The translations under genes and the position numbers were made by a program. Shown here piece after piece: positions 1 to 64,000 of a stretch of DNA of 64,000 nt. Under the pieces are notes generated by a model. The model saw only the letters and a program-made list of their open reading frames with translations. It did not search any database and was not told the DNA's origin. Each line of letters opens with the position of its first letter. The stretch's first letter is position 1. Origin of the DNA: Clavibacter michiganensis (GTDB lineage: Bacteria; Actinomycetota; Actinomycetes; Actinomycetales; Microbacteriaceae); assembly GCF_021216655.1 (NCBI RefSeq), contig NZ_CP080437.1, forward strand, positions 3,162,001 to 3,226,000. Reading direction: 5' to 3'.

Positions 1-1377
1 CGCGTCGCCGACCGCCTGGAGTATGAGCCCCCAGAGCGCGCCCGAGGTGCCGCCGCCCTTGTCCGACCACGCGTCGCCCGCGAGCCGGAGGACCGTGCGC
101 GCGCCGGCGCCCTGCTCCACCGCGGAGGTCGCGCGCTCGGAGGCGGCGCGGGATCCGCGCAGCATGCCGATGCCGTGGTCGCCGTCGCCCGCGACCGCGT
201 CGAGGCGGCCGAGCTCGTCGGCGTGCTCCGCGACGACCGCGTGCACGGCGTCGAGCGCGGCGGCGATGCGCCCGGCGGCCTCCCGCGACGCGTCGCTCGC
301 GTCCGGGATCGCGGCGTCGACCTCGTCGTCCTCGCGCGCGTCGACCGGCTGGAGCGCGGATCCGTCGAACGCGCCGCTGCGGAACGCCGGGGTGTCGGCC
401 GGCGCGGTCCACAGCCGCTCCAGCTCCTCGTCGAGCCAGAGCAGCGTGAGCGACGCGCCCGCCATGTCGAAGCTGGTGCAGAACTCGCCGACCTGCGGAT
501 CCACGAGCGTGATCCCGGCCTCCTCGAGCAGGTCCGCGACGCGCGTGAACACGACGAAGAGCTCCTCGCTCTTCACCGAGCCGAGGCCGTTGAGCACGGG
601 CACGACGCGGGCGCCGCGCACCGTCACGCCGTCCGGGATCTCGGCGTCGGCGAGCAGCTGCCGCACGAAGAGCTCGGCCAGGCCGTCGGCGGACGGGATG
701 TCGGTCTCGTCGATGCCGGGCTCGCCGTGGATCCCGAGCCCGATCGCCATGCGCCCCTCCGGCACGGAGAACAGCGGCTCGTCGGCGCCCGGCAGCGTGC
801 AGCCCGTGAAGGCGACGCCCATCGAGCGCGTGCGCGCGTTCGCGAGCCGGGCGACGCGCTCGGTGCCGTCGAGGTCGTAGCCCGCGGCGGACGCGCCGCC
901 CGCGACCTTGAAGACGGTGAGGTCGCCCGCGATGCCGCGGCGCTTCGCCTGCTCGTCGGGCGAGGCGCTGAAGATGTCGTCCGTCACGACGACGGTGCGG
1001 CAGTCGATGCCGTCGCCGCGCACGCGCTCCTGCGCGTCGTCGAAATGCAGCACGTCGCCCGCGTAGTTGCCGTAGAGGAGGAGAGCGCCGCGGCCCTGCT
1101 CGCTCGAGCGGATCACCGACTCGACCTGGTGCGCGGAGGGCGACGCGAAGAGGTTGCCCATCGCGGCGCCATGCGCGAGGCCGGGGCCGACGAGCCCGCC
1201 GAACGCGGGGTAGTGGCCCGAGCCGCCGCCGATGACGACCGCCACCTCGGCCTCCGCCGAGCGGGTCGAGCGGGAGACGCCGCCGTGCACGCGCCGGACC
1301 CATCGCCCATTGGCGCGGACGAAGCCGTCCGTCATGTCGTCCGCGAAGTCAGCGGGGTCGTTCCAGAGCCGGGTCAT
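1..1377 (-). CDS. DhaK-DhaL fusion kinase (dihydroxyacetone/tetrulose kinase family), 3' end cut by window
   Basis: An ATP-dependent ketose kinase of the dihydroxyacetone kinase family, cytoplasmic. Reading the minus strand from the ATG at 1377 gives an open frame to the window edge, about 459 residues. The DhaK domain covers roughly residues 10-330 with GGGSGHYPAFG near residue 50 and GIHGEPG near 215, the motif carrying the His that binds the ketose in this family. A linker leads into DhaL with AGDGDHG near residue 395, the ADP/Mg site. A GAGGAGGA ribosome site lies 8-15 bases before the start. It is the last gene after the ABC importer and GntR gene, so it probably phosphorylates the product of that pathway. 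DhaK-DhaL enzymes act on dihydroxyacetone but also on erythruloses, so the substrate is not settled. Confidence 0.88.
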   Translation of the reverse strand, partial: MTRLWNDPADFADDMTDGFVRANGRWVRRVHGGVSRSTRSAEAEVAVVIGGGSGHYPAFGGLVGPGLAHGAAMGNLFASPSAHQVESVIRSSEQGRGALLLYGNYAGDVLHFDDAQERVRGDGIDCRTVVVTDDIFSASPDEQAKRRGIAGDLTVFKVAGGASAAGYDLDGTERVARLANARTRSMGVAFTGCTLPGADEPLFSVPEGRMAIGLGIHGEPGIDETDIPSADGLAELFVRQLLADAEIPDGVTVRGARVVPVLNGLGSVKSEELFVVFTRVADLLEEAGITLVDPQVGEFCTSFDMAGASLTLLWLDEELERLWTAPADTPAFRSGAFDGSALQPVDAREDDEVDAAIPDASDASREAAGRIAAALDAVHAVVAEHADELGRLDAVAGDGDHGIGMLRGSRAASERATSAVEQGAGARTVLRLAGDAWSDKGGGTSGALWGLILQAVGDA

Positions 1378-1410
1378 CCGTGGAGTCCTCCTCATCGAGC
1401 ACGTGAGGAG

Positions 1411-1422
1411 ATCCTATAGGAT
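1411..1422. promoter_or_regulatory. Perfect 12-base palindrome, candidate GntR operator over the kinase promoter
   Basis: ATCCTATAGGAT is a perfect palindrome in the 80-base gap between the GntR gene and the kinase gene. On the minus strand its right half gives TAGGAT, a good actinobacterial -10 hexamer (TAnnnT), about 35 bases before the kinase ATG. HutC-type GntR proteins bind short AT-cored palindromes, so control by the adjacent regulator is a reasonable inference. Confidence 0.5.
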
Positions 1423-1457
1423 ATTGGATCCGATCGGCAGGGTCCGGGCGGGCAGAG

Positions 1458-2219
1458 CTACCGGTCGACGAGCGTGATCTCGAACGAGTACAGGTCGGGT
1501 CGGTAGCAGTGCTGCCCGTACTCGACGGCGCGGCCCGAGCTGTCGAACGCCGTGCGCGACATCGTGAGCACGGCGCCGCCGCGCGGCAGGTCGAGCAGGC
1601 GCGCCTCGGACGCCGTGGCCGCGCGCGCGCCGATGCGCTGCTTCGCGACCCGCATGATCACGCCGCGGCCGCGCAGCAGCTGGTAGAGCCCGTGGGTGGC
1701 GAGGTCGTCCGGATCCAGGTCGACGAACGGCTCCGGGAGCACGTTGTCGAGGACCGCGAGCGGCATGCCGTCCGCGGTGCGCAGCCGGGTGAGGTGCAGC
1801 ACCGGGCTGCCGACCTCGACGCCCAGCGCCTCGGCGACCTTCTCGTCGGCCTCGCCGCGCGACGACGACAGCATCTCCGTGCGCGGCGTCTGGCCCTGCC
1901 GCTCGAGGTCCTCGTAGAGGCTCGTGAGCTCGACGTTGCGGGTGACCCGGCCGTGCACGACCTGCGTGCCGATGCCGCGACGGCGCACCAGCAGGCCCTT
2001 GTCGACGAGGTCCTGGATCGCCCGGCGGATGGTCGGGCGCGAGAGGCCGAGCCGGGTGCCGAGCGCGATCTCGTTCTCGAGCCGGGCGCCCGCGGGGAGC
2101 GTGCCGTCGTGGATCGCCGTCTCCAGCAGGTTCGCCACCTGGTAGTAGAGGGGGACCGGGCCCGAGCGGTCCAGCGCGAGGAACAGGTCGGGGGGCAGGA
2201 TCTGCTCCGGTTGGCTCAC
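1458..2219 (-). CDS. GntR-family transcriptional regulator, HutC subfamily (UTRA effector domain)
   Basis: DNA-binding regulator of 253 residues. The N-terminal winged helix (about residues 20-90) has the GntR pattern PLYYQVANLLETAI and LSRPTIRRAIQDLVDKGLL. The C-terminal UTRA domain (about 105-250) is the ligand-binding fold of HutC-type regulators, here probably sensing a sugar or sugar phosphate. It lies between the ABC transporter ATPase (53 bases upstream) and the DhaK-DhaL kinase (80 bases downstream) on the same strand, so it is likely the local regulator of this carbohydrate locus. The palindrome at 1411-1422 and the inverted repeat at 5407-5426 are candidate targets. The start is an ATG-less GTG. 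Confidence 0.9.
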   Translation of the reverse strand: MSQPEQILPPDLFLALDRSGPVPLYYQVANLLETAIHDGTLPAGARLENEIALGTRLGLSRPTIRRAIQDLVDKGLLVRRRGIGTQVVHGRVTRNVELTSLYEDLERQGQTPRTEMLSSSRGEADEKVAEALGVEVGSPVLHLTRLRTADGMPLAVLDNVLPEPFVDLDPDDLATHGLYQLLRGRGVIMRVAKQRIGARAATASEARLLDLPRGGAVLTMSRTAFDSSGRAVEYGQHCYRPDLYSFEITLVDR

Positions 2220-2272
2220 GTCGATCGCTCCCTCGTAGGTCAGGTCAACGCCTCATCCTGGCATGCGGGGGT

Positions 2273-3202
2273 TCAGCGGCCGGACGCCGGCGCGGCTCCC
2301 TCCGGGCCTGGGTCCGCGCCCGGATCGCGCGCGAGCTCGTGCGCCAGCGAGTCCAGCTCCGCGCCGCCGGCCATGAGGCTCGTCAGCTCGCCGAGCGTGA
2401 TCTCGTCCTTCTCGAACGTGCCGAGGCTGGATCCGCGGTTGAGCAGCAGGAACCGGTCGCCCACCGGGAACGCGTGGTGCGGGTTGTGCGTGATGAAGAC
2501 CACGCCGAGCCCCCGGTCGCGCGAGCGCGCGATGTAGCGCAGCACGACGCCCGACTGCTTGACGCCGAGCGCGGCGGTCGGCTCGTCGAGGATCAGCACG
2601 CGGGCGCCGAAGTGCACGGCCCGGGCGATGGCGACGCACTGGCGCTCGCCGCCGGACAGCGTGCCGATGGGCTGGTCGACGTCGCGGAGGTCGATGCCCA
2701 TCTGCGCGAGCTGCTCGTGCGTGATGGCCTTCATGGCGGCCACGTCGAGCCGGCGGAACGGCCCCTTCCCCGTGGTGATCTCGGAGCCGAGGAAGAAGTT
2801 CCGCCACACGGGCATGAGCGGCACGACCGCGAGGTCCTGGTAGACGGTCGCGATGCCGGCCTGGAGCGCGGCGCGCGGGGATCCGAGCGTCACGGGCTCG
2901 CCGTCGAGCAGCATCGTGCCCTCGCTCGGCGCGTGCACGCCCGCGAGCATCTTGATGAAGGTCGACTTGCCTGCGCCGTTGTCGCCGAGCACGCACGTGA
3001 CCTCGCCCGCGGCGACCACGGTCGAGACGCCCGTGAGCGCGTTGACGGCGCCGTAGCTCTTGCCGATGTCGCGGACCTCGAGGATGGTCGTGCCGGCGGT
3101 CGGCAGCGGGGGAGTGGGGCGTCCGCCGGCCTCCTCGGCCGCGCCGGGGACGGCGCCCGCGAGAGGCTCGGAGGCGGCGCTCGCGCTCGTCCCGGTCGTC
3201 AT
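2273..3202 (-). CDS. ABC transporter ATP-binding protein, sugar type (single-domain RbsA/FrcA-like)
   Basis: Energises the carbohydrate importer formed with the next two genes. It has 309 residues and one ABC domain: Walker [10 protein letters not shown] near residue 73, signature LSGGERQ near 184, Walker B VLILDEP just after, and the H-loop FITHN. Ribose-type ATPases usually carry two ABC domains; this is the single-domain form seen in FrcA-like systems, so it presumably acts as a homodimer. The N-terminal 35 residues and C-terminal tail are Ala/Pro-rich and low complexity. The ATG at 3202 overlaps the permease stop (ATGA), indicating translational coupling. A longer upstream reading of this frame was rejected because it runs through the permease. 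Confidence 0.9.
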
Positions 3203-4242
3203 CGTCCGCCTCCCGCCCGCGTCCGCACCAGGTTGTTGAGGAGCACCGCCGCGAGGAGCATCACGCCGAGGATCGTGCGCAGCCAGTTCGTGTCCCACTG
3301 GGCGAACGTGATGCCCTGGAAGACCATGCCGTAGATCAGCGCGCCGAGCGCCGCGCCGATGGCGGAGCCGAAGCCGCCCGTGAGCAGGCACCCGCCGACG
3401 ACCGCGCAGATGATGTAGATGAACTCCTGGCCGACGCCCGTGTTCGCCTGCACCGTGGAGGTGCGGAACAGCGAGATCATGCCGACGAGCCACGCGGCGC
3501 CCGCCGTGCCCATGAAGAGGCCGACCTTCGTCGTGAAGACCGGGACGCCCACCTGGCGGGCGGACTCCTTGGCGCCGCCGACCGCGAAGATCCAGTTGCC
3601 CGCGCGGGTGCGCAGGAGGATCCAGGTCGCGACGGCGGCGACGAGGAACCACCACAGCACCGAGACGTAGAAGTTGCCGCCGCCGATCTGGAGCGACGAG
3701 CCGAAGATCGGCTGGATGGCGTCGTACGACGGCACCTTCGTCATGCCCTGGATCGCCACCTGGCCGGTGATGAGCTTCGTGACCGCGAGGTCGACGCCCG
3801 CGAGCGCGAAGAACGTGCCGAGCGTGACGATGAAGCTCGGCAGTCCCGTCTTCATCACGAGGAAGCCGTTGAGAGCGCCGACCGCGAGGGCCGCCGCGAG
3901 CGAGACGAGCACCGCGACCCAGATGCTGAGGCCGTAGTGCGACGTGAGGATGCCGACCACGAGGGCCGAGAAGCCCGTCATGACGCCGGCGGAGAGATCG
4001 AACTCGCCGCCGATCATGAGCATCGCGACGGCGACCGCCATGATCCCGAAGGTCGAGGCCGACTCGAGCCACACTCCCGCGCCGGCGAGGGTGAGGAACT
4101 GCGGCGTGTAGAGGGAGAAGAACACCAGCACGGCGAGGGCGGCCACGAGGGCGCCGATCTCCGGCCGGGCGAGGATCTTGCGGATCGGCCTGTTCTCGAG
4201 GCGCGGCCTCGTGGCGATCGTCACGATGTCCGTCGTGGTCAA
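3199..4242 (-). CDS. ABC sugar transporter permease (RbsC family)
   Basis: Integral membrane permease of a ribose/xylose-class importer, 347 residues. The sequence is rich in hydrophobic segments (roughly nine or ten), with the family patterns [13 protein letters not shown] near residue 75 and [11 protein letters not shown] near 130. The start is taken as TTG at 4242 because it is preceded by a GAAGGAG ribosome site and the family N-terminus begins there; no in-frame ATG fits better. It is 104 bases after the binding-protein gene and overlaps the ATPase by 4 bases. Substrate cannot be read from sequence, but the neighbouring IolG/IolE-like enzymes and DhaK-DhaL kinase suggest a polyol, cyclitol or short sugar. 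Confidence 0.9.
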
Positions 4243-4346
4243 CGCGGGCTCCTTCGGTGGGCGTCGGGCGGGGCGATGGGTGCGGTGCGGATGGGGGAGA
4301 GGGGAGACGCCGGGCCGGGCGCTTCGGGCGCGCCCGGCCCGACCGC

Positions 4347-5324
4347 CTAGCGGGTGCCGTTCTTCGCGAACTCGGCGACCTGGGCCGCGTTGTCCTTGGT
4401 CACGAACGCGGGTCCGGAGTAGACGGGCTGGCCGCCGCCGATGACGTTGCCGTTGGTGGCGTAGAGGTCGAGCGCGGTGATCCCGAGGAAGCCCTGCACG
4501 TACGGCTGCTGGTCGACCGCGAACAGGATCTTGTCGGCCTCGACCGCGCTGACGACGTCCTCCGAGAGGTCGAACGTGCCGATCTTCGCCGAGCTCCCCG
4601 ACTCCTCGACAGCGCCGACCGCGTCGAGCGCGTACTGGCCGCCGAGCGTGAGCACGCCGTCGATGGAGGGATCCGCCTGCAGCTTCGACTTGATCGTCGC
4701 CTTCACGTCGGCGTCGTTGGTGCCGTCCACCTGGAGGTTCGCCATCTGGCCGGAGAACGCGCTCGCCGCGGAGGAGCAGCGCTCCTCGAGGCCGACGTTG
4801 CCGGCCTCCTGGATCACGCAGAGCGCGTTCTTCAGGCCCGCCTCGCCGAGGCGCTTGCCGACGGCCTCGCCCGCGACCGTCTCGCTCTGGCCGATGTGGG
4901 TGAGGGCGCCGAACTCGGCCGACCGCTCGATCCCGGAGTTGATGGTGACGACGGGGATGCCCGCGGCCACGGCCTTCTCGACGCTGTCCTTCACGCCGTC
5001 CGGGTTCGCCATCGAGACGACGATCCCGTCGACCTCCTGCGCGACGGCGTTGTCGATGAGCTGGGACTGCTTGGCGGGATCCGGGTCGGAGTTGTACGTG
5101 ACCGTTGCGCCGTACTGGCCGCCTGCCGTCTCGGCGCCCGACTTCACGCGATCCCAGAAGGCGTCGCCCGTGCTGGAGTGCGTGACCACCGCGAACGTGA
5201 GGTCGCCGCCGCCGTTCGCTCCGCCCGCGGTGGGCGCGGCCTCCTGGCCGGTGCCCGCGCACGAGGTGAGGAGGAACGCGGCGGCGACCGTGAGGCCGAG
5301 GGGGGCGAGGAATCTGTTCTTCAT
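4347..5324 (-). CDS. Sugar ABC transporter substrate-binding lipoprotein (RbsB-like)
   Basis: Extracytoplasmic receptor for the importer, 325 residues. The start MKNRF is followed by a hydrophobic signal segment and the lipobox LLTSC (Cys near residue 21), so the mature protein should be lipid-anchored outside the membrane. The body is a periplasmic-binding-protein type 1 fold: repeated DG(I/V) segments such as [16 protein letters not shown] and the hinge region [10 protein letters not shown]. First gene of the importer unit, with a candidate promoter and operator about 85 bases upstream at 5407-5426. A longer frame to 5426 gives an unlikely Arg/Pro-rich extension and was rejected. Confidence 0.92.
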
Positions 5325-5406
5325 CGAATGCTCCTTGTCGGGCGGACGCCCGCGCGGGGGTCCTGGACGTCGTCGTCGGGGCGATCTTCGTCCCGCCCGA
5401 CGTTGT

Positions 5407-5426
5407 TTGTCAACACATGCTGACAA
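5407..5426. promoter_or_regulatory. Inverted repeat TTGTCA-N8-TGACAA overlapping a TTGACA -35 box
   Basis: TTGTCA at 5407-5412 and TGACAA at 5421-5426 form a perfect 6-base inverted repeat. On the minus strand TTGACA (5413-5408) is a consensus -35 hexamer facing the binding-protein gene; the matching -10 around 5390-5383 is weak. The repeat is in the right place for a repressor of the importer unit, probably the GntR protein at 1458-2219 or an unlinked regulator. Confidence 0.45.
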
Positions 5427-5579
5427 GACGGATCCATGTCGTGACCCGCCGTCGTCCTGCCGGCGGAGCCGAACGATCCGACCCTCCAGTGTGCCGCCTG
5501 CTCGGGCCCTCCCGCGCGCGCGACGAGGCCCGACCGCGTCGGGCGCGGTCGGGCGGGTGGGCGCGTGCGTGCGCCGGGC

Positions 5580-6587
5580 TCAGAGCGAGACGGGTACCGC
5601 CACGCGCTCCACGGCCGAGCGCTGCGCCGCGTCCGCGAGCACGAGCGCCGCGCGGCCGTCCGCGAAGGTCGGGCTGTCGGATGCCTCGCCGCGGGCCAGG
5701 CGGATGAAGGCGCGCAGCTCCGCGACGTACGCGGCGGCGTAGCGCTCGAGGAAGAAGTCCTGGTACGGCGGCTTGCCCTCGACGCTCGTGGCGGTCGAGA
5801 CGCTGACGAGGCTCGTGAGGGCGTTCGAGACCTGCAGGGATCCGTGCGAGCCGAACGCCTCGATCCGCTGGTCGTAGCCGACGGCGCTGTGCCGCGAGTT
5901 GGTGATGACCACGAGCGCGCCGGTTGAGGCCCGGAGCGTCACGACCGCGGTGTCGTAGTCGCCGTGCTCACGCGCGCCGGGGTCGAACGTCGTGGACCCG
6001 GTCGCCTGCACCTCCACGATGTCCGGCAGGAACGCGCGCGCCATGTCGAGGTCGTGGATGGTCATGTCGCGGAAGATCCCGCCCGAGACCGCGACGTACG
6101 CGGCGGGCGGCGCGGCCGGGTCGCGGCTGATGATCGACAGCTGCTCGAGCGCGCCGATCTCGCCCGCGGCCACGCGGGCGCGCGCCTCCGCGAACGCCGG
6201 GTCGAAGCGGCGGTTGAAGCCGAGCGCCACGGGCACGCCGGACGACTGCACGCGGGGGAGGAGCGCGTCGACGCGCGCGATGTCGAGGTCGATGGGCTTC
6301 TCGCAGAGCACGGGCAGGCCGTGGTCGATGGCGGCCGCGATGAGGTCGACGTGCGTCGGCGTGGGCGAGGCGATGAGGACCGCGTCGACACCGCCCGACG
6401 CCATCATCTCGGCCGCGTCCTCGGTGACGCGGCCGCCGAGGCGGGTGGAGAGGGCGTGGGCGCCGTCGACGAAGGGGTCGCAGATCCACGCGAGCTCGGC
6501 GTCCGGATCCGCGGCGATGTTCGCGGCGTGGACCTGGCCGATGCGGCCGGTGCCGATCAGGCCGAAGCGCAGGGGGGTCGTGGTCAT
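5580..6587 (-). CDS. Gfo/Idh/MocA-family oxidoreductase, inositol 2-dehydrogenase-like (IolG-like)
   Basis: NAD(P)-dependent dehydrogenase of 335 residues acting on a sugar, inositol or related polyol in the cytoplasm. The Rossmann motif GLIGTGRIGQVHA is at residues 9-21, CEKP (the conserved catalytic Lys motif) near residue 95, and the inositol-dehydrogenase-type segment MTIHDLDMARAFLPD near 175, whose Asp and His are in the active site of this family. The ATG at 6587 sits right before the Rossmann strand as expected; the longer open frame upstream belongs to the TIM-barrel gene read in the wrong frame. It is 59 bases after the IolE-like gene and probably co-transcribed with it. Confidence 0.88.
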   Translation of the reverse strand: MTTTPLRFGLIGTGRIGQVHAANIAADPDAELAWICDPFVDGAHALSTRLGGRVTEDAAEMMASGGVDAVLIASPTPTHVDLIAAAIDHGLPVLCEKPIDLDIARVDALLPRVQSSGVPVALGFNRRFDPAFAEARARVAAGEIGALEQLSIISRDPAAPPAAYVAVSGGIFRDMTIHDLDMARAFLPDIVEVQATGSTTFDPGAREHGDYDTAVVTLRASTGALVVITNSRHSAVGYDQRIEAFGSHGSLQVSNALTSLVSVSTATSVEGKPPYQDFFLERYAAAYVAELRAFIRLARGEASDSPTFADGRAALVLADAAQRSAVERVAVPVSL

Positions 6588-6646
6588 GTCGTGGGTCCTC
6601 GTTCGTCGTGGTGGTGGTGCCGGTGCGCTCGGGGTGGCGCGCCGGA

Positions 6647-7564
6647 TCAGGCCCAGGTGCGGAGGGCCTCGCGATTGACGCGCTGGTCCTCCGTGCGCTC
6701 GGCGCGGAAGCCGCGGATGTCGGCGTCGGGCGCGTTGAGCACGTCCTGCTCCACGACCACCCAACCGTCGTAGCCCTGCGCCTCGATCGCGGTCATCACG
6801 CTCGCGAGGTCGACGTCGCCGAGGCCGAACGCCACGAACGCCCCGGAGGACCAGACCTCGCGCATGCCGCCGCCGGCCGCGAGCACCCGTCCGAGCTCGG
6901 CGGCGTCGACGTCCTTGAGGTGCAGGTGGGTGATCCGCGCGCCCCAGCGGGAGATCGCCGCGATCGGGTCGCCGCCCGCGATCACGAGGTGGCCGGTGTC
7001 GAGCGTGAGCCCCACGTCGACCTGGTCGAGGAACCGGTCGATCTCCTCGGGCGACTCCACGAACGTGCCCGCGTGGTGGTGGAAGGTCGGCTCGAAGCCC
7101 GCGGCGCGCGTGATCTCCGCGGCGCGCGCGGTGTTGCGGACGAGGCGCGACCACGCGGCGTCGTCGAGCGGGTCGGCCTCGGCGCCGCGGCCGGGGGCGG
7201 CGGCGCGGGTCGCGGATCCGGCGTCGGCCAGCGTCGGCAGCGGCAGCCGCGTGGGCCCCGACTCGGCCGCCTCCTGGAACACGCGCAGCGACGCGGCGAG
7301 CTCGGGCAGCGACGCCTGGAACGCGTCGTCGTCGGAGAGGGGGAGCTGGATCCACCCGCCCGCGAGCTCGAGGCCCGCGCCGGCGAGCCGGTCGCGCAGC
7401 TCGCGGCCGCGGCCGAGGTAGCCGACGGGCCCGAGGTCGATCCCCGCGTACCCGGTCTCGGCCAGCGCCTCCACCATGTCGTCGGGGGTCACGACCTCCG
7501 CCCCCTCGGGCGTCAGCTCGAACACGCCGAAGCTCACGGGCGCGCCGGCGACGGTGGCCCTCAC
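6647..7564 (-). CDS. TIM-barrel sugar isomerase/dehydratase, IolE/IolI-like
   Basis: Xylose-isomerase-like TIM barrel of 305 residues. It has the N-terminal VSFGVFELTP strand seen in inosose dehydratases, FHHHAGTFVE near residue 165, LTLDTGH near 190, and THLHLKDVD near 220; the His, Asp and Glu residues in these segments bind the divalent metal in the family. Enzymes of this group include 2-keto-myo-inositol dehydratase, inosose isomerase and tetrulose-phosphate isomerases, so the reaction is uncertain. The GTG at 7564 is chosen because the conserved fold begins eight residues later. It is the first gene of the minus-strand catabolic array, ahead of the IolG-like gene. About 30 residues near position 110-135 are a loosely conserved Ala/Gly-rich insertion. 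Confidence 0.85.
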   Translation of the reverse strand: MRATVAGAPVSFGVFELTPEGAEVVTPDDMVEALAETGYAGIDLGPVGYLGRGRELRDRLAGAGLELAGGWIQLPLSDDDAFQASLPELAASLRVFQEAAESGPTRLPLPTLADAGSATRAAAPGRGAEADPLDDAAWSRLVRNTARAAEITRAAGFEPTFHHHAGTFVESPEEIDRFLDQVDVGLTLDTGHLVIAGGDPIAAISRWGARITHLHLKDVDAAELGRVLAAGGGMREVWSSGAFVAFGLGDVDLASVMTAIEAQGYDGWVVVEQDVLNAPDADIRGFRAERTEDQRVNREALRTWA

Positions 7565-7870
7565 GCGGCGGATCCCGCGGGTCGGCTCGGGCGGGCCGTC
7601 GAGGCGGCGCGGGATGCGGGGGTGGTGCGGGTCTGGACCATGCGGCGTCGCACTGCTCCTCGGGCCGTAGGGCGGATGTTTGTCCTGACGATAGTACGTG
7701 GCGGCGGTCCCGCGCCATCGTGCCGGTCGCCCTGCTCCTGCGTGCCGCGACGATCGCGTGACGAGCCGGTGACGATCCGGTGGCGGCCCTCCGCCCGGGG
7801 TCGCGCCCGGCCTACGCTCGACGGGTGATCCCCCACGCGGGGGAACCGCGACGCCGAGGGGGACGACGCC
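7565..7870. other. Intergenic region between divergent genes (306 bp)
   Basis: Separates the IolE-like gene (minus) from the nuclease gene (plus). On the minus strand TACTAT at 7696-7691 could be a -10 for the catabolic array, but no good -35 is visible. On the plus strand the last 40 bases hold a GAGGGGGACGACGCC ribosome-site region before the nuclease ATG. No other clear structure was seen. Confidence 0.4.
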
Positions 7871-10006
7871 ATGACCGAGACCGACACCGCACCCGCATCC
7901 CGAGAGCGCCGATCCGGCCCGGGGCGCCGCATCGCCCGCCCGCTCGCCGTCGCGACCGCCCTGGCGCTCGGCCTGTCCGCGCTCGTCGCGTCGCCCGCCG
8001 AGGCCGCGACCGTCGCCATCGCCGACGTGCAGGGCACCGGCAGCGCGACCCCGTTCGCCGGTCGCGTCGTCACGGTCGAGGGCGTCGTCACCGCCGACTA
8101 CCGCGGGGCGAGCGGGTATGCCGGCATCGTGATCCAGACCCCGGGCTCCGGCGGCGCGACCGACCAGACGCCCGGCGCCTCCGACGGGATCTTCGTCTAC
8201 CTCGCGAGCGCCGACCCGGCCGTCGCGATCGGCGACCTCGTCCGCGTCACGGGCACCGCGTCCGAGCGCCAGGGCCAGACCCAGCTCGCCGCGACCGCGA
8301 CGGACCTCGTGCGGGCCGGCGTCGGCGTGCCCGCCGCCACCCCGCTGCCCGACACGCTCCGCGGCGCCGACCGCGAGTCGCTCGAGAGCATGCTCGTGAC
8401 GCCCACGGGCGACTACCGCGTCGGATCCGCGCACCAGCTCGACACCTTCGGCACGCTCTGGCTGAGCGCCGGCGCGGATCTGCCCGTCAAGGCCACCGAC
8501 GTCGTGCGGCCGGGCGCCGAGGCCGACCGGATCGCCGCCGACAACCGCGCGCGCCGGCTCCTGCTCGACGACGGCTACAACATCCAGCTCACGAACGCGG
8601 CCTATCCCGCGGGCGCGACGCAGCCCTACTACACGGCCGACCGCGTGGTCCGCAACGGCGACGTCCCGGTCTTCCCGGCCACCCCGTACGTGCTCGCCTA
8701 CGGCTTCGACGACTGGCGCCTCCAGCCCACGACGCCGCTCACGTCGCTCGACGCGGCCGGCCGCGTGCCGACCTTCACGAGCGGCAACCCGCGTCCGGCG
8801 TCCTCGCCCGAGGTGGGCGGCGACGTCCGCATCGCCGGGTTCAACGTCCTCAACTACTTCACGACGCTCGGGGAGCGCGGCGCCGCCACCGCGGAGGAGT
8901 TCCGGAAGCAGCGCGCCAAGATCGTCACGGCCATCACCGGCCTCGACGCGCAGGTCGTGACGCTGATGGAGATCGAGAACTCGACGCGCTTCGGCGAGCC
9001 GGCGGACACCGCGACGGCCGACCTCGTGCGCGGCCTGAACGACGCCGCGGGGAAGCCGGTCTGGGACTACGTGCGCACGCCCGCCGAGCTGCAGTTGACG
9101 CCGACCGACGAGATCCAGAACGCGATCATCTACCGCACGGACGCCGTGACGCCCGTGGGCCAGGCGGCCACGCAGATCGACGAGACGGTCTGGGGCAACG
9201 CGCGCGAGCCCGTCGCGCAGTCCTTCCGTGGCGGCGACCGGACCTTCACGGTGGTCGCGAACCACCTCAAGTCGAAGTCCGGGTCCGGAACGCAGCCGGC
9301 CGACGGCCAGGGGTTCTTCAACGCCGACCGCGTCGCGCAGGCGAAGGCCGTCGCGCGCTTCGCGGGCGAGCTCGAGGCGTCGAGCGGATCCGACCTCGTC
9401 TACCTCCTCGGTGACTTCAACGCCTACTCGGAGGAGGACCCGATCCAGGTCCTCCGTGACGCCGGCTTCGTCGACCTCGTGGCCGCGAAGGCGCCCGGCG
9501 AGCGCACGTACTCGTTCGACGGCGAGGTCGGATCGCTCGACCACGTGCTCGCCACCCGCGCGGGCGCCGCCGCGGTCACGGGCGTCGGCGTCTGGGACAT
9601 CAACGCACCGGAGTGGGCCGCGCGCGAGTACGGCGGGGCCGCGACGGACGGATCCAGCGCCTTCCGCTCGAGCGACCACGACCCCGTGAAGGTCGGCCTC
9701 GACACGATCCGCGACGCGTCGACCCTCGTCGGGTACGCCGACCGCCTGCTCGTCCGCAGCGGGCAGCCGGTGCGGTACACGGTGAAGCTCGCCGCCGGCG
9801 CGACGGCTCCGACCGGCCGCGTGCAGATCCTCGACCGGGGCCGCGCGATCGCCTCCGTCGACGTCACGGCGGCCGACGCCGGCCGCGCGACCGTGACGCT
9901 GCCGCGCCTGTCCCGCGGGATCCACCTGCTCGCCGCGAGCTACGCGGGCGACGACCAGGCGAAGGGGTCGAGCACCGTCTGGCCGTCGATCGTCCTCGTC
10001 TGGTAG
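7871..10006 (+). CDS. Secreted endonuclease/exonuclease/phosphatase-family nuclease (ExeM/NucH-like)
   Basis: An extracellular nuclease of 711 residues, probably degrading environmental DNA or RNA for nutrients. Residues 20-46 form a signal peptide ending in an AEA-A cleavage site. An OB-like domain follows (about 50-175), as in bacterial extracellular nucleases. The catalytic domain (about 315-610) shows the fold's markers: IAGFNVLNYF, VVTLMEIENS, ANHLKSKSG, YLLGDFNAY and the terminal SSDHDPV, together giving the Asn, Glu, Asp and His residues of the active site. The last 90 residues look like an Ig-like bacterial domain (GRVQILDRGRAIA). No sortase motif is seen, so it may be released. It stands alone with intergenic gaps on both sides. 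Confidence 0.88.
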   Translation: MTETDTAPASRERRSGPGRRIARPLAVATALALGLSALVASPAEAATVAIADVQGTGSATPFAGRVVTVEGVVTADYRGASGYAGIVIQTPGSGGATDQTPGASDGIFVYLASADPAVAIGDLVRVTGTASERQGQTQLAATATDLVRAGVGVPAATPLPDTLRGADRESLESMLVTPTGDYRVGSAHQLDTFGTLWLSAGADLPVKATDVVRPGAEADRIAADNRARRLLLDDGYNIQLTNAAYPAGATQPYYTADRVVRNGDVPVFPATPYVLAYGFDDWRLQPTTPLTSLDAAGRVPTFTSGNPRPASSPEVGGDVRIAGFNVLNYFTTLGERGAATAEEFRKQRAKIVTAITGLDAQVVTLMEIENSTRFGEPADTATADLVRGLNDAAGKPVWDYVRTPAELQLTPTDEIQNAIIYRTDAVTPVGQAATQIDETVWGNAREPVAQSFRGGDRTFTVVANHLKSKSGSGTQPADGQGFFNADRVAQAKAVARFAGELEASSGSDLVYLLGDFNAYSEEDPIQVLRDAGFVDLVAAKAPGERTYSFDGEVGSLDHVLATRAGAAAVTGVGVWDINAPEWAAREYGGAATDGSSAFRSSDHDPVKVGLDTIRDASTLVGYADRLLVRSGQPVRYTVKLAAGATAPTGRVQILDRGRAIASVDVTAADAGRATVTLPRLSRGIHLLAASYAGDDQAKGSSTVWPSIVLVW

Positions 10007-10091
10007 CCGTCTCCCGCACGCGGAATGCGCGGGCCGCGGGCCCGGTTGCACCCCGAGACCGCACGAACCGAGCACGAGAAGAGGACGCACC

Positions 10092-10493
10092 ATGGCCACC
10101 ACCGAGCTGACCGCCGAGAACTTCGAGAGCATCGTCGACTCCAACGGCATCGTCGTCGTCGACTTCTGGGCCGACTGGTGCGGCCCCTGCAAGCAGTTCG
10201 CGCCCGTCTTCGACAAGTCGAGCGAGAAGCACGCCGACATCGTCCACGGCAAGGTCGACACCGAGGCGCAGCAGTTCCTCGCGCAGCAGGCGAACATCTC
10301 CGCCATCCCGACGCTGATGATCTTCAAGGACCAGACGCTGATCTTCAGCCAGGCGGGCGCGCTGCCCGCCCCGGCGCTCGAGTCGCTCATCGAGGAGGTG
10401 CGCGCCGTCGACGTCGCCGCCCTCAAGGAGCAGGCCGCCGCCGAGGCCGCGCAGGCCACGCCCGGCGCGAGCGCCGACCCCACCGCGATCTGA
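10092..10493 (+). CDS. trxA: Thioredoxin
   Basis: Small cytoplasmic protein-disulphide reductase, 133 residues. The active site WADWCGPCK has the redox cysteines at residues 30 and 33, and the cis-Pro loop SAIPTLMIF follows near residue 72. Residues past about 110 form an Ala-rich tail longer than in a typical 105-residue thioredoxin. A GAGAAGAGGA ribosome site lies just before the ATG, and a strong hairpin follows the gene at 10517-10541. It lies alone between the nuclease and recQ. Confidence 0.95.
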
Positions 10494-10516
10494 CCCGCGC
10501 CTGATCCGCGCCGTGC

Positions 10517-10541
10517 GGCCCCTCCCCACCCGGGAGGGGCC
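10517..10541 (+). terminator. Hairpin terminator after thioredoxin
   Basis: Ten-base perfect stem GGCCCCTCCC / GGGAGGGGCC around a five-base loop, 24 bases after the thioredoxin stop. No T-run follows, as is common for terminators in very GC-rich actinobacteria. Confidence 0.7.
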
Positions 10542-10592
10542 GTCCGCGTCCCCACCCCTCTCCTCCCCGGCATCCGCCGACCGGCCCCCGGA

Positions 10593-10598
10593 TACGAT
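10593..10598 (+). promoter_or_regulatory. -10 hexamer TACGAT for a leaderless recQ transcript
   Basis: TACGAT fits the actinobacterial TAnnnT -10 and ends 7 bases before the recQ ATG at 10606. There is no ribosome site between them, so the mRNA would start at or next to the start codon. No -35 match is obvious. Confidence 0.5.
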
Positions 10599-10605
10599 TG
10601 CCCCG

Positions 10606-12489
<1,884 letters not shown>

Positions 12490-12890
12490 AGCGCCCGCCG
12501 AGCAGGGCGTCCGCGGCCTGGAGCGCCGGCCGGCCGGAGCGGCGGCGGGGGAGAGGGACCCGGTCCCGAGCCTCGAGGGCTGCGGGACCGAGCCGCGCAC
12601 ACGGCCGACTTTTACCCGAAGACCGGCCCGGCGCTGGCGGGATAGCTCACCCGAAGAGCTGTCGCCGTTGCCCACGATCGTACTGGTCCGGCCGAGCGCC
12701 CTCTGCGGGCTGTGGGGAGCGGCCGGGGCGTGGTATCCGTCGGGCCCGGCGACGGCCGTGCCAGCGGGGCCGCATGTAAACAGCGTGTAACGGGAGGCCG
12801 CAAACGCTTCATCGGGATTGCCAACACCGTATGGCGTATTTGTAATATGTCACCTACCACCGGCTGCCCGAGGCCGGACGAGGGAGCGCC
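12490..12890. other. Intergenic region upstream of the hydroxyproline-glycopeptide locus (401 bp)
   Basis: The first 150 bases are GC-rich with imperfect hairpins (for example CGCCGGCCGGCCGG near 12523) that may end recQ transcription. The last 110 bases become much more AT-rich, from about 12775 to 12860, and contain the promoter and operator-like motif described separately. A GAGGGAG ribosome site precedes the ATG at 12891. Confidence 0.5.
12818..12853 (+). promoter_or_regulatory. Promoter with operator-like 12-mer upstream of the GH127/peptide-transport operon
   Basis: TTGCCA at 12818-12823 (one mismatch to TTGACA) and TAATAT at 12843-12848 form a -35/-10 pair with a 19-base spacer. The -10 lies inside GTAATATGTCAC (12842-12853), whose exact reverse complement occurs at 24026-24037 before the hydroxyproline oxidation genes. 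A shared AT-rich 12-mer in so GC-rich a sequence suggests the same regulator controls both, most simply the FCD-type GntR protein encoded between them. Confidence 0.6.
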
Positions 12891-14897
12891 ATGGCAGTGA
12901 CCGGAGCAGATGCGGATGCTATGCGTGTGGGCGCACGTCGCGCCGCCGTCCTCCCCAGCGTCGGATCCCGGCGCCCGCTGGGCACCGAAGCCGTCACCCT
13001 CGAAGGTGGCCTGCTCGCCGCCTGGCAGGAGCGCAACCGGTCCCGCACCATCCCCCACGCCATCGCCTCGATGACGACCGCCGGCAACCTCGACGACCTC
13101 CGCGCGGCGGTCGACGGGCCGGGCGAGCGGCCCGTCCCGCGGTACCCGTTCCTCGACACCGACGTCTACAAGACCCTCGAGGGCGTGGCCTACGAGGTCG
13201 GCCGGGGCGCCGCGACAGCGGAGATGCGCGCGTTCCTCCACGAGGCGACGGATGTGCTCGAGCGGGTGCAGGCGGCCGACGGCTACATCGGCTCGTACGT
13301 GCAGCGGCCCGGATCCGACCGCGAGCCCTGGTCCGATCTCGCGTGGGGCCACGAGCTCTACAACCTCGGGCACCTGATCCAGGCCGCGGTCGCCGACTCC
13401 CGCCAGGGCGGCGACGGCCGCCTCCTCGCCGTGGCCCGCCGCTTCGCCGACGCCGCCGTCCGCGAGTTCGGACCGGGCGCTCGCGCCGAGGTCTGCGGCC
13501 ATCCCGAGGTCGAGATGGCGCTCGTCGAGCTGCACCGCGAGACGGGGGAGCGCGCCTACCTCGACCTCGCCTCCGCGTTCGTCGACCGGCGCGGCCACGG
13601 CACGGTGGCGACGCGGATCTTCCCGGCCGAGTACTTCCAGGACGCGCATCCCTTCCGCGAGATGCCGGCCGTCACCGGCCACGCCGTCCGCATGGCGTAC
13701 CTCGCCGCGGGCGCGACGGACGTGGCGACGGAGACCGGCGACGCGGATCTCCTCGCCGCCTCCGTCCGCCTGTTCGACGACGCCGTGCGCACCCGCCTCT
13801 ACGTGACGGGCGGGCTCGGCAGCCGCCACTCGGACGAGGCCATCGGCGACGCGTACGAGCTGCCGAGCGAGCGCTCCTACAGCGAGACCTGCGCGGCCAT
13901 CGCCGTGATGCAGTGGGCCTGGCGCCTCTTCCTCGCCACCGGCGAGCCCCGCTTCCTCGACACGTTCGAGACCGTGCTCGTCAACGCCTACGCCGTGGGG
14001 CTCTCCGCCGACGGCACGGGCTTCTTCTACGACAACCCGCTCCAGCGCCGGCCCGACCACCACGCGCAGTCCGGCGCGGAGACCGAGGGCGAGCTGATGC
14101 GCCGCCCGTGGTTCACCTGCCCGTGCTGCCCGCCGAACATCGTCCGCTGGATGAGCGAGCTGCAGGACCACGTGGCCGTCCAGGACGGCGACGACCTCGT
14201 GATCGCCCACCCGGCCGACTGCGTGATCCGCACCGACGCGCTCGACGTGCGCGTGACGACCGACTACCCGTGGGACGGCACCGTGCGCGTCGAGGTGCTG
14301 CGCGCATCCGGCGCCGAGAGCGGCATCGTGATCCGCCGCCCGGGCTGGTGCCGCTCCGCGACCGCGGTCGTGCAGGGCGCCGACGGGTCCACCGCCGAGG
14401 TCGACGCGGAGGCCGGCGACCGATGGATCCGCGCCACCCGCACCTGGGCCGCCGGCGACGCGCTCGTGGTCGAGCTGGACATGCCCGTGCGCGCCCTCGG
14501 ATCCCACCCGCACCTCGACGCCACCCGCGGGACCCTCGCGGTGGCGCGCGGACCGATCGTGTTCGCCCTCGAGCAGGAGGACGCCGGCGCACCCGTCGAC
14601 GACCTGCTCCTCGACCCGCGCGACCTGGCGGCGGCACGGATCGTGCCGCTCCCGCTCGCCGCGCCGTGGGGCCCGGCGTCGGACGCCGCCGATCCCGCCT
14701 CGGGCGTCGCGCTCGCCGTGCGGCTCCGCCGCGCGTTGCCCGCTCCGGACGAGCTCTACCCCGAGGTCGTCCCCGGCACCACCGCACCCGCCGCGTCGGC
14801 CGACCCCGTCGACGCCGTGCTCGTGCCGTACGCCCTCTGGGGCAACCGGTCGCCCGCCGCCATGCGGGTCTGGATCCGCGCCGCCGACACCGGCTGA
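12891..14897 (+). CDS. GH127 beta-L-arabinofuranosidase (DUF1680 family)
   Basis: Glycoside hydrolase of 668 residues related to Bifidobacterium HypBA1, which removes beta-1,2-linked L-arabinofuranose from hydroxyproline-linked arabino-oligosaccharides of plant extensin. An alpha-barrel region covers about residues 35-430, with YSETCA near 328 and the FTCPCCPPN cluster near 408-416; in this family a Glu and three Cys bind zinc and one Cys is the nucleophile. Beta-sandwich domains follow. No signal peptide is present, so it should act in the cytoplasm on imported material. First gene of a plus-strand array leading into an oligopeptide importer, prolyl peptidases and hydroxyproline catabolism, which strongly supports a role on Hyp-arabinosides. 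GH127 members acting on other substrates exist, so this remains an inference. Confidence 0.9.
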   Translation: MAVTGADADAMRVGARRAAVLPSVGSRRPLGTEAVTLEGGLLAAWQERNRSRTIPHAIASMTTAGNLDDLRAAVDGPGERPVPRYPFLDTDVYKTLEGVAYEVGRGAATAEMRAFLHEATDVLERVQAADGYIGSYVQRPGSDREPWSDLAWGHELYNLGHLIQAAVADSRQGGDGRLLAVARRFADAAVREFGPGARAEVCGHPEVEMALVELHRETGERAYLDLASAFVDRRGHGTVATRIFPAEYFQDAHPFREMPAVTGHAVRMAYLAAGATDVATETGDADLLAASVRLFDDAVRTRLYVTGGLGSRHSDEAIGDAYELPSERSYSETCAAIAVMQWAWRLFLATGEPRFLDTFETVLVNAYAVGLSADGTGFFYDNPLQRRPDHHAQSGAETEGELMRRPWFTCPCCPPNIVRWMSELQDHVAVQDGDDLVIAHPADCVIRTDALDVRVTTDYPWDGTVRVEVLRASGAESGIVIRRPGWCRSATAVVQGADGSTAEVDAEAGDRWIRATRTWAAGDALVVELDMPVRALGSHPHLDATRGTLAVARGPIVFALEQEDAGAPVDDLLLDPRDLAAARIVPLPLAAPWGPASDAADPASGVALAVRLRRALPAPDELYPEVVPGTTAPAASADPVDAVLVPYALWGNRSPAAMRVWIRAADTG

Positions 14898-15046
14898 GCC
14901 GTCCCGCGCGCGCACGCCACCCGTTCCCACCCGATCCGGGGCGGTCGCGCGCACCTCCACTTCCTCCCCATCCCTCCCATCGCACGACCCCGTCCGTCAC
15001 TCCCCACCCGGCGCGCCACGGCCGCCATCCACGAAACGAGAGTCCG

Positions 15047-16729
15047 ATGAACCGACGAATCACCGCAGTAGGGCTGGCCGTCGCCGCCAGCCTCGCCCTC
15101 ACGTCCTGCGCCGGCGCCGGCGGCGGCGCCGCCGCAGGCGGCGTCACCGGCCCCGCCGACACAGGCGGCACCATGCAGGTGCTCGCCAGCACCGACTTCT
15201 CGCACCTGGATCCGGAGATGGGCTACGACACCGGCGTCGCCGACCTGTACCGGCTCATCTACCGCACGCTCACCACGGCGTCCGGCGAGGACGGCGCGAC
15301 GATCGCACCCGACCTCGCGACCGACACCGGCACGCCCAACGCCGACGCGACGGTGTGGACTTTCACGCTCAAGGACGGCCTGAAGTTCGAGGACGGGTCG
15401 CCCATCACGAGCGAATCGGTCAAGTTCGGCGTCGAGCGCTCGTTCGACCCGGCGCTCGCCATCGGCACCCCCTACACGCGCCTCTACCTCGCGGGTGGCG
15501 ACTCCTACAAGGGCCCGTACGAGTCGGGCGACCTCTCCTCCATCGAGACGCCGGACGCGAAGACCATCGTCTTCCACCTCAACCGCTCCGTGCCCGAGTT
15601 CGCGAGCGTCGCCGCGCAGAGCACGTTCACGCCGTTCCCGGCCGACAAGGACAGGGTGACGGTCACGAGCATCGACCAGCAGCCCATCGCGTCCGGACCG
15701 TACCGGGTCACCGCCCGCACCGCGGGATCCTCCCTCACCCTCGAGCGCAACCCCGAGTGGGACCAGGCGACCGACGACGTGCGCACCGCCAAGCCCGACA
15801 AGTGGCAGTTCACGATCGGCCTCGACCAGGCGACCATCGACGAGCGCATGCTCGCCGGCCAGGGCGACGACAAGAACGCGATCGCCTACACGATCACGGC
15901 CGCCAGCGTCTCGCGCATCCAGACGCCGCAGATCAAGGCCCGCACCGTGACGGGCGACCAGGCGTGCACCACCTACCTGGGGCTCAACACGACCAAGCCC
16001 CATCTCAGCGACGTGCGCGTCCGGCAGGCGATCTCCTACGCGATCGACAAGAAGTCCCTCGCGGACGTCGCCGGCGGCCCCTCCATCGCGGAGCCCGCGT
16101 CCACGATGCTCACCCCTTCCATCCCCGGCCACAAGGACTTCGACCTCTACCCGAGCACCGACAGCGCGGGCGACGTCGACAAGGCGAAGGCGCTGCTCGC
16201 CGAGGCGGGCGTGCCCGATGGCTTCACGATGACCCTCGACGTGCGCAACCTGCCCTCCTCCCAGAAGCAGGCCGAGGCGCTCCAGCAGTCGCTCGCCAAG
16301 GTGGGCATCACCGTCGAGTTCAACATCCTCGACACCTCGACCTACTACGAGACCATCGGCACGACCTCCCAGCAGCACGACGCCGCGGTCACGGGCTGGT
16401 GCCCTGACTGGCTGTCGGCGAGCACGGTCCTCCCGACCCTGTTCGACGGCCGCCAGATCAGCCCGAAGGGCAACAACGACATCTCGCAGCTGAACGACTC
16501 GGCCGTGAACGCGAAGATCGACGAGGTCTCGGCCATGACCGACCTCGACGCCGCGAAGACCGCGTGGGGCGACCTGGACGAGCAGATCCAGCAGCTCGCC
16601 CCGACCGTGCCGCTCCTGTTCGCGCAGTCGGTGCTCGTGGTGGGGGAGAACGTGCGGAACGCCTACTCCAGCCCCCTCTACGCAGGCGGGATCGACTACG
16701 CCACCATCGGCCTCCACACGGGGAAGTAG
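15047..16729 (+). CDS. Oligopeptide ABC transporter substrate-binding lipoprotein (SBP_bac_5)
   Basis: Receptor of the peptide importer, 560 residues. The N-terminus has a signal segment and lipobox ALTSC (Cys near residue 22), followed by a Gly/Ala-rich linker. The mature part is a cluster C binding protein with the family features LDPEMGYDTG, GLKFEDGSPITSESVKFGVE and RQAISYAIDKKSL. Such proteins bind di- to oligopeptides, nickel or some glycans. Here the flanking GH127 and prolyl peptidases suggest glycosylated, hydroxyproline-containing peptides, which is inference. It starts 150 bases after the GH127 gene; that gap is AC-rich with no clear terminator, and a GAGAG ribosome site precedes the ATG. 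The permease begins 3 bases after the stop. Confidence 0.9.
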   Translation: MNRRITAVGLAVAASLALTSCAGAGGGAAAGGVTGPADTGGTMQVLASTDFSHLDPEMGYDTGVADLYRLIYRTLTTASGEDGATIAPDLATDTGTPNADATVWTFTLKDGLKFEDGSPITSESVKFGVERSFDPALAIGTPYTRLYLAGGDSYKGPYESGDLSSIETPDAKTIVFHLNRSVPEFASVAAQSTFTPFPADKDRVTVTSIDQQPIASGPYRVTARTAGSSLTLERNPEWDQATDDVRTAKPDKWQFTIGLDQATIDERMLAGQGDDKNAIAYTITAASVSRIQTPQIKARTVTGDQACTTYLGLNTTKPHLSDVRVRQAISYAIDKKSLADVAGGPSIAEPASTMLTPSIPGHKDFDLYPSTDSAGDVDKAKALLAEAGVPDGFTMTLDVRNLPSSQKQAEALQQSLAKVGITVEFNILDTSTYYETIGTTSQQHDAAVTGWCPDWLSASTVLPTLFDGRQISPKGNNDISQLNDSAVNAKIDEVSAMTDLDAAKTAWGDLDEQIQQLAPTVPLLFAQSVLVVGENVRNAYSSPLYAGGIDYATIGLHTGK

Positions 16730-16732
16730 GCG

Positions 16733-17695
16733 GTGACCGCCACCCTCCAGGGCGCGTCCGCGCCCGACTCGGCCCCCGCCTACCCGACGGGACGGCCGCC
16801 GGCCGTCACGCCGGCCAAGCGCGTGGTCGCCGCCCTCCGGTCGAAGCCGTCCGTGATCCTCAGCACCGCGTTCGTGGTGATCGTCCTGGTCCTCGCGGTG
16901 TTCGCTCCGCTCCTGTCCGGGATCACCGGCTGGGGCCCCACGACCTTCGACCCCGACGCCGTGGATCCCGTCCTCGGCGGCCTCCCCCTCGGCCCGTTCG
17001 GCGGCGTCAGCGCCTCGCACTGGTTCGGCGTCGAGCCGCAGAACGGCCGCGACCTGTTCGCCCGGATCGCGTACGGCGCCCGGGTGTCCCTGCTCATCGC
17101 GGTCTCCGCCACGGTCGTCACCACGACGATCGGCGTGTTCGCGGGCATGGTCGCCGGCTACTTCGGCGGGATCGTCGACCAGGTCGTCTCACGGATCATG
17201 GACTTCCTCATGGCCTTCCCGGCGCTCATCTTCATGATCGCGATCCTGTCGGCCCTGCCCGCGGGCAACCGCCCGGCGCTGCTCGTCCTGGTGCTCAGCG
17301 TCTTCGGCTGGCCGTACACGGCGCGCATCGTGCGCGGCCAGACCATGACGATCCGCACGCGCGACTTCGTGGAGGCGGCCCGGGCGTCCGGCGCGTCCTC
17401 CATGGGCGTCATCTTCCGGGAGGTGCTGCCGAACCTGCGCGGCACCGTCATCGTGCTGGCCACGCTCGCGGTGCCGAGCTACATCGGCACCGAGGCGAGC
17501 CTGTCGTTCCTCGGCGTGGGCGTGCTGCCGCCGACGCCGTCGTGGGGCCAGATGATCGCCGACTCGGTGACCTGGTACACGGTGGACCCCGCGTACTTCA
17601 TCGTGCCGGGCTCGTTCCTCTTCCTCACGGTGCTGTCGTTCACGGTCTTCGGCGACCACCTCCGCACGGCGCTGGAGCAGGGGGAGGCGGCATGA
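16733..17695 (+). CDS. Peptide ABC transporter permease (DppC/OppC-like)
   Basis: Membrane subunit of the peptide importer, 320 residues, with a long polar N-terminus and about six membrane segments. The EAA loop that contacts the ATPase is EAARASGASSMGVIFREVLPN-like near residue 218-238, and ARIAYGARVSLLIA near 115 is typical of DppC/OppC. The GTG start at 16733 lies 3 bases after the binding-protein stop, with GGGGAAG as ribosome site. Its gene precedes the DppB-like gene, the reverse of the usual B-then-C order. Confidence 0.92.
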   Translation: MTATLQGASAPDSAPAYPTGRPPAVTPAKRVVAALRSKPSVILSTAFVVIVLVLAVFAPLLSGITGWGPTTFDPDAVDPVLGGLPLGPFGGVSASHWFGVEPQNGRDLFARIAYGARVSLLIAVSATVVTTTIGVFAGMVAGYFGGIVDQVVSRIMDFLMAFPALIFMIAILSALPAGNRPALLVLVLSVFGWPYTARIVRGQTMTIRTRDFVEAARASGASSMGVIFREVLPNLRGTVIVLATLAVPSYIGTEASLSFLGVGVLPPTPSWGQMIADSVTWYTVDPAYFIVPGSFLFLTVLSFTVFGDHLRTALEQGEAA

Positions 17696-18684
17696 TCGGC
17701 TACCTCGTCCGCCGCGCCGGATCCGCGCTGATCGTGCTCGCGCTCATCAGCCTGTTCACCTACATGATCTTCTTCCTGCTCCAGCCGGACCCCGCCGTCA
17801 CCATCTGCGGCAAGACCTGCACGCCGGACAAGATCGACTCCATCCGCCAGCTCCTCGGCCTCGACCGGCCGTTCTGGGCGCAGTACGGCGACTTCATCAC
17901 GGGCATCTTCACCGGACGCACCTACGGCGACGGCCCCACCGCGATCCAGTGCTCCGCGCCGTGCCTCGGCTTCAGCTTCCAGACGCAGCAGCCCGTGCTC
18001 GACCTGATGCTGTCCCGCCTCCCCGTGAGCGTCACCATCGCGGTCGGCGCGGCGGTCCTCTGGGTCGTCTTCGGCGTGGCCGGCGGCCTCGTCAGCGCGA
18101 TCAAGCAGGGCAGCGTGTGGGACCGGACCGCCATGGCGGCGGCGCTCACCGGGATCAGCGTGCCGATCACGTTCGCGGCGCTGCTCCTGCAGTACGTGCT
18201 CGTCGTGCAGCTGCAGGTGCTGCCGTTCCCGCAGTCCGTGGCGTTCGGCGACGACCCCGTCGCGTGGTTCGACTCGTATCTCATGCCGTGGCTGGTGCTC
18301 GCGCTCGGCTACGCGGCCATCTACGCGCGGATCGTGCGGGCCAACGTGATCGACACCCTGCAGGAGGACTACCTGCGGACGGCGCGCGCCAAGGGCCTGT
18401 CCGCGGCGCTCGTGATCCGCCGGCACGCGCTCCGGCCGTCGCTCACGCCCGTGGTGACGCTGTTCGGCATGGACTTCGCCGGGCTGCTCGGCGGGGCCGT
18501 GATCACCGAGAGCGTCTTCGGCCTCAACGGCGTCGGCAAGCTCGCCGCCGACTCCATCGCCAAGAACGACCAGCCCGTCATCATGGGCGTCACGCTCCTC
18601 GCCGCGGCCTTCGTGGTAGTCGGGAACGTGGTCGTCGACGTGCTGTACACCGTGCTCGACCCCCGAGTGAGGATCACCTCGTGA
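17692..18684 (+). CDS. Peptide ABC transporter permease (DppB/OppB-like)
   Basis: Second membrane subunit, 330 residues. It has the N-terminal MIGYLVRRAGSALIVLALIS start typical of DppB, about six membrane segments and the EAA loop DYLRTARAKGLSAALVIRRH near residues 222-241. A two-Cys periplasmic loop (CGKTC near residue 40 and a further CSAPC near 88) lies between segments 1 and 2; four Cys there is unusual and might form disulphides. The ATG overlaps the previous stop by 4 bases, and its own stop overlaps the next GTG, so the whole importer is translationally coupled. Confidence 0.92.
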   Translation: MIGYLVRRAGSALIVLALISLFTYMIFFLLQPDPAVTICGKTCTPDKIDSIRQLLGLDRPFWAQYGDFITGIFTGRTYGDGPTAIQCSAPCLGFSFQTQQPVLDLMLSRLPVSVTIAVGAAVLWVVFGVAGGLVSAIKQGSVWDRTAMAAALTGISVPITFAALLLQYVLVVQLQVLPFPQSVAFGDDPVAWFDSYLMPWLVLALGYAAIYARIVRANVIDTLQEDYLRTARAKGLSAALVIRRHALRPSLTPVVTLFGMDFAGLLGGAVITESVFGLNGVGKLAADSIAKNDQPVIMGVTLLAAAFVVVGNVVVDVLYTVLDPRVRITS

Positions 18685-19547
18685 CCGCCACCGCACCGCA
18701 CCACCAGCCCGCCCGCGCCGTCCCCGGGACCCCGCTCCTCGAGGTCGAGCACCTCACCATCGCGTTCCCCACCTCGCGGGGGCCGGTCGAGGTGGTGAAG
18801 GACCTCTCCTTCCGGGTTGAGCCGGACAGCACCCTCGGCATCGTGGGCGAGTCCGGGTCCGGCAAGTCGATGACCTCGCTCGCGGTGATGGGCCTCGTGC
18901 CGCGCGGCGGGAAGGTCACCGGATCCATCAAGCTGGCGGGCGAGGAGCTCGTCGGCCGGAGCGACAAGGAGCTGCGGGCCATGCGCGGCGACCGCATGGC
19001 GATGGTGTTCCAGGATCCGCTCTCCTCGCTCAACCCCTACTACACGGTGGGGCTGCAGATCGAGGAGGCCTACCGGTCGCATCGCTCCGGCTCCCGGAAG
19101 TCCGTGCGGTCGACCGTGGTCGCGGCGCTCGACCGGGTGGGGATCAAGGAGGCCGCGACGCGCGTCGACCACTACCCGCACCAGTTCTCGGGCGGCATGC
19201 GGCAGCGCATCATGATCGCGATGGCGCTGTGCCTCGAGCCCGAGCTGCTCATCGCCGACGAGCCGACCACCGCGCTCGACGTGACGGTGCAGGCGCAGAT
19301 CCTCGACCTCATGCGCTCCATCCGCGCGGAGACGGGGATGGGGATGCTCGTCATCACCCACGACCTCGCCGTCGTGTCCTCCCTCGCCGACGAGGTGCTC
19401 GTCATGCAGGGCGGGCACCGCGTCGAGAGCGGCACCACCGAGCGCGTGTTCACCGCGCCGGAGGATCCGTACACGCACGCCCTGCTCGAGGCGATCCCCC
19501 GCATCGACGCCGCATACGACCGCCAGACGACGGGACCCGCATCATGA
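18681..19547 (+). CDS. Peptide ABC transporter ATP-binding protein (DppD/OppD-like)
   Basis: Cytoplasmic ATPase subunit, 288 residues. Walker A GESGSGKSM is near residue 55, Q-loop VFQDPLSSLNPYYTV near 112, signature FSGGMRQR near 171, Walker B LLIADEPTTALDVT near 190 and H-loop ITHDLA near 225. The C-terminus has the oligopeptide-transporter extension YTHALLEAIPRID. It is shorter than standalone OppD, which often carries a Cys-rich iron-sulphur tail that is absent here. GTG start overlapping the DppB-like stop. Confidence 0.92.
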   Translation: MTATAPHHQPARAVPGTPLLEVEHLTIAFPTSRGPVEVVKDLSFRVEPDSTLGIVGESGSGKSMTSLAVMGLVPRGGKVTGSIKLAGEELVGRSDKELRAMRGDRMAMVFQDPLSSLNPYYTVGLQIEEAYRSHRSGSRKSVRSTVVAALDRVGIKEAATRVDHYPHQFSGGMRQRIMIAMALCLEPELLIADEPTTALDVTVQAQILDLMRSIRAETGMGMLVITHDLAVVSSLADEVLVMQGGHRVESGTTERVFTAPEDPYTHALLEAIPRIDAAYDRQTTGPAS

Positions 19548-20482
19548 GCCGCCACGACGCCTCCGCGCCCGCATCCACCTCGACCGCGCCCGCCGCGGCG
19601 ACGCCCGAGCCGTTCCTCTCCGCGCGCGACCTCACGAAGGAGTACGTGACGCGCGGCGGCCGCGGGCTCCGACCGCCGGTGCGCCGCTTCCTCGCGGTCG
19701 ACGGCGTGAGCCTCGACGTGCCGACCGGGCAGACGCTCTCGATCGTGGGGGAGTCCGGATCCGGCAAGTCGACGACCGCGCGGATCATCGCGCACCTCCT
19801 CGACCCGACCTCCGGCACGTTCGCGCTCAAGGGCGAGGACATGACGCACGCGAAGGGCGCGGCCCTCCGCGAGTTCCGGCGGCAGGTGCAGGTGGTCTTC
19901 CAGGATCCTGCGTCGTCGCTCAACCCGCGGCACACGGTGGAGCAGATCATCAGCGCGCCGCTGCGGTACCAGGGCATCACGACGCCCGGCGGCCACGGGC
20001 AGCTCGTGCGCGACCTGCTCGACCGCGTGGGGTTGAACCCGGATCACGCGCAGCGCTACCCCGCGCAGTTCTCGGGCGGGCAGTGCCAGCGCATCGGGAT
20101 CGCCCGGGCGCTCGCCGTGAGCCCGGGCCTCATCGTGTGCGACGAGGCGGTCTCCGCGCTCGACGTGACGGTGCAGGCGCGCGTCATCGCGCTGCTCCGG
20201 GACCTCCAGCGCGAGCGCGGGCTCAGCTACGTCTTCATCGCGCACGACCTCGCCGTCGTGCGGCAGCTCTCCGACCGCGTCGCCGTGATGAGCTCGGGCA
20301 GGGTCGTGGAGGAGGGGACGCGCGACGACGTGTTCGAGCGCCCGCAGCACCCGTACACGCGCGCCCTGCTCGACGCCGTGCCGCGCATCGACCCCGAGTG
20401 GGACCGCAAGCGGCAGGCCGCGCGCGCCGCGGCCGGTCTCGACACCACCGCCATCGAGACGGCGGGCGGGTCGGCGGCGTGA
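19544..20482 (+). CDS. Peptide ABC transporter ATP-binding protein (DppF/OppF-like)
   Basis: Partner ATPase of the importer, 312 residues. It shows Walker A GESGSGKST near residue 70, VFQDPASSLNPRHTV near 120, signature FSGGQCQR near 175 and Walker B LIVCDEAVSALDVT near 195. Here the usual DEP becomes DEA, a change common in DppF-like subunits because the catalytic Glu is kept. The tail YTRALLDAVPRID matches the family. The first 25 residues are low-complexity Ala/Pro/Ser. The ATG overlaps the DppD-like stop and its stop overlaps the peptidase GTG. Confidence 0.92.
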   Translation: MSRHDASAPASTSTAPAAATPEPFLSARDLTKEYVTRGGRGLRPPVRRFLAVDGVSLDVPTGQTLSIVGESGSGKSTTARIIAHLLDPTSGTFALKGEDMTHAKGAALREFRRQVQVVFQDPASSLNPRHTVEQIISAPLRYQGITTPGGHGQLVRDLLDRVGLNPDHAQRYPAQFSGGQCQRIGIARALAVSPGLIVCDEAVSALDVTVQARVIALLRDLQRERGLSYVFIAHDLAVVRQLSDRVAVMSSGRVVEEGTRDDVFERPQHPYTRALLDAVPRIDPEWDRKRQAARAAAGLDTTAIETAGGSAA

Positions 20483-21786
20483 TCGTCGGATCCGCGACCG
20501 TCCCCGGCGTCCACGTCACCGACCACGAGATCGAGGTCCCGCTCGACTGGGCCGCGGCGCGCGCCGGCGAGCCCACCGCGACGATCACGGTGTTCGCCCG
20601 CGAGCTCGTCGCGCCCGACCGCCGCGGCGACGACCTGCCCGCGCTCCTCTACCTCCAGGGCGGCCCGGGCGGGAAGTCGCCGCGCGTGCTCGACGACGGC
20701 GGGTGGATCGGCCACGCCCTCCGCACGCACCGCGTCGTGCTCCTCGACCAGCGCGGCACCGGGCGGAGCACGCCCGTGACGGCGCGCACGATGATGCGGT
20801 TCGGCGACGACCACGCGTCCGCCGCCCGGTACCTCGCGCTGTTCCGCGCCGACGCGATCGTGCAGGACGCCGAGGCGCTGCGGCAGCACCTCGAGGGCGG
20901 GCGCCGCTGGTCGACGCTCGGCCAGAGCTACGGCGGGTTCCTCACGCTCACGTACCTGTCGCTCGCGCCGGAGGCCCTGTCGGCCTGCTACGTGACGGGC
21001 GGCCTCGCGTCGCTCGACCCCGACGCCGAGGAGGTCTACCGCCGGACCTACCCGCGCACGGTCCGGAAGAACGTCGGCTACCACGCGCGCTACCCGGCCG
21101 ACGTGGGGATCCTGTCCCGCCTCGCGGACCGGCTCCAGGTCGGCGACGTGACGCTGCCCGACGGCGACGTGCTCACCGTGGAGCGCCTGCAGACGATCGG
21201 CATCGACCTCGGCATGGCGCCCGGGCGCGAGCGGATCCACGCGCTCCTCGACGAGGCGCTCGACGACCGCGGCGAGCCGACCGACGTGCTGCTCGCCGAG
21301 GTGATGCGCCTCACCTCGTACGCGGCGAACCCGCTGTTCGCGGCGATGCAGGAGAGCATCTACGCGTCGGGCACCCGGCCCGCCACCGCGTGGGCCGCCG
21401 AGCGGGAGCGCGGCAGGCACCCGGCGTTCGCGCCGACCGCCCGGCCGCTGCTGCTCACCGGCGAGATGATGTACCCCTGGATGTTCGAGGAGATCCGCCT
21501 GCTGCGCCCGTTCCGCGGCGCCGTGGAGGAGATGGCCCGCCGCGACGACTGGCCGGAGCTCTACGACCCGGCCCGCCTCGCCGCCAACGAGGTGCCGCTG
21601 GCCGCCGCGATCTACCACGACGACATGTACGTGGACGCGGGCCTGCAGCAGGACACGGTCGCGCGCGTGGGGAACGCCCGCGCGTGGATAACGAACGAGC
21701 ACGAGCACGACGGCCTCGGAGCGCCCGGCGTGCTCGGGCGGCTGATGGACACGATCGCCCGCGATGGAGGAGGCCTGCCCCGATGA
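20479..21786 (+). CDS. Alpha/beta-hydrolase peptidase of family S33 (prolyl aminopeptidase-like)
   Basis: Cytoplasmic aminopeptidase-like hydrolase, 435 residues, expected to cut an N-terminal proline or hydroxyproline from peptides. The oxyanion motif GGPGG is at residues 61-65, LLDQRGTGRS near 88-97 is diagnostic of S33 proline iminopeptidases, and the nucleophile elbow GQSYGG places the Ser at residue 150. A helical cap follows, and the HEHDG segment near the C-terminus likely supplies the catalytic His. The size matches the larger PepIP/tricorn-associated S33 group rather than the 320-residue Pip form. It is coupled by overlapping stop/start codons to the peptide importer before it and to the M24 peptidase after it, so it probably processes imported peptides. 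Confidence 0.88.
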   Translation: MIVGSATVPGVHVTDHEIEVPLDWAAARAGEPTATITVFARELVAPDRRGDDLPALLYLQGGPGGKSPRVLDDGGWIGHALRTHRVVLLDQRGTGRSTPVTARTMMRFGDDHASAARYLALFRADAIVQDAEALRQHLEGGRRWSTLGQSYGGFLTLTYLSLAPEALSACYVTGGLASLDPDAEEVYRRTYPRTVRKNVGYHARYPADVGILSRLADRLQVGDVTLPDGDVLTVERLQTIGIDLGMAPGRERIHALLDEALDDRGEPTDVLLAEVMRLTSYAANPLFAAMQESIYASGTRPATAWAAERERGRHPAFAPTARPLLLTGEMMYPWMFEEIRLLRPFRGAVEEMARRDDWPELYDPARLAANEVPLAAAIYHDDMYVDAGLQQDTVARVGNARAWITNEHEHDGLGAPGVLGRLMDTIARDGGGLPR

Positions 21787-23255
21787 CCGACACGACCCAC
21801 GACACGGCGCCCGCCACGGACCCCGGGGCGCCGCGCGCCCCCTTCACCCCCGAGGACCGCCGCCCGCCGCGCCTCGCGGAGCTGCCCGCGTTCCAGGACC
21901 TCATGGCCGGCGGCTGGATCACGCCGGACCGCACGCCGACCACCGTGCCCGGCGCGGTCGAGGCCGCGGCCGCGCACCGCGACCGCCTGAGCGCCGCGAT
22001 GCCCGGCGTCACCCTCGCGGTGGTGAGCGGGTACGCGCCCACGCGCAACGACGACTGCCGCTACGCGTTCCGCGCCGACAGCGACTTCGTGTGGCTCACC
22101 GGCGTGCAGATCGAGGGCGCGGTGCTCGTGATGCACGCGGTGCCGGGCGGCCACGACGCCGTGCTGCACGTGCCCGCGCCCGCGCACCCGGGGGATCCGC
22201 GCTTCTACTCCGACGCCGACCACGGCGAGCTCTGGGTCGGCCCCGCGCCCGCGCACGCCGACTGGCACCGGGTGCTCCGGATCCCCGTGCGCGACCCAGG
22301 CCGCTTGGCGCCCGACCTCGCCGGCGTCCGCGACGTCCGCCGCGCGGGCGCCGTCACCGGCGTGCCGTCCGCGCTCGCCGACGTCCCGCGCGACGCTGCG
22401 CTCGTGGCGGCGCTCGGCGAGCTGCGCGTCATCAAGGACGCGTGGGAGATCGAGGAGCTGCGGCGCGCGGTCGACGACACCGTCGAGGGCTTCGCCGAGG
22501 TCGTGCGCGCGATGCCGCGTGCGCGCGCGCACGGCGGGGAGCGCTGGCTGCAGGGCACGTTCGACCGGCACGCGCGGACGGTCGGCAACGGCCCCGGCTA
22601 CGCCACCATCGTGGGTGGCGGCGGGCACGCGACGACGCTGCACTGGGTGCGCTGCGACGGCCCGCTCCGCGACGGCGAGCTCGTGCTGCTCGACATGGGC
22701 GTGGAGGCGCGCAGCCTCTACACGGCGGACGTCACCCGCACGATCCCCGTGGACGGCACCTTCACCCCCGAGCAGCGGCTCGTGCACGACATCGTGGAGC
22801 GCAGCCACCGCGCGGGCCTCGAGGCCGTCGCGCCCGGTCGGCCGCTCGTCGACTTCCACCACGCGTCCATGGAGGTCATCGCCCAGGGGCTGCACGACCT
22901 GGGGATCCTGCCGGTCTCGGTCGACGAGGCGCTCTCGCCCGCCGGGCAGCACCACAGGCGCTGGCTGGTGTGCGGCATCGGGCACCACCTCGGGCTCGAC
23001 GTGCACGACTGCTCGGGCGCCGGGGTCGCCGGCTACGACCGCGCGGTCGAGCCGGGCATGGTGCTGACCGTGGAGCCCGGCCTCTACTTCGCGCCGGACG
23101 ACGGGATGGTACCGCCCGAGCTGCGGGGCATCGGGGTGCGGATCGAAGACGATATCGTGGTGACGCAGACGGGGTCCGACGTGCTGTCGGACGCGCTGCC
23201 GATCGACGCCCAGGGCCTGGAGTCCTGGATGCGGGAGCAGCGGTCCCCGTCCTGA
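21783..23255 (+). CDS. M24B metallopeptidase, Xaa-Pro aminopeptidase-like
   Basis: Releases the N-terminal residue ahead of a proline, or by inference hydroxyproline, in imported peptides; 490 residues. An aminopeptidase-P N-domain (about 60-200, with RYAFRADSDFVWLTGV) precedes the pita-bread catalytic domain (about 225-480). Metal ligands are visible in LLDMGVEARSLYTADVTR (two Asp), GIGHHLGLDVHD (His), TVEPGLYF (Glu) and RIEDDIVVT (Glu), so the site appears complete. The ATG overlaps the preceding stop. With the S33 enzyme this gives a pair able to dismantle Pro/Hyp-rich peptides. Confidence 0.92.
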   Translation: MTDTTHDTAPATDPGAPRAPFTPEDRRPPRLAELPAFQDLMAGGWITPDRTPTTVPGAVEAAAAHRDRLSAAMPGVTLAVVSGYAPTRNDDCRYAFRADSDFVWLTGVQIEGAVLVMHAVPGGHDAVLHVPAPAHPGDPRFYSDADHGELWVGPAPAHADWHRVLRIPVRDPGRLAPDLAGVRDVRRAGAVTGVPSALADVPRDAALVAALGELRVIKDAWEIEELRRAVDDTVEGFAEVVRAMPRARAHGGERWLQGTFDRHARTVGNGPGYATIVGGGGHATTLHWVRCDGPLRDGELVLLDMGVEARSLYTADVTRTIPVDGTFTPEQRLVHDIVERSHRAGLEAVAPGRPLVDFHHASMEVIAQGLHDLGILPVSVDEALSPAGQHHRRWLVCGIGHHLGLDVHDCSGAGVAGYDRAVEPGMVLTVEPGLYFAPDDGMVPPELRGIGVRIEDDIVVTQTGSDVLSDALPIDAQGLESWMREQRSPS

Positions 23256-23272
23256 CACAGAGGAGGACCCGC

Positions 23273-23986
23273 GTGAGCCTCTCCGCACTGCGTCCCGCAC
23301 CCCCGCGCGAGAGCCTGCGCGAGCACGTGCACCAGGCCCTGTCCGCGGCCATCGTCTCGGGCGAGCTGGAACCCGGCACGCTCATCACCGTGCCCACGCT
23401 CGCCGTGCGCTTCGACGTCTCGGCCACGCCCGTCCGCGAGGCGGTGCTCGAGCTCGAGAAGCGCGGCTTCGTGGAGACGGTCCGCAACAAGGGCTTCCGC
23501 GTCACCGCCGTGAGCGACGAGGAGCTCGGCCACCTGGTGCAGGTGCGGCAGCTCCTCGAGGCGCCGGCCATGGCGCGGCTCGCCGGGCACCTGCCCGAGG
23601 GCGCGCTGCCCGGCCTCGAGGCGCTCGCCGACCGCATCGAGCAGGGCGCGCGCGAGGGGGACCTCCGCGCGTACCTCGAGGCCGACCAGGAGCTGCACCT
23701 CTCCCTCACGCGCATGCTCGGCAACCCCGTGCTCACGGCGGCCATCGCCGACCTCCGCTCGCGCACGCGCCTCGTCGGCCTCGCGTCGATGAAGGAGAGC
23801 AGCCTCCTCGACGCCTCGGCGGCCGAGCACCATGAGCTGCTGCGGGCGTTGGTCGCCGGCGACGGATCCGGGGCGCACGAGCTGATGGTGCGGCACATCC
23901 GGCACGCCACCGGCTGGTGGGCGGGGCGCGGCGAGGACGAGCCCGCGGCGGATGCAGGCGCGTCCCGGGTCGACCACGACGCCTGA
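23273..23986 (+). CDS. GntR-family regulator, FadR/FCD subfamily
   Basis: DNA-binding regulator of 237 residues. The winged helix covers residues 12-75 (IVSGELEPGTLITVPTLA and SATPVREAVLELEKRGFVE). The C-terminal all-helical FCD domain (about 80-215) contains DQELHLSLTRMLGNP, AEHHELLRALVAGD and HIRHATGW, whose Asp and His residues typically bind a metal and a carboxylate effector. Hydroxyproline or a pathway acid would fit as ligand. GTG start with an AGAGGAGGA ribosome site, 17 bases after the M24 gene. It lies between the uptake and the oxidation halves of the locus, just before the inverted-repeat operator at 24026-24043. Confidence 0.9.
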   Translation: MSLSALRPAPPRESLREHVHQALSAAIVSGELEPGTLITVPTLAVRFDVSATPVREAVLELEKRGFVETVRNKGFRVTAVSDEELGHLVQVRQLLEAPAMARLAGHLPEGALPGLEALADRIEQGAREGDLRAYLEADQELHLSLTRMLGNPVLTAAIADLRSRTRLVGLASMKESSLLDASAAEHHELLRALVAGDGSGAHELMVRHIRHATGWWAGRGEDEPAADAGASRVDHDA

Positions 23987-24025
23987 TCCGCTCGGCACCG
24001 CCCCGCTTCCCCTACGCGGCGATGT

Positions 24026-24043
24026 GTGACATATTACTGTCAC
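24026..24043. promoter_or_regulatory. Operator: perfect inverted repeat GTGACA-N6-TGTCAC before the hydroxyproline oxidation genes
   Basis: GTGACATATTACTGTCAC has perfect 6-base arms and an AT-rich centre, 56 bases before the ATG at 24099 and 39 bases after the FCD regulator gene. The first 12 bases recur, inverted, at 12842-12853. It is a good candidate binding site for the FCD-type regulator, and could also contain the -10 region of a second promoter. Confidence 0.65.
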
Positions 24044-24098
24044 CGCCGTACGCCACCCGCCTCCCCGAGGCGCATCCACCCGTGAGAGCAGGGACACC

Positions 24099-25343
24099 AT
24101 GACGCGTCACGTGGTCGTCGTGGGCGGCGGCATCGTCGGGGCCGCGTGCGCCCGGTCGCTCGCCCGTGCGGGGATGCGCGTCACGGTCGTCGAGCGCGCC
24201 GCCGTCGCGTCCGGCACGAGCGCCCAGGGCGAGGGCAACATCCTCGTGTCCGACAAGGGGCCGGGCGCCGAGCTCGAGCTCGCGCAGCTGGCCGCCCGCC
24301 GTTGGCCCGAGGTGGCCGCCGAGCTCGCGGACGAGCTGGGCGACGCGCTGCCCTCCATCGAGTACGAGCCCAAGGGCGGGCTCGTCGTCACGACCACCGA
24401 CGAGGGCGCGGATCCGCTCCTCGCCTTCGCCGCCACCCAGCGCTCCGCGGGCGTCGACGCCGTGCCCGTCGACCGGCGTCGGGCGCTCGAGCTCGAGCCG
24501 TGGCTGAACCCCGCGATCACCGCGGCCGTGCACTACCCCGAGGACGCGCAGGTGCAGCCCGCCATCGCGACCGAGGCGCTCGCCGCCTCGGCCAGGCGGG
24601 CGGGCGCGGTCGTGCGCACCGGGGTCGAGGTCATCGGGCCGCTGCTCGACGCGGACGGCGCGCTCCGCGGCGTGCGGACGAGCGCGGGCGACATCGCCGC
24701 GGACGACGTGCTGATCGCGGCGGGACCGTGGTCGGGCGAGGTGGCGCGGACCCTCGGCGTCGAGCTGCCCGTGCTGCCGCGGCGGGGCGTCGTGCTCGTC
24801 ACCACGCGCATGCCGCACCGCATCCGGCACAAGGTCTACGACGGCGACTACGTGGGCGCGGTCGGATCCGGCGACGGGGCGCTGCAGACCTCGGGCGTCG
24901 TGGAGTCGACGCCGTCGGGCACGGTGCTCATCGGATCCAGCCGCGAGCGCGTGGGCTTCGACGCGTCGCTGCGCGTGGCCGTGCTCGAGGAGCTCGCCGC
25001 GAAGGCCGTGCGGCTCTTCCCCTTCCTCGTCGAGGCGAACGCGATGCGCTCCTACGGCGGCTTCCGCCCGTACCTGCCCGACCACCTGCCGGTCGTCGGG
25101 CCGGATCCGCGACTGCCCGGCCTCTGGCACGCGAGCGGGCACGAGGGCGCCGGCATCGGCCTGTCGGTCGCGACCGCGGACCTCATCGTGGCGCAGATGA
25201 CGGGCGAGGCGACCCCGCTCGACGTGCGGCCCTTCTCCGTCGCGCGCGCCTCGCTCGGGCTGCCGATGCCCGGGGGCGCTGCGCCCGGAGCCGCCGCGCC
25301 CGGCCTCGCGCTGCCCACCGACGCGGCCGGAGCGCGCGCATGA
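24099..25343 (+). CDS. FAD-dependent oxidoreductase, D-hydroxyproline dehydrogenase beta-like subunit (DAO family)
   Basis: Likely catalytic subunit oxidising cis-4-hydroxy-D-proline to pyrroline-4-hydroxy-2-carboxylate; 414 residues. The N-terminal FAD motif VVVGGGIVGAACA is at residues 5-17 with ERA at the end of the second strand, and the C-terminal DAO signature includes GLWHASGHEGAGIGLS near 345-360. Related to the beta subunit of HcnABC/octopine-type and hydroxyproline dehydrogenases. The assignment rests on the two following genes (2Fe-2S gamma subunit and NAD/FAD alpha subunit), which together form the heterotrimeric enzyme, and on the epimerase, deaminase and dehydrogenase downstream. 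The ATG is 112 bases after the regulator, with an operator between. A Gly/Ala/Pro-rich tail of about 25 residues is unconserved. Confidence 0.85.
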   Translation: MTRHVVVVGGGIVGAACARSLARAGMRVTVVERAAVASGTSAQGEGNILVSDKGPGAELELAQLAARRWPEVAAELADELGDALPSIEYEPKGGLVVTTTDEGADPLLAFAATQRSAGVDAVPVDRRRALELEPWLNPAITAAVHYPEDAQVQPAIATEALAASARRAGAVVRTGVEVIGPLLDADGALRGVRTSAGDIAADDVLIAAGPWSGEVARTLGVELPVLPRRGVVLVTTRMPHRIRHKVYDGDYVGAVGSGDGALQTSGVVESTPSGTVLIGSSRERVGFDASLRVAVLEELAAKAVRLFPFLVEANAMRSYGGFRPYLPDHLPVVGPDPRLPGLWHASGHEGAGIGLSVATADLIVAQMTGEATPLDVRPFSVARASLGLPMPGGAAPGAAAPGLALPTDAAGARA

Positions 25344-25678
25344 CGCCGCGGCGCGTGGATCCGGCGCGCGACCCGATCCGCCCGGGACCCGCCGAGGCGG
25401 TGCGCTTCACCATGGACGGGGATCCCGTCGAGGGCGTCGGCGGCCAGACCATCGCGGGCGCGCTGCTCGCCTCCGGCACGCTCGCCTGGCGCACGACCGC
25501 GAGCGCCGGCCGGCCCCGCGGCGTCTTCTGCGGGATCGGCGTGTGCTTCGACTGCACCGTCACCGTGAACGGGCTGCCGGACGTCCGCGCCTGCCAGCGC
25601 CGCGCGGTCGAGGGCGACGTGGTCGAGACCGGGCCGGGCGCGACCGTGCCCGACGCGCGCGCGGGGGAGGCGTCGTGA
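25340..25678 (+). CDS. (2Fe-2S)-binding small subunit, D-hydroxyproline dehydrogenase gamma-like
   Basis: Small electron-transfer subunit of 112 residues. Residues 20-105 form a Fer2_4-type fold with the cluster-binding pattern CGIGVCFDC near residues 58-66 and a further Cys near 81 (RACQRR). It would pass electrons between the flavin subunits of the hydroxyproline dehydrogenase. Start and stop both overlap neighbours by 4 bases (beta subunit before, alpha subunit after), which fits a stoichiometric complex. Confidence 0.85.
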   Translation: MTPRRVDPARDPIRPGPAEAVRFTMDGDPVEGVGGQTIAGALLASGTLAWRTTASAGRPRGVFCGIGVCFDCTVTVNGLPDVRACQRRAVEGDVVETGPGATVPDARAGEAS

Positions 25679-27366
25679 GCGGCGCGGACGACCGGCGGCA
25701 CGTCGTCGTGATCGGCGCGGGACCGGCAGGGCTCGCGGCCGCGGTCGCCGCCCGCGGTCGCGGGGCGCGCGTCACGCTGCTCGACGCGTCCGACGAGCTC
25801 GGCGGCCAGTACTGGCGGCACCTGCCGGCGACGCGGCCCGCCGCGCGCGAGCGGATCCTGCACCACGGCTGGGACGCGTTCACCGCGCTCCGCGGACGGC
25901 TCGCGGCCGACGACGGCTGCGAGATCGTGACGGGCGCGCAGGTGTGGGCGATCGAGCGGCCGGCACCGGACGCGCCCGCCGTCGCCGACTCGTCCGCGCC
26001 GCCCGCCGCCGTCGTGCACGTCCTCGTCGGCCAGGTCGACGGATCCCGCCGCGAGCCGCTGGCCCTCCGCCCGGACGCGCTCGTGCTCGCGACCGGCGCG
26101 CACGACCGCACGCTGCCCTTCCCCGGCTGGGACCTGCCGGGCGTCTTCACCGCGGGCGCCGCGCAGGCGCTCGCGAAGGGCGAGCGGGTCGCGATCGGCG
26201 ACCGCGTGATCGTCGCGGGCGCCGGGCCCTTCCTCCTGCCCGTCGCCGTGTCGCTCGTGCAGGCGGGGGCGCGCGTGGTCGGGATCCACGAGGCCGCGCG
26301 CGTGCCCGGACTCGCCCGCGGGTGGCTGCGCAGTCCGCTCGGCCTCGCCCGCGCCCCGCACAAGGCCGCCGAGCTCGCCGGGTACGTCTCCGTGCTGGCG
26401 CGGGAGCGGATCGGCTACTCCACCGGCAGCGCGGTGGTCGCGGCGCACGGCACCGACCGCGTCGACGCCGTCACCGTGCAGCGCCTCGACGCCTCGTGGG
26501 CACCGATCCCCGGCACCGAGCGGCGGATCGCCGTGGACGCCGTGTGCGTGGGCCACGGGTTCACGCCCCGGCTCGAGCTGCCGATCGCCGCGGGCTGCCG
26601 CATCGGCGCCGACCGCTTCGTCGAGGTCGACGCCTCCCAGGGCGCCGGGCCGGCTGGCGTCTTCGCGGCGGGCGAGATCACCGGCATCGGGGGAGTGGAC
26701 CAGGCGCTCGCGGAGGGCGAGGTCGCGGGGCACTGCGCCGCGGGCGGATCCCCGTCCGACGCCGCCGTCGCCCCCGCGGTCCGCCGCCGGGCCGTCGCGC
26801 ACGACGTGGCCGGCCGCATCGAGGCCGCGCACGGGATCCGCCCCGGCTGGACCGGCTGGCTCCGCGACGACACGCTCGCGTGCCGCTGCGAGGAGGTGCC
26901 CGTCGGCCGGATCCGCGCGACCGCCCGCGCCGCGTCGTCCACCGACCTCCGCTCCATGAAGCTCGCGACGCGCGCCGGCCTCGGCATCTGCCAGGGCCGC
27001 GTCTGCGGGCGGACCGTCGAGCAGCTGCTCGCGGCGGAGGCTCCGGCGTGCGGATCCGCGCCCGCCGCGTCTCCCGCCGCCGCGCCCGGCCCCGGATCCG
27101 ACCGCCGCCCCATCGCCTCGCCCGTGCGCCTCGGCGAGCTCGCCGCCGCCTACGAGCGCCGCGACACCGGACCCCCGTCCCTCGCCGCGGCCGCGCCCGG
27201 CGTCGACGACCCGCCGCCCGCCGGCGTCGCGGACCCGCCGCCCGCCGGCGTCGCGGACCCGCCGCCCGCCGACGACCCGCCCGCGGGCAGCGACCCGCCG
27301 CGCGACCCCGCGCCCCCGACCACCCCAGCACCTCCCCGCACCACCGACCGGAAGGACACCCCTTGA
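25675..27366 (+). CDS. FAD/NAD-dependent oxidoreductase, D-hydroxyproline dehydrogenase alpha-like subunit
   Basis: Flavoprotein subunit of 563 residues. VVIGAGPAGLAAAVAA near residue 10 binds FAD, RVIVAGAGPFLLPVAVSL near 180 is the second nucleotide site, and FAAGEITGIGGVDQALAEG near 329 is typical of HcnB/SoxA-like subunits. A BFD-like 2Fe-2S domain follows with CRCEE near 403 and GICQGRVCG near 440 (four Cys). Residues beyond about 455 are an unusual Pro/Ala/Asp-rich tail of over 100 residues containing a tandem DPPPAGVA repeat, not expected in this family. GTG start overlapping the gamma-subunit stop. Confidence 0.85.
   Translation: MSGADDRRHVVVIGAGPAGLAAAVAARGRGARVTLLDASDELGGQYWRHLPATRPAARERILHHGWDAFTALRGRLAADDGCEIVTGAQVWAIERPAPDAPAVADSSAPPAAVVHVLVGQVDGSRREPLALRPDALVLATGAHDRTLPFPGWDLPGVFTAGAAQALAKGERVAIGDRVIVAGAGPFLLPVAVSLVQAGARVVGIHEAARVPGLARGWLRSPLGLARAPHKAAELAGYVSVLARERIGYSTGSAVVAAHGTDRVDAVTVQRLDASWAPIPGTERRIAVDAVCVGHGFTPRLELPIAAGCRIGADRFVEVDASQGAGPAGVFAAGEITGIGGVDQALAEGEVAGHCAAGGSPSDAAVAPAVRRRAVAHDVAGRIEAAHGIRPGWTGWLRDDTLACRCEEVPVGRIRATARAASSTDLRSMKLATRAGLGICQGRVCGRTVEQLLAAEAPACGSAPAASPAAAPGPGSDRRPIASPVRLGELAAAYERRDTGPPSLAAAAPGVDDPPPAGVADPPPAGVADPPPADDPPAGSDPPRDPAPPTTPAPPRTTDRKDTP
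27208..27270 (+). repeat. Tandem 24-base repeat coding the DPPPAGVA tail
   Basis: Two identical 24-base units (27208-27231, 27232-27255) and a 15-base partial third encode DPPPAGVA repeats in the C-terminal tail of the dehydrogenase alpha subunit. The unit length keeps the reading frame, so copy number can change without breaking the gene. Confidence 0.85.
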
Positions 27367-28280
27367 CCGCACCCGCCCTGGACCTCGGAGGCGTCGTCGT
27401 CGCCACCACGCTGCCGTTCCGCGAGGACGCGTCGGCCCCCGCCGGCCTCGCCGTCGACTACGACGCGTACGCCGCACACTGCGACTGGCTCATGTCGAAC
27501 GGCTGCCGCGGCGTCGGCCCGAACGGATCGCTCGGCGAGTACTCCTCGCTCACGGACGAGGAGCGCCGCAAGGTCGTGCAGGTCGCGGTCGAGACCGTCG
27601 GCGACCGCGGGATCGTCGTGGCCGGCGTGCACGGCGTCGGCTGGCACCAGGCCAAGAAGTGGGCCGAGATCGCGGCCGAGGACGGCGCCGACGGCGTGCT
27701 GCTCCTCCCGCCCACCATCTACCGGGCGAGCGACGACGAGGTCGTCGAGCACTACGCGCGCGTCGACGAGGTGGGCCTGCCGATCATGGCCTACAACAAC
27801 CCGTTCGACACCAAGGTCGACCTCACGCCGCAGCTCCTCCAGCGCCTCGACGCGCTCGAGAACGTCGTGGCGATCAAGGAGTTCTCCGGCGACATCCGCC
27901 GCGTGACGGAGATCCAGGACCTCACGGGCCTCGACGTCATCGCGGGCGCCGACGACCTGCTGCTCGAGTCGCTCATCATGGGCGCCGTCGGCTGGTTCGC
28001 CGGCTACCCGAACGCGTTCCCGCGCGAGGCCGTCGAGCTGTACGGGCTCGCGACGAGCGGCCGCATCGAGGAGGCGAAGGAGCTGTACAAGCACCTCGTG
28101 CCCGTCTTCCGCTGGGACTCACGCACCGAGTTCGTGCAGGCCATCAAGCTGTCGATCGACGTGGCCGGCGAGAGCACGGGCGGCCCCACGCGTCCGCCGC
28201 GCGCGCCGCTGCCCGCCGCCATCGCGGAGCAGGTCACGCGCGACACGCGCCGCGCGCTCGACCACCTCGCCGGGCGATGA
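27363..28280 (+). CDS. DapA-superfamily lyase, probable 1-pyrroline-4-hydroxy-2-carboxylate deaminase
   Basis: Class I aldolase-type enzyme of 305 residues predicted to deaminate pyrroline-4-hydroxy-2-carboxylate to 2-oxoglutarate semialdehyde. The DHDPS-family Schiff-base Lys is K172 in VVAIKEFSGD, and the conserved Tyr is Y144 in AYNNPF. The usual GTTGE loop is replaced by GPNGSLGEYSSLT, as in non-DHDPS members. True DHDPS activity is unlikely given the surrounding hydroxyproline genes. The start is TTG, overlapping the alpha-subunit stop by 4 bases with GGAAGG upstream. The epimerase follows after 7 bases. Confidence 0.85.
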   Translation: MTAPALDLGGVVVATTLPFREDASAPAGLAVDYDAYAAHCDWLMSNGCRGVGPNGSLGEYSSLTDEERRKVVQVAVETVGDRGIVVAGVHGVGWHQAKKWAEIAAEDGADGVLLLPPTIYRASDDEVVEHYARVDEVGLPIMAYNNPFDTKVDLTPQLLQRLDALENVVAIKEFSGDIRRVTEIQDLTGLDVIAGADDLLLESLIMGAVGWFAGYPNAFPREAVELYGLATSGRIEEAKELYKHLVPVFRWDSRTEFVQAIKLSIDVAGESTGGPTRPPRAPLPAAIAEQVTRDTRRALDHLAGR

Positions 28281-28287
28281 TCGAGGC

Positions 28288-29289
28288 ATGAGGTCCTCCC
28301 GCGTCTTCCACGCCGTCGACTCGCACACGGAGGGCATGCCGACCCGCGTCGTCACGAGCGGCTTCGGCGTGATCCCCGGCTCCACCATGAACGAGCGCCG
28401 CCTGCACCTCATCGAGCACCTCGACCACCTACGGCTCCTGCTCATGACGGAGCCGCGCGGGCACGCGGCGATGAGCGGCGCGATCCTGCAGCCGCCCACG
28501 CGCGACGACTGCGACTGGGGCGTCCTGTACATCGAGGTGTCCGGCTGCCTCCCGATGTGCGGCCACGGCACCATCGGCGTCGCGACCGTGCTGGTGGAGA
28601 CGGGGCTCGTCGAGGTGCAGGAGCCGGTCACCACGATCCGGCTCGACACCCCGGCGGGCCTCGTGATCGCGCGCGTCGACGTGGAGGACGGTCGGGCCGC
28701 GTCCGTCACGATCGAGAACGTGCCGTCGTACGTGGAGCGGCTCGATGCCTCCATCGAGGTGCCGGGGTACGGCACCGTGCCGTACAGCCTCGCGTTCGGC
28801 GGCAACTTCTACGCGGTCGTCGAGCTCGACGCGCTGGGGCTGCCGTTCGACCGGGAGCGGCAGCAGGAGATCCTCCAGGCCGGGCTCGCGATCATGGGCG
28901 CGATCAACGACCAGGACGCGCCGTCGCACCCGGAGATCTCCGGGGTCGACCACTGCCACCACGTCGAGTTTCTCGCGCCCGGATCGGACGCCAGGCTCTC
29001 GCGGCACGCCATGGCGATCCACCCCGGCTGGTTCGACCGCTCGCCGTGCGGCACCGGCACGTCCGCGCGCATGGCCGAGCTGTGGGCGCGCGGCGAGCTG
29101 GCGGTCGGCGACGAGTTCGTCAACGAGTCGTTCATCGGCAGCCGCTTCACCGGCCGGATCCTCCGGGAGACGACCGTCGCCGGCCGGCCCGCCATCGTCC
29201 CCGCCATCACCGGGCGCGCCTGGATCACCGGCATGGGACAGTACCTGCTGGACCCCAGCGACCCGTTCCCGAGCGGCTTCCGGTTCTGA
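28288..29289 (+). CDS. 4-hydroxyproline 2-epimerase (proline racemase family)
   Basis: Converts trans-4-hydroxy-L-proline to cis-4-hydroxy-D-proline, the first catabolic step; 333 residues, cytoplasmic. Both catalytic Cys are present: C91 in MCGHGT and C254 in SPCGTGTSA. That excludes trans-3-hydroxyproline dehydratase, in which the first Cys is replaced. The MCGHG form (not MCGHA) and the dehydrogenase, deaminase and semialdehyde dehydrogenase neighbours favour the hydroxyproline enzyme over proline racemase. Short 7-base gap from the deaminase with a GAGG ribosome site. Confidence 0.92.
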   Translation: MRSSRVFHAVDSHTEGMPTRVVTSGFGVIPGSTMNERRLHLIEHLDHLRLLLMTEPRGHAAMSGAILQPPTRDDCDWGVLYIEVSGCLPMCGHGTIGVATVLVETGLVEVQEPVTTIRLDTPAGLVIARVDVEDGRAASVTIENVPSYVERLDASIEVPGYGTVPYSLAFGGNFYAVVELDALGLPFDRERQQEILQAGLAIMGAINDQDAPSHPEISGVDHCHHVEFLAPGSDARLSRHAMAIHPGWFDRSPCGTGTSARMAELWARGELAVGDEFVNESFIGSRFTGRILRETTVAGRPAIVPAITGRAWITGMGQYLLDPSDPFPSGFRF

Positions 29290-29315
29290 GCCGCAAGCCC
29301 CCACCGAGGAGAGAC

Positions 29316-30836
29316 ATGACCCCGCACGAGACCGACACGACCACCGACCCGACCGTGGATCCCTCCGTCGCCGCGACCGTCGACGCCGTCGCCGCGCGCG
29401 CCGCAGCGGCCGCCGCGCCGCTCGCCGCCCTGGCGCCGGCCGCCCGGGCCCGCGCGCTCGACGCCGTCGCCGACGCGCTCGAGCGGATCCGCCCCGAGCT
29501 GCTGCCCGTCGCCGAGCGGGAGACCGCGCTCGCGCCCGGCCGCCTCGCCGGCGAGCTGACGCGCACGACCGTGCAGCTGCGGATCCTCGCGGCAGCCGTG
29601 CGCGACGGCCGCTACCTCGACGCCCGCATCGACCACGCGGACGCCGACGCGGCACCCGCCCCGCGCCCCGACATCCGCCGCTACCTCGTGCCCGTCGGCC
29701 CGGTCCTGAACTTCGCGGCGTCGAACTTCCCGTTCGCGTTCTCCGTCGCGGGCGGCGACACCGCGTCGGCGCTCGCGGTCGGCTGCCCGGTGGTCGTGAA
29801 GGCGCACCCGGGCCACCCGGAGCTGTCGCGCCTGGTCGCCGAGGCCGCGTCCGCCGCGCTCGTCGCCGCGGGGCTGCCCGAGGGCACGCTCCAGCTCGTC
29901 GAGGGCGAGGAGGCGGGGCTCGCCATGCTGCGCGACCCGCGGATCCGCGCCGCCATGTTCACGGGATCGCTCCGCGCCGGCCGCTTCCTCGCCGACGTCG
30001 CGGCCGCCCGCCCCGACCCGATCCCGTTCTTCGGCGAGCTGGGCAGCGTCAACCCGGTCGTCGTCACCGAGCGCGCCGCCGCCGAGCGCGGCGAGGACAT
30101 CGCGGCGGCCCTCGTGGCGAGCGCAGCCGGATCCGCCGGGCAGCTCTGCACCGCGCCCGGCATCGTCCTGATCCCCGCCGGCCACGGCCTCGACGCCGTG
30201 CTCGCGGAGGAGGCCGGTGCCGTCGCGCCGCACGGGATGCTCAACGCGAGGATCGCCGAGGGCTACGCGGGCGGCCGCGCCGCCGCCATCGCGGTCGACG
30301 GCGTCCGGCTCGTCGCGGAGGGCCGCGCGCCCGCCGGCGACGACGGATCCGTGACCCCCACCATCGCCGCCGTCTCCCTCGCCGACTTCGAGGCCGCGGG
30401 CGACGCCCTCCGGCACGAGGTCTTCGGCCCCTTCGCGCTCCTCGTCGAGTACCCGGCCGGCACCGACCTCGCGGCCCTCGCCGCCCGCACCTTCACCGGC
30501 GAGCTGACCGCGAGCGTGCACCTCGGCGCCGACGAGGCCGAGGCGGGCGGGGCGGCGACCGCCGACCTGATCCGCGTGCTCGCCGCCCGCGCCGGCCGCG
30601 TGCTCGTCGACGCCTGGCCCACGGGCGTCTCGGTCACCGACGCGCAGCAGCACGGCGGACCCTGGCCCGCGACCACGCTCGACCGCGGCACAAGCGTCGG
30701 CACGGCATCGCTCGACCGGCTGCTCCGCGGCGTCGCCTTCCAGGGCGTGCCCGACGCGCTGCTGCCGGAGCCGCTGCGCACCGCGAACCCGTGGGGCGTG
30801 CCGCAGCGCGTCAGCGCCCGCGGGCATCGCGCCTAG
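29316..30836 (+). CDS. 2-oxoglutarate semialdehyde dehydrogenase-like aldehyde dehydrogenase
   Basis: NAD(P)-dependent aldehyde dehydrogenase of 506 residues catalysing the last step, 2-oxoglutarate semialdehyde to 2-oxoglutarate. FAASNFPFAFSVAGGDTASA near residue 130 and VVVKAHPGHPE near 158 are typical of the KGSADH group. GELGSVNPVV near 240 carries the general-base Glu and GQLCTAPG near 275 the nucleophilic Cys. The N-terminal 30 residues are low complexity. The ATG has CGAGGAGAG upstream, 26 bases after the epimerase. Last gene of the array, followed by a GC-rich hairpin at 30842-30877. Confidence 0.9.
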   Translation: MTPHETDTTTDPTVDPSVAATVDAVAARAAAAAAPLAALAPAARARALDAVADALERIRPELLPVAERETALAPGRLAGELTRTTVQLRILAAAVRDGRYLDARIDHADADAAPAPRPDIRRYLVPVGPVLNFAASNFPFAFSVAGGDTASALAVGCPVVVKAHPGHPELSRLVAEAASAALVAAGLPEGTLQLVEGEEAGLAMLRDPRIRAAMFTGSLRAGRFLADVAAARPDPIPFFGELGSVNPVVVTERAAAERGEDIAAALVASAAGSAGQLCTAPGIVLIPAGHGLDAVLAEEAGAVAPHGMLNARIAEGYAGGRAAAIAVDGVRLVAEGRAPAGDDGSVTPTIAAVSLADFEAAGDALRHEVFGPFALLVEYPAGTDLAALAARTFTGELTASVHLGADEAEAGGAATADLIRVLAARAGRVLVDAWPTGVSVTDAQQHGGPWPATTLDRGTSVGTASLDRLLRGVAFQGVPDALLPEPLRTANPWGVPQRVSARGHRA

Positions 30837-30841
30837 GGGAG

Positions 30842-30877
30842 CGCGGGGCGCCCGTCGGGGCCCCGCCGACGCCCGCG
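30842..30877 (+). terminator. Probable terminator of the hydroxyproline operon
   Basis: Inner stem CGTCGG (30853-30858) / CCGACG (30866-30871) extended by an outer CGCGGG / CCCGCG pairing across a five-base bulge. It begins 5 bases after the aldehyde dehydrogenase stop; no T-run follows. Confidence 0.5.
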
Positions 30878-30966
30878 GCTGAGGGTTCCCACAAGCCGCG
30901 GGGGCCCCGCGCGGGAGGGCGTTGGAGGCCCGGCACGTGTTTTTCGGCAGGTGGAGGATCCGTGCA

Positions 30967-30972
30967 TAGCGT
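30967..30972 (+). promoter_or_regulatory. Candidate -10 (TAGCGT) for the acyl-CoA oxidase gene
   Basis: TAGCGT fits TAnnnT and lies 48 bases before the ATG at 31021, in a short AT-richer patch after the terminator. No clear -35 is seen. Confidence 0.3.
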
Positions 30973-31020
30973 GGCCGGTGCCGACGGGGACGCCGGCGCA
31001 GGCGAACTGGCGGAGGATCC

Positions 31021-33207
31021 ATGGTCGACACGGCGGCACGAAGCACCACCCGCGGCACGAGGGGACGAGGCCCCGCGGCGGGTGCGCTCCGGGGGACGCC
31101 CGTGCCGGTCGCGGGCGAGGTCGACGCCGAGGTCGCGCAGGACCTCGACCGCACCGACGGCCGCCAGGACGCGCCGGGCGCCGGGCCGCGGATCGACGTC
31201 GAGGGCCTCGGCCGCGTGCTCCTCGGGCGCTGGGCCGACGTCCGCCGCTCGTCGCGCGAGCTGACCAGCCGCCCCGAGCTGCACCGCGTCGAGGGCCTCG
31301 ACATGCACCAGCACCGGGCGCGCGTGAGCGAGCAGCTGAGGATCCTCGTCGAGCACGGCGGGGTGCACCGCGCCTACCCCGTGTCCGTCGGCGGGCTCGA
31401 GGACCACGGCGGCAACATCGCGGGCTTCGAGGAGCTCGTGGCGGCGGATCCGTCGCTCCAGATCAAGGCGGGCGTGCAGTGGGGCCTGTTCGGCTCCGCG
31501 GTGATGCACCTCGGCACCGAACGCCACCATCGCGAGCTGCTGCCGGGGATCATGACGCTCGAGACGCCCGGCGCGTTCGCGATGACCGAGACCGGCCACG
31601 GATCCGACGTCGCCAGCATCGGCACCTCCGCGACCTACGACCCGGAGACGGGCGAGTTCGACCTGCACACCCCGTTCCGCGCGGCGTGGAAGGACTACCT
31701 CGGCAACGCCGCGGTCGACGGCCGCGCGGCCACCGTGTTCGCGCAGCTCGTGACCCAGGGCGTGAACCACGGCGTGCACTGCTTCTTCGTGCCGCTCCGC
31801 GACGAGACCGGCGCGTTCCTGCCCGGCGTCGGCGGCGAGGACGATGGCCTCAAGGGCGGCCTCAACGGGATCGACAACGGCCGGCTCCACTTCGACCACG
31901 TGCGCGTGCCGCGCGCGAACCTCCTCAACCGCTACGGCGACGTCGCCGAGGACGGCACGTACACGTCGGAGATCGCGAGCCCCGGCCGCCGCTTCTTCAC
32001 GATGCTCGGCACGCTCGTGCAGGGCCGCGTCTCGCTCGACGGCGCGGCGACCAGCGCCGCGAAGATCGCGCTGCAGATCGCGATCACCTACGGCAACCAG
32101 CGCCGCCAGTTCGTCGCGGGCGGCACCGACGAGGAGGTGCTGCTCGACTACCAGCGCCACCAGCGCCGGCTGATCCCGCGGATCGCCACCACCTACGCCG
32201 CGTCCTTCGCGCACGAGGAGCTCCTCGGCCAGTTCGACTCGGTGTTCTCCGGGAAGACCGACACCGACCAGGACCGACAGGACCTCGAGACCCTCGCCGC
32301 CGCGTTCAAGCCCCTCAGCACGTGGCACGCGCTCGACACGATCCAGGAGGCGCGCGAGGCGTGCGGCGGCCAGGGCTTCCTCGCGGAGAACCGGCTCGTC
32401 GGGCTCCGCGCCGACCTCGACGTCTACGCGACCTTCGAGGGCGACAACACCGTGCTCCTGCAGCTCGTCGCGAAGCGCCTGCTCACCGACGTGAACCGCC
32501 GGTTCGCGAAGGCCGACTTCGGGGTGCTCGCGCGCTACGCCGTCGAGCAGGCCGCGGATCGCACGCTCCGCTCGACCGGCCTCCGGACGCTCGGGCAGGC
32601 GCTCGCTGACCGCGGATCCACCGCCCGCTCCGTCGGCCAGCTCCGCGAGCCGGACACCCAGCGCGCGCTCCTCACGGGCCGGGTCGAGACCATGGTCGGC
32701 GAGATCGCGACCGCGCTCCGCGCCACCCGGAAGATGCCGCCGGCCGAGGCCGCGGCGCTGTTCAACCGGCACCAGGACGCGCTCATCGAGGCGGCCCGCG
32801 CGCACGCGCAGCTGCTGCAGTGGGAGGCGTTCACCGAGGCGCTCGACCCGGCGTCGGAGACCGGCCGGGCGATGGACGACGGCACGCGCCGCATCCTCAC
32901 CTGGACCCGCGACCTGTTCGGCCTCCGCCTCATCGAGGACGACCTGGCCTGGTACCTGATCCACGGCCGCATCAGCTCCGCGCGCGCCCGCGCCGTCACG
33001 GCGTACGTCGACCGGCTCGTCGCCCGCCTCCGCCCGCACGCGCAGGACCTCGTCGACTCCTTCGGCTACACGCAGGCCCATGTCCGCGCGCCCGTCGCAT
33101 CCGGCGAGGAGAAGGACCGCCAGGACGAGGCGCGCGCCTACCGCGACGCCCGGATCGCCGACGGCACGGCGCCGCGCATGGAGAAGAGCGAGAAGAAGAA
33201 GGGGTAG
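31021..33207 (+). CDS. Acyl-CoA oxidase/dehydrogenase family protein (ACOX-like)
   Basis: FAD enzyme of 728 residues introducing the 2,3-double bond of acyl-CoA in beta-oxidation. Length and layout match acyl-CoA oxidases rather than 380-residue dehydrogenases: N-terminal helical domain to about 170, beta-barrel (about 180-310) with FAMTETGHGSDV near 183 and HVRVPRANLL near 295, then helical FAD domains with EACGGQGFLAENR near 445 and a long C-terminal helical region. The final residues are Lys/Glu-rich without a clear function. A GGAGGATCC ribosome site precedes the ATG. Standing alone, it gives no clue to its acyl substrate. Confidence 0.88.
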   Translation: MVDTAARSTTRGTRGRGPAAGALRGTPVPVAGEVDAEVAQDLDRTDGRQDAPGAGPRIDVEGLGRVLLGRWADVRRSSRELTSRPELHRVEGLDMHQHRARVSEQLRILVEHGGVHRAYPVSVGGLEDHGGNIAGFEELVAADPSLQIKAGVQWGLFGSAVMHLGTERHHRELLPGIMTLETPGAFAMTETGHGSDVASIGTSATYDPETGEFDLHTPFRAAWKDYLGNAAVDGRAATVFAQLVTQGVNHGVHCFFVPLRDETGAFLPGVGGEDDGLKGGLNGIDNGRLHFDHVRVPRANLLNRYGDVAEDGTYTSEIASPGRRFFTMLGTLVQGRVSLDGAATSAAKIALQIAITYGNQRRQFVAGGTDEEVLLDYQRHQRRLIPRIATTYAASFAHEELLGQFDSVFSGKTDTDQDRQDLETLAAAFKPLSTWHALDTIQEAREACGGQGFLAENRLVGLRADLDVYATFEGDNTVLLQLVAKRLLTDVNRRFAKADFGVLARYAVEQAADRTLRSTGLRTLGQALADRGSTARSVGQLREPDTQRALLTGRVETMVGEIATALRATRKMPPAEAAALFNRHQDALIEAARAHAQLLQWEAFTEALDPASETGRAMDDGTRRILTWTRDLFGLRLIEDDLAWYLIHGRISSARARAVTAYVDRLVARLRPHAQDLVDSFGYTQAHVRAPVASGEEKDRQDEARAYRDARIADGTAPRMEKSEKKKG

Positions 33208-33277
33208 CGCGGGGCGCGCCTACTCGTGCAGCGCCGCCTCCGCGTCGCTCACGACGACCGTGCGCGGCAGGCGGTGG

Positions 33278-33622
33278 TCACACGGCGAGGAGGAGCCGCA
33301 CCGCGGCCGACACCTCCGCCATGAGGTAGCCGGGGAGGTGGCCCACGGGGTGGGGCTCGATGAACTCGCGACTGACCGGCCCGATCTGAGGGACCACCGC
33401 CACCGAGTCCTTGTCCAGCCCGGACGCGGCCGCAGGGATGAACACGTTCCCCGGGAAGGCCTGGAGTCGCACCTGCGAGGTGAACGGGATCAGCACGATC
33501 GTGGCGACGCCGCTCTCGTTGAGCCAGTCGTCCTGGATGACGAGGGACGGCCGGATCTTCGCCGGCTCCGACCCTCTCGGAGCCCCGAAGTCGACCCACA
33601 CGACATCCCCGCGCGCGATCAC
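33278..33622 (-). CDS. MazF/PemK-family endoribonuclease toxin
   Basis: Toxin of a type II toxin-antitoxin pair, about 114 residues, predicted to cleave mRNA at short sequences. It has the MazF core: RGDVVWVDFG at the N-terminus, KIRPSLVIQDD near residue 24, and TSQVRLQAFPGNVFIP. The GTG at 33622 gives a 4-base overlap with the antitoxin stop; another GTG one codon earlier (33625) is equally possible. Downstream of the antitoxin on the same strand, the standard MazEF order. Confidence 0.9.
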   Translation of the reverse strand: MIARGDVVWVDFGAPRGSEPAKIRPSLVIQDDWLNESGVATIVLIPFTSQVRLQAFPGNVFIPAAASGLDKDSVAVVPQIGPVSREFIEPHPVGHLPGYLMAEVSAAVRLLLAV

Positions 33623-33870
33623 CACTCCGAACCGGTCCGCGCGATGCGCTCCGACTCGCGAAGGAAGTCCCCGCCGGCGGTGGGCTGTCCGACCTCGGCG
33701 ATGGCAGCGTCCGCGAGGCGCGTCAGCTCCGCCTTGCCGGCTCCCTCCAGCTCATCGGCGAGCTTCTGTCCGGCGACGCGGTAGAACTCGGAGCGGGTCA
33801 TCCCGAAGCGCTTGGCGACACGATCGAATCTCTCGAAGTCGACGTCCGGGACGGAGATGGCGGTCTTCAT
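33619..33870 (-). CDS. Ribbon-helix-helix antitoxin (MazE-like)
   Basis: Antitoxin of 83 residues. The N-terminal MKTAISVPDVDFERFDRVAK strand-helix and GMTRSEFYRVAGQKLA helix form a ribbon-helix-helix DNA-binding unit; the C-terminal part is acidic and likely wraps the toxin. It should repress its own promoter through the inverted repeat at 33869-33892. Overlaps the toxin gene start. Confidence 0.88.
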   Translation of the reverse strand: MKTAISVPDVDFERFDRVAKRFGMTRSEFYRVAGQKLADELEGAGKAELTRLADAAIAEVGQPTAGGDFLRESERIARTGSEW

Positions 33871-33892
33871 GACCGTGAGTATAACCGGTCAT
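33869..33892 (-). promoter_or_regulatory. Promoter and autoregulatory operator of the toxin-antitoxin pair
   Basis: ATGACCG and CGGTCAT form a perfect 7-base inverted repeat with 10 bases between them. On the minus strand TATACT (33883-33878), a near-perfect -10, lies inside, ending 7 bases before the antitoxin ATG, whose first two bases are within the repeat. Binding there would block RNA polymerase directly; the transcript would be essentially leaderless. Confidence 0.75.
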
Positions 33893-33942
33893 ACCCCGCT
33901 CGTCCGGCTCGCCGTCGGCCGTGCTCGGAGCTCGCGTCCCCG

Positions 33943-34710
33943 TCAGCGGTCGACGGGCCGCGGGTCGCCGAGGAACGGCATGACCGCCTCGGCCCAGTGC
34001 GCGTGCATCACGCGGTAGGAGAAGCGGTCGCGGACGTGCAGGCGCGTGCCCGAGATGTCGGGATAGGGCGCGTGGATGACGCCGCGCTCCGGGTCGTCGA
34101 GGAGCGCCGTCGCCCCGTTCAGCCGGGAGACCTGGGCCTGCAGGAGCTTCCGGGCGACCATCGGGATCGGCTGGAAGCGGTCCATGGGCGGGATGCCCGT
34201 GACGACGATGCGGCACCCGTCGCCCGCCTGGGCGCGGATGCTGCCGACGATGCCGGTCAGCCGGTCGACCCACTCCTCGACCGACGTGGCGACGAGCACG
34301 TCCGGGATGCCGAGGGCCACCACCGCGAGGTCCAGGGGCGCCGAGGTGCGGCCGGCGACGGCCACGGCGGCCTTGCGCGCGGTCATGTCGTACGCCGCGA
34401 TGCTCTCCCACTCCACGCCACGGCCCGTCTGCGCCGCGCGCCGGGCGGCGATCTGCGCGGGCATGGCCATCCCGGCGAGGAGCACGCCGTACCCGGCGAC
34501 GCCGATGTCGCCGATGAACAGGATTCGCTCGGGATCCGGGCCCGGGGCCGTGGAGACGTCGTCGTGCTGCGGGAAGATGCCGGCCTCCATCTCGCGCATG
34601 TAGAGGAGGAGGTGCAGGCGCAGGGTGGGCCGCGCCACGACGGCCACGGCGCCGAGGGCCAGCGGCGTCAGCGCGGCGCGGGCGACGGTCCGCGGGGAGG
34701 GACGCCTCAC
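33943..34710 (-). CDS. SGNH/GDSL-type hydrolase, membrane- or surface-associated
   Basis: Predicted esterase or acyl-ester hydrolase, about 255 residues. An N-terminal hydrophobic stretch (ALTPLALGAVAVVARP, residues 12-27) may be a signal anchor. The SGNH core follows: block I LFIGDIGVAGYG near residue 57 (GDI in place of GDS), LAVVALGIPDVL near 120 in the block III position, and a C-terminal HAHWAEA segment for the catalytic His. GDI instead of GDS leaves the nucleophile uncertain. The GTG at 34710 is chosen because the anchor starts soon after; a TTG 15 bases upstream is an alternative. Substrate unknown. Confidence 0.7.
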   Translation of the reverse strand: MRRPSPRTVARAALTPLALGAVAVVARPTLRLHLLLYMREMEAGIFPQHDDVSTAPGPDPERILFIGDIGVAGYGVLLAGMAMPAQIAARRAAQTGRGVEWESIAAYDMTARKAAVAVAGRTSAPLDLAVVALGIPDVLVATSVEEWVDRLTGIVGSIRAQAGDGCRIVVTGIPPMDRFQPIPMVARKLLQAQVSRLNGATALLDDPERGVIHAPYPDISGTRLHVRDRFSYRVMHAHWAEAVMPFLGDPRPVDR

Positions 34711-34841
34711 GGGCAGGGCGGGCAATGGGTCCTCGTCTCCGGGCGGGGATGCGGTGGGTTCCCTCGCAGGGTACGCGGAGCGGGCCGCAGCGCCCACCCG
34801 ACCCGCGGATCGACGGGGTGGTCGGCGGTGCCCGGACAGCG

Positions 34842-34879
34842 TCGCCCGGCTGGACCCGCATCGCCCGGCTGGACCCGCA
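34842..34879. repeat. 19-base tandem direct repeat before the pip gene
   Basis: TCGCCCGGCTGGACCCGCA occurs twice head to tail (34842-34860, 34861-34879), directly upstream of the -10 box at 34891. It may be a duplicated regulator site or slippage product. Confidence 0.8.
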
Positions 34880-34890
34880 TCGCCCGCCCG

Positions 34891-34896
34891 TAGGCT
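34891..34896 (+). promoter_or_regulatory. -10 hexamer TAGGCT for a leaderless pip transcript
   Basis: TAGGCT fits TAnnnT and ends 6 bases before the ATG at 34903; no ribosome site lies between. The 19-base direct repeats occupy the -35 region. Confidence 0.5.
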
Positions 34897-34902
34897 CGTC
34901 GC

Positions 34903-35871
34903 ATGCAGAGCCTCTTCCCCGAGATCGACCCGCACGACACCGGCATGCTCGACGTGGGGGACGGGCAGCTCCTCCACTGGGAGGTCTCGGGGAACCCGGA
35001 CGGGATCCCCGTCGTCTTCCTGCACGGCGGTCCCGGCGGCGGCACGAGCCCGACCCACCGCCGCCTCTTCGACCCGGCCAGGTACCGCATCGTGCTCGTC
35101 GACCAGCGGGGCTGCGGCCGGAGCACGCCGCACGTCTCCACGCCGGAGGCGGACCTCTCCGTCAACACCACGTGGCACCTCGTCGCCGACCTCGAGCGGC
35201 TGCGGGAGCACCTGGGCGTGGAGCGCTGGCTGGTGTTCGGCGGATCCTGGGGCTCGACCCTCGCGCTCGCCTACGCCGAGACGCACCCGGCCCGCGTGAC
35301 CGGCCTCATCCTCCGCGGCATCTTCACCCTCCGCGCGACCGAGCTCGACTGGTTCTACGAGGGGCCGGCCGGCATGGTCTACCCCGACGGCTGGGAGGCG
35401 TTCACGGCGCCCGTGCCCGGGGTGGAGCGCGGCGGGATCATCGCGGCGTACGCGCGGCTCCTCGCGGATCCCGACCCTGCGGTTCACGGGCCGGCCGCGG
35501 TCGCGTGGTCCACCTGGGAGGCGTCGGGCATCACGCTGCTGCCGAAGCCCGACGTGGTCGCGCGGTTCGCCGAGCCGACGTACGCGCTCGCGTTCGCGCG
35601 CATCGAGAACCACTACTTCATGCACGGCGGCTGGATGGAGGACGGGCAGCTGATCCGCGACGCGCACCTGCTGCGGGGCATCCCGACCGAGATCGTGCAG
35701 GGCCGCTACGACATGTGCACCCCGGCCGTCACCGCGTGGGACCTCCACCGGGCGCTGCCCGAGGCGCGCTTCACGATGGTGCCGGACGCCGGGCACGCGT
35801 TCGACGAGCCGGGGATCCTCGACGCGCTCATCGCGGCGACCGAGCGCGCGGCGGACCGGCTGGCGGCATAG
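34903..35871 (+). CDS. pip: Prolyl aminopeptidase (proline iminopeptidase, S33)
   Basis: Cytoplasmic aminopeptidase removing N-terminal proline, 322 residues, full length for the small Pip type. HGGPGGG near residue 44 is the oxyanion motif, LVDQRGCGRSTPH near 66-78 the family signature, GGSWGS near 109-114 the nucleophile elbow, and DAGHAFDEP near the C-terminus carries the catalytic His; QGRYDM holds the Asp. It is separate from the S33 gene at 20479-21786, which belongs to the longer subgroup, so the region carries two proline-specific enzymes. Confidence 0.95.
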   Translation: MQSLFPEIDPHDTGMLDVGDGQLLHWEVSGNPDGIPVVFLHGGPGGGTSPTHRRLFDPARYRIVLVDQRGCGRSTPHVSTPEADLSVNTTWHLVADLERLREHLGVERWLVFGGSWGSTLALAYAETHPARVTGLILRGIFTLRATELDWFYEGPAGMVYPDGWEAFTAPVPGVERGGIIAAYARLLADPDPAVHGPAAVAWSTWEASGITLLPKPDVVARFAEPTYALAFARIENHYFMHGGWMEDGQLIRDAHLLRGIPTEIVQGRYDMCTPAVTAWDLHRALPEARFTMVPDAGHAFDEPGILDALIAATERAADRLAA

Positions 35872-35877
35872 CGCTAG

Positions 35878-35918
35878 AGAAGGCGCTCTGCCCGTGCGAT
35901 TAAGCCATCGCGCCTTCT
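35878..35918 (+). terminator. Inverted repeat after pip (probable terminator)
   Basis: AGAAGGCGC at 35878-35886 and GCGCCTTCT at 35910-35918 are perfect 9-base arms with a 23-base loop, 6 bases after the pip stop. Sequence beyond it turns AT-rich, so it also marks the edge of the islet carrying the TIR-like gene. Confidence 0.55.
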
Positions 35919-36058
35919 AGCAGGCAACCCCCACATGATAAGGATCGGTTCGGCGCGTTACCCACTTTGGCTGGCGCGGATTTTTGGAAACGTTTGTCTC
36001 TTGGTGAGGCAAAACATCGGGCAATGTTTTGTCAGTCGAAGTTCCGCGGTTCAATGCG

Positions 36059-36994
36059 TCAAAGGGACGCGGCCTGTAATTCAGTTCGGAGTGCGTCCTT
36101 CCAGTTGGATCCTGGATACTGCACATAGCTCAGCCCAGCAAGGTCTGATGGGCGTTCCACATCCGCGTCCACGACGACAACGTTCCTGCGACCCAGTTTG
36201 CCAATAAAATATCCGAGTTCCAAGACTACGTTTTGACGCGCCCTAGGATCCGGCTTGATGCCGGCCTGGTGCGAGCCTAATGTCTGCCCCACGTCATCCG
36301 GCGTCAGTAAGACGATTACATAGGAGGCATCATCACCTACGGCTTCAAATTTCTCGATGATAGTCTGCCCGCGGCCGGCCTCTTCTGCCAGCGATACAGG
36401 CATGATCCCTGTCAGCTTATGTACGTAAATGCGAATTGAGTTTAGCGCTGCTTCGTCGTGGCCATGTACAATAAAAAGCGATCGAGCGGCATTCGACTCT
36501 ATCTCTCCTGAGACAAATCCGATCTCCGAGTCCGTAAACTCGGGAAAGATGAGCGGCGGAGTTTTTCTTGCCCACGCGGGTACTTCGCTCGTAGCATCAA
36601 CCGGTTCCCCGTCGGCGTCATCGCCTCGCCATGCTGCAGGTATTTCTGATGCGTCTCGTGCCTCTAGATATTCTTTGAAGAGTCGCTTTGTGCGGGGAGG
36701 TGCGCTGGAGGCAATCCACTGCGGCAAGTCAGGCATGGAATCGGCGAAGAGTTCCATTCGTCCAGCTTCTCCTGACTCCTCGTCTACGGCTTCCGATAGT
36801 ACCTGTCCAAGAACAGACAGAGCCGCATCTGGGTAGTCGTCGTCACCAAACCCCAGCGACCTATACAGTCGAGAGTGCGCGTTCAGGATGTCTGTAGTTC
36901 CGGTCTCGCGCCCAAGCGTGCGCCATTCGGAATCCGTCCAGTGTTCGGATGCATATGCGGCGACCGCATTTTGTAGGGGATCGACTCGAGGCAT
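36059..36994 (-). CDS. TIR-like nucleotide-binding protein (PF10137/PycTIR-type), putative antiphage effector
   Basis: Protein of 311 residues. Residues 172-310 match the TIR-like domain found in predicted nucleotide-binding and Pycsar/CBASS effector proteins: SLFIVHGHDEAALNSIR, YVIVLLTPDDVG and ARQNVVLELGYFIGKLGR (252-269), with E259 in the position of the conserved acidic residue. Such domains bind or hydrolyse NAD+ and cause abortive infection. The N-terminal 165 residues are helical and acidic with no family recognised; they may be a sensor. No cyclase or partner gene is next to it. Base composition is far more AT-rich than all neighbours and codon use differs, indicating recent transfer. 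Function as a defence gene is inference. Confidence 0.8.
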   Translation of the reverse strand: MPRVDPLQNAVAAYASEHWTDSEWRTLGRETGTTDILNAHSRLYRSLGFGDDDYPDAALSVLGQVLSEAVDEESGEAGRMELFADSMPDLPQWIASSAPPRTKRLFKEYLEARDASEIPAAWRGDDADGEPVDATSEVPAWARKTPPLIFPEFTDSEIGFVSGEIESNAARSLFIVHGHDEAALNSIRIYVHKLTGIMPVSLAEEAGRGQTIIEKFEAVGDDASYVIVLLTPDDVGQTLGSHQAGIKPDPRARQNVVLELGYFIGKLGRRNVVVVDADVERPSDLAGLSYVQYPGSNWKDALRTELQAASL

Positions 36995-37176
36995 TCGTAA
37001 CCACCATCTCTAATTACTGATATCTTGCACGAAAATGAGTAGACTCCAGGTCAGTACTTCAGTCTGAATTGTGGCCGCTACGCGAGCTGTATTTTAATGC
37101 TTAAAGCGTCGACATGACGATGCGGTTCGGTATGAGGGGGCTGGAATAGTCAGCGGGCGCCGCCACGTAGCGCGGC
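36995..37176. other. AT-rich flank of the TIR-like gene (182 bp)
   Basis: Upstream region of the TIR-like gene on the minus strand, unusually AT-rich up to about 37100, then switching back to local composition at about 37130. It should hold the TIR promoter but no confident -10/-35 pair could be chosen. No direct repeat matching the other edge near 35880 was found. Confidence 0.4.
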
Positions 37177-37674
37177 CTAGCGGCCGACGAGCGCGGGGGA
37201 GCTGTGCGCGGCGGGCTGGGCCAGCGTCGCCGCGGGTGCCGCCGCGGGCGCGCCCACGCCGCTGAGGATGTCGAGCGCGCGCCGCAGCCGGGTGCTGGAG
37301 GTGTGCATCGTGTACGGGAAGTACACGACCTCCACGCCGACGGCCGCGAACTCGGCCTCGAGGCGCTCGCCCTTCGGGGTGCCGCGCCAGTCGTCGCCCT
37401 TGAAGAAGACGTCGAAGCCGACCTCGCGCCAGGTGTCGACCTTGTCCGGCAGCGTCTCCGCGCGGGCCTGGTCGACGTAGCTGATGTGGCTGACGATCTC
37501 GAGGCGCTCGGCGAGCGGCACCACGGGCGTGATGCCCTTGTTGAGCTCGAGCATCTCGTCGGAGACGACGCCCGCGATGAGGAAGTCGCACCGGCTCTTG
37601 GCGTGCTTGAGGATGTTGAGGTGTCCGACGTGGAAGAGGTCGAAGGCACCGGCGGCGTAGCCGATTCGGGTCAT
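37177..37674 (-). CDS. tagD: Glycerol-3-phosphate cytidylyltransferase-like nucleotidyltransferase (TagD family)
   Basis: Transfers CMP from CTP to glycerol 3-phosphate, giving CDP-glycerol for teichoic-acid-like polymers; 165 residues. The N-terminal GAFDLFHVGHLNIL contains the HxGH motif (residues 16-19), FFKGDDWRGTPKGE near residue 90 is characteristic of the TagD group, and TSSTRLRR near 125 replaces the usual ISTT/ISST signature. A 30-residue Ala/Pro-rich tail extends past the normal 130-residue length. The ATG at 37674 is chosen over a longer frame from 37956 that is Arg/Pro-rich. It is divergent from the beta-helix gene and may feed the CDP-alcohol enzyme at 46850. Confidence 0.85.
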   Translation of the reverse strand: MTRIGYAAGAFDLFHVGHLNILKHAKSRCDFLIAGVVSDEMLELNKGITPVVPLAERLEIVSHISYVDQARAETLPDKVDTWREVGFDVFFKGDDWRGTPKGERLEAEFAAVGVEVVYFPYTMHTSSTRLRRALDILSGVGAPAAAPAATLAQPAAHSSPALVGR

Positions 37675-38051
37675 GGCACACGTGTCTCGGGTCGTCCGCG
37701 TTCCGGGCGCGGGTACGCGCGGATGCGGGATCGGGTGCAGCCCGGTGCGGGTACGCCGGGCGGGGTCCTCCTGCTCCTCACGACGCGGGTACGTCGGCCG
37801 CCCTGGGTGGGGGCGACGGGGAGCGGGTGTACCTCCGGCGATCTTACGGGCGACCTGGCCGACCGCGGAAGCGGGATACCCGAACGGGGGGCATCCCGCT
37901 GATCCCGGGGGCGCGCCCCCGTCGCGGCGGCCGTGACCTCCGTTCGGGGGACACAACAGGCTGTTGCTGGGTTACATTCAACCAACCCCACCCGTCTGGT
38001 GGGTTTTCATCAGCCTGTCTGACGGATCGATCCGAGCGAGGACCCGCCCGC
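37675..38051. other. Divergent intergenic region with stacked inverted repeats (377 bp)
   Basis: Between tagD (minus) and the first beta-helix gene (plus). GCGGGAT/ATCCCGC arms (37871-37899) and the 14-base palindrome GGGGGCGCGCCCCC (37907-37920) lie in the GC-rich centre. From about 37950 the sequence becomes AT-richer and contains the structured leader annotated separately. A GAGCGAGGAC ribosome-site region precedes the ATG at 38052. Confidence 0.5.
37954..38017 (+). promoter_or_regulatory. Structured leader with terminator-like hairpin before the beta-helix gene
   Basis: CAACAGGCTGTTG (37954-37966) is self-complementary, and its CAGGCTG (37957-37963) is also the exact complement of CAGCCTG at 38011-38017. 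Between them lies a CCCACC/GGTGGG hairpin (37987-38003 region) followed by TTTT at 38004-38007, the form of an intrinsic terminator. Mutually exclusive pairing would suit transcription attenuation, but no known riboswitch class was recognised. Confidence 0.35.
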
Positions 38052-40676
38052 ATGCGCCACCGCACCCCACACACCCGATCGATCCCCACCCGGACCGCGG
38101 CGCACGCCGCACCCGCATCACGCCCCCGCCCCGCCCGCCACCTGATCGCGCTCGCCGTCGCCGTCGGCCTCGCCGTCCCGGCCGCGCTCGTCGCCCCGCA
38201 GACCGCGGGCGCCGCGACCGGGCAGGACCTCGCCGCGGGCACCCCCGTCTTCTCCGACTCCTTCGCCCGCAGCGCGACCGGGGGATGGGGCGCCGCCTCG
38301 GGCACCGGGGCGTACTCCTACGACGGCGTCTCCGCGTTCCGCGCGAACGGCGCCCAGGGCGTCATCGACCTCACGCGGGCGGGCACCGCCGCGTCCGCCG
38401 CCCTGCCCGTGGCGGCCCCCGTCGACAGCGAGACCACCGTGCGCGTGCTGATCCCGCGCGTCCCCGCCCAGGGCAACGGCGTCTACGCGGGAGTCCAGCA
38501 GCGCGTGACGGGCTCCTCCTACTACCAGTCGAGCGTGCGGGTCGACAGCGCGGGCGACGCGCGGCTCTCGGTCGTGCGCGTGACCGGATCCACCGCGGCG
38601 CAGTCCACCGTGGTCGGCGACACCGTCGTCGCCCGTGGCGTCACGCCCGGCCGCGTGGTGACCATCCAGTCGCGCGTCTCCGGATCCGGCGCGGTCGCGA
38701 TCGACGCCCGCGCGTGGGTGGACGGCCAGGCCGTCCCCGGCTGGCAGGCCGCCGCCGTCGACACGAGCGCCTCCCGCCTCGCCTCGGGCACGGGCACGCG
38801 CCTGTGGTCGTACCTCTCGAAGTCGTCCGGGCCGCAGGCGATCGCGTTCGACGACGTGGCGGTCCGACCGCTGACGGCGCCGGTCGCGGCACCCGCGCCG
38901 ACGCCGGCACCCGCTCCGACGACGCCCGCCCCCGCGCCCGCTCCCGGTGCCGGCTCCGGCTCCGGCTCGTCCGACGCCGAGCAGGGCGTCTCCCTCGGCG
39001 ACGCCCGCACGGGCGCGGGCTCCGCGCCCGTCGGATCCACCGCGTACGGCGTGCCCTCCGACGCGGTGTTCGTCGCGCCGACCGGCTCGAACGGCGGATC
39101 CGGCTCGAAGTCGTCGCCGTACGCCACGATCCAGAGGGCCGTCGACGCCGCCCCCGCCGGGCGCACCATCGTCGTCCGCGCGGGCAGCTACCACGAGTCG
39201 GTCGTGATGCCGCAGGGCAAGGCGCTCACGCTGCAGTCGTACCCGGGCGAGAAGGTGTGGCTCGACGGCAGCCGCCAGGTCTCCTCTTGGACGGCCTCCG
39301 GATCCACCCGCTACGCCAGCGGCTGGACCGTCGCGTTCGACGCCAGCCCCACCTACACGCGCGGCAAGCCCGATGGCACGGCGGTCGGCTGGCGGTTCGT
39401 GGACCCGGCGTACCCCATGGCCGCGCACCCCGACCAGGTGTGGATCGGGCAGACCGCGCAGAAGCAGGTCGCGTCACGCGACAAGCTCGCCGCCGGCACG
39501 TTCTTCGTCGACACCGCGGCGGACCGCCTCCACCTCGGATCCGACCCGGGCAGCCAGACCGTGCGCTCGAGCGACCTCGTGCAGGCGCTGAGCGTGCGCG
39601 GCGACGGCAGCACGGTGCGCGGCATCGGGATCCGCCGCTACGCGCCCTCGGTGCCCGACCTCGGCGCGGTCGTCGTGCAGGCCAGGAACGTCACGGTCGA
39701 GAACCTCGTGATCACGGACAACGCCACCACGGGCATCTCCATCACGGCGACCGGCGCGAAGGCGACCGCGCTCACCGTGGCGCGCAACGGCATGCTCGGG
39801 ATGCACGCGAACTACGCCGACGGGCTGCGCGCCTCGCAGCTGCTCGTCGCCGACAACAACACCGAGCGATTCAACCGGGCACCCGTCTCCGGCGGGTTCA
39901 AGATCACCCGCAGCCGCGACGTGGACGTGGAGGACAGCGCGATCCTCCGCAACGCCGGCAACGGCCTCTGGTTCGACGAGTCGGTCCACGACGCGAACGT
40001 CACGGGGAACGACGTGATGGACAACTCGGGATCGGGCGTCGCCTTCGAGCTCTCGGCGACCATCGCGATCGTCGACAACGTGGTGGCCCGCAACGGCGCG
40101 GAGGGCGTCTGGATCGACGACACCGGACACGTGGACATCTGGAACAACACGTTCGTCGCGAACGACCGGAACATCGACATCTCGCAGGGCACGCGCCGCG
40201 CGTCGAACCTCTCCACGCCCGGCCACGACCCGCGCCAGAAGCTGCCGGACCCCACCGTGACGTGGGTGGTGACCGACATCGACATCGCGAACAACGTGAT
40301 GCAGGGATCCACCGGGAACGCCCTGCTGGCCGTCGAGGACCACTCGCACCAGCGCTCGGCCGGCCAGATGGGCATCACGACCTCCGGCAACGTGTACCAG
40401 CGCGACGCCGGGAACCGCCCCGGCTGGGCCGTGATCTGGTCCCGCGGCGCCGGCGACCCGGCCGTGTACGGATCCGTGCAGGCGTTCAGCGCGGCGACCG
40501 GCAACGACCGCACCGCCCTCGCGGTCGACGGGCGGCCGGTCGTCGGCTCCGGCTTCCGGCTGACCGACGAGGTGCGCCGCGTCGAGACCCAGGTTGCCGT
40601 GCCGCTCATCGGCGCCGTGGCGGGCCTCATCGGCTGGCTGACCGGGGCGCGCGAGCTCGGGGCCGACGTGGGCTGA
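38052..40676 (+). CDS. Secreted right-handed beta-helix protein (copy 1)
   Basis: Exported protein of 874 residues. A long signal peptide (to about residue 55) ends in AGAATG-type cleavage sites. Residues 60-290 form a beta-sandwich-like module with FSDSFARSATGGWG, SSYYQSSVRV and a final IAFDDVAVRPL. An Ala/Pro linker (about 295-325) leads to a parallel beta-helix (about 335-840): YATIQRAVDAAPAGRTIVVR, NVTVENLVITDN, NGLWFDESVHDANVTGNDV. The fold is that of pectate lyases, alginate epimerases and phage/EPS-degrading enzymes, but no catalytic set was identified. A hydrophobic segment near the C-terminus (PLIGAVAGLIGWL) may attach it. Located at the head of the exopolysaccharide cluster, it may cut or modify the polymer. 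Very similar to the next gene. Confidence 0.82.
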   Translation: MRHRTPHTRSIPTRTAAHAAPASRPRPARHLIALAVAVGLAVPAALVAPQTAGAATGQDLAAGTPVFSDSFARSATGGWGAASGTGAYSYDGVSAFRANGAQGVIDLTRAGTAASAALPVAAPVDSETTVRVLIPRVPAQGNGVYAGVQQRVTGSSYYQSSVRVDSAGDARLSVVRVTGSTAAQSTVVGDTVVARGVTPGRVVTIQSRVSGSGAVAIDARAWVDGQAVPGWQAAAVDTSASRLASGTGTRLWSYLSKSSGPQAIAFDDVAVRPLTAPVAAPAPTPAPAPTTPAPAPAPGAGSGSGSSDAEQGVSLGDARTGAGSAPVGSTAYGVPSDAVFVAPTGSNGGSGSKSSPYATIQRAVDAAPAGRTIVVRAGSYHESVVMPQGKALTLQSYPGEKVWLDGSRQVSSWTASGSTRYASGWTVAFDASPTYTRGKPDGTAVGWRFVDPAYPMAAHPDQVWIGQTAQKQVASRDKLAAGTFFVDTAADRLHLGSDPGSQTVRSSDLVQALSVRGDGSTVRGIGIRRYAPSVPDLGAVVVQARNVTVENLVITDNATTGISITATGAKATALTVARNGMLGMHANYADGLRASQLLVADNNTERFNRAPVSGGFKITRSRDVDVEDSAILRNAGNGLWFDESVHDANVTGNDVMDNSGSGVAFELSATIAIVDNVVARNGAEGVWIDDTGHVDIWNNTFVANDRNIDISQGTRRASNLSTPGHDPRQKLPDPTVTWVVTDIDIANNVMQGSTGNALLAVEDHSHQRSAGQMGITTSGNVYQRDAGNRPGWAVIWSRGAGDPAVYGSVQAFSAATGNDRTALAVDGRPVVGSGFRLTDEVRRVETQVAVPLIGAVAGLIGWLTGARELGADVG

Positions 40677-40975
40677 TCCCGCGCGCGCACGACAGGACGG
40701 GCCGATCCCCTCGGGGGTCGGCCCGTCCTGTCGTGCGCGCGCGCCTCCTCGCGTCACCGCGCCCGACGCGGTGGCCGCCGGTAGGGGCGCCGGTAGGCCG
40801 GGAGGCGGCGTCAGGGCGGCGACCAGTGCGGCATCCGGCGGGATGAGTACGACTACTGGCCCCTGCGCCGCGACCGGCGGGCGGCCGCGACGGAACCTGG
40901 GACGAGCACCCACGAGCCCGTCCCCGGACGGGCATCCACCGCCATCCGCCGCCGCGCCCACGCAAGGACCGTCCC
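40677..40975. other. Intergenic region between the two beta-helix genes (299 bp)
   Basis: Begins with the very strong terminator hairpin at 40681-40742. The rest is GC-rich; no clear -10/-35 pair is visible, though copy 2 should need its own promoter because of the terminator. The ribosome site is weak (AAGGACCGTCCC before the ATG at 40976). Confidence 0.45.
40681..40742 (+). terminator. Exceptionally long terminator hairpin (25-base perfect stem)
   Basis: Bases 40681-40705 are the exact reverse complement of 40718-40742, and the enclosed TCCCCTCGGGGG extends the stem further to a tetraloop. It starts 4 bases after the stop of beta-helix copy 1. Because it is symmetrical it would work on either strand. 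Confidence 0.85.
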
Positions 40976-43600
<2,625 letters not shown>

Positions 43601-43643
43601 GGACGGCCGGACCGCGGTCGGGGGACCGCGGGACCGGCGACGG

Positions 43644-43668
43644 GGGACACGGTCGGGGACCGTGTCCC
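43644..43668 (+). terminator. Hairpin terminator after beta-helix copy 2
   Basis: Eleven-base perfect stem GGGACACGGTC / GACCGTGTCCC with a GGG loop, 43 bases after the stop codon. No T-run. Confidence 0.65.
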
Positions 43669-43798
43669 GGGGGAGCGGGCGGCGGGGCGGACGGGGTCCG
43701 TCCCGCCGTCGCCGCGCGCGGCCGCGGAGGCCACCCGACGGGGTCCGGGGGACATCCGTCCCCCGAAGGGGGAGGGGCGACGGGGCACAGGGTGCGTT

Positions 43799-43804
43799 TA
43801 GCAT
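43799..43804 (+). promoter_or_regulatory. Candidate -10 (TAGCAT) of the exopolysaccharide operon
   Basis: TAGCAT fits TAnnnT in a locally AT-richer patch. The same hexamer occurs upstream of the Wzx gene (62455-62460). No consensus -35 was found. Confidence 0.4.
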
Positions 43805-44074
43805 TGCCACCGTCACCACCCGCTGTTCACCCGTCGTACCCGCGATGGACGCTCCCGGACGAGGCCCACCCAGCCTGTCCTTCCCCGAGCCGTGGACCTG
43901 ACGAGGTCTTCCCGGACCGCGTCGCACCCCGCATCACCCACCTGTAACCCGAAACGCAGGCACACACCCGATGAACCCGTCATCGGCGCAGGACAGTACC
44001 CGCCGTCCGCGCCCGAACGCGCCCACCCGCCCCTCCGACACCCCGCGACCGCTCGACGCGCTGCCCGGCACGCG

Positions 44075-45619
44075 ATGAGCACCACGAGGAACCGCCCCGC
44101 GACCCGGGGCGAGCGCACCCGCCTGCGCACCGAGCGCCGCTCGGCGCACCGCCCGATCATCGGATCCGGCGTGGCACCCGTCGCGCCCGCCGTCCCGTCG
44201 GGCCGTCGCTGGGCCCGCGACTACCGCACCCGCCTCATGGCGAGCGACTGGGCGATCATCGTCGCCACCGTCCTCGTCGCCCAGTTCACGCGCTTCGGCA
44301 CGGGGGACGCGGCCGTCGACGCCGGCTCGATGCAGCTCGACTACGGCATCGTCTCGGTGATCGTGGTGGCCGCGTGGATCGCCGTGCTCGGCGCCTTCCG
44401 CACCCGCGACGCCCGCATCGTGGGCGTCGGCGTCTCCGAGTACAAGCGGGTCGTCAACGCGTCGGCCATCACGTTCGGCGCGCTCGCGGTGGGCTTCCTG
44501 CTCCTCAAGGTCGACATCGCCCGCGGCTACGTCGTGCTCGCGTTCCCGCTCGGCGTCGTGGCGCTGCTGGTGAGCCGGTGGACCTGGCGCCAGTGGCTCA
44601 TCCGCCGCCGCGACCAGGGCGCGCACCTCTCCCGCGTGGTGGTCGTGGGCGCCCGGGCCGACGTGGAGGACGTGGCCGCGCAGATCCTGCTGCGTCCCGC
44701 CTCCGGCTACGCGGTCGTGGGCGTCGCGATCGACGACCACCTCGACGGCCTCGAGGTCGCCGGGCGCACGATCCCCGTCGTCTCCGACCTCGGATCCGTC
44801 GCCGCGGCCGCTGCCCGCACCGCCGCCGACGCCGTCATCGTCGCCAGCCAGCCGCGCGCCGGCAGCAACGCCGTCCGCACGCTCGGCTGGGAGCTCGAGG
44901 GCTCGTCGATCGAGCTGGTGCTCGCGTCGCGCCTCACCGACGTCGCCGGCCCGCGGATCCACTTCCGCCCGGTCGAGGGCCTCCCTCTCATCCACGTGGA
45001 GATCCCGCAGTTCGAGGGCGGCAAGCACGTGATGAAGCGTGCCCTCGACATCGCCGTGGCCGGCCTCGCGCTCGTGGTGCTCGCGCCCGTGATGCTCCTC
45101 ATCGCCGTCGTCGTCCGCATCGACAGCCCCGGCGGCGCCATCTTCCGCCAGGAGCGCGTGGGGAAGTCCGGCCAGGAGTTCCACATGCTGAAGTTCCGGT
45201 CGATGCGGGTCACCGCCGAGGCCGAGCTCGCGGCGCTGGCGGAGGCGAACGAGGGATCCGGGCCGCTGTTCAAGATGCGCAGCGACCCGCGCGTGACCCG
45301 CGTGGGGACCGTGCTCCGCCGCTACTCGCTCGACGAGCTGCCGCAGCTGTGGAACATCCTCGTCGGCGACATGAGCCTGGTGGGCCCGCGCCCGCCGCTG
45401 CGCCGCGAGGTGCAGGGCTACGAGAGCCACGTGCACCGCCGTCTGTTCATCAAGCCCGGCCTCACGGGCATGTGGCAGGTGAACGGCCGGAGCGACCTGA
45501 GCTGGGACGAGAGCGTCCGGCTCGACCTGTACTACGTCGAGAACTGGTCCCTGACCGGCGACGTCATGATCATGTGGCGCACCTTCCGGGTGCTCACCCG
45601 ACCCGTAGGGGCTTACTGA
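44075..45619 (+). CDS. Polyprenyl-phosphate sugar phosphotransferase (priming enzyme, WbaP/CpsE family)
   Basis: Starts exopolysaccharide repeat-unit assembly by moving a sugar-1-phosphate from a nucleotide sugar to undecaprenyl phosphate; integral membrane protein of 514 residues. The N-terminal half has about four membrane segments (residues 50-165) and a CoA-binding-like Rossmann domain (RVVVVGARADVEDVAAQIL near 188). The catalytic domain begins near 322 (KRALDIAVAGLALVVLAPVM) with QERVGKSGQEFHMLKFRSM near 355, SLDELPQLWNILVGDMSLVG near 415 and PGLTGMWQVNGRSDL near 460. The ATG at 44075 is preferred because residues upstream are unlike protein; the true start could lie slightly later. Its stop is 1 base before the next ATG. 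Confidence 0.92.
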   Translation: MSTTRNRPATRGERTRLRTERRSAHRPIIGSGVAPVAPAVPSGRRWARDYRTRLMASDWAIIVATVLVAQFTRFGTGDAAVDAGSMQLDYGIVSVIVVAAWIAVLGAFRTRDARIVGVGVSEYKRVVNASAITFGALAVGFLLLKVDIARGYVVLAFPLGVVALLVSRWTWRQWLIRRRDQGAHLSRVVVVGARADVEDVAAQILLRPASGYAVVGVAIDDHLDGLEVAGRTIPVVSDLGSVAAAAARTAADAVIVASQPRAGSNAVRTLGWELEGSSIELVLASRLTDVAGPRIHFRPVEGLPLIHVEIPQFEGGKHVMKRALDIAVAGLALVVLAPVMLLIAVVVRIDSPGGAIFRQERVGKSGQEFHMLKFRSMRVTAEAELAALAEANEGSGPLFKMRSDPRVTRVGTVLRRYSLDELPQLWNILVGDMSLVGPRPPLRREVQGYESHVHRRLFIKPGLTGMWQVNGRSDLSWDESVRLDLYYVENWSLTGDVMIMWRTFRVLTRPVGAY

Positions 45620-45620
45620 A

Positions 45621-46853
45621 ATGTCTGTCATCGAACCGCGTCGTCTCCGCATCGCCATGGTCGGCACCCGGGGGGTCCCCGCCGCCTACGGCGGATTCGA
45701 GACCGCCATCGAGGAGATCGGGCAGCGCCTCGCCGCCCGCGGCCACGACGTCACCGTCTACTGCCGCTCCGCGAACCGCGCGCGCCCCCGCACCCACCTC
45801 GGCATGACGCTCGTGCACCTGCCCGCGCTCAAGACCAAGTCGATCGAGACGCTCAGCCACACCGCGCTGTCCGCGATCCACCTGGCCCTCGGCAAGCGCC
45901 AGGACGCGGCCTTCGTCTTCAACGCCGCCAACGCGCCGTTCGTCCCCCTCATCCGCTCGCGCGGCACGGCCACGGCCGTGCACGTCGACGGCCTCGAGTG
46001 GAAGCGCGGCAAGTGGGGCCGCATGGGCAAGAGGTACTACCGCGTGGCCGAGCAGATGGCCGTGAAGAACGCCGACGCGCTCATCTCGGACGCCCAGGGC
46101 ATCGCCGACTACTACGACCACGAGTTCGGGATCCCGACGGAGCTGCTCACCTACGGCGCCAACATCCTGCGCGACCCCGCGAGCGACCGCCTCGCCGAGC
46201 TCGGCCTCGAGCCCGGCCAGTACCACCTCGTCGTCGCGCGCTTCGAGCCGGAGAACCACGTCGACGTCATCGTCGACGGGTACACCGCGTCGGGCGCGAC
46301 CCTGCCGCTCGTCGTCGTGGGATCCGCGCCGTACTCCGCCGCGTACACCGACCGCATCGAGCAGGTCGCCGCCGCCGACCCGCGCATCCAGCGCCTCGGC
46401 GGGGTGTGGGACCAGGAGCAGCTCGACCAGCTCTACGCCCACGCGCTCACCTACATCCACGGCCACTCGGTCGGCGGCACGAACCCGTCGCTGCTGCGCG
46501 CCATGGGCGCCGCGACCGCGACGCTCGCGAACGACAACGTCTTCAACCGCGACGTGCTCGGCGAGGACGGCCGCTTCTGGTCGGACGCCGCCGGTGTCGC
46601 CGCGCTCGTCGAGGGCGCGGAGGCCGCGGCCGACGAGGCCGTCGCGATCGGCCGCCGCCTGCAGGAGCGCGCCGAGGAGACGTACGACTGGGACGCCATC
46701 GCCGACGGCTACGAGGAGCTCGCGGCCCGCATGACCCGCGGCTACTCGACGCACGGCATGAGCCGCGGGATCCGCTCGGCCACCCGCTGGGAGCCGGAGC
46801 TGCGCGCGAGCGACGCCGGCCGCACCTCCTTCCTCCTCGAGGAGAGCCGGTGA
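45621..46853 (+). CDS. Glycosyltransferase with DUF1972 domain (rhamnosyltransferase-like, GT-B)
   Basis: Adds a sugar to the lipid-linked repeat unit, cytoplasmic face; 410 residues. The N-terminal DUF1972 domain shows VGTRGVPAAYGGFETAIEEI, AVHVDGLEWKRGKWG and NADALISDAQGI; the C-terminal GT-B half has LVVARFEPENHVD near 206 and HGHSVGGTNPSLLRAMG near 283 as the donor site. Family members are often annotated as rhamnosyltransferases, but the sugar cannot be assigned here. ATG one base after the priming enzyme's stop, and its end overlaps the next GTG. Confidence 0.9.
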   Translation: MSVIEPRRLRIAMVGTRGVPAAYGGFETAIEEIGQRLAARGHDVTVYCRSANRARPRTHLGMTLVHLPALKTKSIETLSHTALSAIHLALGKRQDAAFVFNAANAPFVPLIRSRGTATAVHVDGLEWKRGKWGRMGKRYYRVAEQMAVKNADALISDAQGIADYYDHEFGIPTELLTYGANILRDPASDRLAELGLEPGQYHLVVARFEPENHVDVIVDGYTASGATLPLVVVGSAPYSAAYTDRIEQVAAADPRIQRLGGVWDQEQLDQLYAHALTYIHGHSVGGTNPSLLRAMGAATATLANDNVFNRDVLGEDGRFWSDAAGVAALVEGAEAAADEAVAIGRRLQERAEETYDWDAIADGYEELAARMTRGYSTHGMSRGIRSATRWEPELRASDAGRTSFLLEESR

Positions 46854-47677
46854 CCGCCGGCACCGCCGCGACCGGAGCGCGCGCCGAGTCGTACGCCGAC
46901 GTCGTCCGCCGCCTCGCATCCGCCCAGAAGAAGGCGGCCCGGGGCGCGCCCGCGTACTCCATCCGCGTCAACCGTCCGGCGGGCCGCCTGCTCGCCGCGT
47001 GGGCGTACCGCCAGGGGCTGACCCCGAACCAGGTGACCGCGATCAGCGCCGCCTTCACGTTCACCGGGATCGCCCTGATCGCGCTCGTGCAGCCCGCGGC
47101 CTGGCTCGGCATCGCCGTGTGGCTGCTGCTCGCGGTGGGCTACGCGTTCGACTCGGCCGACGGCCAGGTCGCGCGCCTCCGCGGCGGCGGCTCGCTCTCG
47201 GGCGAGTGGCTCGACCACGTCGTCGACTGCATCAAGATCTCATCGCTGCACCTCGCGGTGCTCGTGTCGCTGTTCCGCTGGCCCGCCACGGACTCCGACG
47301 CGTGGCTCCTCGTCCCCGTCGTCTACGCGATCGTTGCCGCCGCGAGCTTCTTCGCGATGATCCTCAACGACCAGCTCAAGCGCGTGCACCAGGTCTCGGG
47401 CGCCACGGCCCCGGACGCCGGCCGCTCGACGCTCCTGCGCTCGCTGCTCGTGATCCCCACCGACTACGGCTTCCTCTGCATCGTGTTCGCGCTGCTCGGC
47501 GCCCCGGTCGTGTTCCTCGCGGTGTACACGCTGATGATGCTCGCGAACGCCGGGCACCTCGCCCTCGCGTCGGTGAAGTGGTTCCGCGACATGGGCGCGC
47601 TCGACGCGCGCCGTGCCGAGGCCGCGGCGAACCCGGCGGCGTCGGCCGTCGCAGGATCCGCGCGGGTGACCGCGTGA
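46850..47677 (+). CDS. CDP-alcohol phosphatidyltransferase family protein
   Basis: Membrane enzyme of 275 residues transferring a phospho-alcohol from a CDP-alcohol. The family motif is intact: DSADGQVARLRGGG followed by GEWLDHVVD, that is DxxDGxxAR...GxxxDxxxD near residues 97-122. About five membrane segments follow. Most relatives make phospholipids, but being embedded between two exopolysaccharide glycosyltransferases with 4-base overlaps on both sides suggests it decorates the polymer or makes its acceptor, perhaps using CDP-glycerol from the TagD-like enzyme nearby. That role is inference. Confidence 0.85.
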   Translation: MTAGTAATGARAESYADVVRRLASAQKKAARGAPAYSIRVNRPAGRLLAAWAYRQGLTPNQVTAISAAFTFTGIALIALVQPAAWLGIAVWLLLAVGYAFDSADGQVARLRGGGSLSGEWLDHVVDCIKISSLHLAVLVSLFRWPATDSDAWLLVPVVYAIVAAASFFAMILNDQLKRVHQVSGATAPDAGRSTLLRSLLVIPTDYGFLCIVFALLGAPVVFLAVYTLMMLANAGHLALASVKWFRDMGALDARRAEAAANPAASAVAGSARVTA

Positions 47678-48915
47678 CCGCCTTCGCCGGCGTCGAGCAC
47701 GCGCTCGCGCAGGCCGACGGCGACGGCGCCGACCTCCGCGGCCGCACGATCCTCGTCGCGCACCCGAGCGCCGAGCTGTATGGATCCGACCGCGTGCTGC
47801 TCGAGAGCGTCGCGGGCCTCGTGTCCGCCGGCGCCCGCACCGTCGTGACCCTCCCGACCGACGGCCCGCTCGTCGCCGCGCTCACGGGCGTCGGCGCGAC
47901 CGTGCACCGCGCCCCCACGCCCGTGCTCCGCAAGAGCATGCTGCGCCCGCGCGGCTTCGCGGCCCTCGTCGGCCAGTCCGTCCGCGGCCTGTCCGCGGGT
48001 CTCGGCCTCGTGCGCCGCACGCGCCCGGACGCCGTGTACGTCAACACCGTCACGATCCCGCTCTGGATCCTCGTCGGCCGCCTCGCCGGCCGCCCCGTCC
48101 TCGCCCACGTGCACGAGGCGGAGGGATCCGCGTCGCGCGCCGTCGGCACCGCGCTCGCCCTGCCGCTCGCGCTCGCCACGAGCGTGGTCGCGAACAGCCG
48201 CTACAGCGTCGACGTGCTCGCCCGCGCCCTGCCGCGGGTCGCGCGCCGCGCCCGGGTGGTCTACAACGGCGTGCCCGGCCCCGCCGCGGTCCAGCCCGCG
48301 CGCGCCGCGCTCGACGGGGGCCTCCGGGTCCTCTACGTCGGCCGGCTCTCCGACCGCAAGGGCGTGGACGTCGCCGTCGACGCGATCGTCGAGCTCCGCG
48401 ACCGCGGCGCCGATGCGTCACTCGACATCGTGGGTGCCGTCTTCCCCGGCTACGAGTCCTACGAGGAGCAGCTGCGCACGACGATCCGCGTGCTCGACCT
48501 CGAGGACCGCGTCACGCTGCACGGCTTCCACGCCGACGTCACCCCGTTCGTGGCCGCCGCCGACGCGTGCGTCGTCCCCTCCCGGGTGGACGAGCCGTTC
48601 GGCAACACCGCCGTCGAGGCGCTGCTGGCCGCGCGGCCCGTGGTGGTCAGCGACACCTCCGGCCTCCGCGAGGCCGCGGGCGGATACGAGTCGGCGCAGC
48701 TGGTGCCGCCCGCGGATCCGGCCGCCCTCGCCGACGCCCTCCAGTCCATCGCGACGGACTGGGACGCGTACCGCGCCCGGGCCGCCCGCGACCGCTTCCG
48801 CGCCGAGCACCGGCACGGACCCGAGCTCTACCGGCAGCGCATCGCGCGGTCGGTGGGCACGATGCTCAGCGCCACGACGCGCGTCGGCAGCCCCCGACCG
48901 GCCAGCGACCGCTGA
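47674..48915 (+). CDS. Glycosyltransferase family 4
   Basis: GT-B glycosyltransferase of 413 residues in exopolysaccharide synthesis. AHPSAELYGSDRVLLESV near residue 29 is a typical N-terminal GT4 segment, RVLYVGRLSDRKGVDVAVDA near 212 begins the donor domain, and PSRVDEPFGNTAVEALLAARP near 300 contains the EX7E-type motif. GTG start overlapping the CDP-alcohol gene stop. Sugar and linkage cannot be assigned. Confidence 0.9.
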   Translation: MTAFAGVEHALAQADGDGADLRGRTILVAHPSAELYGSDRVLLESVAGLVSAGARTVVTLPTDGPLVAALTGVGATVHRAPTPVLRKSMLRPRGFAALVGQSVRGLSAGLGLVRRTRPDAVYVNTVTIPLWILVGRLAGRPVLAHVHEAEGSASRAVGTALALPLALATSVVANSRYSVDVLARALPRVARRARVVYNGVPGPAAVQPARAALDGGLRVLYVGRLSDRKGVDVAVDAIVELRDRGADASLDIVGAVFPGYESYEEQLRTTIRVLDLEDRVTLHGFHADVTPFVAAADACVVPSRVDEPFGNTAVEALLAARPVVVSDTSGLREAAGGYESAQLVPPADPAALADALQSIATDWDAYRARAARDRFRAEHRHGPELYRQRIARSVGTMLSATTRVGSPRPASDR

Positions 48916-48964
48916 CCACCGGCCCCCTCCCTCACCCGCTCCACCCACCCGAAGCAAGGACGAA

Positions 48965-51900
48965 ATGAGCATCCTCTCCTCCGCGGGGCGTCGCCTGGCC
49001 GCGATGACCGCGGCCGCCGCGGTCATCCTGTCCGCGGTCGTCGTCGCGCAGCCCGCGATGGCGGACTCCGCGCCGGTCGACCCGACCGACCCGAAGACGC
49101 CCGTCACGGTCACCGCCGACCCGCTGCCCACGACCCAGATCGACGGCGTCGCCTGGTCGCAGGTCGTCGTCGGCAACACGGTCTACGTGGCCGGCAAGTT
49201 CCAGAACGCGCGCCCCGCGGGCGCCGCGGCCGGCACGAACCTCACGCCCCGCAGCAACCTGCTCGCGTACGACATCCGCACGGGCGCGCTCATCACGTCC
49301 TTCGCGCCGAAGCTCAACGCGCAGGCGCTGTCGGTCACCGCCTCGCCCGACGGATCCCGGATCTACGTGGTCGGTGACTTCACCGACATCGACGGCCAGG
49401 GCTTCTACCGCGCCGCGGCGTTCAGCACCGCGACCGGCAAGATCATCCCGGCCTTCCGCCCCATCATGGGCAGCCAGACCCGCACGGTGAGCGCCTCGAA
49501 CGACACCGTGTACCTCGGCGGCACCTTCCAGAGCGTCAACGGCGCCGCTCGGAAGTACCTCGCCGCGGTGTCCGCGACGAACGGCCAGAACACGGCCTTC
49601 GTCGCGGATGCGGACACCGTCGTGGACGCGCTCACCCTCACGAAGGACGCGTCCAAGCTCATCGTCGGCGGCCGCTTCACGCAGCTCAGCGGCACGCCGA
49701 CCTACGGGCTCGGCGCGGTGGATCCCGCCACGGGCGCCTCGCTCCCGTGGGCCGCGAACCAGCAGGTCAAGAACGCCGGCGCGGAGTCCTCCATCACGAG
49801 CCTGTACGCGACCGACGACCGGGTCTACGGATCCGGCTACACGTTCGGCGCCGGCGGCAACCTCGAGGGCGCCTTCTCGGCCGACCCGAACACGGGCGTC
49901 GTCACCTGGGTCGAGGACTGCCACGGCGACACCTACTCGGTCTTCGCGACGAGCAAGGTCGCGTACGTCGCGGGCCACCCGCACTACTGCGGCAACATCG
50001 GCGGCTTCCCGCAGACCGAGCCGTGGACGTTCCAGCACAGCCTCGCGTTCTCGAAGACCGCGACGGGCACGGCCGCGGCCGACCCCTACGGCTACCACAA
50101 CTGGGCCGGCACGCCCTCCCCGTCGCTGCTCAACTGGTTCCCGAAGTACGTCACGGGATCCTTCACCGGCCAGGGCCAGGCGGCCTGGAGCGTCAACGGC
50201 AACGAGGACTACATCGTCGTCGGCGGCGAGTTCCCGTTCGTGAACACCACCGCGCAGCAGGGCCTCGTCCGCTACGCGATGGCCAAGGACGCCCCCAACA
50301 AGGTCGGCCCGAACGGCAACGACCAGCTCGTCCCCAAGTCGATCTCCTACACGAAGGGCGAGGCCCGCGTCTCCTGGCAGGCCACCTTCGACCGCGACAG
50401 CTCGCGCCTCACCTACAAGGTGATCCGCGACGGCAAGACCGCGACGCCCGTCTACCAGGTCACGCAGGACTCGACCTTCTGGAACCGGCCGTCGATGGGC
50501 TTCATCGACAAGGGCCTCGTGCCCGGCAGCTCGCACACCTACAAGGTGGTCGTGACCGACGCGGCCGGGAACTCCACCGACCGCAACGGCGCCTCGCCCG
50601 TCACCATCACCGACCAGTCGGGCAGCGACGCCTACGCCACGAGCGTGAAGGACGACGGCGCGACCGCGTACTACCCGCTCGACGAGAACGGCGGCACCGC
50701 CGGCCTCGACCACGTCGCGTTCGAGGACCTCCGGGTCGACAACGCCGCGCGCGGCGCAGCGGGCCCCATCGACGGATCCACCGCCACCACCTTCTCCGGC
50801 CAGGACGGGTCCTTCGCGGTCACGCCCCAGGCGGTGCAGGCGCCGGACACCTTCAGCGTGGAGTCGTGGGTCAAGACGACCTCGACCTCGGGCGGCAAGG
50901 TCGTCGGCTTCGGCGGCAGCAACACGGGCACGTCGGGCAACTACGACCGCATGGTCTACCTCGACAACGACGGCCGGATCCTCTTCGGCGTCTACACCGG
51001 CGCGACCCAGACGCTGAGCTCGGCCCCCGGGTTCAACGACGGGAAGTGGCACCAGATCGTCGCCACCATGGGCGCGGAGGGCATGAAGCTGTTCGTCGAC
51101 GGCAAGCTCGCCGGCCAGCGCGCGGACACGACCCGGGGCCAGGACTACACGGGCTACTGGCGCGTCGGCGGCGACAACCTCGGCGGCTGGCCCAACCAGC
51201 CCAGGAGCTACTACCTGGCCGGCGACATCGCCCAGGTGTCGATCTACCCGACCGCCCTCACGCGCGCCGACGTCGTCGACCACCTGGTCGCGTCCGGCCG
51301 CACCTCGCCCATCCCGCCGGCGCCCTCGGACGCCTATGGCAAGGCCGTGTACGCGGCCGACCCGTCGTCCTACTGGCGCCTCGACGACGCCGACGGCTCG
51401 ACGACGCTCAAGGACGCCGGGCAGAACGACGTCGGCGCCAACGTCGGACGCAACGTGCGCTTCGGCCAGGCCGGCGCCCTCACGGGTCCGGTCGGCCAGG
51501 CGGCGGCGTTCTCCGACAGCATCGCGGTGAGCCAGCAGCGGGTCTCGAACCCGACCTCCTACTCGCTCGAGATGTGGTTCCAGACGACCACCACGCGCGG
51601 CGGCAAGCTGATCGGCTTCGGCGACAACGCGGATCCGTTCAACTTCTCCGGCAGCTACGACCGCCACGTCTACATGCAGGACGACGGACGCCTGCAGTTC
51701 GGCACGTGGACGGGCCAGACCAACCTCGCGAGCTCGCCCCGCGCCTACAACGACGGCCAGTGGCACCACATGGTCGCGTCGCAGGGATCCGACGGCCTGA
51801 AGCTGTACGTGGACGGCGACCTCGTCGGCCAGAACGGCCAGACGCAGGCGCAGGGCTACGACGGCTACTGGCGCATCGGCGGCGACAACACGTGGGGCTC

Positions 51901-54859
51901 CTCCAGCGGCACCTTCGAGGGCCGGATGGACGAGGTCGCGGTCTACGCGACCGTGCTCGCGGCCAGCACCATCGCGACGCACTTCTCGCTCGGGACGACC
52001 GGCCGCGTGCCGAACCAGGCCCCGAAGGCCGCGTTCACGCAGACCGCGGACTTCCTGACGGCCTCGTTCGACGCGACGGGATCCACCGACAGCGACGGCA
52101 CGGTCACGGGCTACGCCTGGGACTTCGGCGACGGCGTCCAGGCGTCCGGCGCGCAGCAGTCGCACACGTTCGCGGCGGCCGGCAGCTACCCGGTGACGCT
52201 CACGGTGACGGACGACCGCGGCGCGACGAACCGCACGCAGCAGGACGTCACGGTGAAGGCGGCTCCCGTCAACATCGCGCCGACCGCCGTCGTGACGGCC
52301 ACCGCGACCGACCTCACGGCGAAGCTCGACGGATCCGCGTCCACGGACGCCGACGGCACCGTCGCCTCCTACGCGTGGGACTTCGGCGACGGCAGCACGG
52401 GCACCGGCCCGACGCCGACGCACGCCTACGCCGCGGGCGGCACCTACACGGTGGCGCTGACGGTCACGGACGACAAGGGCCTCACGGGCACCGCGTCCAC
52501 GCAGGTGACGGTGGTGGCGCCCCCGGTCAACCGGGAGCCCACCGCGGTCATCGCGTCGACCACCGCGGACCTCGTCGCGAACCTCGACGGACGCGCATCC
52601 AGCGACCCGGACGGCACCATCGCGTCCTGGGCGTGGGAGTTCGGCGACGGCACGACCGGCACCGGGGCGTCCATCGCCCACCCGTACGCGAAGGCCGGCA
52701 CCTACACGGTCGCGCTGACGGTGACGGACGACAAGGGAGCCACCGGTCGGACGACCGCGAGCGTCACGGTCACCGCCCCGCCCGTGAACCAGGCGCCCGT
52801 CGCCGCGTTCACGAGCACCGTGGCGAACCTCGTCGCCTCGCTCGACGCCTCCACGTCGAGCGACCCCGACGGCACCGTGGCGTCCTACGCCTGGGCCTTC
52901 GGCGACGGGACCACCGGCACGGGCCGCACCACGACCCACGCCTACGCCGCGGCCGGCACGTTCGCGGTGTCGCTCACGGTCACGGACGACAAGGGCCTCG
53001 CCACGACGACCACCTCGCAGGTGACCGTCCAGGCGCCCGCGTCGAACGTGCTCGCGCAGGACTCGTTCGGCCGCGCGGTCGCCACGGGCTGGGGCACGGC
53101 CGACCTCGGCGGCGCCTGGCGCGTCACGGGCGGAACGGCCATCGTCAAGGTGCAGGACGGCACGGGCCAGGTCGTCTCGCCGAAGGGCGAGACCCGCACG
53201 ATGACCCTCGACGCGGTGTCCACCACGTCGTCGGACGTCAGCGCGACCTTCTCGCTCGACTCCGTCCCCACGGGCGGCGGCTCCTACACCCGGGTCAACT
53301 CCCGGCAGGTGGGGTCGGCCTTCTACCAGACGCAGGTCTGGATCAAGGCGACCGGGCAGATCCAGCTGGTGCAGTCGGAGGGGGCGACGACCATCGGGTC
53401 GTACGTCCTCCCCGGCACTACCTACCAGGCCGGCCAGCAGCTCCGCGTCCGCGTCCTGACGACCGGCACCTCGCCGACCACCGTCAAGGCCAAGGTGTGG
53501 GTCGCCGGCCAGGCCGAGCCCGCCGCCTGGCAGACGAGCGTCACCAGCTCGACCGCCGCGCTGCAGGCCGCCGGCACCGTCGGGATCCAGACCTACCTCT
53601 CGGGGTCGGCGACGGCTCCCGTCACGACGCGGATCGACGACCTGGTCGTCGCCCGCGACGGCCAGGCACCCGCACCGGTCCCGGCCAACCAGGCCCCGAC
53701 GGCGGCGTTCACGTCGACGGCCAATGGCCTGACGGCGTCGTTCGACGGATCCACCTCCGCCGACGCCGACGGCACGGTCGCCTCGTACGCCTGGGCGTTC
53801 GGGGACGGCACGACGGGCACAGGGAAGACCGCGACCCACGCCTACGCCGCGGCCGGCACCTACGCGGTGTCGCTCACGGTGGCGGACGACAAGGGCCTCG
53901 TCTCGGCGAAGAAGGACGACACGGTCCAGGTGACCGCGCCGGTCGTCACGCCGGCCAACCAGGCCCCGACGGCGGCGTTCACGTCGACCGCCAAGGACCT
54001 GACGGCCTCGTTCGACGCATCCACGTCGACCGACGCAGACGGCACCGTCGCCTCCTACGCCTGGGCGTTCGGGGACGGCACGACGGGCACCGGTCGCACC
54101 GCGACCCACGCCTACGCCGCCGCGGGCACCTACACGGTGTCGCTCACGGTCACGGACGACAAGGGCCTGGCGTCGGCGAAGAAGGACGGCACCGTCACGG
54201 TGACGGCGCCGGTCGTCGCGCCGCCCGCCGCCGGGATCCTCGCGCAGGACACCTTCACCCGCACCGCCGCGAACGGCTGGGGAACGGCGGAGACCGGCGG
54301 CGCCTGGCGCATCACCGGCAACGCGTCGATCCTCAAGGTGGCGGACGGGAAGGCGCAGGTCGCCAGCCCCGCCGGCGAGACCCGCACCGCGAGCCTCGAC
54401 GCCGTGAGCACCACCGCATCGGACGCGCAGGTCTCCTTCGCGCTCGACAAGGTGCCCACGGGCGGCGGCGCGTACGTGCGGATCAACTCGCGCCAGGTCG
54501 GCACGTCGTACTACCAGACGCAGGTCTGGGTGCGGTCGACCGGCCAGGTCATGATCGTGCAGTCCGAGAACGGCACCAACCTGAAGTCGGTCGTCGTCCC
54601 GAACGTCACGTACACGGCCGGGCAGCAGCTGCGGGTCCGCGCGCAGGTCACGGGCACGTCGCCCACCACGATGAACGCGAAGGTCTGGCCCGTCGGCCAG
54701 GCCGAGCCGACCGCGTGGCAGTCGACGACGACCGGGACCCTGGCGGCCCTGCAGACCGCGGGCACGTTCGGGATCCAGACGTACCTGTCGAGCTCGGCCG
54801 CCGGGCCCGTCGCGTTCACGCTAGACGACCTCGTGGTCACGGACGGCACGGCCCGATGA
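48965..54859 (+). CDS. Giant secreted LamG/PKD multi-domain protein in the exopolysaccharide cluster
   Basis: Exported protein of 1,964 residues. Signal peptide to about residue 34 (AMA-D site). Then a beta-propeller-like region (about 45-430; YVAGKFQNAR, YVVGDFTDIDGQ, YLGGTFQSVNG repeats), an Fn3-like segment (about 450-550), two LamG/concanavalin-like domains (about 565-780 and 790-1010), four PKD domains (about 1016-1355), a DSF-GWG beta-sandwich module (about 1359-1565), two more PKD domains (1574-1748) and a second module (1756-1964). PKD copies show YAWDFGDG and related motifs. No LPXTG or membrane anchor is visible at the C-terminus. It probably binds glycans outside the cell as an adhesin or polymer organiser. 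A strong terminator follows. 49 bases after the GT4 gene, likely in the same operon. Confidence 0.85.
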   Translation: MSILSSAGRRLAAMTAAAAVILSAVVVAQPAMADSAPVDPTDPKTPVTVTADPLPTTQIDGVAWSQVVVGNTVYVAGKFQNARPAGAAAGTNLTPRSNLLAYDIRTGALITSFAPKLNAQALSVTASPDGSRIYVVGDFTDIDGQGFYRAAAFSTATGKIIPAFRPIMGSQTRTVSASNDTVYLGGTFQSVNGAARKYLAAVSATNGQNTAFVADADTVVDALTLTKDASKLIVGGRFTQLSGTPTYGLGAVDPATGASLPWAANQQVKNAGAESSITSLYATDDRVYGSGYTFGAGGNLEGAFSADPNTGVVTWVEDCHGDTYSVFATSKVAYVAGHPHYCGNIGGFPQTEPWTFQHSLAFSKTATGTAAADPYGYHNWAGTPSPSLLNWFPKYVTGSFTGQGQAAWSVNGNEDYIVVGGEFPFVNTTAQQGLVRYAMAKDAPNKVGPNGNDQLVPKSISYTKGEARVSWQATFDRDSSRLTYKVIRDGKTATPVYQVTQDSTFWNRPSMGFIDKGLVPGSSHTYKVVVTDAAGNSTDRNGASPVTITDQSGSDAYATSVKDDGATAYYPLDENGGTAGLDHVAFEDLRVDNAARGAAGPIDGSTATTFSGQDGSFAVTPQAVQAPDTFSVESWVKTTSTSGGKVVGFGGSNTGTSGNYDRMVYLDNDGRILFGVYTGATQTLSSAPGFNDGKWHQIVATMGAEGMKLFVDGKLAGQRADTTRGQDYTGYWRVGGDNLGGWPNQPRSYYLAGDIAQVSIYPTALTRADVVDHLVASGRTSPIPPAPSDAYGKAVYAADPSSYWRLDDADGSTTLKDAGQNDVGANVGRNVRFGQAGALTGPVGQAAAFSDSIAVSQQRVSNPTSYSLEMWFQTTTTRGGKLIGFGDNADPFNFSGSYDRHVYMQDDGRLQFGTWTGQTNLASSPRAYNDGQWHHMVASQGSDGLKLYVDGDLVGQNGQTQAQGYDGYWRIGGDNTWGSSSGTFEGRMDEVAVYATVLAASTIATHFSLGTTGRVPNQAPKAAFTQTADFLTASFDATGSTDSDGTVTGYAWDFGDGVQASGAQQSHTFAAAGSYPVTLTVTDDRGATNRTQQDVTVKAAPVNIAPTAVVTATATDLTAKLDGSASTDADGTVASYAWDFGDGSTGTGPTPTHAYAAGGTYTVALTVTDDKGLTGTASTQVTVVAPPVNREPTAVIASTTADLVANLDGRASSDPDGTIASWAWEFGDGTTGTGASIAHPYAKAGTYTVALTVTDDKGATGRTTASVTVTAPPVNQAPVAAFTSTVANLVASLDASTSSDPDGTVASYAWAFGDGTTGTGRTTTHAYAAAGTFAVSLTVTDDKGLATTTTSQVTVQAPASNVLAQDSFGRAVATGWGTADLGGAWRVTGGTAIVKVQDGTGQVVSPKGETRTMTLDAVSTTSSDVSATFSLDSVPTGGGSYTRVNSRQVGSAFYQTQVWIKATGQIQLVQSEGATTIGSYVLPGTTYQAGQQLRVRVLTTGTSPTTVKAKVWVAGQAEPAAWQTSVTSSTAALQAAGTVGIQTYLSGSATAPVTTRIDDLVVARDGQAPAPVPANQAPTAAFTSTANGLTASFDGSTSADADGTVASYAWAFGDGTTGTGKTATHAYAAAGTYAVSLTVADDKGLVSAKKDDTVQVTAPVVTPANQAPTAAFTSTAKDLTASFDASTSTDADGTVASYAWAFGDGTTGTGRTATHAYAAAGTYTVSLTVTDDKGLASAKKDGTVTVTAPVVAPPAAGILAQDTFTRTAANGWGTAETGGAWRITGNASILKVADGKAQVASPAGETRTASLDAVSTTASDAQVSFALDKVPTGGGAYVRINSRQVGTSYYQTQVWVRSTGQVMIVQSENGTNLKSVVVPNVTYTAGQQLRVRAQVTGTSPTTMNAKVWPVGQAEPTAWQSTTTGTLAALQTAGTFGIQTYLSSSAAGPVAFTLDDLVVTDGTAR
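53681..54220 (+). repeat. Near-identical 270-base tandem repeat (PKD domains 5 and 6)
   Basis: Bases 53681-53950 and 53951-54220 are close copies, each coding one PKD domain plus linker, starting CCGGCCAACCAGGCCCCGAC in both. The high identity at DNA level, beyond that of PKD domains 1-4, points to recent duplication or gene conversion. Confidence 0.85.
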
Positions 54860-54875
54860 GCTAGGAGCCGGATGA

Positions 54876-54924
54876 CGACGCCCCGGCGGGCGGGTCCCAC
54901 GCGGACCCGCCCGTCGGGGCGTCG
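54876..54924 (+). terminator. Strong terminator after the LamG/PKD gene
   Basis: A 22-pair stem with one G-T pair (54876-54897 with 54903-54924) and a five-base loop, 16 bases after the stop codon. It should separate the glycosyltransferase operon from the polymerase/kinase genes. Confidence 0.8.
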
Positions 54925-55023
54925 CACTGAGATGATCGACAGGGCCGTTCCGCGGCCGGGGGAATGGAGAGGGGGAGACATGGCGCAATCACGCCCGCGC
55001 GCGCTCCCGGGGGAGGGGACTCG

Positions 55024-56394
55024 ATGAGCGCCCTGCTCGCCGGATCCGGCCTCCAGACCCTGCTCCTCCTCGGCATCGCGCTCGCGGGCGGCGCCCTCCT
55101 GCTGCTCGTCCTGCGGCGCCTCCCGCGCACGGCCGTCGCCCTCTGGCTCGTCGTGCTCTCCTTCGTCCCGGTCTGGTCGGGGGTGCCGCTCGGCGGCTAC
55201 TACCTGCCGCCGTCGACGGTGGTCGCCGTCCTCGTGATCCTCGCGATCGTGCCCGTGCCGGCCTTCCGCGTCTCACCGCTCGACGTGCTCGTGGTGCTGA
55301 TGACCGCGGCCGGATTCGCCGGCGTCGTCGTCGGCGGGAGCGCGGGCATCGGCATGTCCACGCTCGTGACGTTCCTCACCTACGCGCTGCCGGGGTACCT
55401 GCTCGGGCGCATGGCGGCGCACCGGATCGGCATGGCGTCGTTGCAGGCGATCATCGCCGTGGTCTTCACGGTCGTCGCCGCGCTCGCGATCGTCGAGTTC
55501 GTCACCGGCTGGAACCCGTTCGTGCTCCTCCCCGGCAACGCGGGCCTCCGCGAGACGTGGGCGACCCTGCAGGGGCGCGGCGGCATCGTCCGGGCGGAGG
55601 GCGCGTACGGCCACTCGATCGCGCTCGGCTCGGCGCTCGCCATCGCCATCCCGCTCACGCTCGCATCCCGCTTCGGGCTGCCTGCGCGCCTCGGCATGAC
55701 CGCCCTGATGATGCTCGCCGCGGTCCTCACCTTCAGCCGCGTCGGCATGCTCGGGGCCGTCCTCGGCCTCGCGCTGTCCATCGTGTTCCTCCGCGACGCG
55801 ATCTCGCTCCGCGTGCGCGCGACCGTCACCGCGGGCGTCGTCGTCGTCGCGGCCGCGGTCGCGCCCTTCGTCCAGTCCGTGTTCGACGACGCCGGCACGG
55901 AGGCGAGCGCCAGCTCCGACTACCGCGGCGACCTCTACAGCCTCGTGCCCGGCATGGGGATCCTCGGCACGACCCCCGAGGCCCACCGTGGCAGCGACGG
56001 CCGCGTCTTCTACGGCCCGTTCCGCTCCATCGACAGCCAGCTCGTGCTCACGGGCCTGACCTTCGGGCTGCTCGTCGCGGGCGCGGTGCTCGTCGCCCTC
56101 GCGATCGGCGTCTGGCTGGTCCTGCGGGGTCACGCGACCGCGGCGACCATCGCGCTCGTGGCGCAGATCCCCGCGCTCGCGTCGGTGGCGCTCATCACGC
56201 AGTACGCGACGCTCGTGTGGTTCCTGGCGGGAGTCGCGGCGACGAGCCAGATCCTCCGCCGCGACGGCGCGCCCCTGCCCGAGCCGCCGCCCGACCCCGT
56301 CGACGCACCGGCCGTCGCCGACGCCGCCGACCACCCCGATCCCGCCCGCACCACCGCCCCGCCGCTCCTACCCGGAAGAACCCCCTCACGATGA
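55024..56394 (+). CDS. O-antigen ligase/Wzy polymerase-like membrane protein
   Basis: Polytopic membrane protein of 456 residues with about eleven hydrophobic segments, fitting a Wzy polymerase or ligase that joins exopolysaccharide repeat units outside the membrane. The large periplasmic loop typical of the family lies around residues 300-345 (GTEASASSDYRGDLYSLVPG, GRVFYGPFRSIDSQLVLTG), preceded by EGAYGHSIALGSALAI near 197. The last 45 residues are Pro/Asp/Ala-rich. The ATG at 55024 has GGGGGAGGGGA upstream and is preferred over an in-frame start 60 bases earlier. Its stop overlaps the next ATG. Confidence 0.82.
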   Translation: MSALLAGSGLQTLLLLGIALAGGALLLLVLRRLPRTAVALWLVVLSFVPVWSGVPLGGYYLPPSTVVAVLVILAIVPVPAFRVSPLDVLVVLMTAAGFAGVVVGGSAGIGMSTLVTFLTYALPGYLLGRMAAHRIGMASLQAIIAVVFTVVAALAIVEFVTGWNPFVLLPGNAGLRETWATLQGRGGIVRAEGAYGHSIALGSALAIAIPLTLASRFGLPARLGMTALMMLAAVLTFSRVGMLGAVLGLALSIVFLRDAISLRVRATVTAGVVVVAAAVAPFVQSVFDDAGTEASASSDYRGDLYSLVPGMGILGTTPEAHRGSDGRVFYGPFRSIDSQLVLTGLTFGLLVAGAVLVALAIGVWLVLRGHATAATIALVAQIPALASVALITQYATLVWFLAGVAATSQILRRDGAPLPEPPPDPVDAPAVADAADHPDPARTTAPPLLPGRTPSR

Positions 56395-57779
56395 CGCTCC
56401 ACGAGTTCACCGCCCTGCTCCGCCGACTCTGGTACGTCGTGGTCGCCGCCACGCTCGCGGGCGGCGCGGTCGCGTTCGGCCTGTCCCAGCTCGCGACGCC
56501 CGTGTACACCGCCCAGTCGCGCCTCTACTTCTCGCTGAGCAGCGGATCCAGCGCGAGCGACCTCAACCAGGGCGCCACCTACACGCAGAGCCAGATGCTC
56601 TCGTTCGGCGAGCTCGCCGAGTCGCCCGCGGTGCTGGAGCCCGTGATCTCGGGCCTCGGCCTCGACCAGACGCCGCAGGAGCTCGCGCGCGCCGTCACCG
56701 TCACGACGCCGCAGAACACCGTGATCATGGAGATCAGCGTCACCGAGCCGTCGCCCGCGCAGGCTGCCGACATCGCCAACGCCGTCGCCACGAGCCTCCG
56801 CGACACGGCCGAGGCGTACGCGCCGACGGGCGCCGAGGGCTCGCCGACCGTCTCCGTCCGGGTGATCCAGGAGGCCCCCGAGCCCGAGTTCCAGTCCGCC
56901 CCGAACGGCCGCACCAACACGCTCGCCGGCCTGCTGCTCGGCCTCCTCGCGGGCCTCCTCGGCCTCGCGCTCGTGCGCCTGCTCGACACGCGAGTCCGCT
57001 CCGCCGAGGCCGTCGCGCACCTCACGACCGCGCCCCTGCTCGGGGCGCTCGAGCGCGAGCGCGGGGTGACCGGCCTCGCGATGGCGGTCCGGCCGCTGTC
57101 GACCGCGGCCGAGGGCTTCCGCCAGCTCAAGGCGAACCTGCGCTTCGTGCTCCTCGGCGACCGGTCGTCGAGCATCGTCGTCACGTCCTCGATCCCCGGC
57201 GAGGGCAAGTCCACGGTCGCCGCGAACCTCGCGATGTCGCTCAGCGAGGGCGGGCGCCGCGTGCTGCTCGTCGACGCCGACCTCCGCCGGCCCGTCGTCG
57301 CGCAGTACCTCGGGCTCGAGGGCGACGCGGGCCTCACCACCGTGCTCGTCGGCCAGGCGCTCCTCGAGGACGTCGTGCAGCCCTGGGGCGACGGCACGCT
57401 CCACGTGCTGACCAGCGGCGAGATCCCGCCGAACCCGAGCGAGCTGCTCGCGTCGTCGCGCATGGAGGACCTGGTCGGCCTGGCCAAGGCGACCTATGAC
57501 GTCATCGTGATCGACACCGCCCCTCTCATCGCCGTCGCCGACGCCGCGTTCGTCGCGCGCATGACCGACGGCGCGATCGTCGTCGCCGACCAGACGCGCG
57601 TTCACCGCGCCCAGCTCTCCGAGGCGCTCGACGCGGTCGAGAAGTCCGGCGGATCCGTGCTGGGCGTCGTGCTCAACAAGGTGCGCCCCACGAAGGACAA
57701 GCGCGCGTACTACCGCGCGGAGGCGGAGCAGACGGGCCGCGCGGCGCGCGCGGCGCGGAAGGCGCACGCCGCGGGGTGA
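56391..57779 (+). CDS. Wzz/BY-kinase fusion: polysaccharide chain-length and tyrosine autokinase (Wzc/CpsCD-like)
   Basis: Controls polymer length and export, 462 residues. The N-terminal Wzz domain has membrane segments at about 14-34 and 180-200 with an extracellular loop between. The cytoplasmic kinase shows Walker A SSIPGEGKST near 262-271, Walker A' LLVDADLRRP near 298 and Walker B VIVIDTAPL near 373. The C-terminal Tyr cluster used for autophosphorylation is minimal: only a YY pair in RAYYRAEAE, then a basic Ala/Arg tail. The ATG overlaps the Wzy-like stop. Confidence 0.92.
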   Translation: MTLHEFTALLRRLWYVVVAATLAGGAVAFGLSQLATPVYTAQSRLYFSLSSGSSASDLNQGATYTQSQMLSFGELAESPAVLEPVISGLGLDQTPQELARAVTVTTPQNTVIMEISVTEPSPAQAADIANAVATSLRDTAEAYAPTGAEGSPTVSVRVIQEAPEPEFQSAPNGRTNTLAGLLLGLLAGLLGLALVRLLDTRVRSAEAVAHLTTAPLLGALERERGVTGLAMAVRPLSTAAEGFRQLKANLRFVLLGDRSSSIVVTSSIPGEGKSTVAANLAMSLSEGGRRVLLVDADLRRPVVAQYLGLEGDAGLTTVLVGQALLEDVVQPWGDGTLHVLTSGEIPPNPSELLASSRMEDLVGLAKATYDVIVIDTAPLIAVADAAFVARMTDGAIVVADQTRVHRAQLSEALDAVEKSGGSVLGVVLNKVRPTKDKRAYYRAEAEQTGRAARAARKAHAAG

Positions 57780-57921
57780 TGCGCGGGACGGACGACGAGG
57801 GGCGCGGCCGGACCGGCCCGGATCGGGACGCGTTGCTCCGACGCGTGAGCCAGCGGGTGTCCGGGTGGGGATCGGTGGTCGAGACACCGAGAACCAGACG
57901 GGATCCGATGGCCGACGCGGA

Positions 57922-58377
57922 CTACGGGAGCTGTGGGGGCGCGATCAGCTCGAGGAATCCACCGAGGGCACCTTCGAGGTAGATGATGCGCGTGCCGGCT
58001 CGGGGGCCACCGGCCATCCGGTGAGGTGTCCCGACCGGTCTCCAGCCGTGTCCAGCGCAGAGCTCGAGCACACGATCGAGGTCGGAGACCGTGAGCGCGA
58101 TGTGCACCACGCCGACCTGCGCGGGCGAGCCGGCGGACTCGAGCAGTCGGGGCGGGTCGTACTGCAGCAGCTCCACCCGGTGGGGGCCGAGCGTCACCGT
58201 CGCTGCGCGGATCACGGCTCCATGGACGCCGGTGGTCGCCGCCGTGACCTCCACGTCGAGCGTGAATGTGCGCTCGAGCACGAACCCGAGACCGGAGCAC
58301 CACAGCGCCAACGCGTCGTCGAGGTCGGCCACGGTGAGACCGGAGTGGGCGATGTCGGAGATGAGCGGTGATGCCAT
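57922..58377 (-). CDS. VOC-superfamily (glyoxalase/bleomycin resistance-like) protein
   Basis: About 151 residues, one vicinal-oxygen-chelate unit of two beta-alpha-beta-beta-beta modules. Likely metal ligands are the His in AHSGLTVADLD, Glu in HRVELLQYD, His in VVHIALTVSD and Glu in GGFLELIAPP. The pattern resembles methylmalonyl-CoA epimerase-type and glyoxalase-like proteins; substrate unknown. The ATG at 58377 is used; an in-frame GTG at 58401 would add eight residues. It lies between exopolysaccharide genes on the opposite strand and may be unrelated to them. Confidence 0.75.
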   Translation of the reverse strand: MASPLISDIAHSGLTVADLDDALALWCSGLGFVLERTFTLDVEVTAATTGVHGAVIRAATVTLGPHRVELLQYDPPRLLESAGSPAQVGVVHIALTVSDLDRVLELCAGHGWRPVGTPHRMAGGPRAGTRIIYLEGALGGFLELIAPPQLP

Positions 58378-58415
58378 GGCATCAGTATCGAGCTCCGACA
58401 CGCGCAGCGTCGCCG

Positions 58416-59063
58416 CTACTGGAACACGACCACCGGCGACCCGGCGTCGCGCGCCACGACCACGCTGATCGCGTCGGCCGACGCGGCGGGCACGCTGAAC
58501 ACGTAGTCGCCGGTCGCGGAGGCGCCGGGCGCGAGCGAGCCGCGGATCACGGTGTCGGAGTCGGCGGGCGTCGCGGGCGTGCGGTCGGCGCCGTAGTAGA
58601 CGTTGACGGCCACGGAGTCGACCGCGACGGCCGCGTCCGTGACGTTCACGAGCTCGAGCCGCACGTCGACCGCGTCGCCGCTCAGCTCGCCCACGCGTCC
58701 GCCGTCGGTGCTCGTCGGCGTGACGGAGACGATGCGCGCCTGGATCGAGCCGGGGAACGTCGCGGTCTCGTCGAGGCCGACGGTGGTCGCGACCTCCTGG
58801 CCGAGCGCCCGGGTGTCACCGTCGGGGAGCGGGGCGGGAGCCTCCGTGGCGCCCGCGGTGGGCGCGACCTCCGACCAGTCCTTCGTGTCGGCGGCGGCCG
58901 CGGGGGCGTCGGATCCGGATCCGTTCACCACGACCGTGCCGACCACGGCGGCGACCGCGAGGACGGAGGCGGCGCCGATCACGACGACGGTGGTGCGGCG
59001 GCTGCGGGCGCGACGCTCGCGGCGCGGACGCAGGTCGGACGGGGTGCTCTCGGGTGCGGGCAT
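58416..59063 (-). CDS. Membrane-anchored extracytoplasmic protein (DUF4352-like), function unknown
   Basis: Protein of 215 residues. A basic N-terminus (residues 11-23) precedes one membrane segment (VVVIGAASVLAVAAVVGTVV, about 25-44), then a Ser/Asp/Ala-rich linker and an extracytoplasmic beta domain from about 85 with ARIVSVTPTS, VDVRLELVNVTDAAVAVDSV and GDYVFSVPA, the pattern of Ig-like DUF4352/telomeric-repeat-type beta sandwiches. No enzymatic motif. It lies 38 bases from the VOC gene on the same strand and 200 bases after the glycosyltransferase gene, so it may be co-transcribed with either. Confidence 0.65.
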   Translation of the reverse strand: MPAPESTPSDLRPRRERRARSRRTTVVVIGAASVLAVAAVVGTVVVNGSGSDAPAAAADTKDWSEVAPTAGATEAPAPLPDGDTRALGQEVATTVGLDETATFPGSIQARIVSVTPTSTDGGRVGELSGDAVDVRLELVNVTDAAVAVDSVAVNVYYGADRTPATPADSDTVIRGSLAPGASATGDYVFSVPAASADAISVVVARDAGSPVVVFQ

Positions 59064-59262
59064 GGCCTTCTTCGCTCGTCGGGTACGGCGGAAGACGGGC
59101 CCGACGACCAGGGCGGGTCGGCGGCGCGGTGCGGGCGGGCGATGGGTGGTCGACCGACGCAGGATTCCGGGTCTTCTGCCCTGGCATCGTACGTCCGGCT
59201 GCGCGCCCCGACGAGACCCCCGTCCAGGGGAGGCCGCTGGCGGCCAGGCCGCGCGGATCCGC

Positions 59263-61197
59263 TCAGTCGCGCCGCGCGTACTCCTGGTACGACCAGCCGA
59301 ACGCGCCCGCGACCATGCCGGCGCCGCGCGCCAGCGTGCGGGTGCCCTTCGCGCGGTGCGCGACGCTGCCCGTGACGGCGCCCACCGCGATCCGCCCGGT
59401 GCCGCCGAGCGCCCGCACGAGCCCGCGCGCGGTCGCCTCGGCGCGGATCCGGGTGCGCGCGACAGGGGAGGCCGGTGCGAGCGCGACGGAGGTGAGGCTC
59501 CACGAGTTCCCGCTGCTGAAGGCGCGGAGCACGACCCAGCGGCGCGTGGTGCGGGCGCGCGGCACGACGTCGACGACGCCCGCCTCGGCGCACCAGGTGA
59601 GGAGCCCGCCCGACGCGACGAGCTGGCGCGTGAAGAGCGTGTCCTCGCCGCCCTGCGTGCCGAGGTCCACGTCGAAGCGCAGGCCAGCCGCGCGCACGGC
59701 GCGGAGGTCGAGCAGGAGGTTGTTCGTCGCGGCGACCTCGAGGCGCGTGCCGGTCGCGGGGCGCCGGCGTGCGAAGAAGCCGCCCGCGGTGACCCACGCG
59801 TCGGGCTCGACCTCGTACTCGCTGCGTACGGGGCCCGCAACGCCCGCGCTGCCCGTGGCCTGGCGTGCGCGGGCGAGGGCGGTGAGCCAGCCGGCATCCG
59901 GCCGCTCGTCGTCGTCGAGGAACACGAGCAGGTCGTCGTCGCCCGCGGCGTCGAGCGCGCGGTTGCGGGCGGCGGAGATGCCGGGCGTCGGCTCGTGCAC
60001 GTAGGCGATCGGCACGGGGGAGTCCACCGCGGCGTCCTCCACGGCTGCGCCGGCACCGCCCGCCGGGTCGTTGTCGACCACGACGATCCGCACGGCGCGG
60101 GGGAGCGCGGCGTCGGCCGCGGCGGCCTCCCGCAGGTCGGCCGCCTGCGCGGCGACGAGCGGCAGGACGGCGCGGATGTCGTCGGGCCGGCGGTAGGTGA
60201 GGATCGCGACGACGAGCGAGGCCGCGGGCGCGACCGGCCGGATGGGCGCCGCGGTCGTCGGCGCGGGCGACGGCACCGCGCGCCAGCCCCCGGAGAGCCG
60301 GTAGCCGTCGAGGATCCCGCGCACGGCCGCCGACACGGGCGCCACCGGGTGGGTGAACTGCCGCCGCCCGCCCTGCAGCAGCACCTCGTACGCGATCACG
60401 GGCGTGAGCAGCCGCCACCGGCGGAGCGTCGCCGCGTCGAGGTGCCGGGCCCCGTAGAGGAGCCGGTTCCGGATGTTGTGGTAGTAGTACGTGCCCGACT
60501 TCGCCTGGCCAGCGCTCTCGTGGCCGGCGCTCTGCGTGCCGCCCTCCGCGTGTACGGCGACGGCGTCCTCCACCACGCGCAGGGATCCGCCGGCCTCCAC
60601 GACCTTGCGCGACAGGTCCACGTCCTCCCAGTACAGGAAGTAGTCGTCCGAGAAGCCGCCGACCCGGGTCCAGAGCTCGTCGGTCACGAGCAGGCACGCA
60701 CCCGTGAGCCACGGCTCGGTCGCCTGGCCGGGGTGCTGCGCGCGGCGGGCGGCGGAGCGGATCCGGCCGTCGGCGAGGTAGAGGTCGGAGCCGCGGAACC
60801 ACGTGCTGCCGTCCGGCCGGAGGATGGTCGGCGCCGCGAGCGTGAGCGGATCCGCGGCCACGACGCCCCGCAGCACGGCCAGCTGGTCGGGCTCGATGGT
60901 CGCGTCCGGGTTGAGGAGCAGGAACTCGCGCGCGCCGAGGGCGCGGGCGGCCTGCACGCCGATGTTCATGCCCGTGCCGAAGCCCGTGTTGCCGTCGGGG
61001 TAGACGCCGTGCACGCGCGTCGACGGGTGCGCGGCGAGGTCGCGCACGCGCTCCCGCTCCGCGTCGGTGGTGCGGTTGTCGACGACCACGAGCAGCGCGT
61101 CGTCGAGTCGCTCGACGAGCGGCAGCACGTTCTCGCGCACGAGGTCGGCGGATCCGTAGTTGACGACCACGACGGCGAGGAGGGCGGGGCGGGGCAT
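59263..61197 (-). CDS. Two-domain glycosyltransferase, GT2-GT2 fusion
   Basis: Protein of 644 residues with two GT-A domains. The first (about 5-285) is a rhamnosyltransferase-type GT2: VVVVNYGSADLVRENVLP, LLLNPDATIE with the DxD-type motif near 95, TGACLLVTDELW and FLYWEDVDLSRKV. The second (about 335-620) starts LVVAILTYRRPDDIRAVLP and has GISAARNRALDAAGDDDLLVFLDDDERPD-like DxD residues near 430-455, plus GGEDTLFTRQL. Two transferases in one chain could add two successive sugars. Divergent from the next glycosyltransferase with overlapping promoters. Confidence 0.88.
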   Translation of the reverse strand: MPRPALLAVVVVNYGSADLVRENVLPLVERLDDALLVVVDNRTTDAERERVRDLAAHPSTRVHGVYPDGNTGFGTGMNIGVQAARALGAREFLLLNPDATIEPDQLAVLRGVVAADPLTLAAPTILRPDGSTWFRGSDLYLADGRIRSAARRAQHPGQATEPWLTGACLLVTDELWTRVGGFSDDYFLYWEDVDLSRKVVEAGGSLRVVEDAVAVHAEGGTQSAGHESAGQAKSGTYYYHNIRNRLLYGARHLDAATLRRWRLLTPVIAYEVLLQGGRRQFTHPVAPVSAAVRGILDGYRLSGGWRAVPSPAPTTAAPIRPVAPAASLVVAILTYRRPDDIRAVLPLVAAQAADLREAAAADAALPRAVRIVVVDNDPAGGAGAAVEDAAVDSPVPIAYVHEPTPGISAARNRALDAAGDDDLLVFLDDDERPDAGWLTALARARQATGSAGVAGPVRSEYEVEPDAWVTAGGFFARRRPATGTRLEVAATNNLLLDLRAVRAAGLRFDVDLGTQGGEDTLFTRQLVASGGLLTWCAEAGVVDVVPRARTTRRWVVLRAFSSGNSWSLTSVALAPASPVARTRIRAEATARGLVRALGGTGRIAVGAVTGSVAHRAKGTRTLARGAGMVAGAFGWSYQEYARRD

Positions 61198-61284
61198 GCG
61201 GGTCCCATCGGTCGGCCGTGCGGCGGGGAGCGCCGGCGGGGTGGCGCAGGCGGGGCCGCCCTCGGGTGCGGGCGGGTGGTGGCA

Positions 61285-61291
61285 TAGTCTA
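61285..61291. promoter_or_regulatory. Overlapping divergent -10 boxes
   Basis: TAGTCT on the plus strand (61285-61290) and TAGACT on the minus strand (61291-61286) both fit TAnnnT and share five bases. They are suitably placed for the plus-strand glycosyltransferase (ATG 61359) and the minus-strand GT2-GT2 gene (ATG 61197), so the two promoters would exclude one another. Confidence 0.45.
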
Positions 61292-61358
61292 TTTCCTCGA
61301 CCGATGACCCCGTGGCCGTGCCCGACGTCCCGCCGCCGGTCATCCCGCCAGGAGCGCC

Positions 61359-62408
61359 ATGACCATCCCCTCCCGTCCGCCCGGCCGCGACCTCGTCGTC
61401 CTCCAGTCGTCGCCGGCGCCGCGCCCCACGACGAACCCCTACATCGTGATGCTCGGCCGCGCGCTCGCCCAGGCCCCCGGCGTCCGCCCGCTGCACTTCG
61501 GCTGGCGCACCGCGCTCCTCGGCCGCTACGACGTCTTCCACGTGCACTGGCCCGAGATCCTCGTCGACGGCCGCAGCCCGCTGAAGAAGGCCGTGCGCCA
61601 GGCGCTCACGGTCGCGCTCGTCGCGAAGCTGACGCTCGGGCGCATCCCGATCGTCCGCACCGTGCACAACCTCGAGCGGCCGCAGGGCATCGGCCGCCGC
61701 GAATCCCTGCTGCTCGCGCTCATGGAGCGGATGACGACGCTGCGCGTGCGCGTGAACCCGATCACGGAGATCCCCGCCGACCAGCCGCACGCCACGATCC
61801 TGCACGGCCACTACCGCGACTGGTTCCGCGACGAGCCGCGGGCCGACGCGGTGCCCGGCCGCCTCGGCTACGTCGGCCTCGTCCGCCGGTACAAGGGCGT
61901 CGAGCAGCTCGTCGCGGCGTTCCGGGGCGCGGGCGACGCGGGTGCCGACCTGTCGCTGCGCATCGGCGGCAACCCGTCCTCCGAGGAGCTGGCCGGCACG
62001 ATCCGCGCGCTCGCCGCGGGCGACGACCGGATCCGCCTCGACCTCCGCTTCCAGTCCGACGCCGAGCTCGTCGACATCGTCACCTCGTCCGAGCTCGTCG
62101 TGCTGCCGTACCGCTTCATGCACAACTCCGGCGGCGCGCTCGCGGCCCTCTCGCTCGACCGGCCCGTGCTCGTGCCCGACAACGCCGTGAACCGCGCGCT
62201 CGCGGAGGAGGTCGGCCCGGGCTGGATCCACCTCTTCGACGGCGACCTGACCCCCGATGCGCTGCTGCGCGCGACCGAGGACGTGCGCACCGGGGCCCGT
62301 GCCGCGTCGCCCGACCTCTCCGCGCGCGACTGGGACCGGGCGGGCACCGCGCACGCGTCCGCGTACCGGCGCGCGCTGCGCATCCGCCGCGGCGTCGAGC
62401 GGGGCTGA
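61359..62408 (+). CDS. GT-B glycosyltransferase of the exopolysaccharide cluster
   Basis: Protein of 349 residues. DVFHVHWPEILVDG near residue 50 and PIVRTVHNLERPQG near 93 mark the acceptor domain seen in exopolysaccharide glycosyltransferases. The C-terminal half has GRLGYVGLVRRYKGVEQLV near 167 and VLPYRFMHNSGGALAALSLDRP-like donor-binding residues near 247-268. It should add one sugar of the repeat unit in the cytoplasm. Sugar unknown. An AGGAG ribosome site precedes the ATG. Confidence 0.85.
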   Translation: MTIPSRPPGRDLVVLQSSPAPRPTTNPYIVMLGRALAQAPGVRPLHFGWRTALLGRYDVFHVHWPEILVDGRSPLKKAVRQALTVALVAKLTLGRIPIVRTVHNLERPQGIGRRESLLLALMERMTTLRVRVNPITEIPADQPHATILHGHYRDWFRDEPRADAVPGRLGYVGLVRRYKGVEQLVAAFRGAGDAGADLSLRIGGNPSSEELAGTIRALAAGDDRIRLDLRFQSDAELVDIVTSSELVVLPYRFMHNSGGALAALSLDRPVLVPDNAVNRALAEEVGPGWIHLFDGDLTPDALLRATEDVRTGARAASPDLSARDWDRAGTAHASAYRRALRIRRGVERG

Positions 62409-62454
62409 GCCGGCCCACCCGCGTTCGGGGGCTGGAACCGCGCGCCCACGCGGA

Positions 62455-62460
62455 TAGCAT
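62455..62460 (+). promoter_or_regulatory. Candidate -10 (TAGCAT) for the flippase gene
   Basis: Same TAGCAT hexamer as upstream of the priming-enzyme operon, 119 bases before the ATG at 62580. A GGAACC lies 18 bases upstream of it but the match to any specific sigma factor is unclear. Confidence 0.35.
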
Positions 62461-62579
62461 CGACGAGGGCCCGCATACCCGGCGGACCCCACCACCCGAC
62501 ACCCGAGCTCGCGGTGATCCGGCCGTCACCCGCGGCCGACCCGATCGCCACCCCCTCCTCGACCCGACGACGGAGCCCC

Positions 62580-64000
62580 ATGCATCCCGCCCTGCCCGGC
62601 GACCCCGCGTCCGCCGCCGCGCCCGCGCCCGAGACGCCGCCCGCCGCCATGCAGGGACTCGGCGCCCGCGCGGCCCGCGGCGCGATCGTCACGATCGGCG
62701 CGCAGCTCGTCCGGATCCTCATCCAGGTCGCGTCCGTCGTCGTCCTCGCCCGGCTGCTCACGCCCACCGACTACGGCCTGCTCGCGATGGTGCTCGCGAT
62801 CATCGGCGTCGGCGAGATCTTCCGCGACTTCGGCCTCTCCAACGCGGCCATCCAGGCCCGCGACCTCAGCCGTACGCAGCGCGACAACCTCTGGTGGATC
62901 AACGCGGGCATCGGCCTCGTGCTCGCCGCCCTCGTCTTCTGCGCCGCCTGGCCGCTCGCGGCGGTCTTCGGCCACGACGAGCTGATCCCCATCGCGCACG
63001 CCCTCAGCCTCACCTTCGTCTTCAACGGCCTCGCGACCCAGTACCGCGCGAGCCTCACCCGCAGCCTCCGCTTCCGCGCGCTCGCGACGGCGGACGTCAC
63101 TGCTCCCGCGGTCGCGCTCCTCGTCGCGATCGGCGGCGCGCTCCTCGGCTGGGGCTACTGGGCGCTCGTCGCGCAGCAGCTCACGCAGACGCTCGTGCTG
63201 CTCGGCCTCGCGGTCGGCTTCGCCCGGTGGATCCCGCGCCTCCCGCGCCGCGGCGAGCCGATGGGCCCGCTGCTGCGCTTCGGCTGGAACATGGTCTCGA
63301 GCCAGATGGTCGGCTACGTCAGCAACAACATCGACACGTTCCTGGTCGGCCTCCGCTTCGGCGCCGGGTCGCTCGGCATCTACAACCGCGCGTTCCAGCT
63401 GCTGATGACGCCGCTCGCGCAGATCCGCAGCCCCCTCACCACGGTCGCGATCCCCGTGCTCTCGCGCCTCGCCGACGAGCAGCGCCGCTTCGCCGACTAC
63501 GTCGCGCGCGGCCAGCTGGCCCTCGGCTACACGCTCGGCGCGGGCCTCGGCCTCGTCGCCGCGACGGCCGTGCCGATCACCGCGGTGTTCCTCGGGCCGC
63601 AATGGGACAGCGTCGCGCCGATCCTCCGCCTCCTCGCCATCGCGGGCATCTTCGACACCCTCGCCTTCGTCGGCTACTGGGTCTACGTCTCGCGCGGCCT
63701 GACGGGCGACCTCTTCCGCTTCTCGCTGCTGAGCGCCGCGATCAAGGTCAGCTGCATCCTCGTCGGATCCTCGTTCGGCATCGTGGGCATCGCGGCCGGA
63801 TACGCGGCCGCCCCCACCATCTGCTGGCCGATCTCGCTGTGGTGGCTGTCGCGCAAGGCCCCGATCCCCACGCGCCGCCTCTACATGGGCGCGCTGCGGA
63901 TCATCGGCGTCGTGGGGTCGGTGAGCGTCGCCACCGGCGCGCTCCTCGCCTCGGTCGACACCGGATCCGACGTGCTGCAGCTCCTCGCGGGCGTCGGCAC
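62580..64000 (+). CDS. Lipopolysaccharide/exopolysaccharide flippase (Wzx, MOP superfamily), 3' end cut by window
   Basis: Moves the lipid-linked repeat unit across the membrane. About 473 residues are visible and the frame is still open at the window edge. After a Pro/Ala-rich N-terminus, membrane segments begin near residue 35. Family features are VVVLARLLTPTDYGLLAMV near 50, FGLSNAAIQARDLS near 82, and GWNMVSSQMVGYVSNNIDTFLVG near 237, as in WzxC/AmsL-type transporters. With the Wzy-like and Wzc-like genes this completes a Wzx/Wzy pathway. ATG at 62580 with a weak ribosome site (GACGACGGAG). Confidence 0.92.
   Translation, partial: MHPALPGDPASAAAPAPETPPAAMQGLGARAARGAIVTIGAQLVRILIQVASVVVLARLLTPTDYGLLAMVLAIIGVGEIFRDFGLSNAAIQARDLSRTQRDNLWWINAGIGLVLAALVFCAAWPLAAVFGHDELIPIAHALSLTFVFNGLATQYRASLTRSLRFRALATADVTAPAVALLVAIGGALLGWGYWALVAQQLTQTLVLLGLAVGFARWIPRLPRRGEPMGPLLRFGWNMVSSQMVGYVSNNIDTFLVGLRFGAGSLGIYNRAFQLLMTPLAQIRSPLTTVAIPVLSRLADEQRRFADYVARGQLALGYTLGAGLGLVAATAVPITAVFLGPQWDSVAPILRLLAIAGIFDTLAFVGYWVYVSRGLTGDLFRFSLLSAAIKVSCILVGSSFGIVGIAAGYAAAPTICWPISLWWLSRKAPIPTRRLYMGALRIIGVVGSVSVATGALLASVDTGSDVLQLLAGVG

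Follow-up and report, generated by a model that had tools for sequence, protein, structure and literature searches.

Extensins and related hydroxyproline (Hyp)-rich glycoproteins are plant wall proteins made as a barrier to pathogens (PMC6085000). In the portions of the literature covered here, the known bacterial use of such proteins goes no further than the sugar in Bifidobacterium and Xanthomonas, and in Streptomyces and Pseudomonas it concerns free Hyp and collagen. According to the accessible text of PMC7263609, the HypAA-HypBA2-HypBA1 system of Bifidobacterium longum has an intracellular GH127 acting on beta-arabinosides of Hyp-rich glycoproteins and a linked ABC importer; an outer GH121 frees beta-Ara2, which a sugar importer takes up. 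The plant pathogen Xanthomonas euvesicatoria has the enzymes XeHypBA1/BA2/AA for Hyp-linked arabinosides, and XeHypBA1 prefers Ara-Hyp (PMC6085000). For Hyp itself, a four-step chemistry is known from Pseudomonas aeruginosa lhp and Sinorhizobium meliloti hyp, the latter with a FadR-like HypR (both cited in PMC6608401). Hyp operons of the proline racemase superfamily hold an epimerase, a c4Hyp oxidase, a deaminase, and a semialdehyde dehydrogenase, and Streptomyces lividans grows on t4Hyp (PMC4113996). In Streptomyces coelicolor, induction of the Hyp operon by L-Hyp has been demonstrated, the HypR operator is known from footprinting, and the DNA binding of HypR in vitro is unchanged by L-Hyp or D-Hyp (PMC6608401).

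As shown in Table 1, a locus resembling each of these systems in part was found in a 64,000-nucleotide stretch of Clavibacter michiganensis DNA (the window). It has 15 genes, all on the plus strand, from 12891 to 30836 in window coordinates. A preliminary description had placed a GH127, an importer, S33 and M24B peptidases, an FCD regulator, and Hyp genes in one plus-strand array with mostly 4-base stop/start overlaps. All fifteen genes were indeed found, and eight of the 14 joints are such overlaps; the remaining gaps are 149, 3, 17, 112, 7, and 26 bases. The start given there, 12818, is the first TTG of an overlapping binding-protein frame, and the GH127 gene instead starts at or just after 12891. 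Since the 112-bp gap lies 5′ of the DAO gene and contains operator box 2, two transcription units rather than one are suggested. The claim that every enzyme of Hyp catabolism is present holds at the family level but not at that of curated families: ten array proteins were scanned, and all scored under the cut-offs of the listed NCBIfam models. As for the rest of the genome, the stretches compared of its two small contigs match Clavibacter michiganensis plasmids at 100%.

Table 1. Genes and putative operator boxes of the locus (window coordinates)
Feature	Position	Strand	Evidence or remark
HypR-type operator box 1 (GTAATATGTCAC)	12842..12853	+	37 bp 5′ of GH127
GH127 beta-L-arabinofuranosidase (predicted), 668 aa	12891..14897	+	PF07944, PF20736, PF20737
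Family-5 solute-binding protein, lipoprotein-like	15047..16729	+	PF00496, 263 bits
Importer permease, OppC-like	16733..17695	+	PF00528; PF12911 under its cut-off
Importer permease, OppB-like	17692..18684	+	PF00528, PF19300
Importer ATPase 1, OppD-like	18681..19547	+	PF00005, oligo_HPY
Importer ATPase 2, OppF-like	19544..20482	+	PF00005, oligo_HPY
Large prolyl aminopeptidase-like alpha/beta hydrolase (S33), 435 aa	20479..21786	+	PF00561
Aminopeptidase P-type metallopeptidase (M24 + AMP_N domain)	21783..23255	+	PF00557, PF05195
GntR/FCD regulator, HypR-like	23273..23986	+	PF00392, PF07729
HypR-type operator box 2 (GTAATATGTCAC on minus strand)	24026..24037	-	61 bp 5′ of DAO gene
D-hydroxyproline dehydrogenase beta subunit (DAO)	24099..25343	+	PF01266, 221 bits; gene order as SCO6289-6293
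D-hydroxyproline dehydrogenase gamma subunit (Fer2_4)	25340..25678	+	PF13510
D-hydroxyproline dehydrogenase alpha subunit (Pyr_redox + Fer2_BFD)	25675..27366	+	PF07992, PF04324
Pyrroline-4-hydroxy-2-carboxylate deaminase (DHDPS-like)	27363..28280	+	PF00701, 151 bits; specificity judged by operon order
4-hydroxyproline epimerase (proline racemase family, Cys/Cys)	28288..29289	+	PF05544, 429 bits
Aldehyde dehydrogenase, inferred 2-oxoglutarate semialdehyde dehydrogenase	29316..30836	+	PF00171, 126 bits

The locus is probably a HypR-controlled regulon of two adjacent units for using plant arabinosylated Hyp-rich peptides from extensins and proteins like them. Computation established the gene families, the boxes shared by the units, the conservation, a natural deletion, and the folds; from these I infer the substrates, the order of cleavage, and repression.

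The first gene of the array encodes a protein matching PF07944 with 276.6 bits, and its catalytic, middle, and C-terminal domains are all above cut-off. No signal peptide was seen by eye. Its E316, E332, C334, C412, and C413 (positions counted by hand) align with HypBA1 E322, E338, C340, C417, and C418, the residues that serve there as nucleophile (Cys), acid/base (Glu), and Zn ligands; all are invariant in a 30-row alignment. The structural model, with low-confidence loops around residues 310-315, 323-329, and 380-409, has TM scores of 0.81-0.83 to Ara127N, BT3674, and HypBA1. In Foldseek, it matched named GH127 arabinofuranosidases at E values of 3.5e-44 to 3.4e-38 and the best GH146 at 2.9e-21; the modelled fold is closer to GH127 than to GH146. 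The best NCBIfam model is aceric acid hydrolase (NF049879), as would be expected if the enzyme had a pectin substrate (aceric acid of rhamnogalacturonan II, or terminal beta-arabinose) and stood here by chance or loose co-regulation. I give this scarcely any probability: the score of 315.6 bits is far under the cut-off of 950, the fold is nearer to beta-L-arabinofuranosidases than to BT_1003, and the linkage of the genes survives rearrangements in nine families. The identity as aceric acid hydrolase was rejected on the score. Cleavage of Hyp-linked arabinose by this GH127 is predicted from homology and context. The module-linked GH127s form one clade with a support of 100/100, whose separation is partly by construction because the tree labels follow a 48% identity cut and module neighbours.

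The importer comprises a family-5 binding protein, two permeases, and two oligo_HPY ATPases. An LTSC motif near the N terminus makes the binding protein lipoprotein-like by eye. Its best solved relative is the oligopeptide-binding protein 2wok/2wop, its model is nearest to oligopeptide-binding protein structures (NCBIfam equivalog cut-offs were unreached), and the closest solved relatives take peptides or amino acids. Glycopeptides, as against bare Hyp peptides, Hyp-arabinosides, or sugars, are the cargo predicted from homology and context. Could the cargo instead be glycosylated single amino acids, namely free Hyp-arabinosides, or beta-arabino-oligosaccharides, as with the beta-Ara2 importer of B. 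longum? GH127 is first in the unit, and some family-5 binding proteins take small non-peptide ligands such as opines and sialic acid; structure titles also name haem and glutathione. However, such a cargo fits poorly with the ligands of the closest relatives and would leave the two proline-directed peptidases of the unit without a substrate, which makes it very improbable.

As for these peptidases, the S33 protein has the nucleophile elbow GQSYGG, and its best solved relative is AT3g61540 (8jgn, E 7e-97). Its score with the NCBIfam prolyl aminopeptidase model, 38.6 bits, is under the cut-off, as is that of the M24 protein with its best model, Xaa-Pro aminopeptidase. In 12 of 20 S33-centred loci, the S33 relatives occur without the module.

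The four-step trans-4-Hyp route is present at the family level, with an epimerase, a three-subunit dehydrogenase (DAO, Fer2_4, and Pyr_redox/Fer2_BFD), a deaminase, and a semialdehyde dehydrogenase. The putative epimerase has a Cys/Cys pair in the motifs CGHG and PCGTG. Since trans-3-Hyp dehydratases carry Thr, that identity was rejected for the racemase-family gene. The best NCBIfam models are 4-hydroxyproline epimerase for this protein (349 bits, missing the cut-off of 376) and glycine oxidase for DAO (177.9 versus a cut-off of 250.8 bits). The aldehyde dehydrogenase has a Cys within GQLCT, presumably the catalytic one.

Is the regulator related to HypR? It has GntR and FCD domains with a His/Asp metal site, whose E96, D138, H142, E185, H186, and H208 are the very positions named for S. 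coelicolor HypR (PMC6608401). The 12-bp GTAATATGTCAC is found, as an exact match, at just two places in the 3.38-Mb genome, one before GH127 and the other before the Hyp dehydrogenase genes. The next closest box, with one mismatch, is at C1:1631792, with no array gene within 1.5 kb. Among 17 congeners, 14 have both exact copies, two have one, and one has none; the box before GH127 is conserved in 15. The box differs from TACAATGTCAC at two of 11 positions. With a position weight matrix (PWM) made from published S. coelicolor HypR sites only (TACAATGTCAC, TGCAATGTCAC; PMC6608401), box 1 scored 11.3. At 10 bits, a threshold chosen after viewing 8 to 12, a box was found 5′ of GH127 in 60 of 72 non-Clavibacter loci (duplicates L141 and L150 removed) versus 3.6 expected from random windows, and 5′ of DAO in 12 of 21 versus 1.2 expected. 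The counts for SBP5, PermB, and S33 were 2/71, 1/70, and 1/63; at 8-9 bits, PermB was also positive in 17/70, above the 6-8 expected. Taking the first locus of each genus label (the labels include one MAG and one family name), the box precedes GH127 in 25/25, and 200 column-permuted matrices gave at most 12/25. It is absent in 12 of the 72 loci, including 7 of 12 from Kribbella. A 7-mer count in non-Clavibacter loci, two duplicate pairs included, is a lead only, because strong k-mers also occur 5′ of SBP5, DHDPS, ProRac, and FCD (taken for conserved coding ends) and the relatives are not independent. A promoter scan found no sigma-70 promoter 5′ of GH127. The domains, metal-site residues, and related operator support a HypR-like regulator. 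One predicted regulon, conserved across actinobacterial families, is likewise supported for the Hyp catabolic genes, the prolyl peptidases, the importer, and GH127.

The preliminary description had proposed a genome search for the gene order. The complete array, in unchanged order, is present in 14 of 17 same-genus genomes. One congener lacks 12720-23128, the uptake unit, and retains the regulator and Hyp genes. Of the 70 named loci outside Clavibacter that contain a related GH127 gene, 67 also have the importer, and it occurs in every one of the 22 genus labels. Other partners in the 70 loci are S33 (60), M24 (52), and some Hyp gene (43, including loci with a DHDPS-like gene alone at 50-57% identity). 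The 27 loci with a Hyp gene absent from the sequence compared are mostly those of Kribbella and Nonomuraea, some of them incomplete. Because two peptide patterns defined the scan, its sample is drawn from the GH127 clade nearest the window. The module was found in nine actinobacterial families, and in the 26 loci drawn the Hyp genes are downstream, divergent, upstream, or appended. A chance neighbourhood was rejected, as the linkage is retained despite rearrangement. The carriers include Kribbella, Nonomuraea, and Streptomyces; thus, the system is not limited to plant pathogens.

Neighbour clustering (frames of at least 120 aa free of overlap with array matches; single-label families not counted) revealed no other family common to at least two genus labels above 10 of 76 loci. 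The largest family was in 10 loci of five labels, and the widest (LacI-like by eye) in eight loci of seven labels. It may be asked whether the importer carries bare or deglycosylated Hyp/Pro peptides, with GH127 acting on arabinosides that enter via another carrier and the genes being co-regulated because the substrates share one plant protein source. The binding protein is of the peptide type, the unit has two proline peptidases, and one locus (L152) has the importer, S33, M24, and Hyp genes with GH127 absent from the sequence compared. However, GH127 lies immediately 5′ of the importer genes in nearly all loci drawn, its clade is linked to them, and no second sugar importer recurs among the neighbour families; I regard the bare-peptide cargo as rather unlikely. 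A system for Hyp peptides of animal collagen or gelatin is hardly credible: GH127 is first in the unit, and collagen is not known to carry beta-arabinose. The array has no collagenase, for which reason collagen use was rejected, and none was recognised among the recurrent neighbour families. Such a role has been proposed for the S. coelicolor HypR regulon, in which HypR controls a collagenase (PMC6608401).

Using arabinosylated Hyp-rich peptides, the cell would take up short Hyp peptides, with at least part of their arabinose still attached, through the binding protein and ABC importer. The cytoplasmic GH127 would strip beta-L-arabinofuranose, which may enter the AraA route (araA was found in the genome). 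The aminopeptidase P-type enzyme would cut off residues preceding Pro/Hyp and the prolyl aminopeptidase N-terminal Pro/Hyp, so that the pair could dismantle a Ser-Hyp-Hyp run residue by residue. Free Hyp would pass through the epimerase, the three-subunit dehydrogenase, and the deaminase, and a last oxidation would yield 2-oxoglutarate. As long as neither Hyp nor a product has built up, the FCD protein may keep both units repressed through the GTAATATGTCAC boxes. Neither an outer protease nor an alpha-arabinosidase that could make long chains importable is in the array. The pathway reading of the preliminary description thus survives in that the parts belong together as one predicted regulon with a HypR-like regulator, while its glycopeptide cargo and GH127 cleavage are read from homology and context. 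A bolder proposal, improbable at present, is that at least nine actinobacterial families have an importer dedicated to arabinosylated Hyp glycopeptides in intact form, and that in plant-associated members such as Clavibacter it also removes arabinosylated plant signalling peptides (HypSys, CLE, CEP, or PSY types). If true, a nutrient pathway would double as erasure of plant peptide hormones.

How does the locus differ from the known systems? The Hyp half and regulator are already known from S. coelicolor (SCO6289-6294), where the Hyp genes follow one another as they do here (beta, gamma, alpha, deaminase, epimerase) and a FadR/FCD regulator and a related operator are present (PMC6608401). However, that regulon extends to a secreted collagenase, its table lacks a proline peptidase, a peptide importer, and a GH127, and the accessible part of the paper reports a Hyp operon without an aldehyde dehydrogenase gene nearby. 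That part does not mention GH127 or a glycopeptide step for P. aeruginosa and S. meliloti either, and the available text on the racemase superfamily operons does not mention glycosidases ('glycosid' is absent; PMC4113996). XeHypBA1 is assigned to GH146 (PMC10850190), and Hyp catabolism and an importer are unmentioned in the available X. euvesicatoria text ('transporter' is absent; PMC6085000). In a profile search of the array proteins, neither a GH121 HypBA2 nor the sugar-type importer of B. longum was found; the window array has a peptide-type importer, peptidases, and Hyp catabolism instead. Among the matches listed for Clavibacter and hydroxyproline, no title concerns bacterial Hyp use. Taken singly, HypR, GH127, and the Hyp route are already known; no account of their union was found in the open-access literature searched, as the preliminary description had supposed; subscription journals were mostly outside the search. 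The locus unites sugar removal with Hyp use and predicts a bacterial importer for glycopeptides, which would be an unusual kind of cargo. With it, a possible function emerges for a defined clade of GH127, for a family of binding proteins, and for two peptidases and a regulator found in many actinobacterial genomes, and the HypR regulon would be widened from collagen to plant walls. The tomato-canker bacterium may share this apparently undescribed way of feeding on plant wall material with many relatives from soil and plants, and purified proteins would allow direct tests of what becomes of Hyp-rich wall protein in both settings.

A single plus-strand array of the named families, as claimed in the preliminary description, was found by domain searches, and its statement that most joints are 4-base stop/start overlaps holds for 8 of the 14 joints. 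The array lies within the Clavibacter chromosome (G000:C1:3162001-3226000), between RecQ upstream and an acyl-CoA oxidase-like gene downstream. The two other contigs of the genome match Clavibacter michiganensis (tomato) plasmids with 100% identity (8-kb stretches compared; coverage full and 84%). In an NCBIfam scan of ten array proteins, no listed model reached its own cut-off; thus, the single-enzyme names rest on domains, motifs, and context.

Coordinates of the array, its operator boxes, and other features of the window
Feature	Position	Strand	Content or location	Evidence
Whole array	12891-30836	+	Fifteen genes	Domain searches
Unit one		+	GH127, family-5 binding protein, two permeases, two ATPases, S33-type prolyl aminopeptidase-like, aminopeptidase P-type M24, GntR/FCD regulator	Domains
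Unit two		+	DAO, Fer2_4, Pyr_redox/Fer2_BFD, DHDPS-like, proline-racemase-family, aldehyde dehydrogenase	Domains
Box 1, GTAATATGTCAC	12842-12853		Before GH127	
Box 2, GTAATATGTCAC inverted	24026-24037		Before the DAO gene	
Second prolyl aminopeptidase, small type	34903-35871	+	4 kb downstream of the array; no HypR box (window scan, up to two mismatches)	TIGR01249, 376 bits, over cut-off
Probable anti-phage defence protein	36059-36994	-	AbiJ N-terminal and CAP12/Pycsar-type TIR domains	PADLOC match PDC-S35
Perhaps a surface polysaccharide cluster	40976-56394	+	Beta-helix protein, glycosyltransferase, 2148-aa PKD/laminin-G protein	Weak O-antigen-ligase-like match

All three domains of the GH127 family are present in the GH127 protein. 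When aligned positions were counted by hand, residues 322, 338, 340, 417, and 418 of HypBA1, the Bifidobacterium longum reference, are Glu, Glu, Cys, Cys, and Cys in both proteins, and the corresponding positions do not vary across an alignment of 30 rows. I take them to be the acid/base, the zinc ligands, and the nucleophile. The nucleophile is described as a Cys (PMC10850190). The structure model (mean pLDDT 81.6; low confidence in the active-site loops around 310-329 and 380-409) matched GH127 arabinofuranosidases with TM of 0.81-0.83 and E of 3.5e-44 to 3.4e-38, followed by BT_1003 (3.6e-36) and, far behind, GH146 (2.9e-21). The structure nearest to the binding-protein model (pLDDT 88.3) is the oligopeptide-binding protein of a clavulanic-acid cluster, solved with arginine and bradykinin. 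The nearest solved relative of the S33 protein is plant AT3g61540. S33 prolyl aminopeptidases have been proposed to degrade Pro- and Hyp-rich peptides (PMC9147577); one of the titles cited in that paper reports activity toward acetylated Hyp. Relatives at 57-63% occur at loci without module genes at comparable identity (L137-L140, L142-L148, L153); thus, the S33 peptidase also occurs outside the module. The genome also has araA.

A genome search showed that the module recurs in nine families (Microbacteriaceae, Micrococcaceae, Promicromonosporaceae, Intrasporangiaceae, Propionibacteriaceae, Kribbellaceae, Jiangellaceae, Streptomycetaceae, and Streptosporangiaceae in the GH127 tree). The full array, with its gene order unchanged, is present in 14 of 17 congeners. 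Among the other congeners, G002 has array pieces on separate contigs, G013 retains the epimerase but not S33, and G014 has neither of the two (E 1e-20). A scan of named genomes for related GH127 yielded 75 loci, 70 of them outside Clavibacter; these 70 have the binding protein (68), permeases and ATPases (67), S33 (60), M24 (52), and FCD (36), and 43 have some Hyp gene, with none in the locus DNA examined for the other 27. The Hyp genes lie downstream on the same strand in Clavibacter, Agromyces, Plantibacter, Okibacterium, and Planctomonas, upstream on the same strand in Streptomyces iconiensis, and divergently in Isoptericola, Krasilnikoviella, Terrabacter, an Intrasporangiaceae genome, Gryllotalpicola, and Streptomyces. 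A deaminase-epimerase pair is appended to the uptake unit in Nonomuraea, Streptomyces, Specibacter, and Acidipropionibacterium. In the related genome G020, the uptake unit and the Hyp genes are carried by separate contigs; a box precedes the Hyp genes, and GH127 is preceded by a HypR-type site. Beyond the fifteen families, every neighbour family common to at least two genus labels occurs in at most 10 of 76 loci. In the GH127 tree, a 100/100 branch splits 43 module-linked rows from 16 other GH127-like proteins, and no Hyp, S33, or M24 gene was found at the 16 paralogue loci (L079, L086, L087, L089-L101; E 1e-10). Streptosporangium sp. KLBMP 9127 (L183) has two GH127 genes at a single locus, a module-clade GH127 and a divergent long-branch copy (43% identity). 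In Streptomyces sp. NBC_01669 (L171), GH127, S33, M24, and Hyp genes lie together, and the peptide importer is absent from the locus DNA examined.

With up to two mismatches, GTAATATGTCAC occurs in the window only as boxes 1 and 2. These are also the two exact matches of GTRACATATYAC in the whole genome, where one further place differs by a single mismatch and all others by two. Of 17 congeners, 14 have both exact copies, G013 and G016 have one each, and G014 has none; among the 59 relatives searched, matches outside the genus were found only in G020 and G041. The reversed control pattern gave one match across all 60 genomes, the own genome included. In 199 family genomes, GTAATRTGTCACM was found at 57 places in 31 genomes (reversed control, 3), and 23 of 30 places examined lie no more than 1.5 kb from a GH127, M24, FCD, DAO, or epimerase gene. 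Among the remaining seven, the gene at L244 resembles, by eye, an MHS transporter and those at L252 and L253 resemble AGCS symporters, both types being amino-acid carriers; at L245, a distant family-5 binding protein lies behind the HypR-type box. These box-preceded genes of other Microbacteriaceae are possible Hyp uptake genes.

It is proposed that the importer would take up peptides that are at least partly arabinosylated, from which cytoplasmic GH127 would remove arabinose; two proline-directed peptidases would then trim them, and Hyp would be oxidised to 2-oxoglutarate, every step being under HypR control. Intact glycopeptide import is the weakest step; it is suggested by the presence, in the same unit, of a peptide importer and a GH127 that appears not to be secreted. 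Since HypBA1 cleaves Ara-Hyp, Ara2-Hyp, Ara3-Hyp, and beta-Ara2 (PMC6085000), one GH127 could in principle clear a beta-linked chain. A natural deletion was found in G013 (L078/L262), which matches the window to 12720 and resumes at 23128 with 153 bases between. It has lost box 1, GH127, the importer, S33, and almost the entire M24 gene, and has kept the regulator, box 2, and the Hyp genes. Thus, the uptake unit and Hyp use can be separated, which would be expected of a unit supplying one form of Hyp.

In Streptomyces coelicolor, the Hyp operon is repressed by HypR, a GntR/FCD protein that binds TACAATGTCAC and TGCAATGTCAC (PMC6608401). ATGTCAC is common to the HypR site and the window box, which has 2 mismatches to TACAATGTCAC across 11 positions, and the HypR metal-site residues (E96, D138, H142, E185, H186, H208) have the same numbers in the window regulator. 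The Hyp gene order is that of SCO6289-6293, an operon in which an epimerase knockout abolished growth on L-Hyp (PMC6608401). In an unguided 7-mer count, TGTGACA ranked first upstream of DAO outside Clavibacter (20/27 loci; 0.6 expected) and TGCAATG upstream of GH127 (39/74; 1.9 expected), which is only a lead because strong k-mers also precede other array genes. For a test free of circularity, a matrix was built solely from the seven published HypR-bound sites and run on 300 bases around GH127 starts. At 10 bits, it matched before GH127 in 60 of 72 loci (random windows taken from these loci would give 3.6) and at DAO in 12 of 21 (1.2 expected), with few matches at inner genes of the unit (SBP5 2/71, PermB 1/70, S33 1/63); at 8-9 bits, PermB exceeded expectation (17/70). 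When each genus label was represented by a single locus, all 25 reached 10 bits before GH127, versus a mean of 2.7 and a maximum of 12 for 200 column-permuted matrices (6.5 and 21 with all loci). The exact 11-mer TGCAATGTCAC occurs in nine scanned GH127 loci and TACAATGTCAC in one. Of the 12 loci below 10 bits, 7 are from Kribbella, which has 12 loci in all, 4 from Streptomyces, and 1 from Nonomuraea.

In the open-access literature, no described system linking all these parts was found, in agreement with the preliminary description; no paper joined the GH127 half with the Hyp-catabolic half, or beta-L-arabinofuranosidase with proline racemase. In a Latescibacteria study, extensin use was inferred from GH127 and ABC transporters, without a Hyp route in the text available (PMC4454575). 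Each half is already known, and their union appears to be the new part; the array is rated here as a probable HypR regulon turned to plant glycopeptides.
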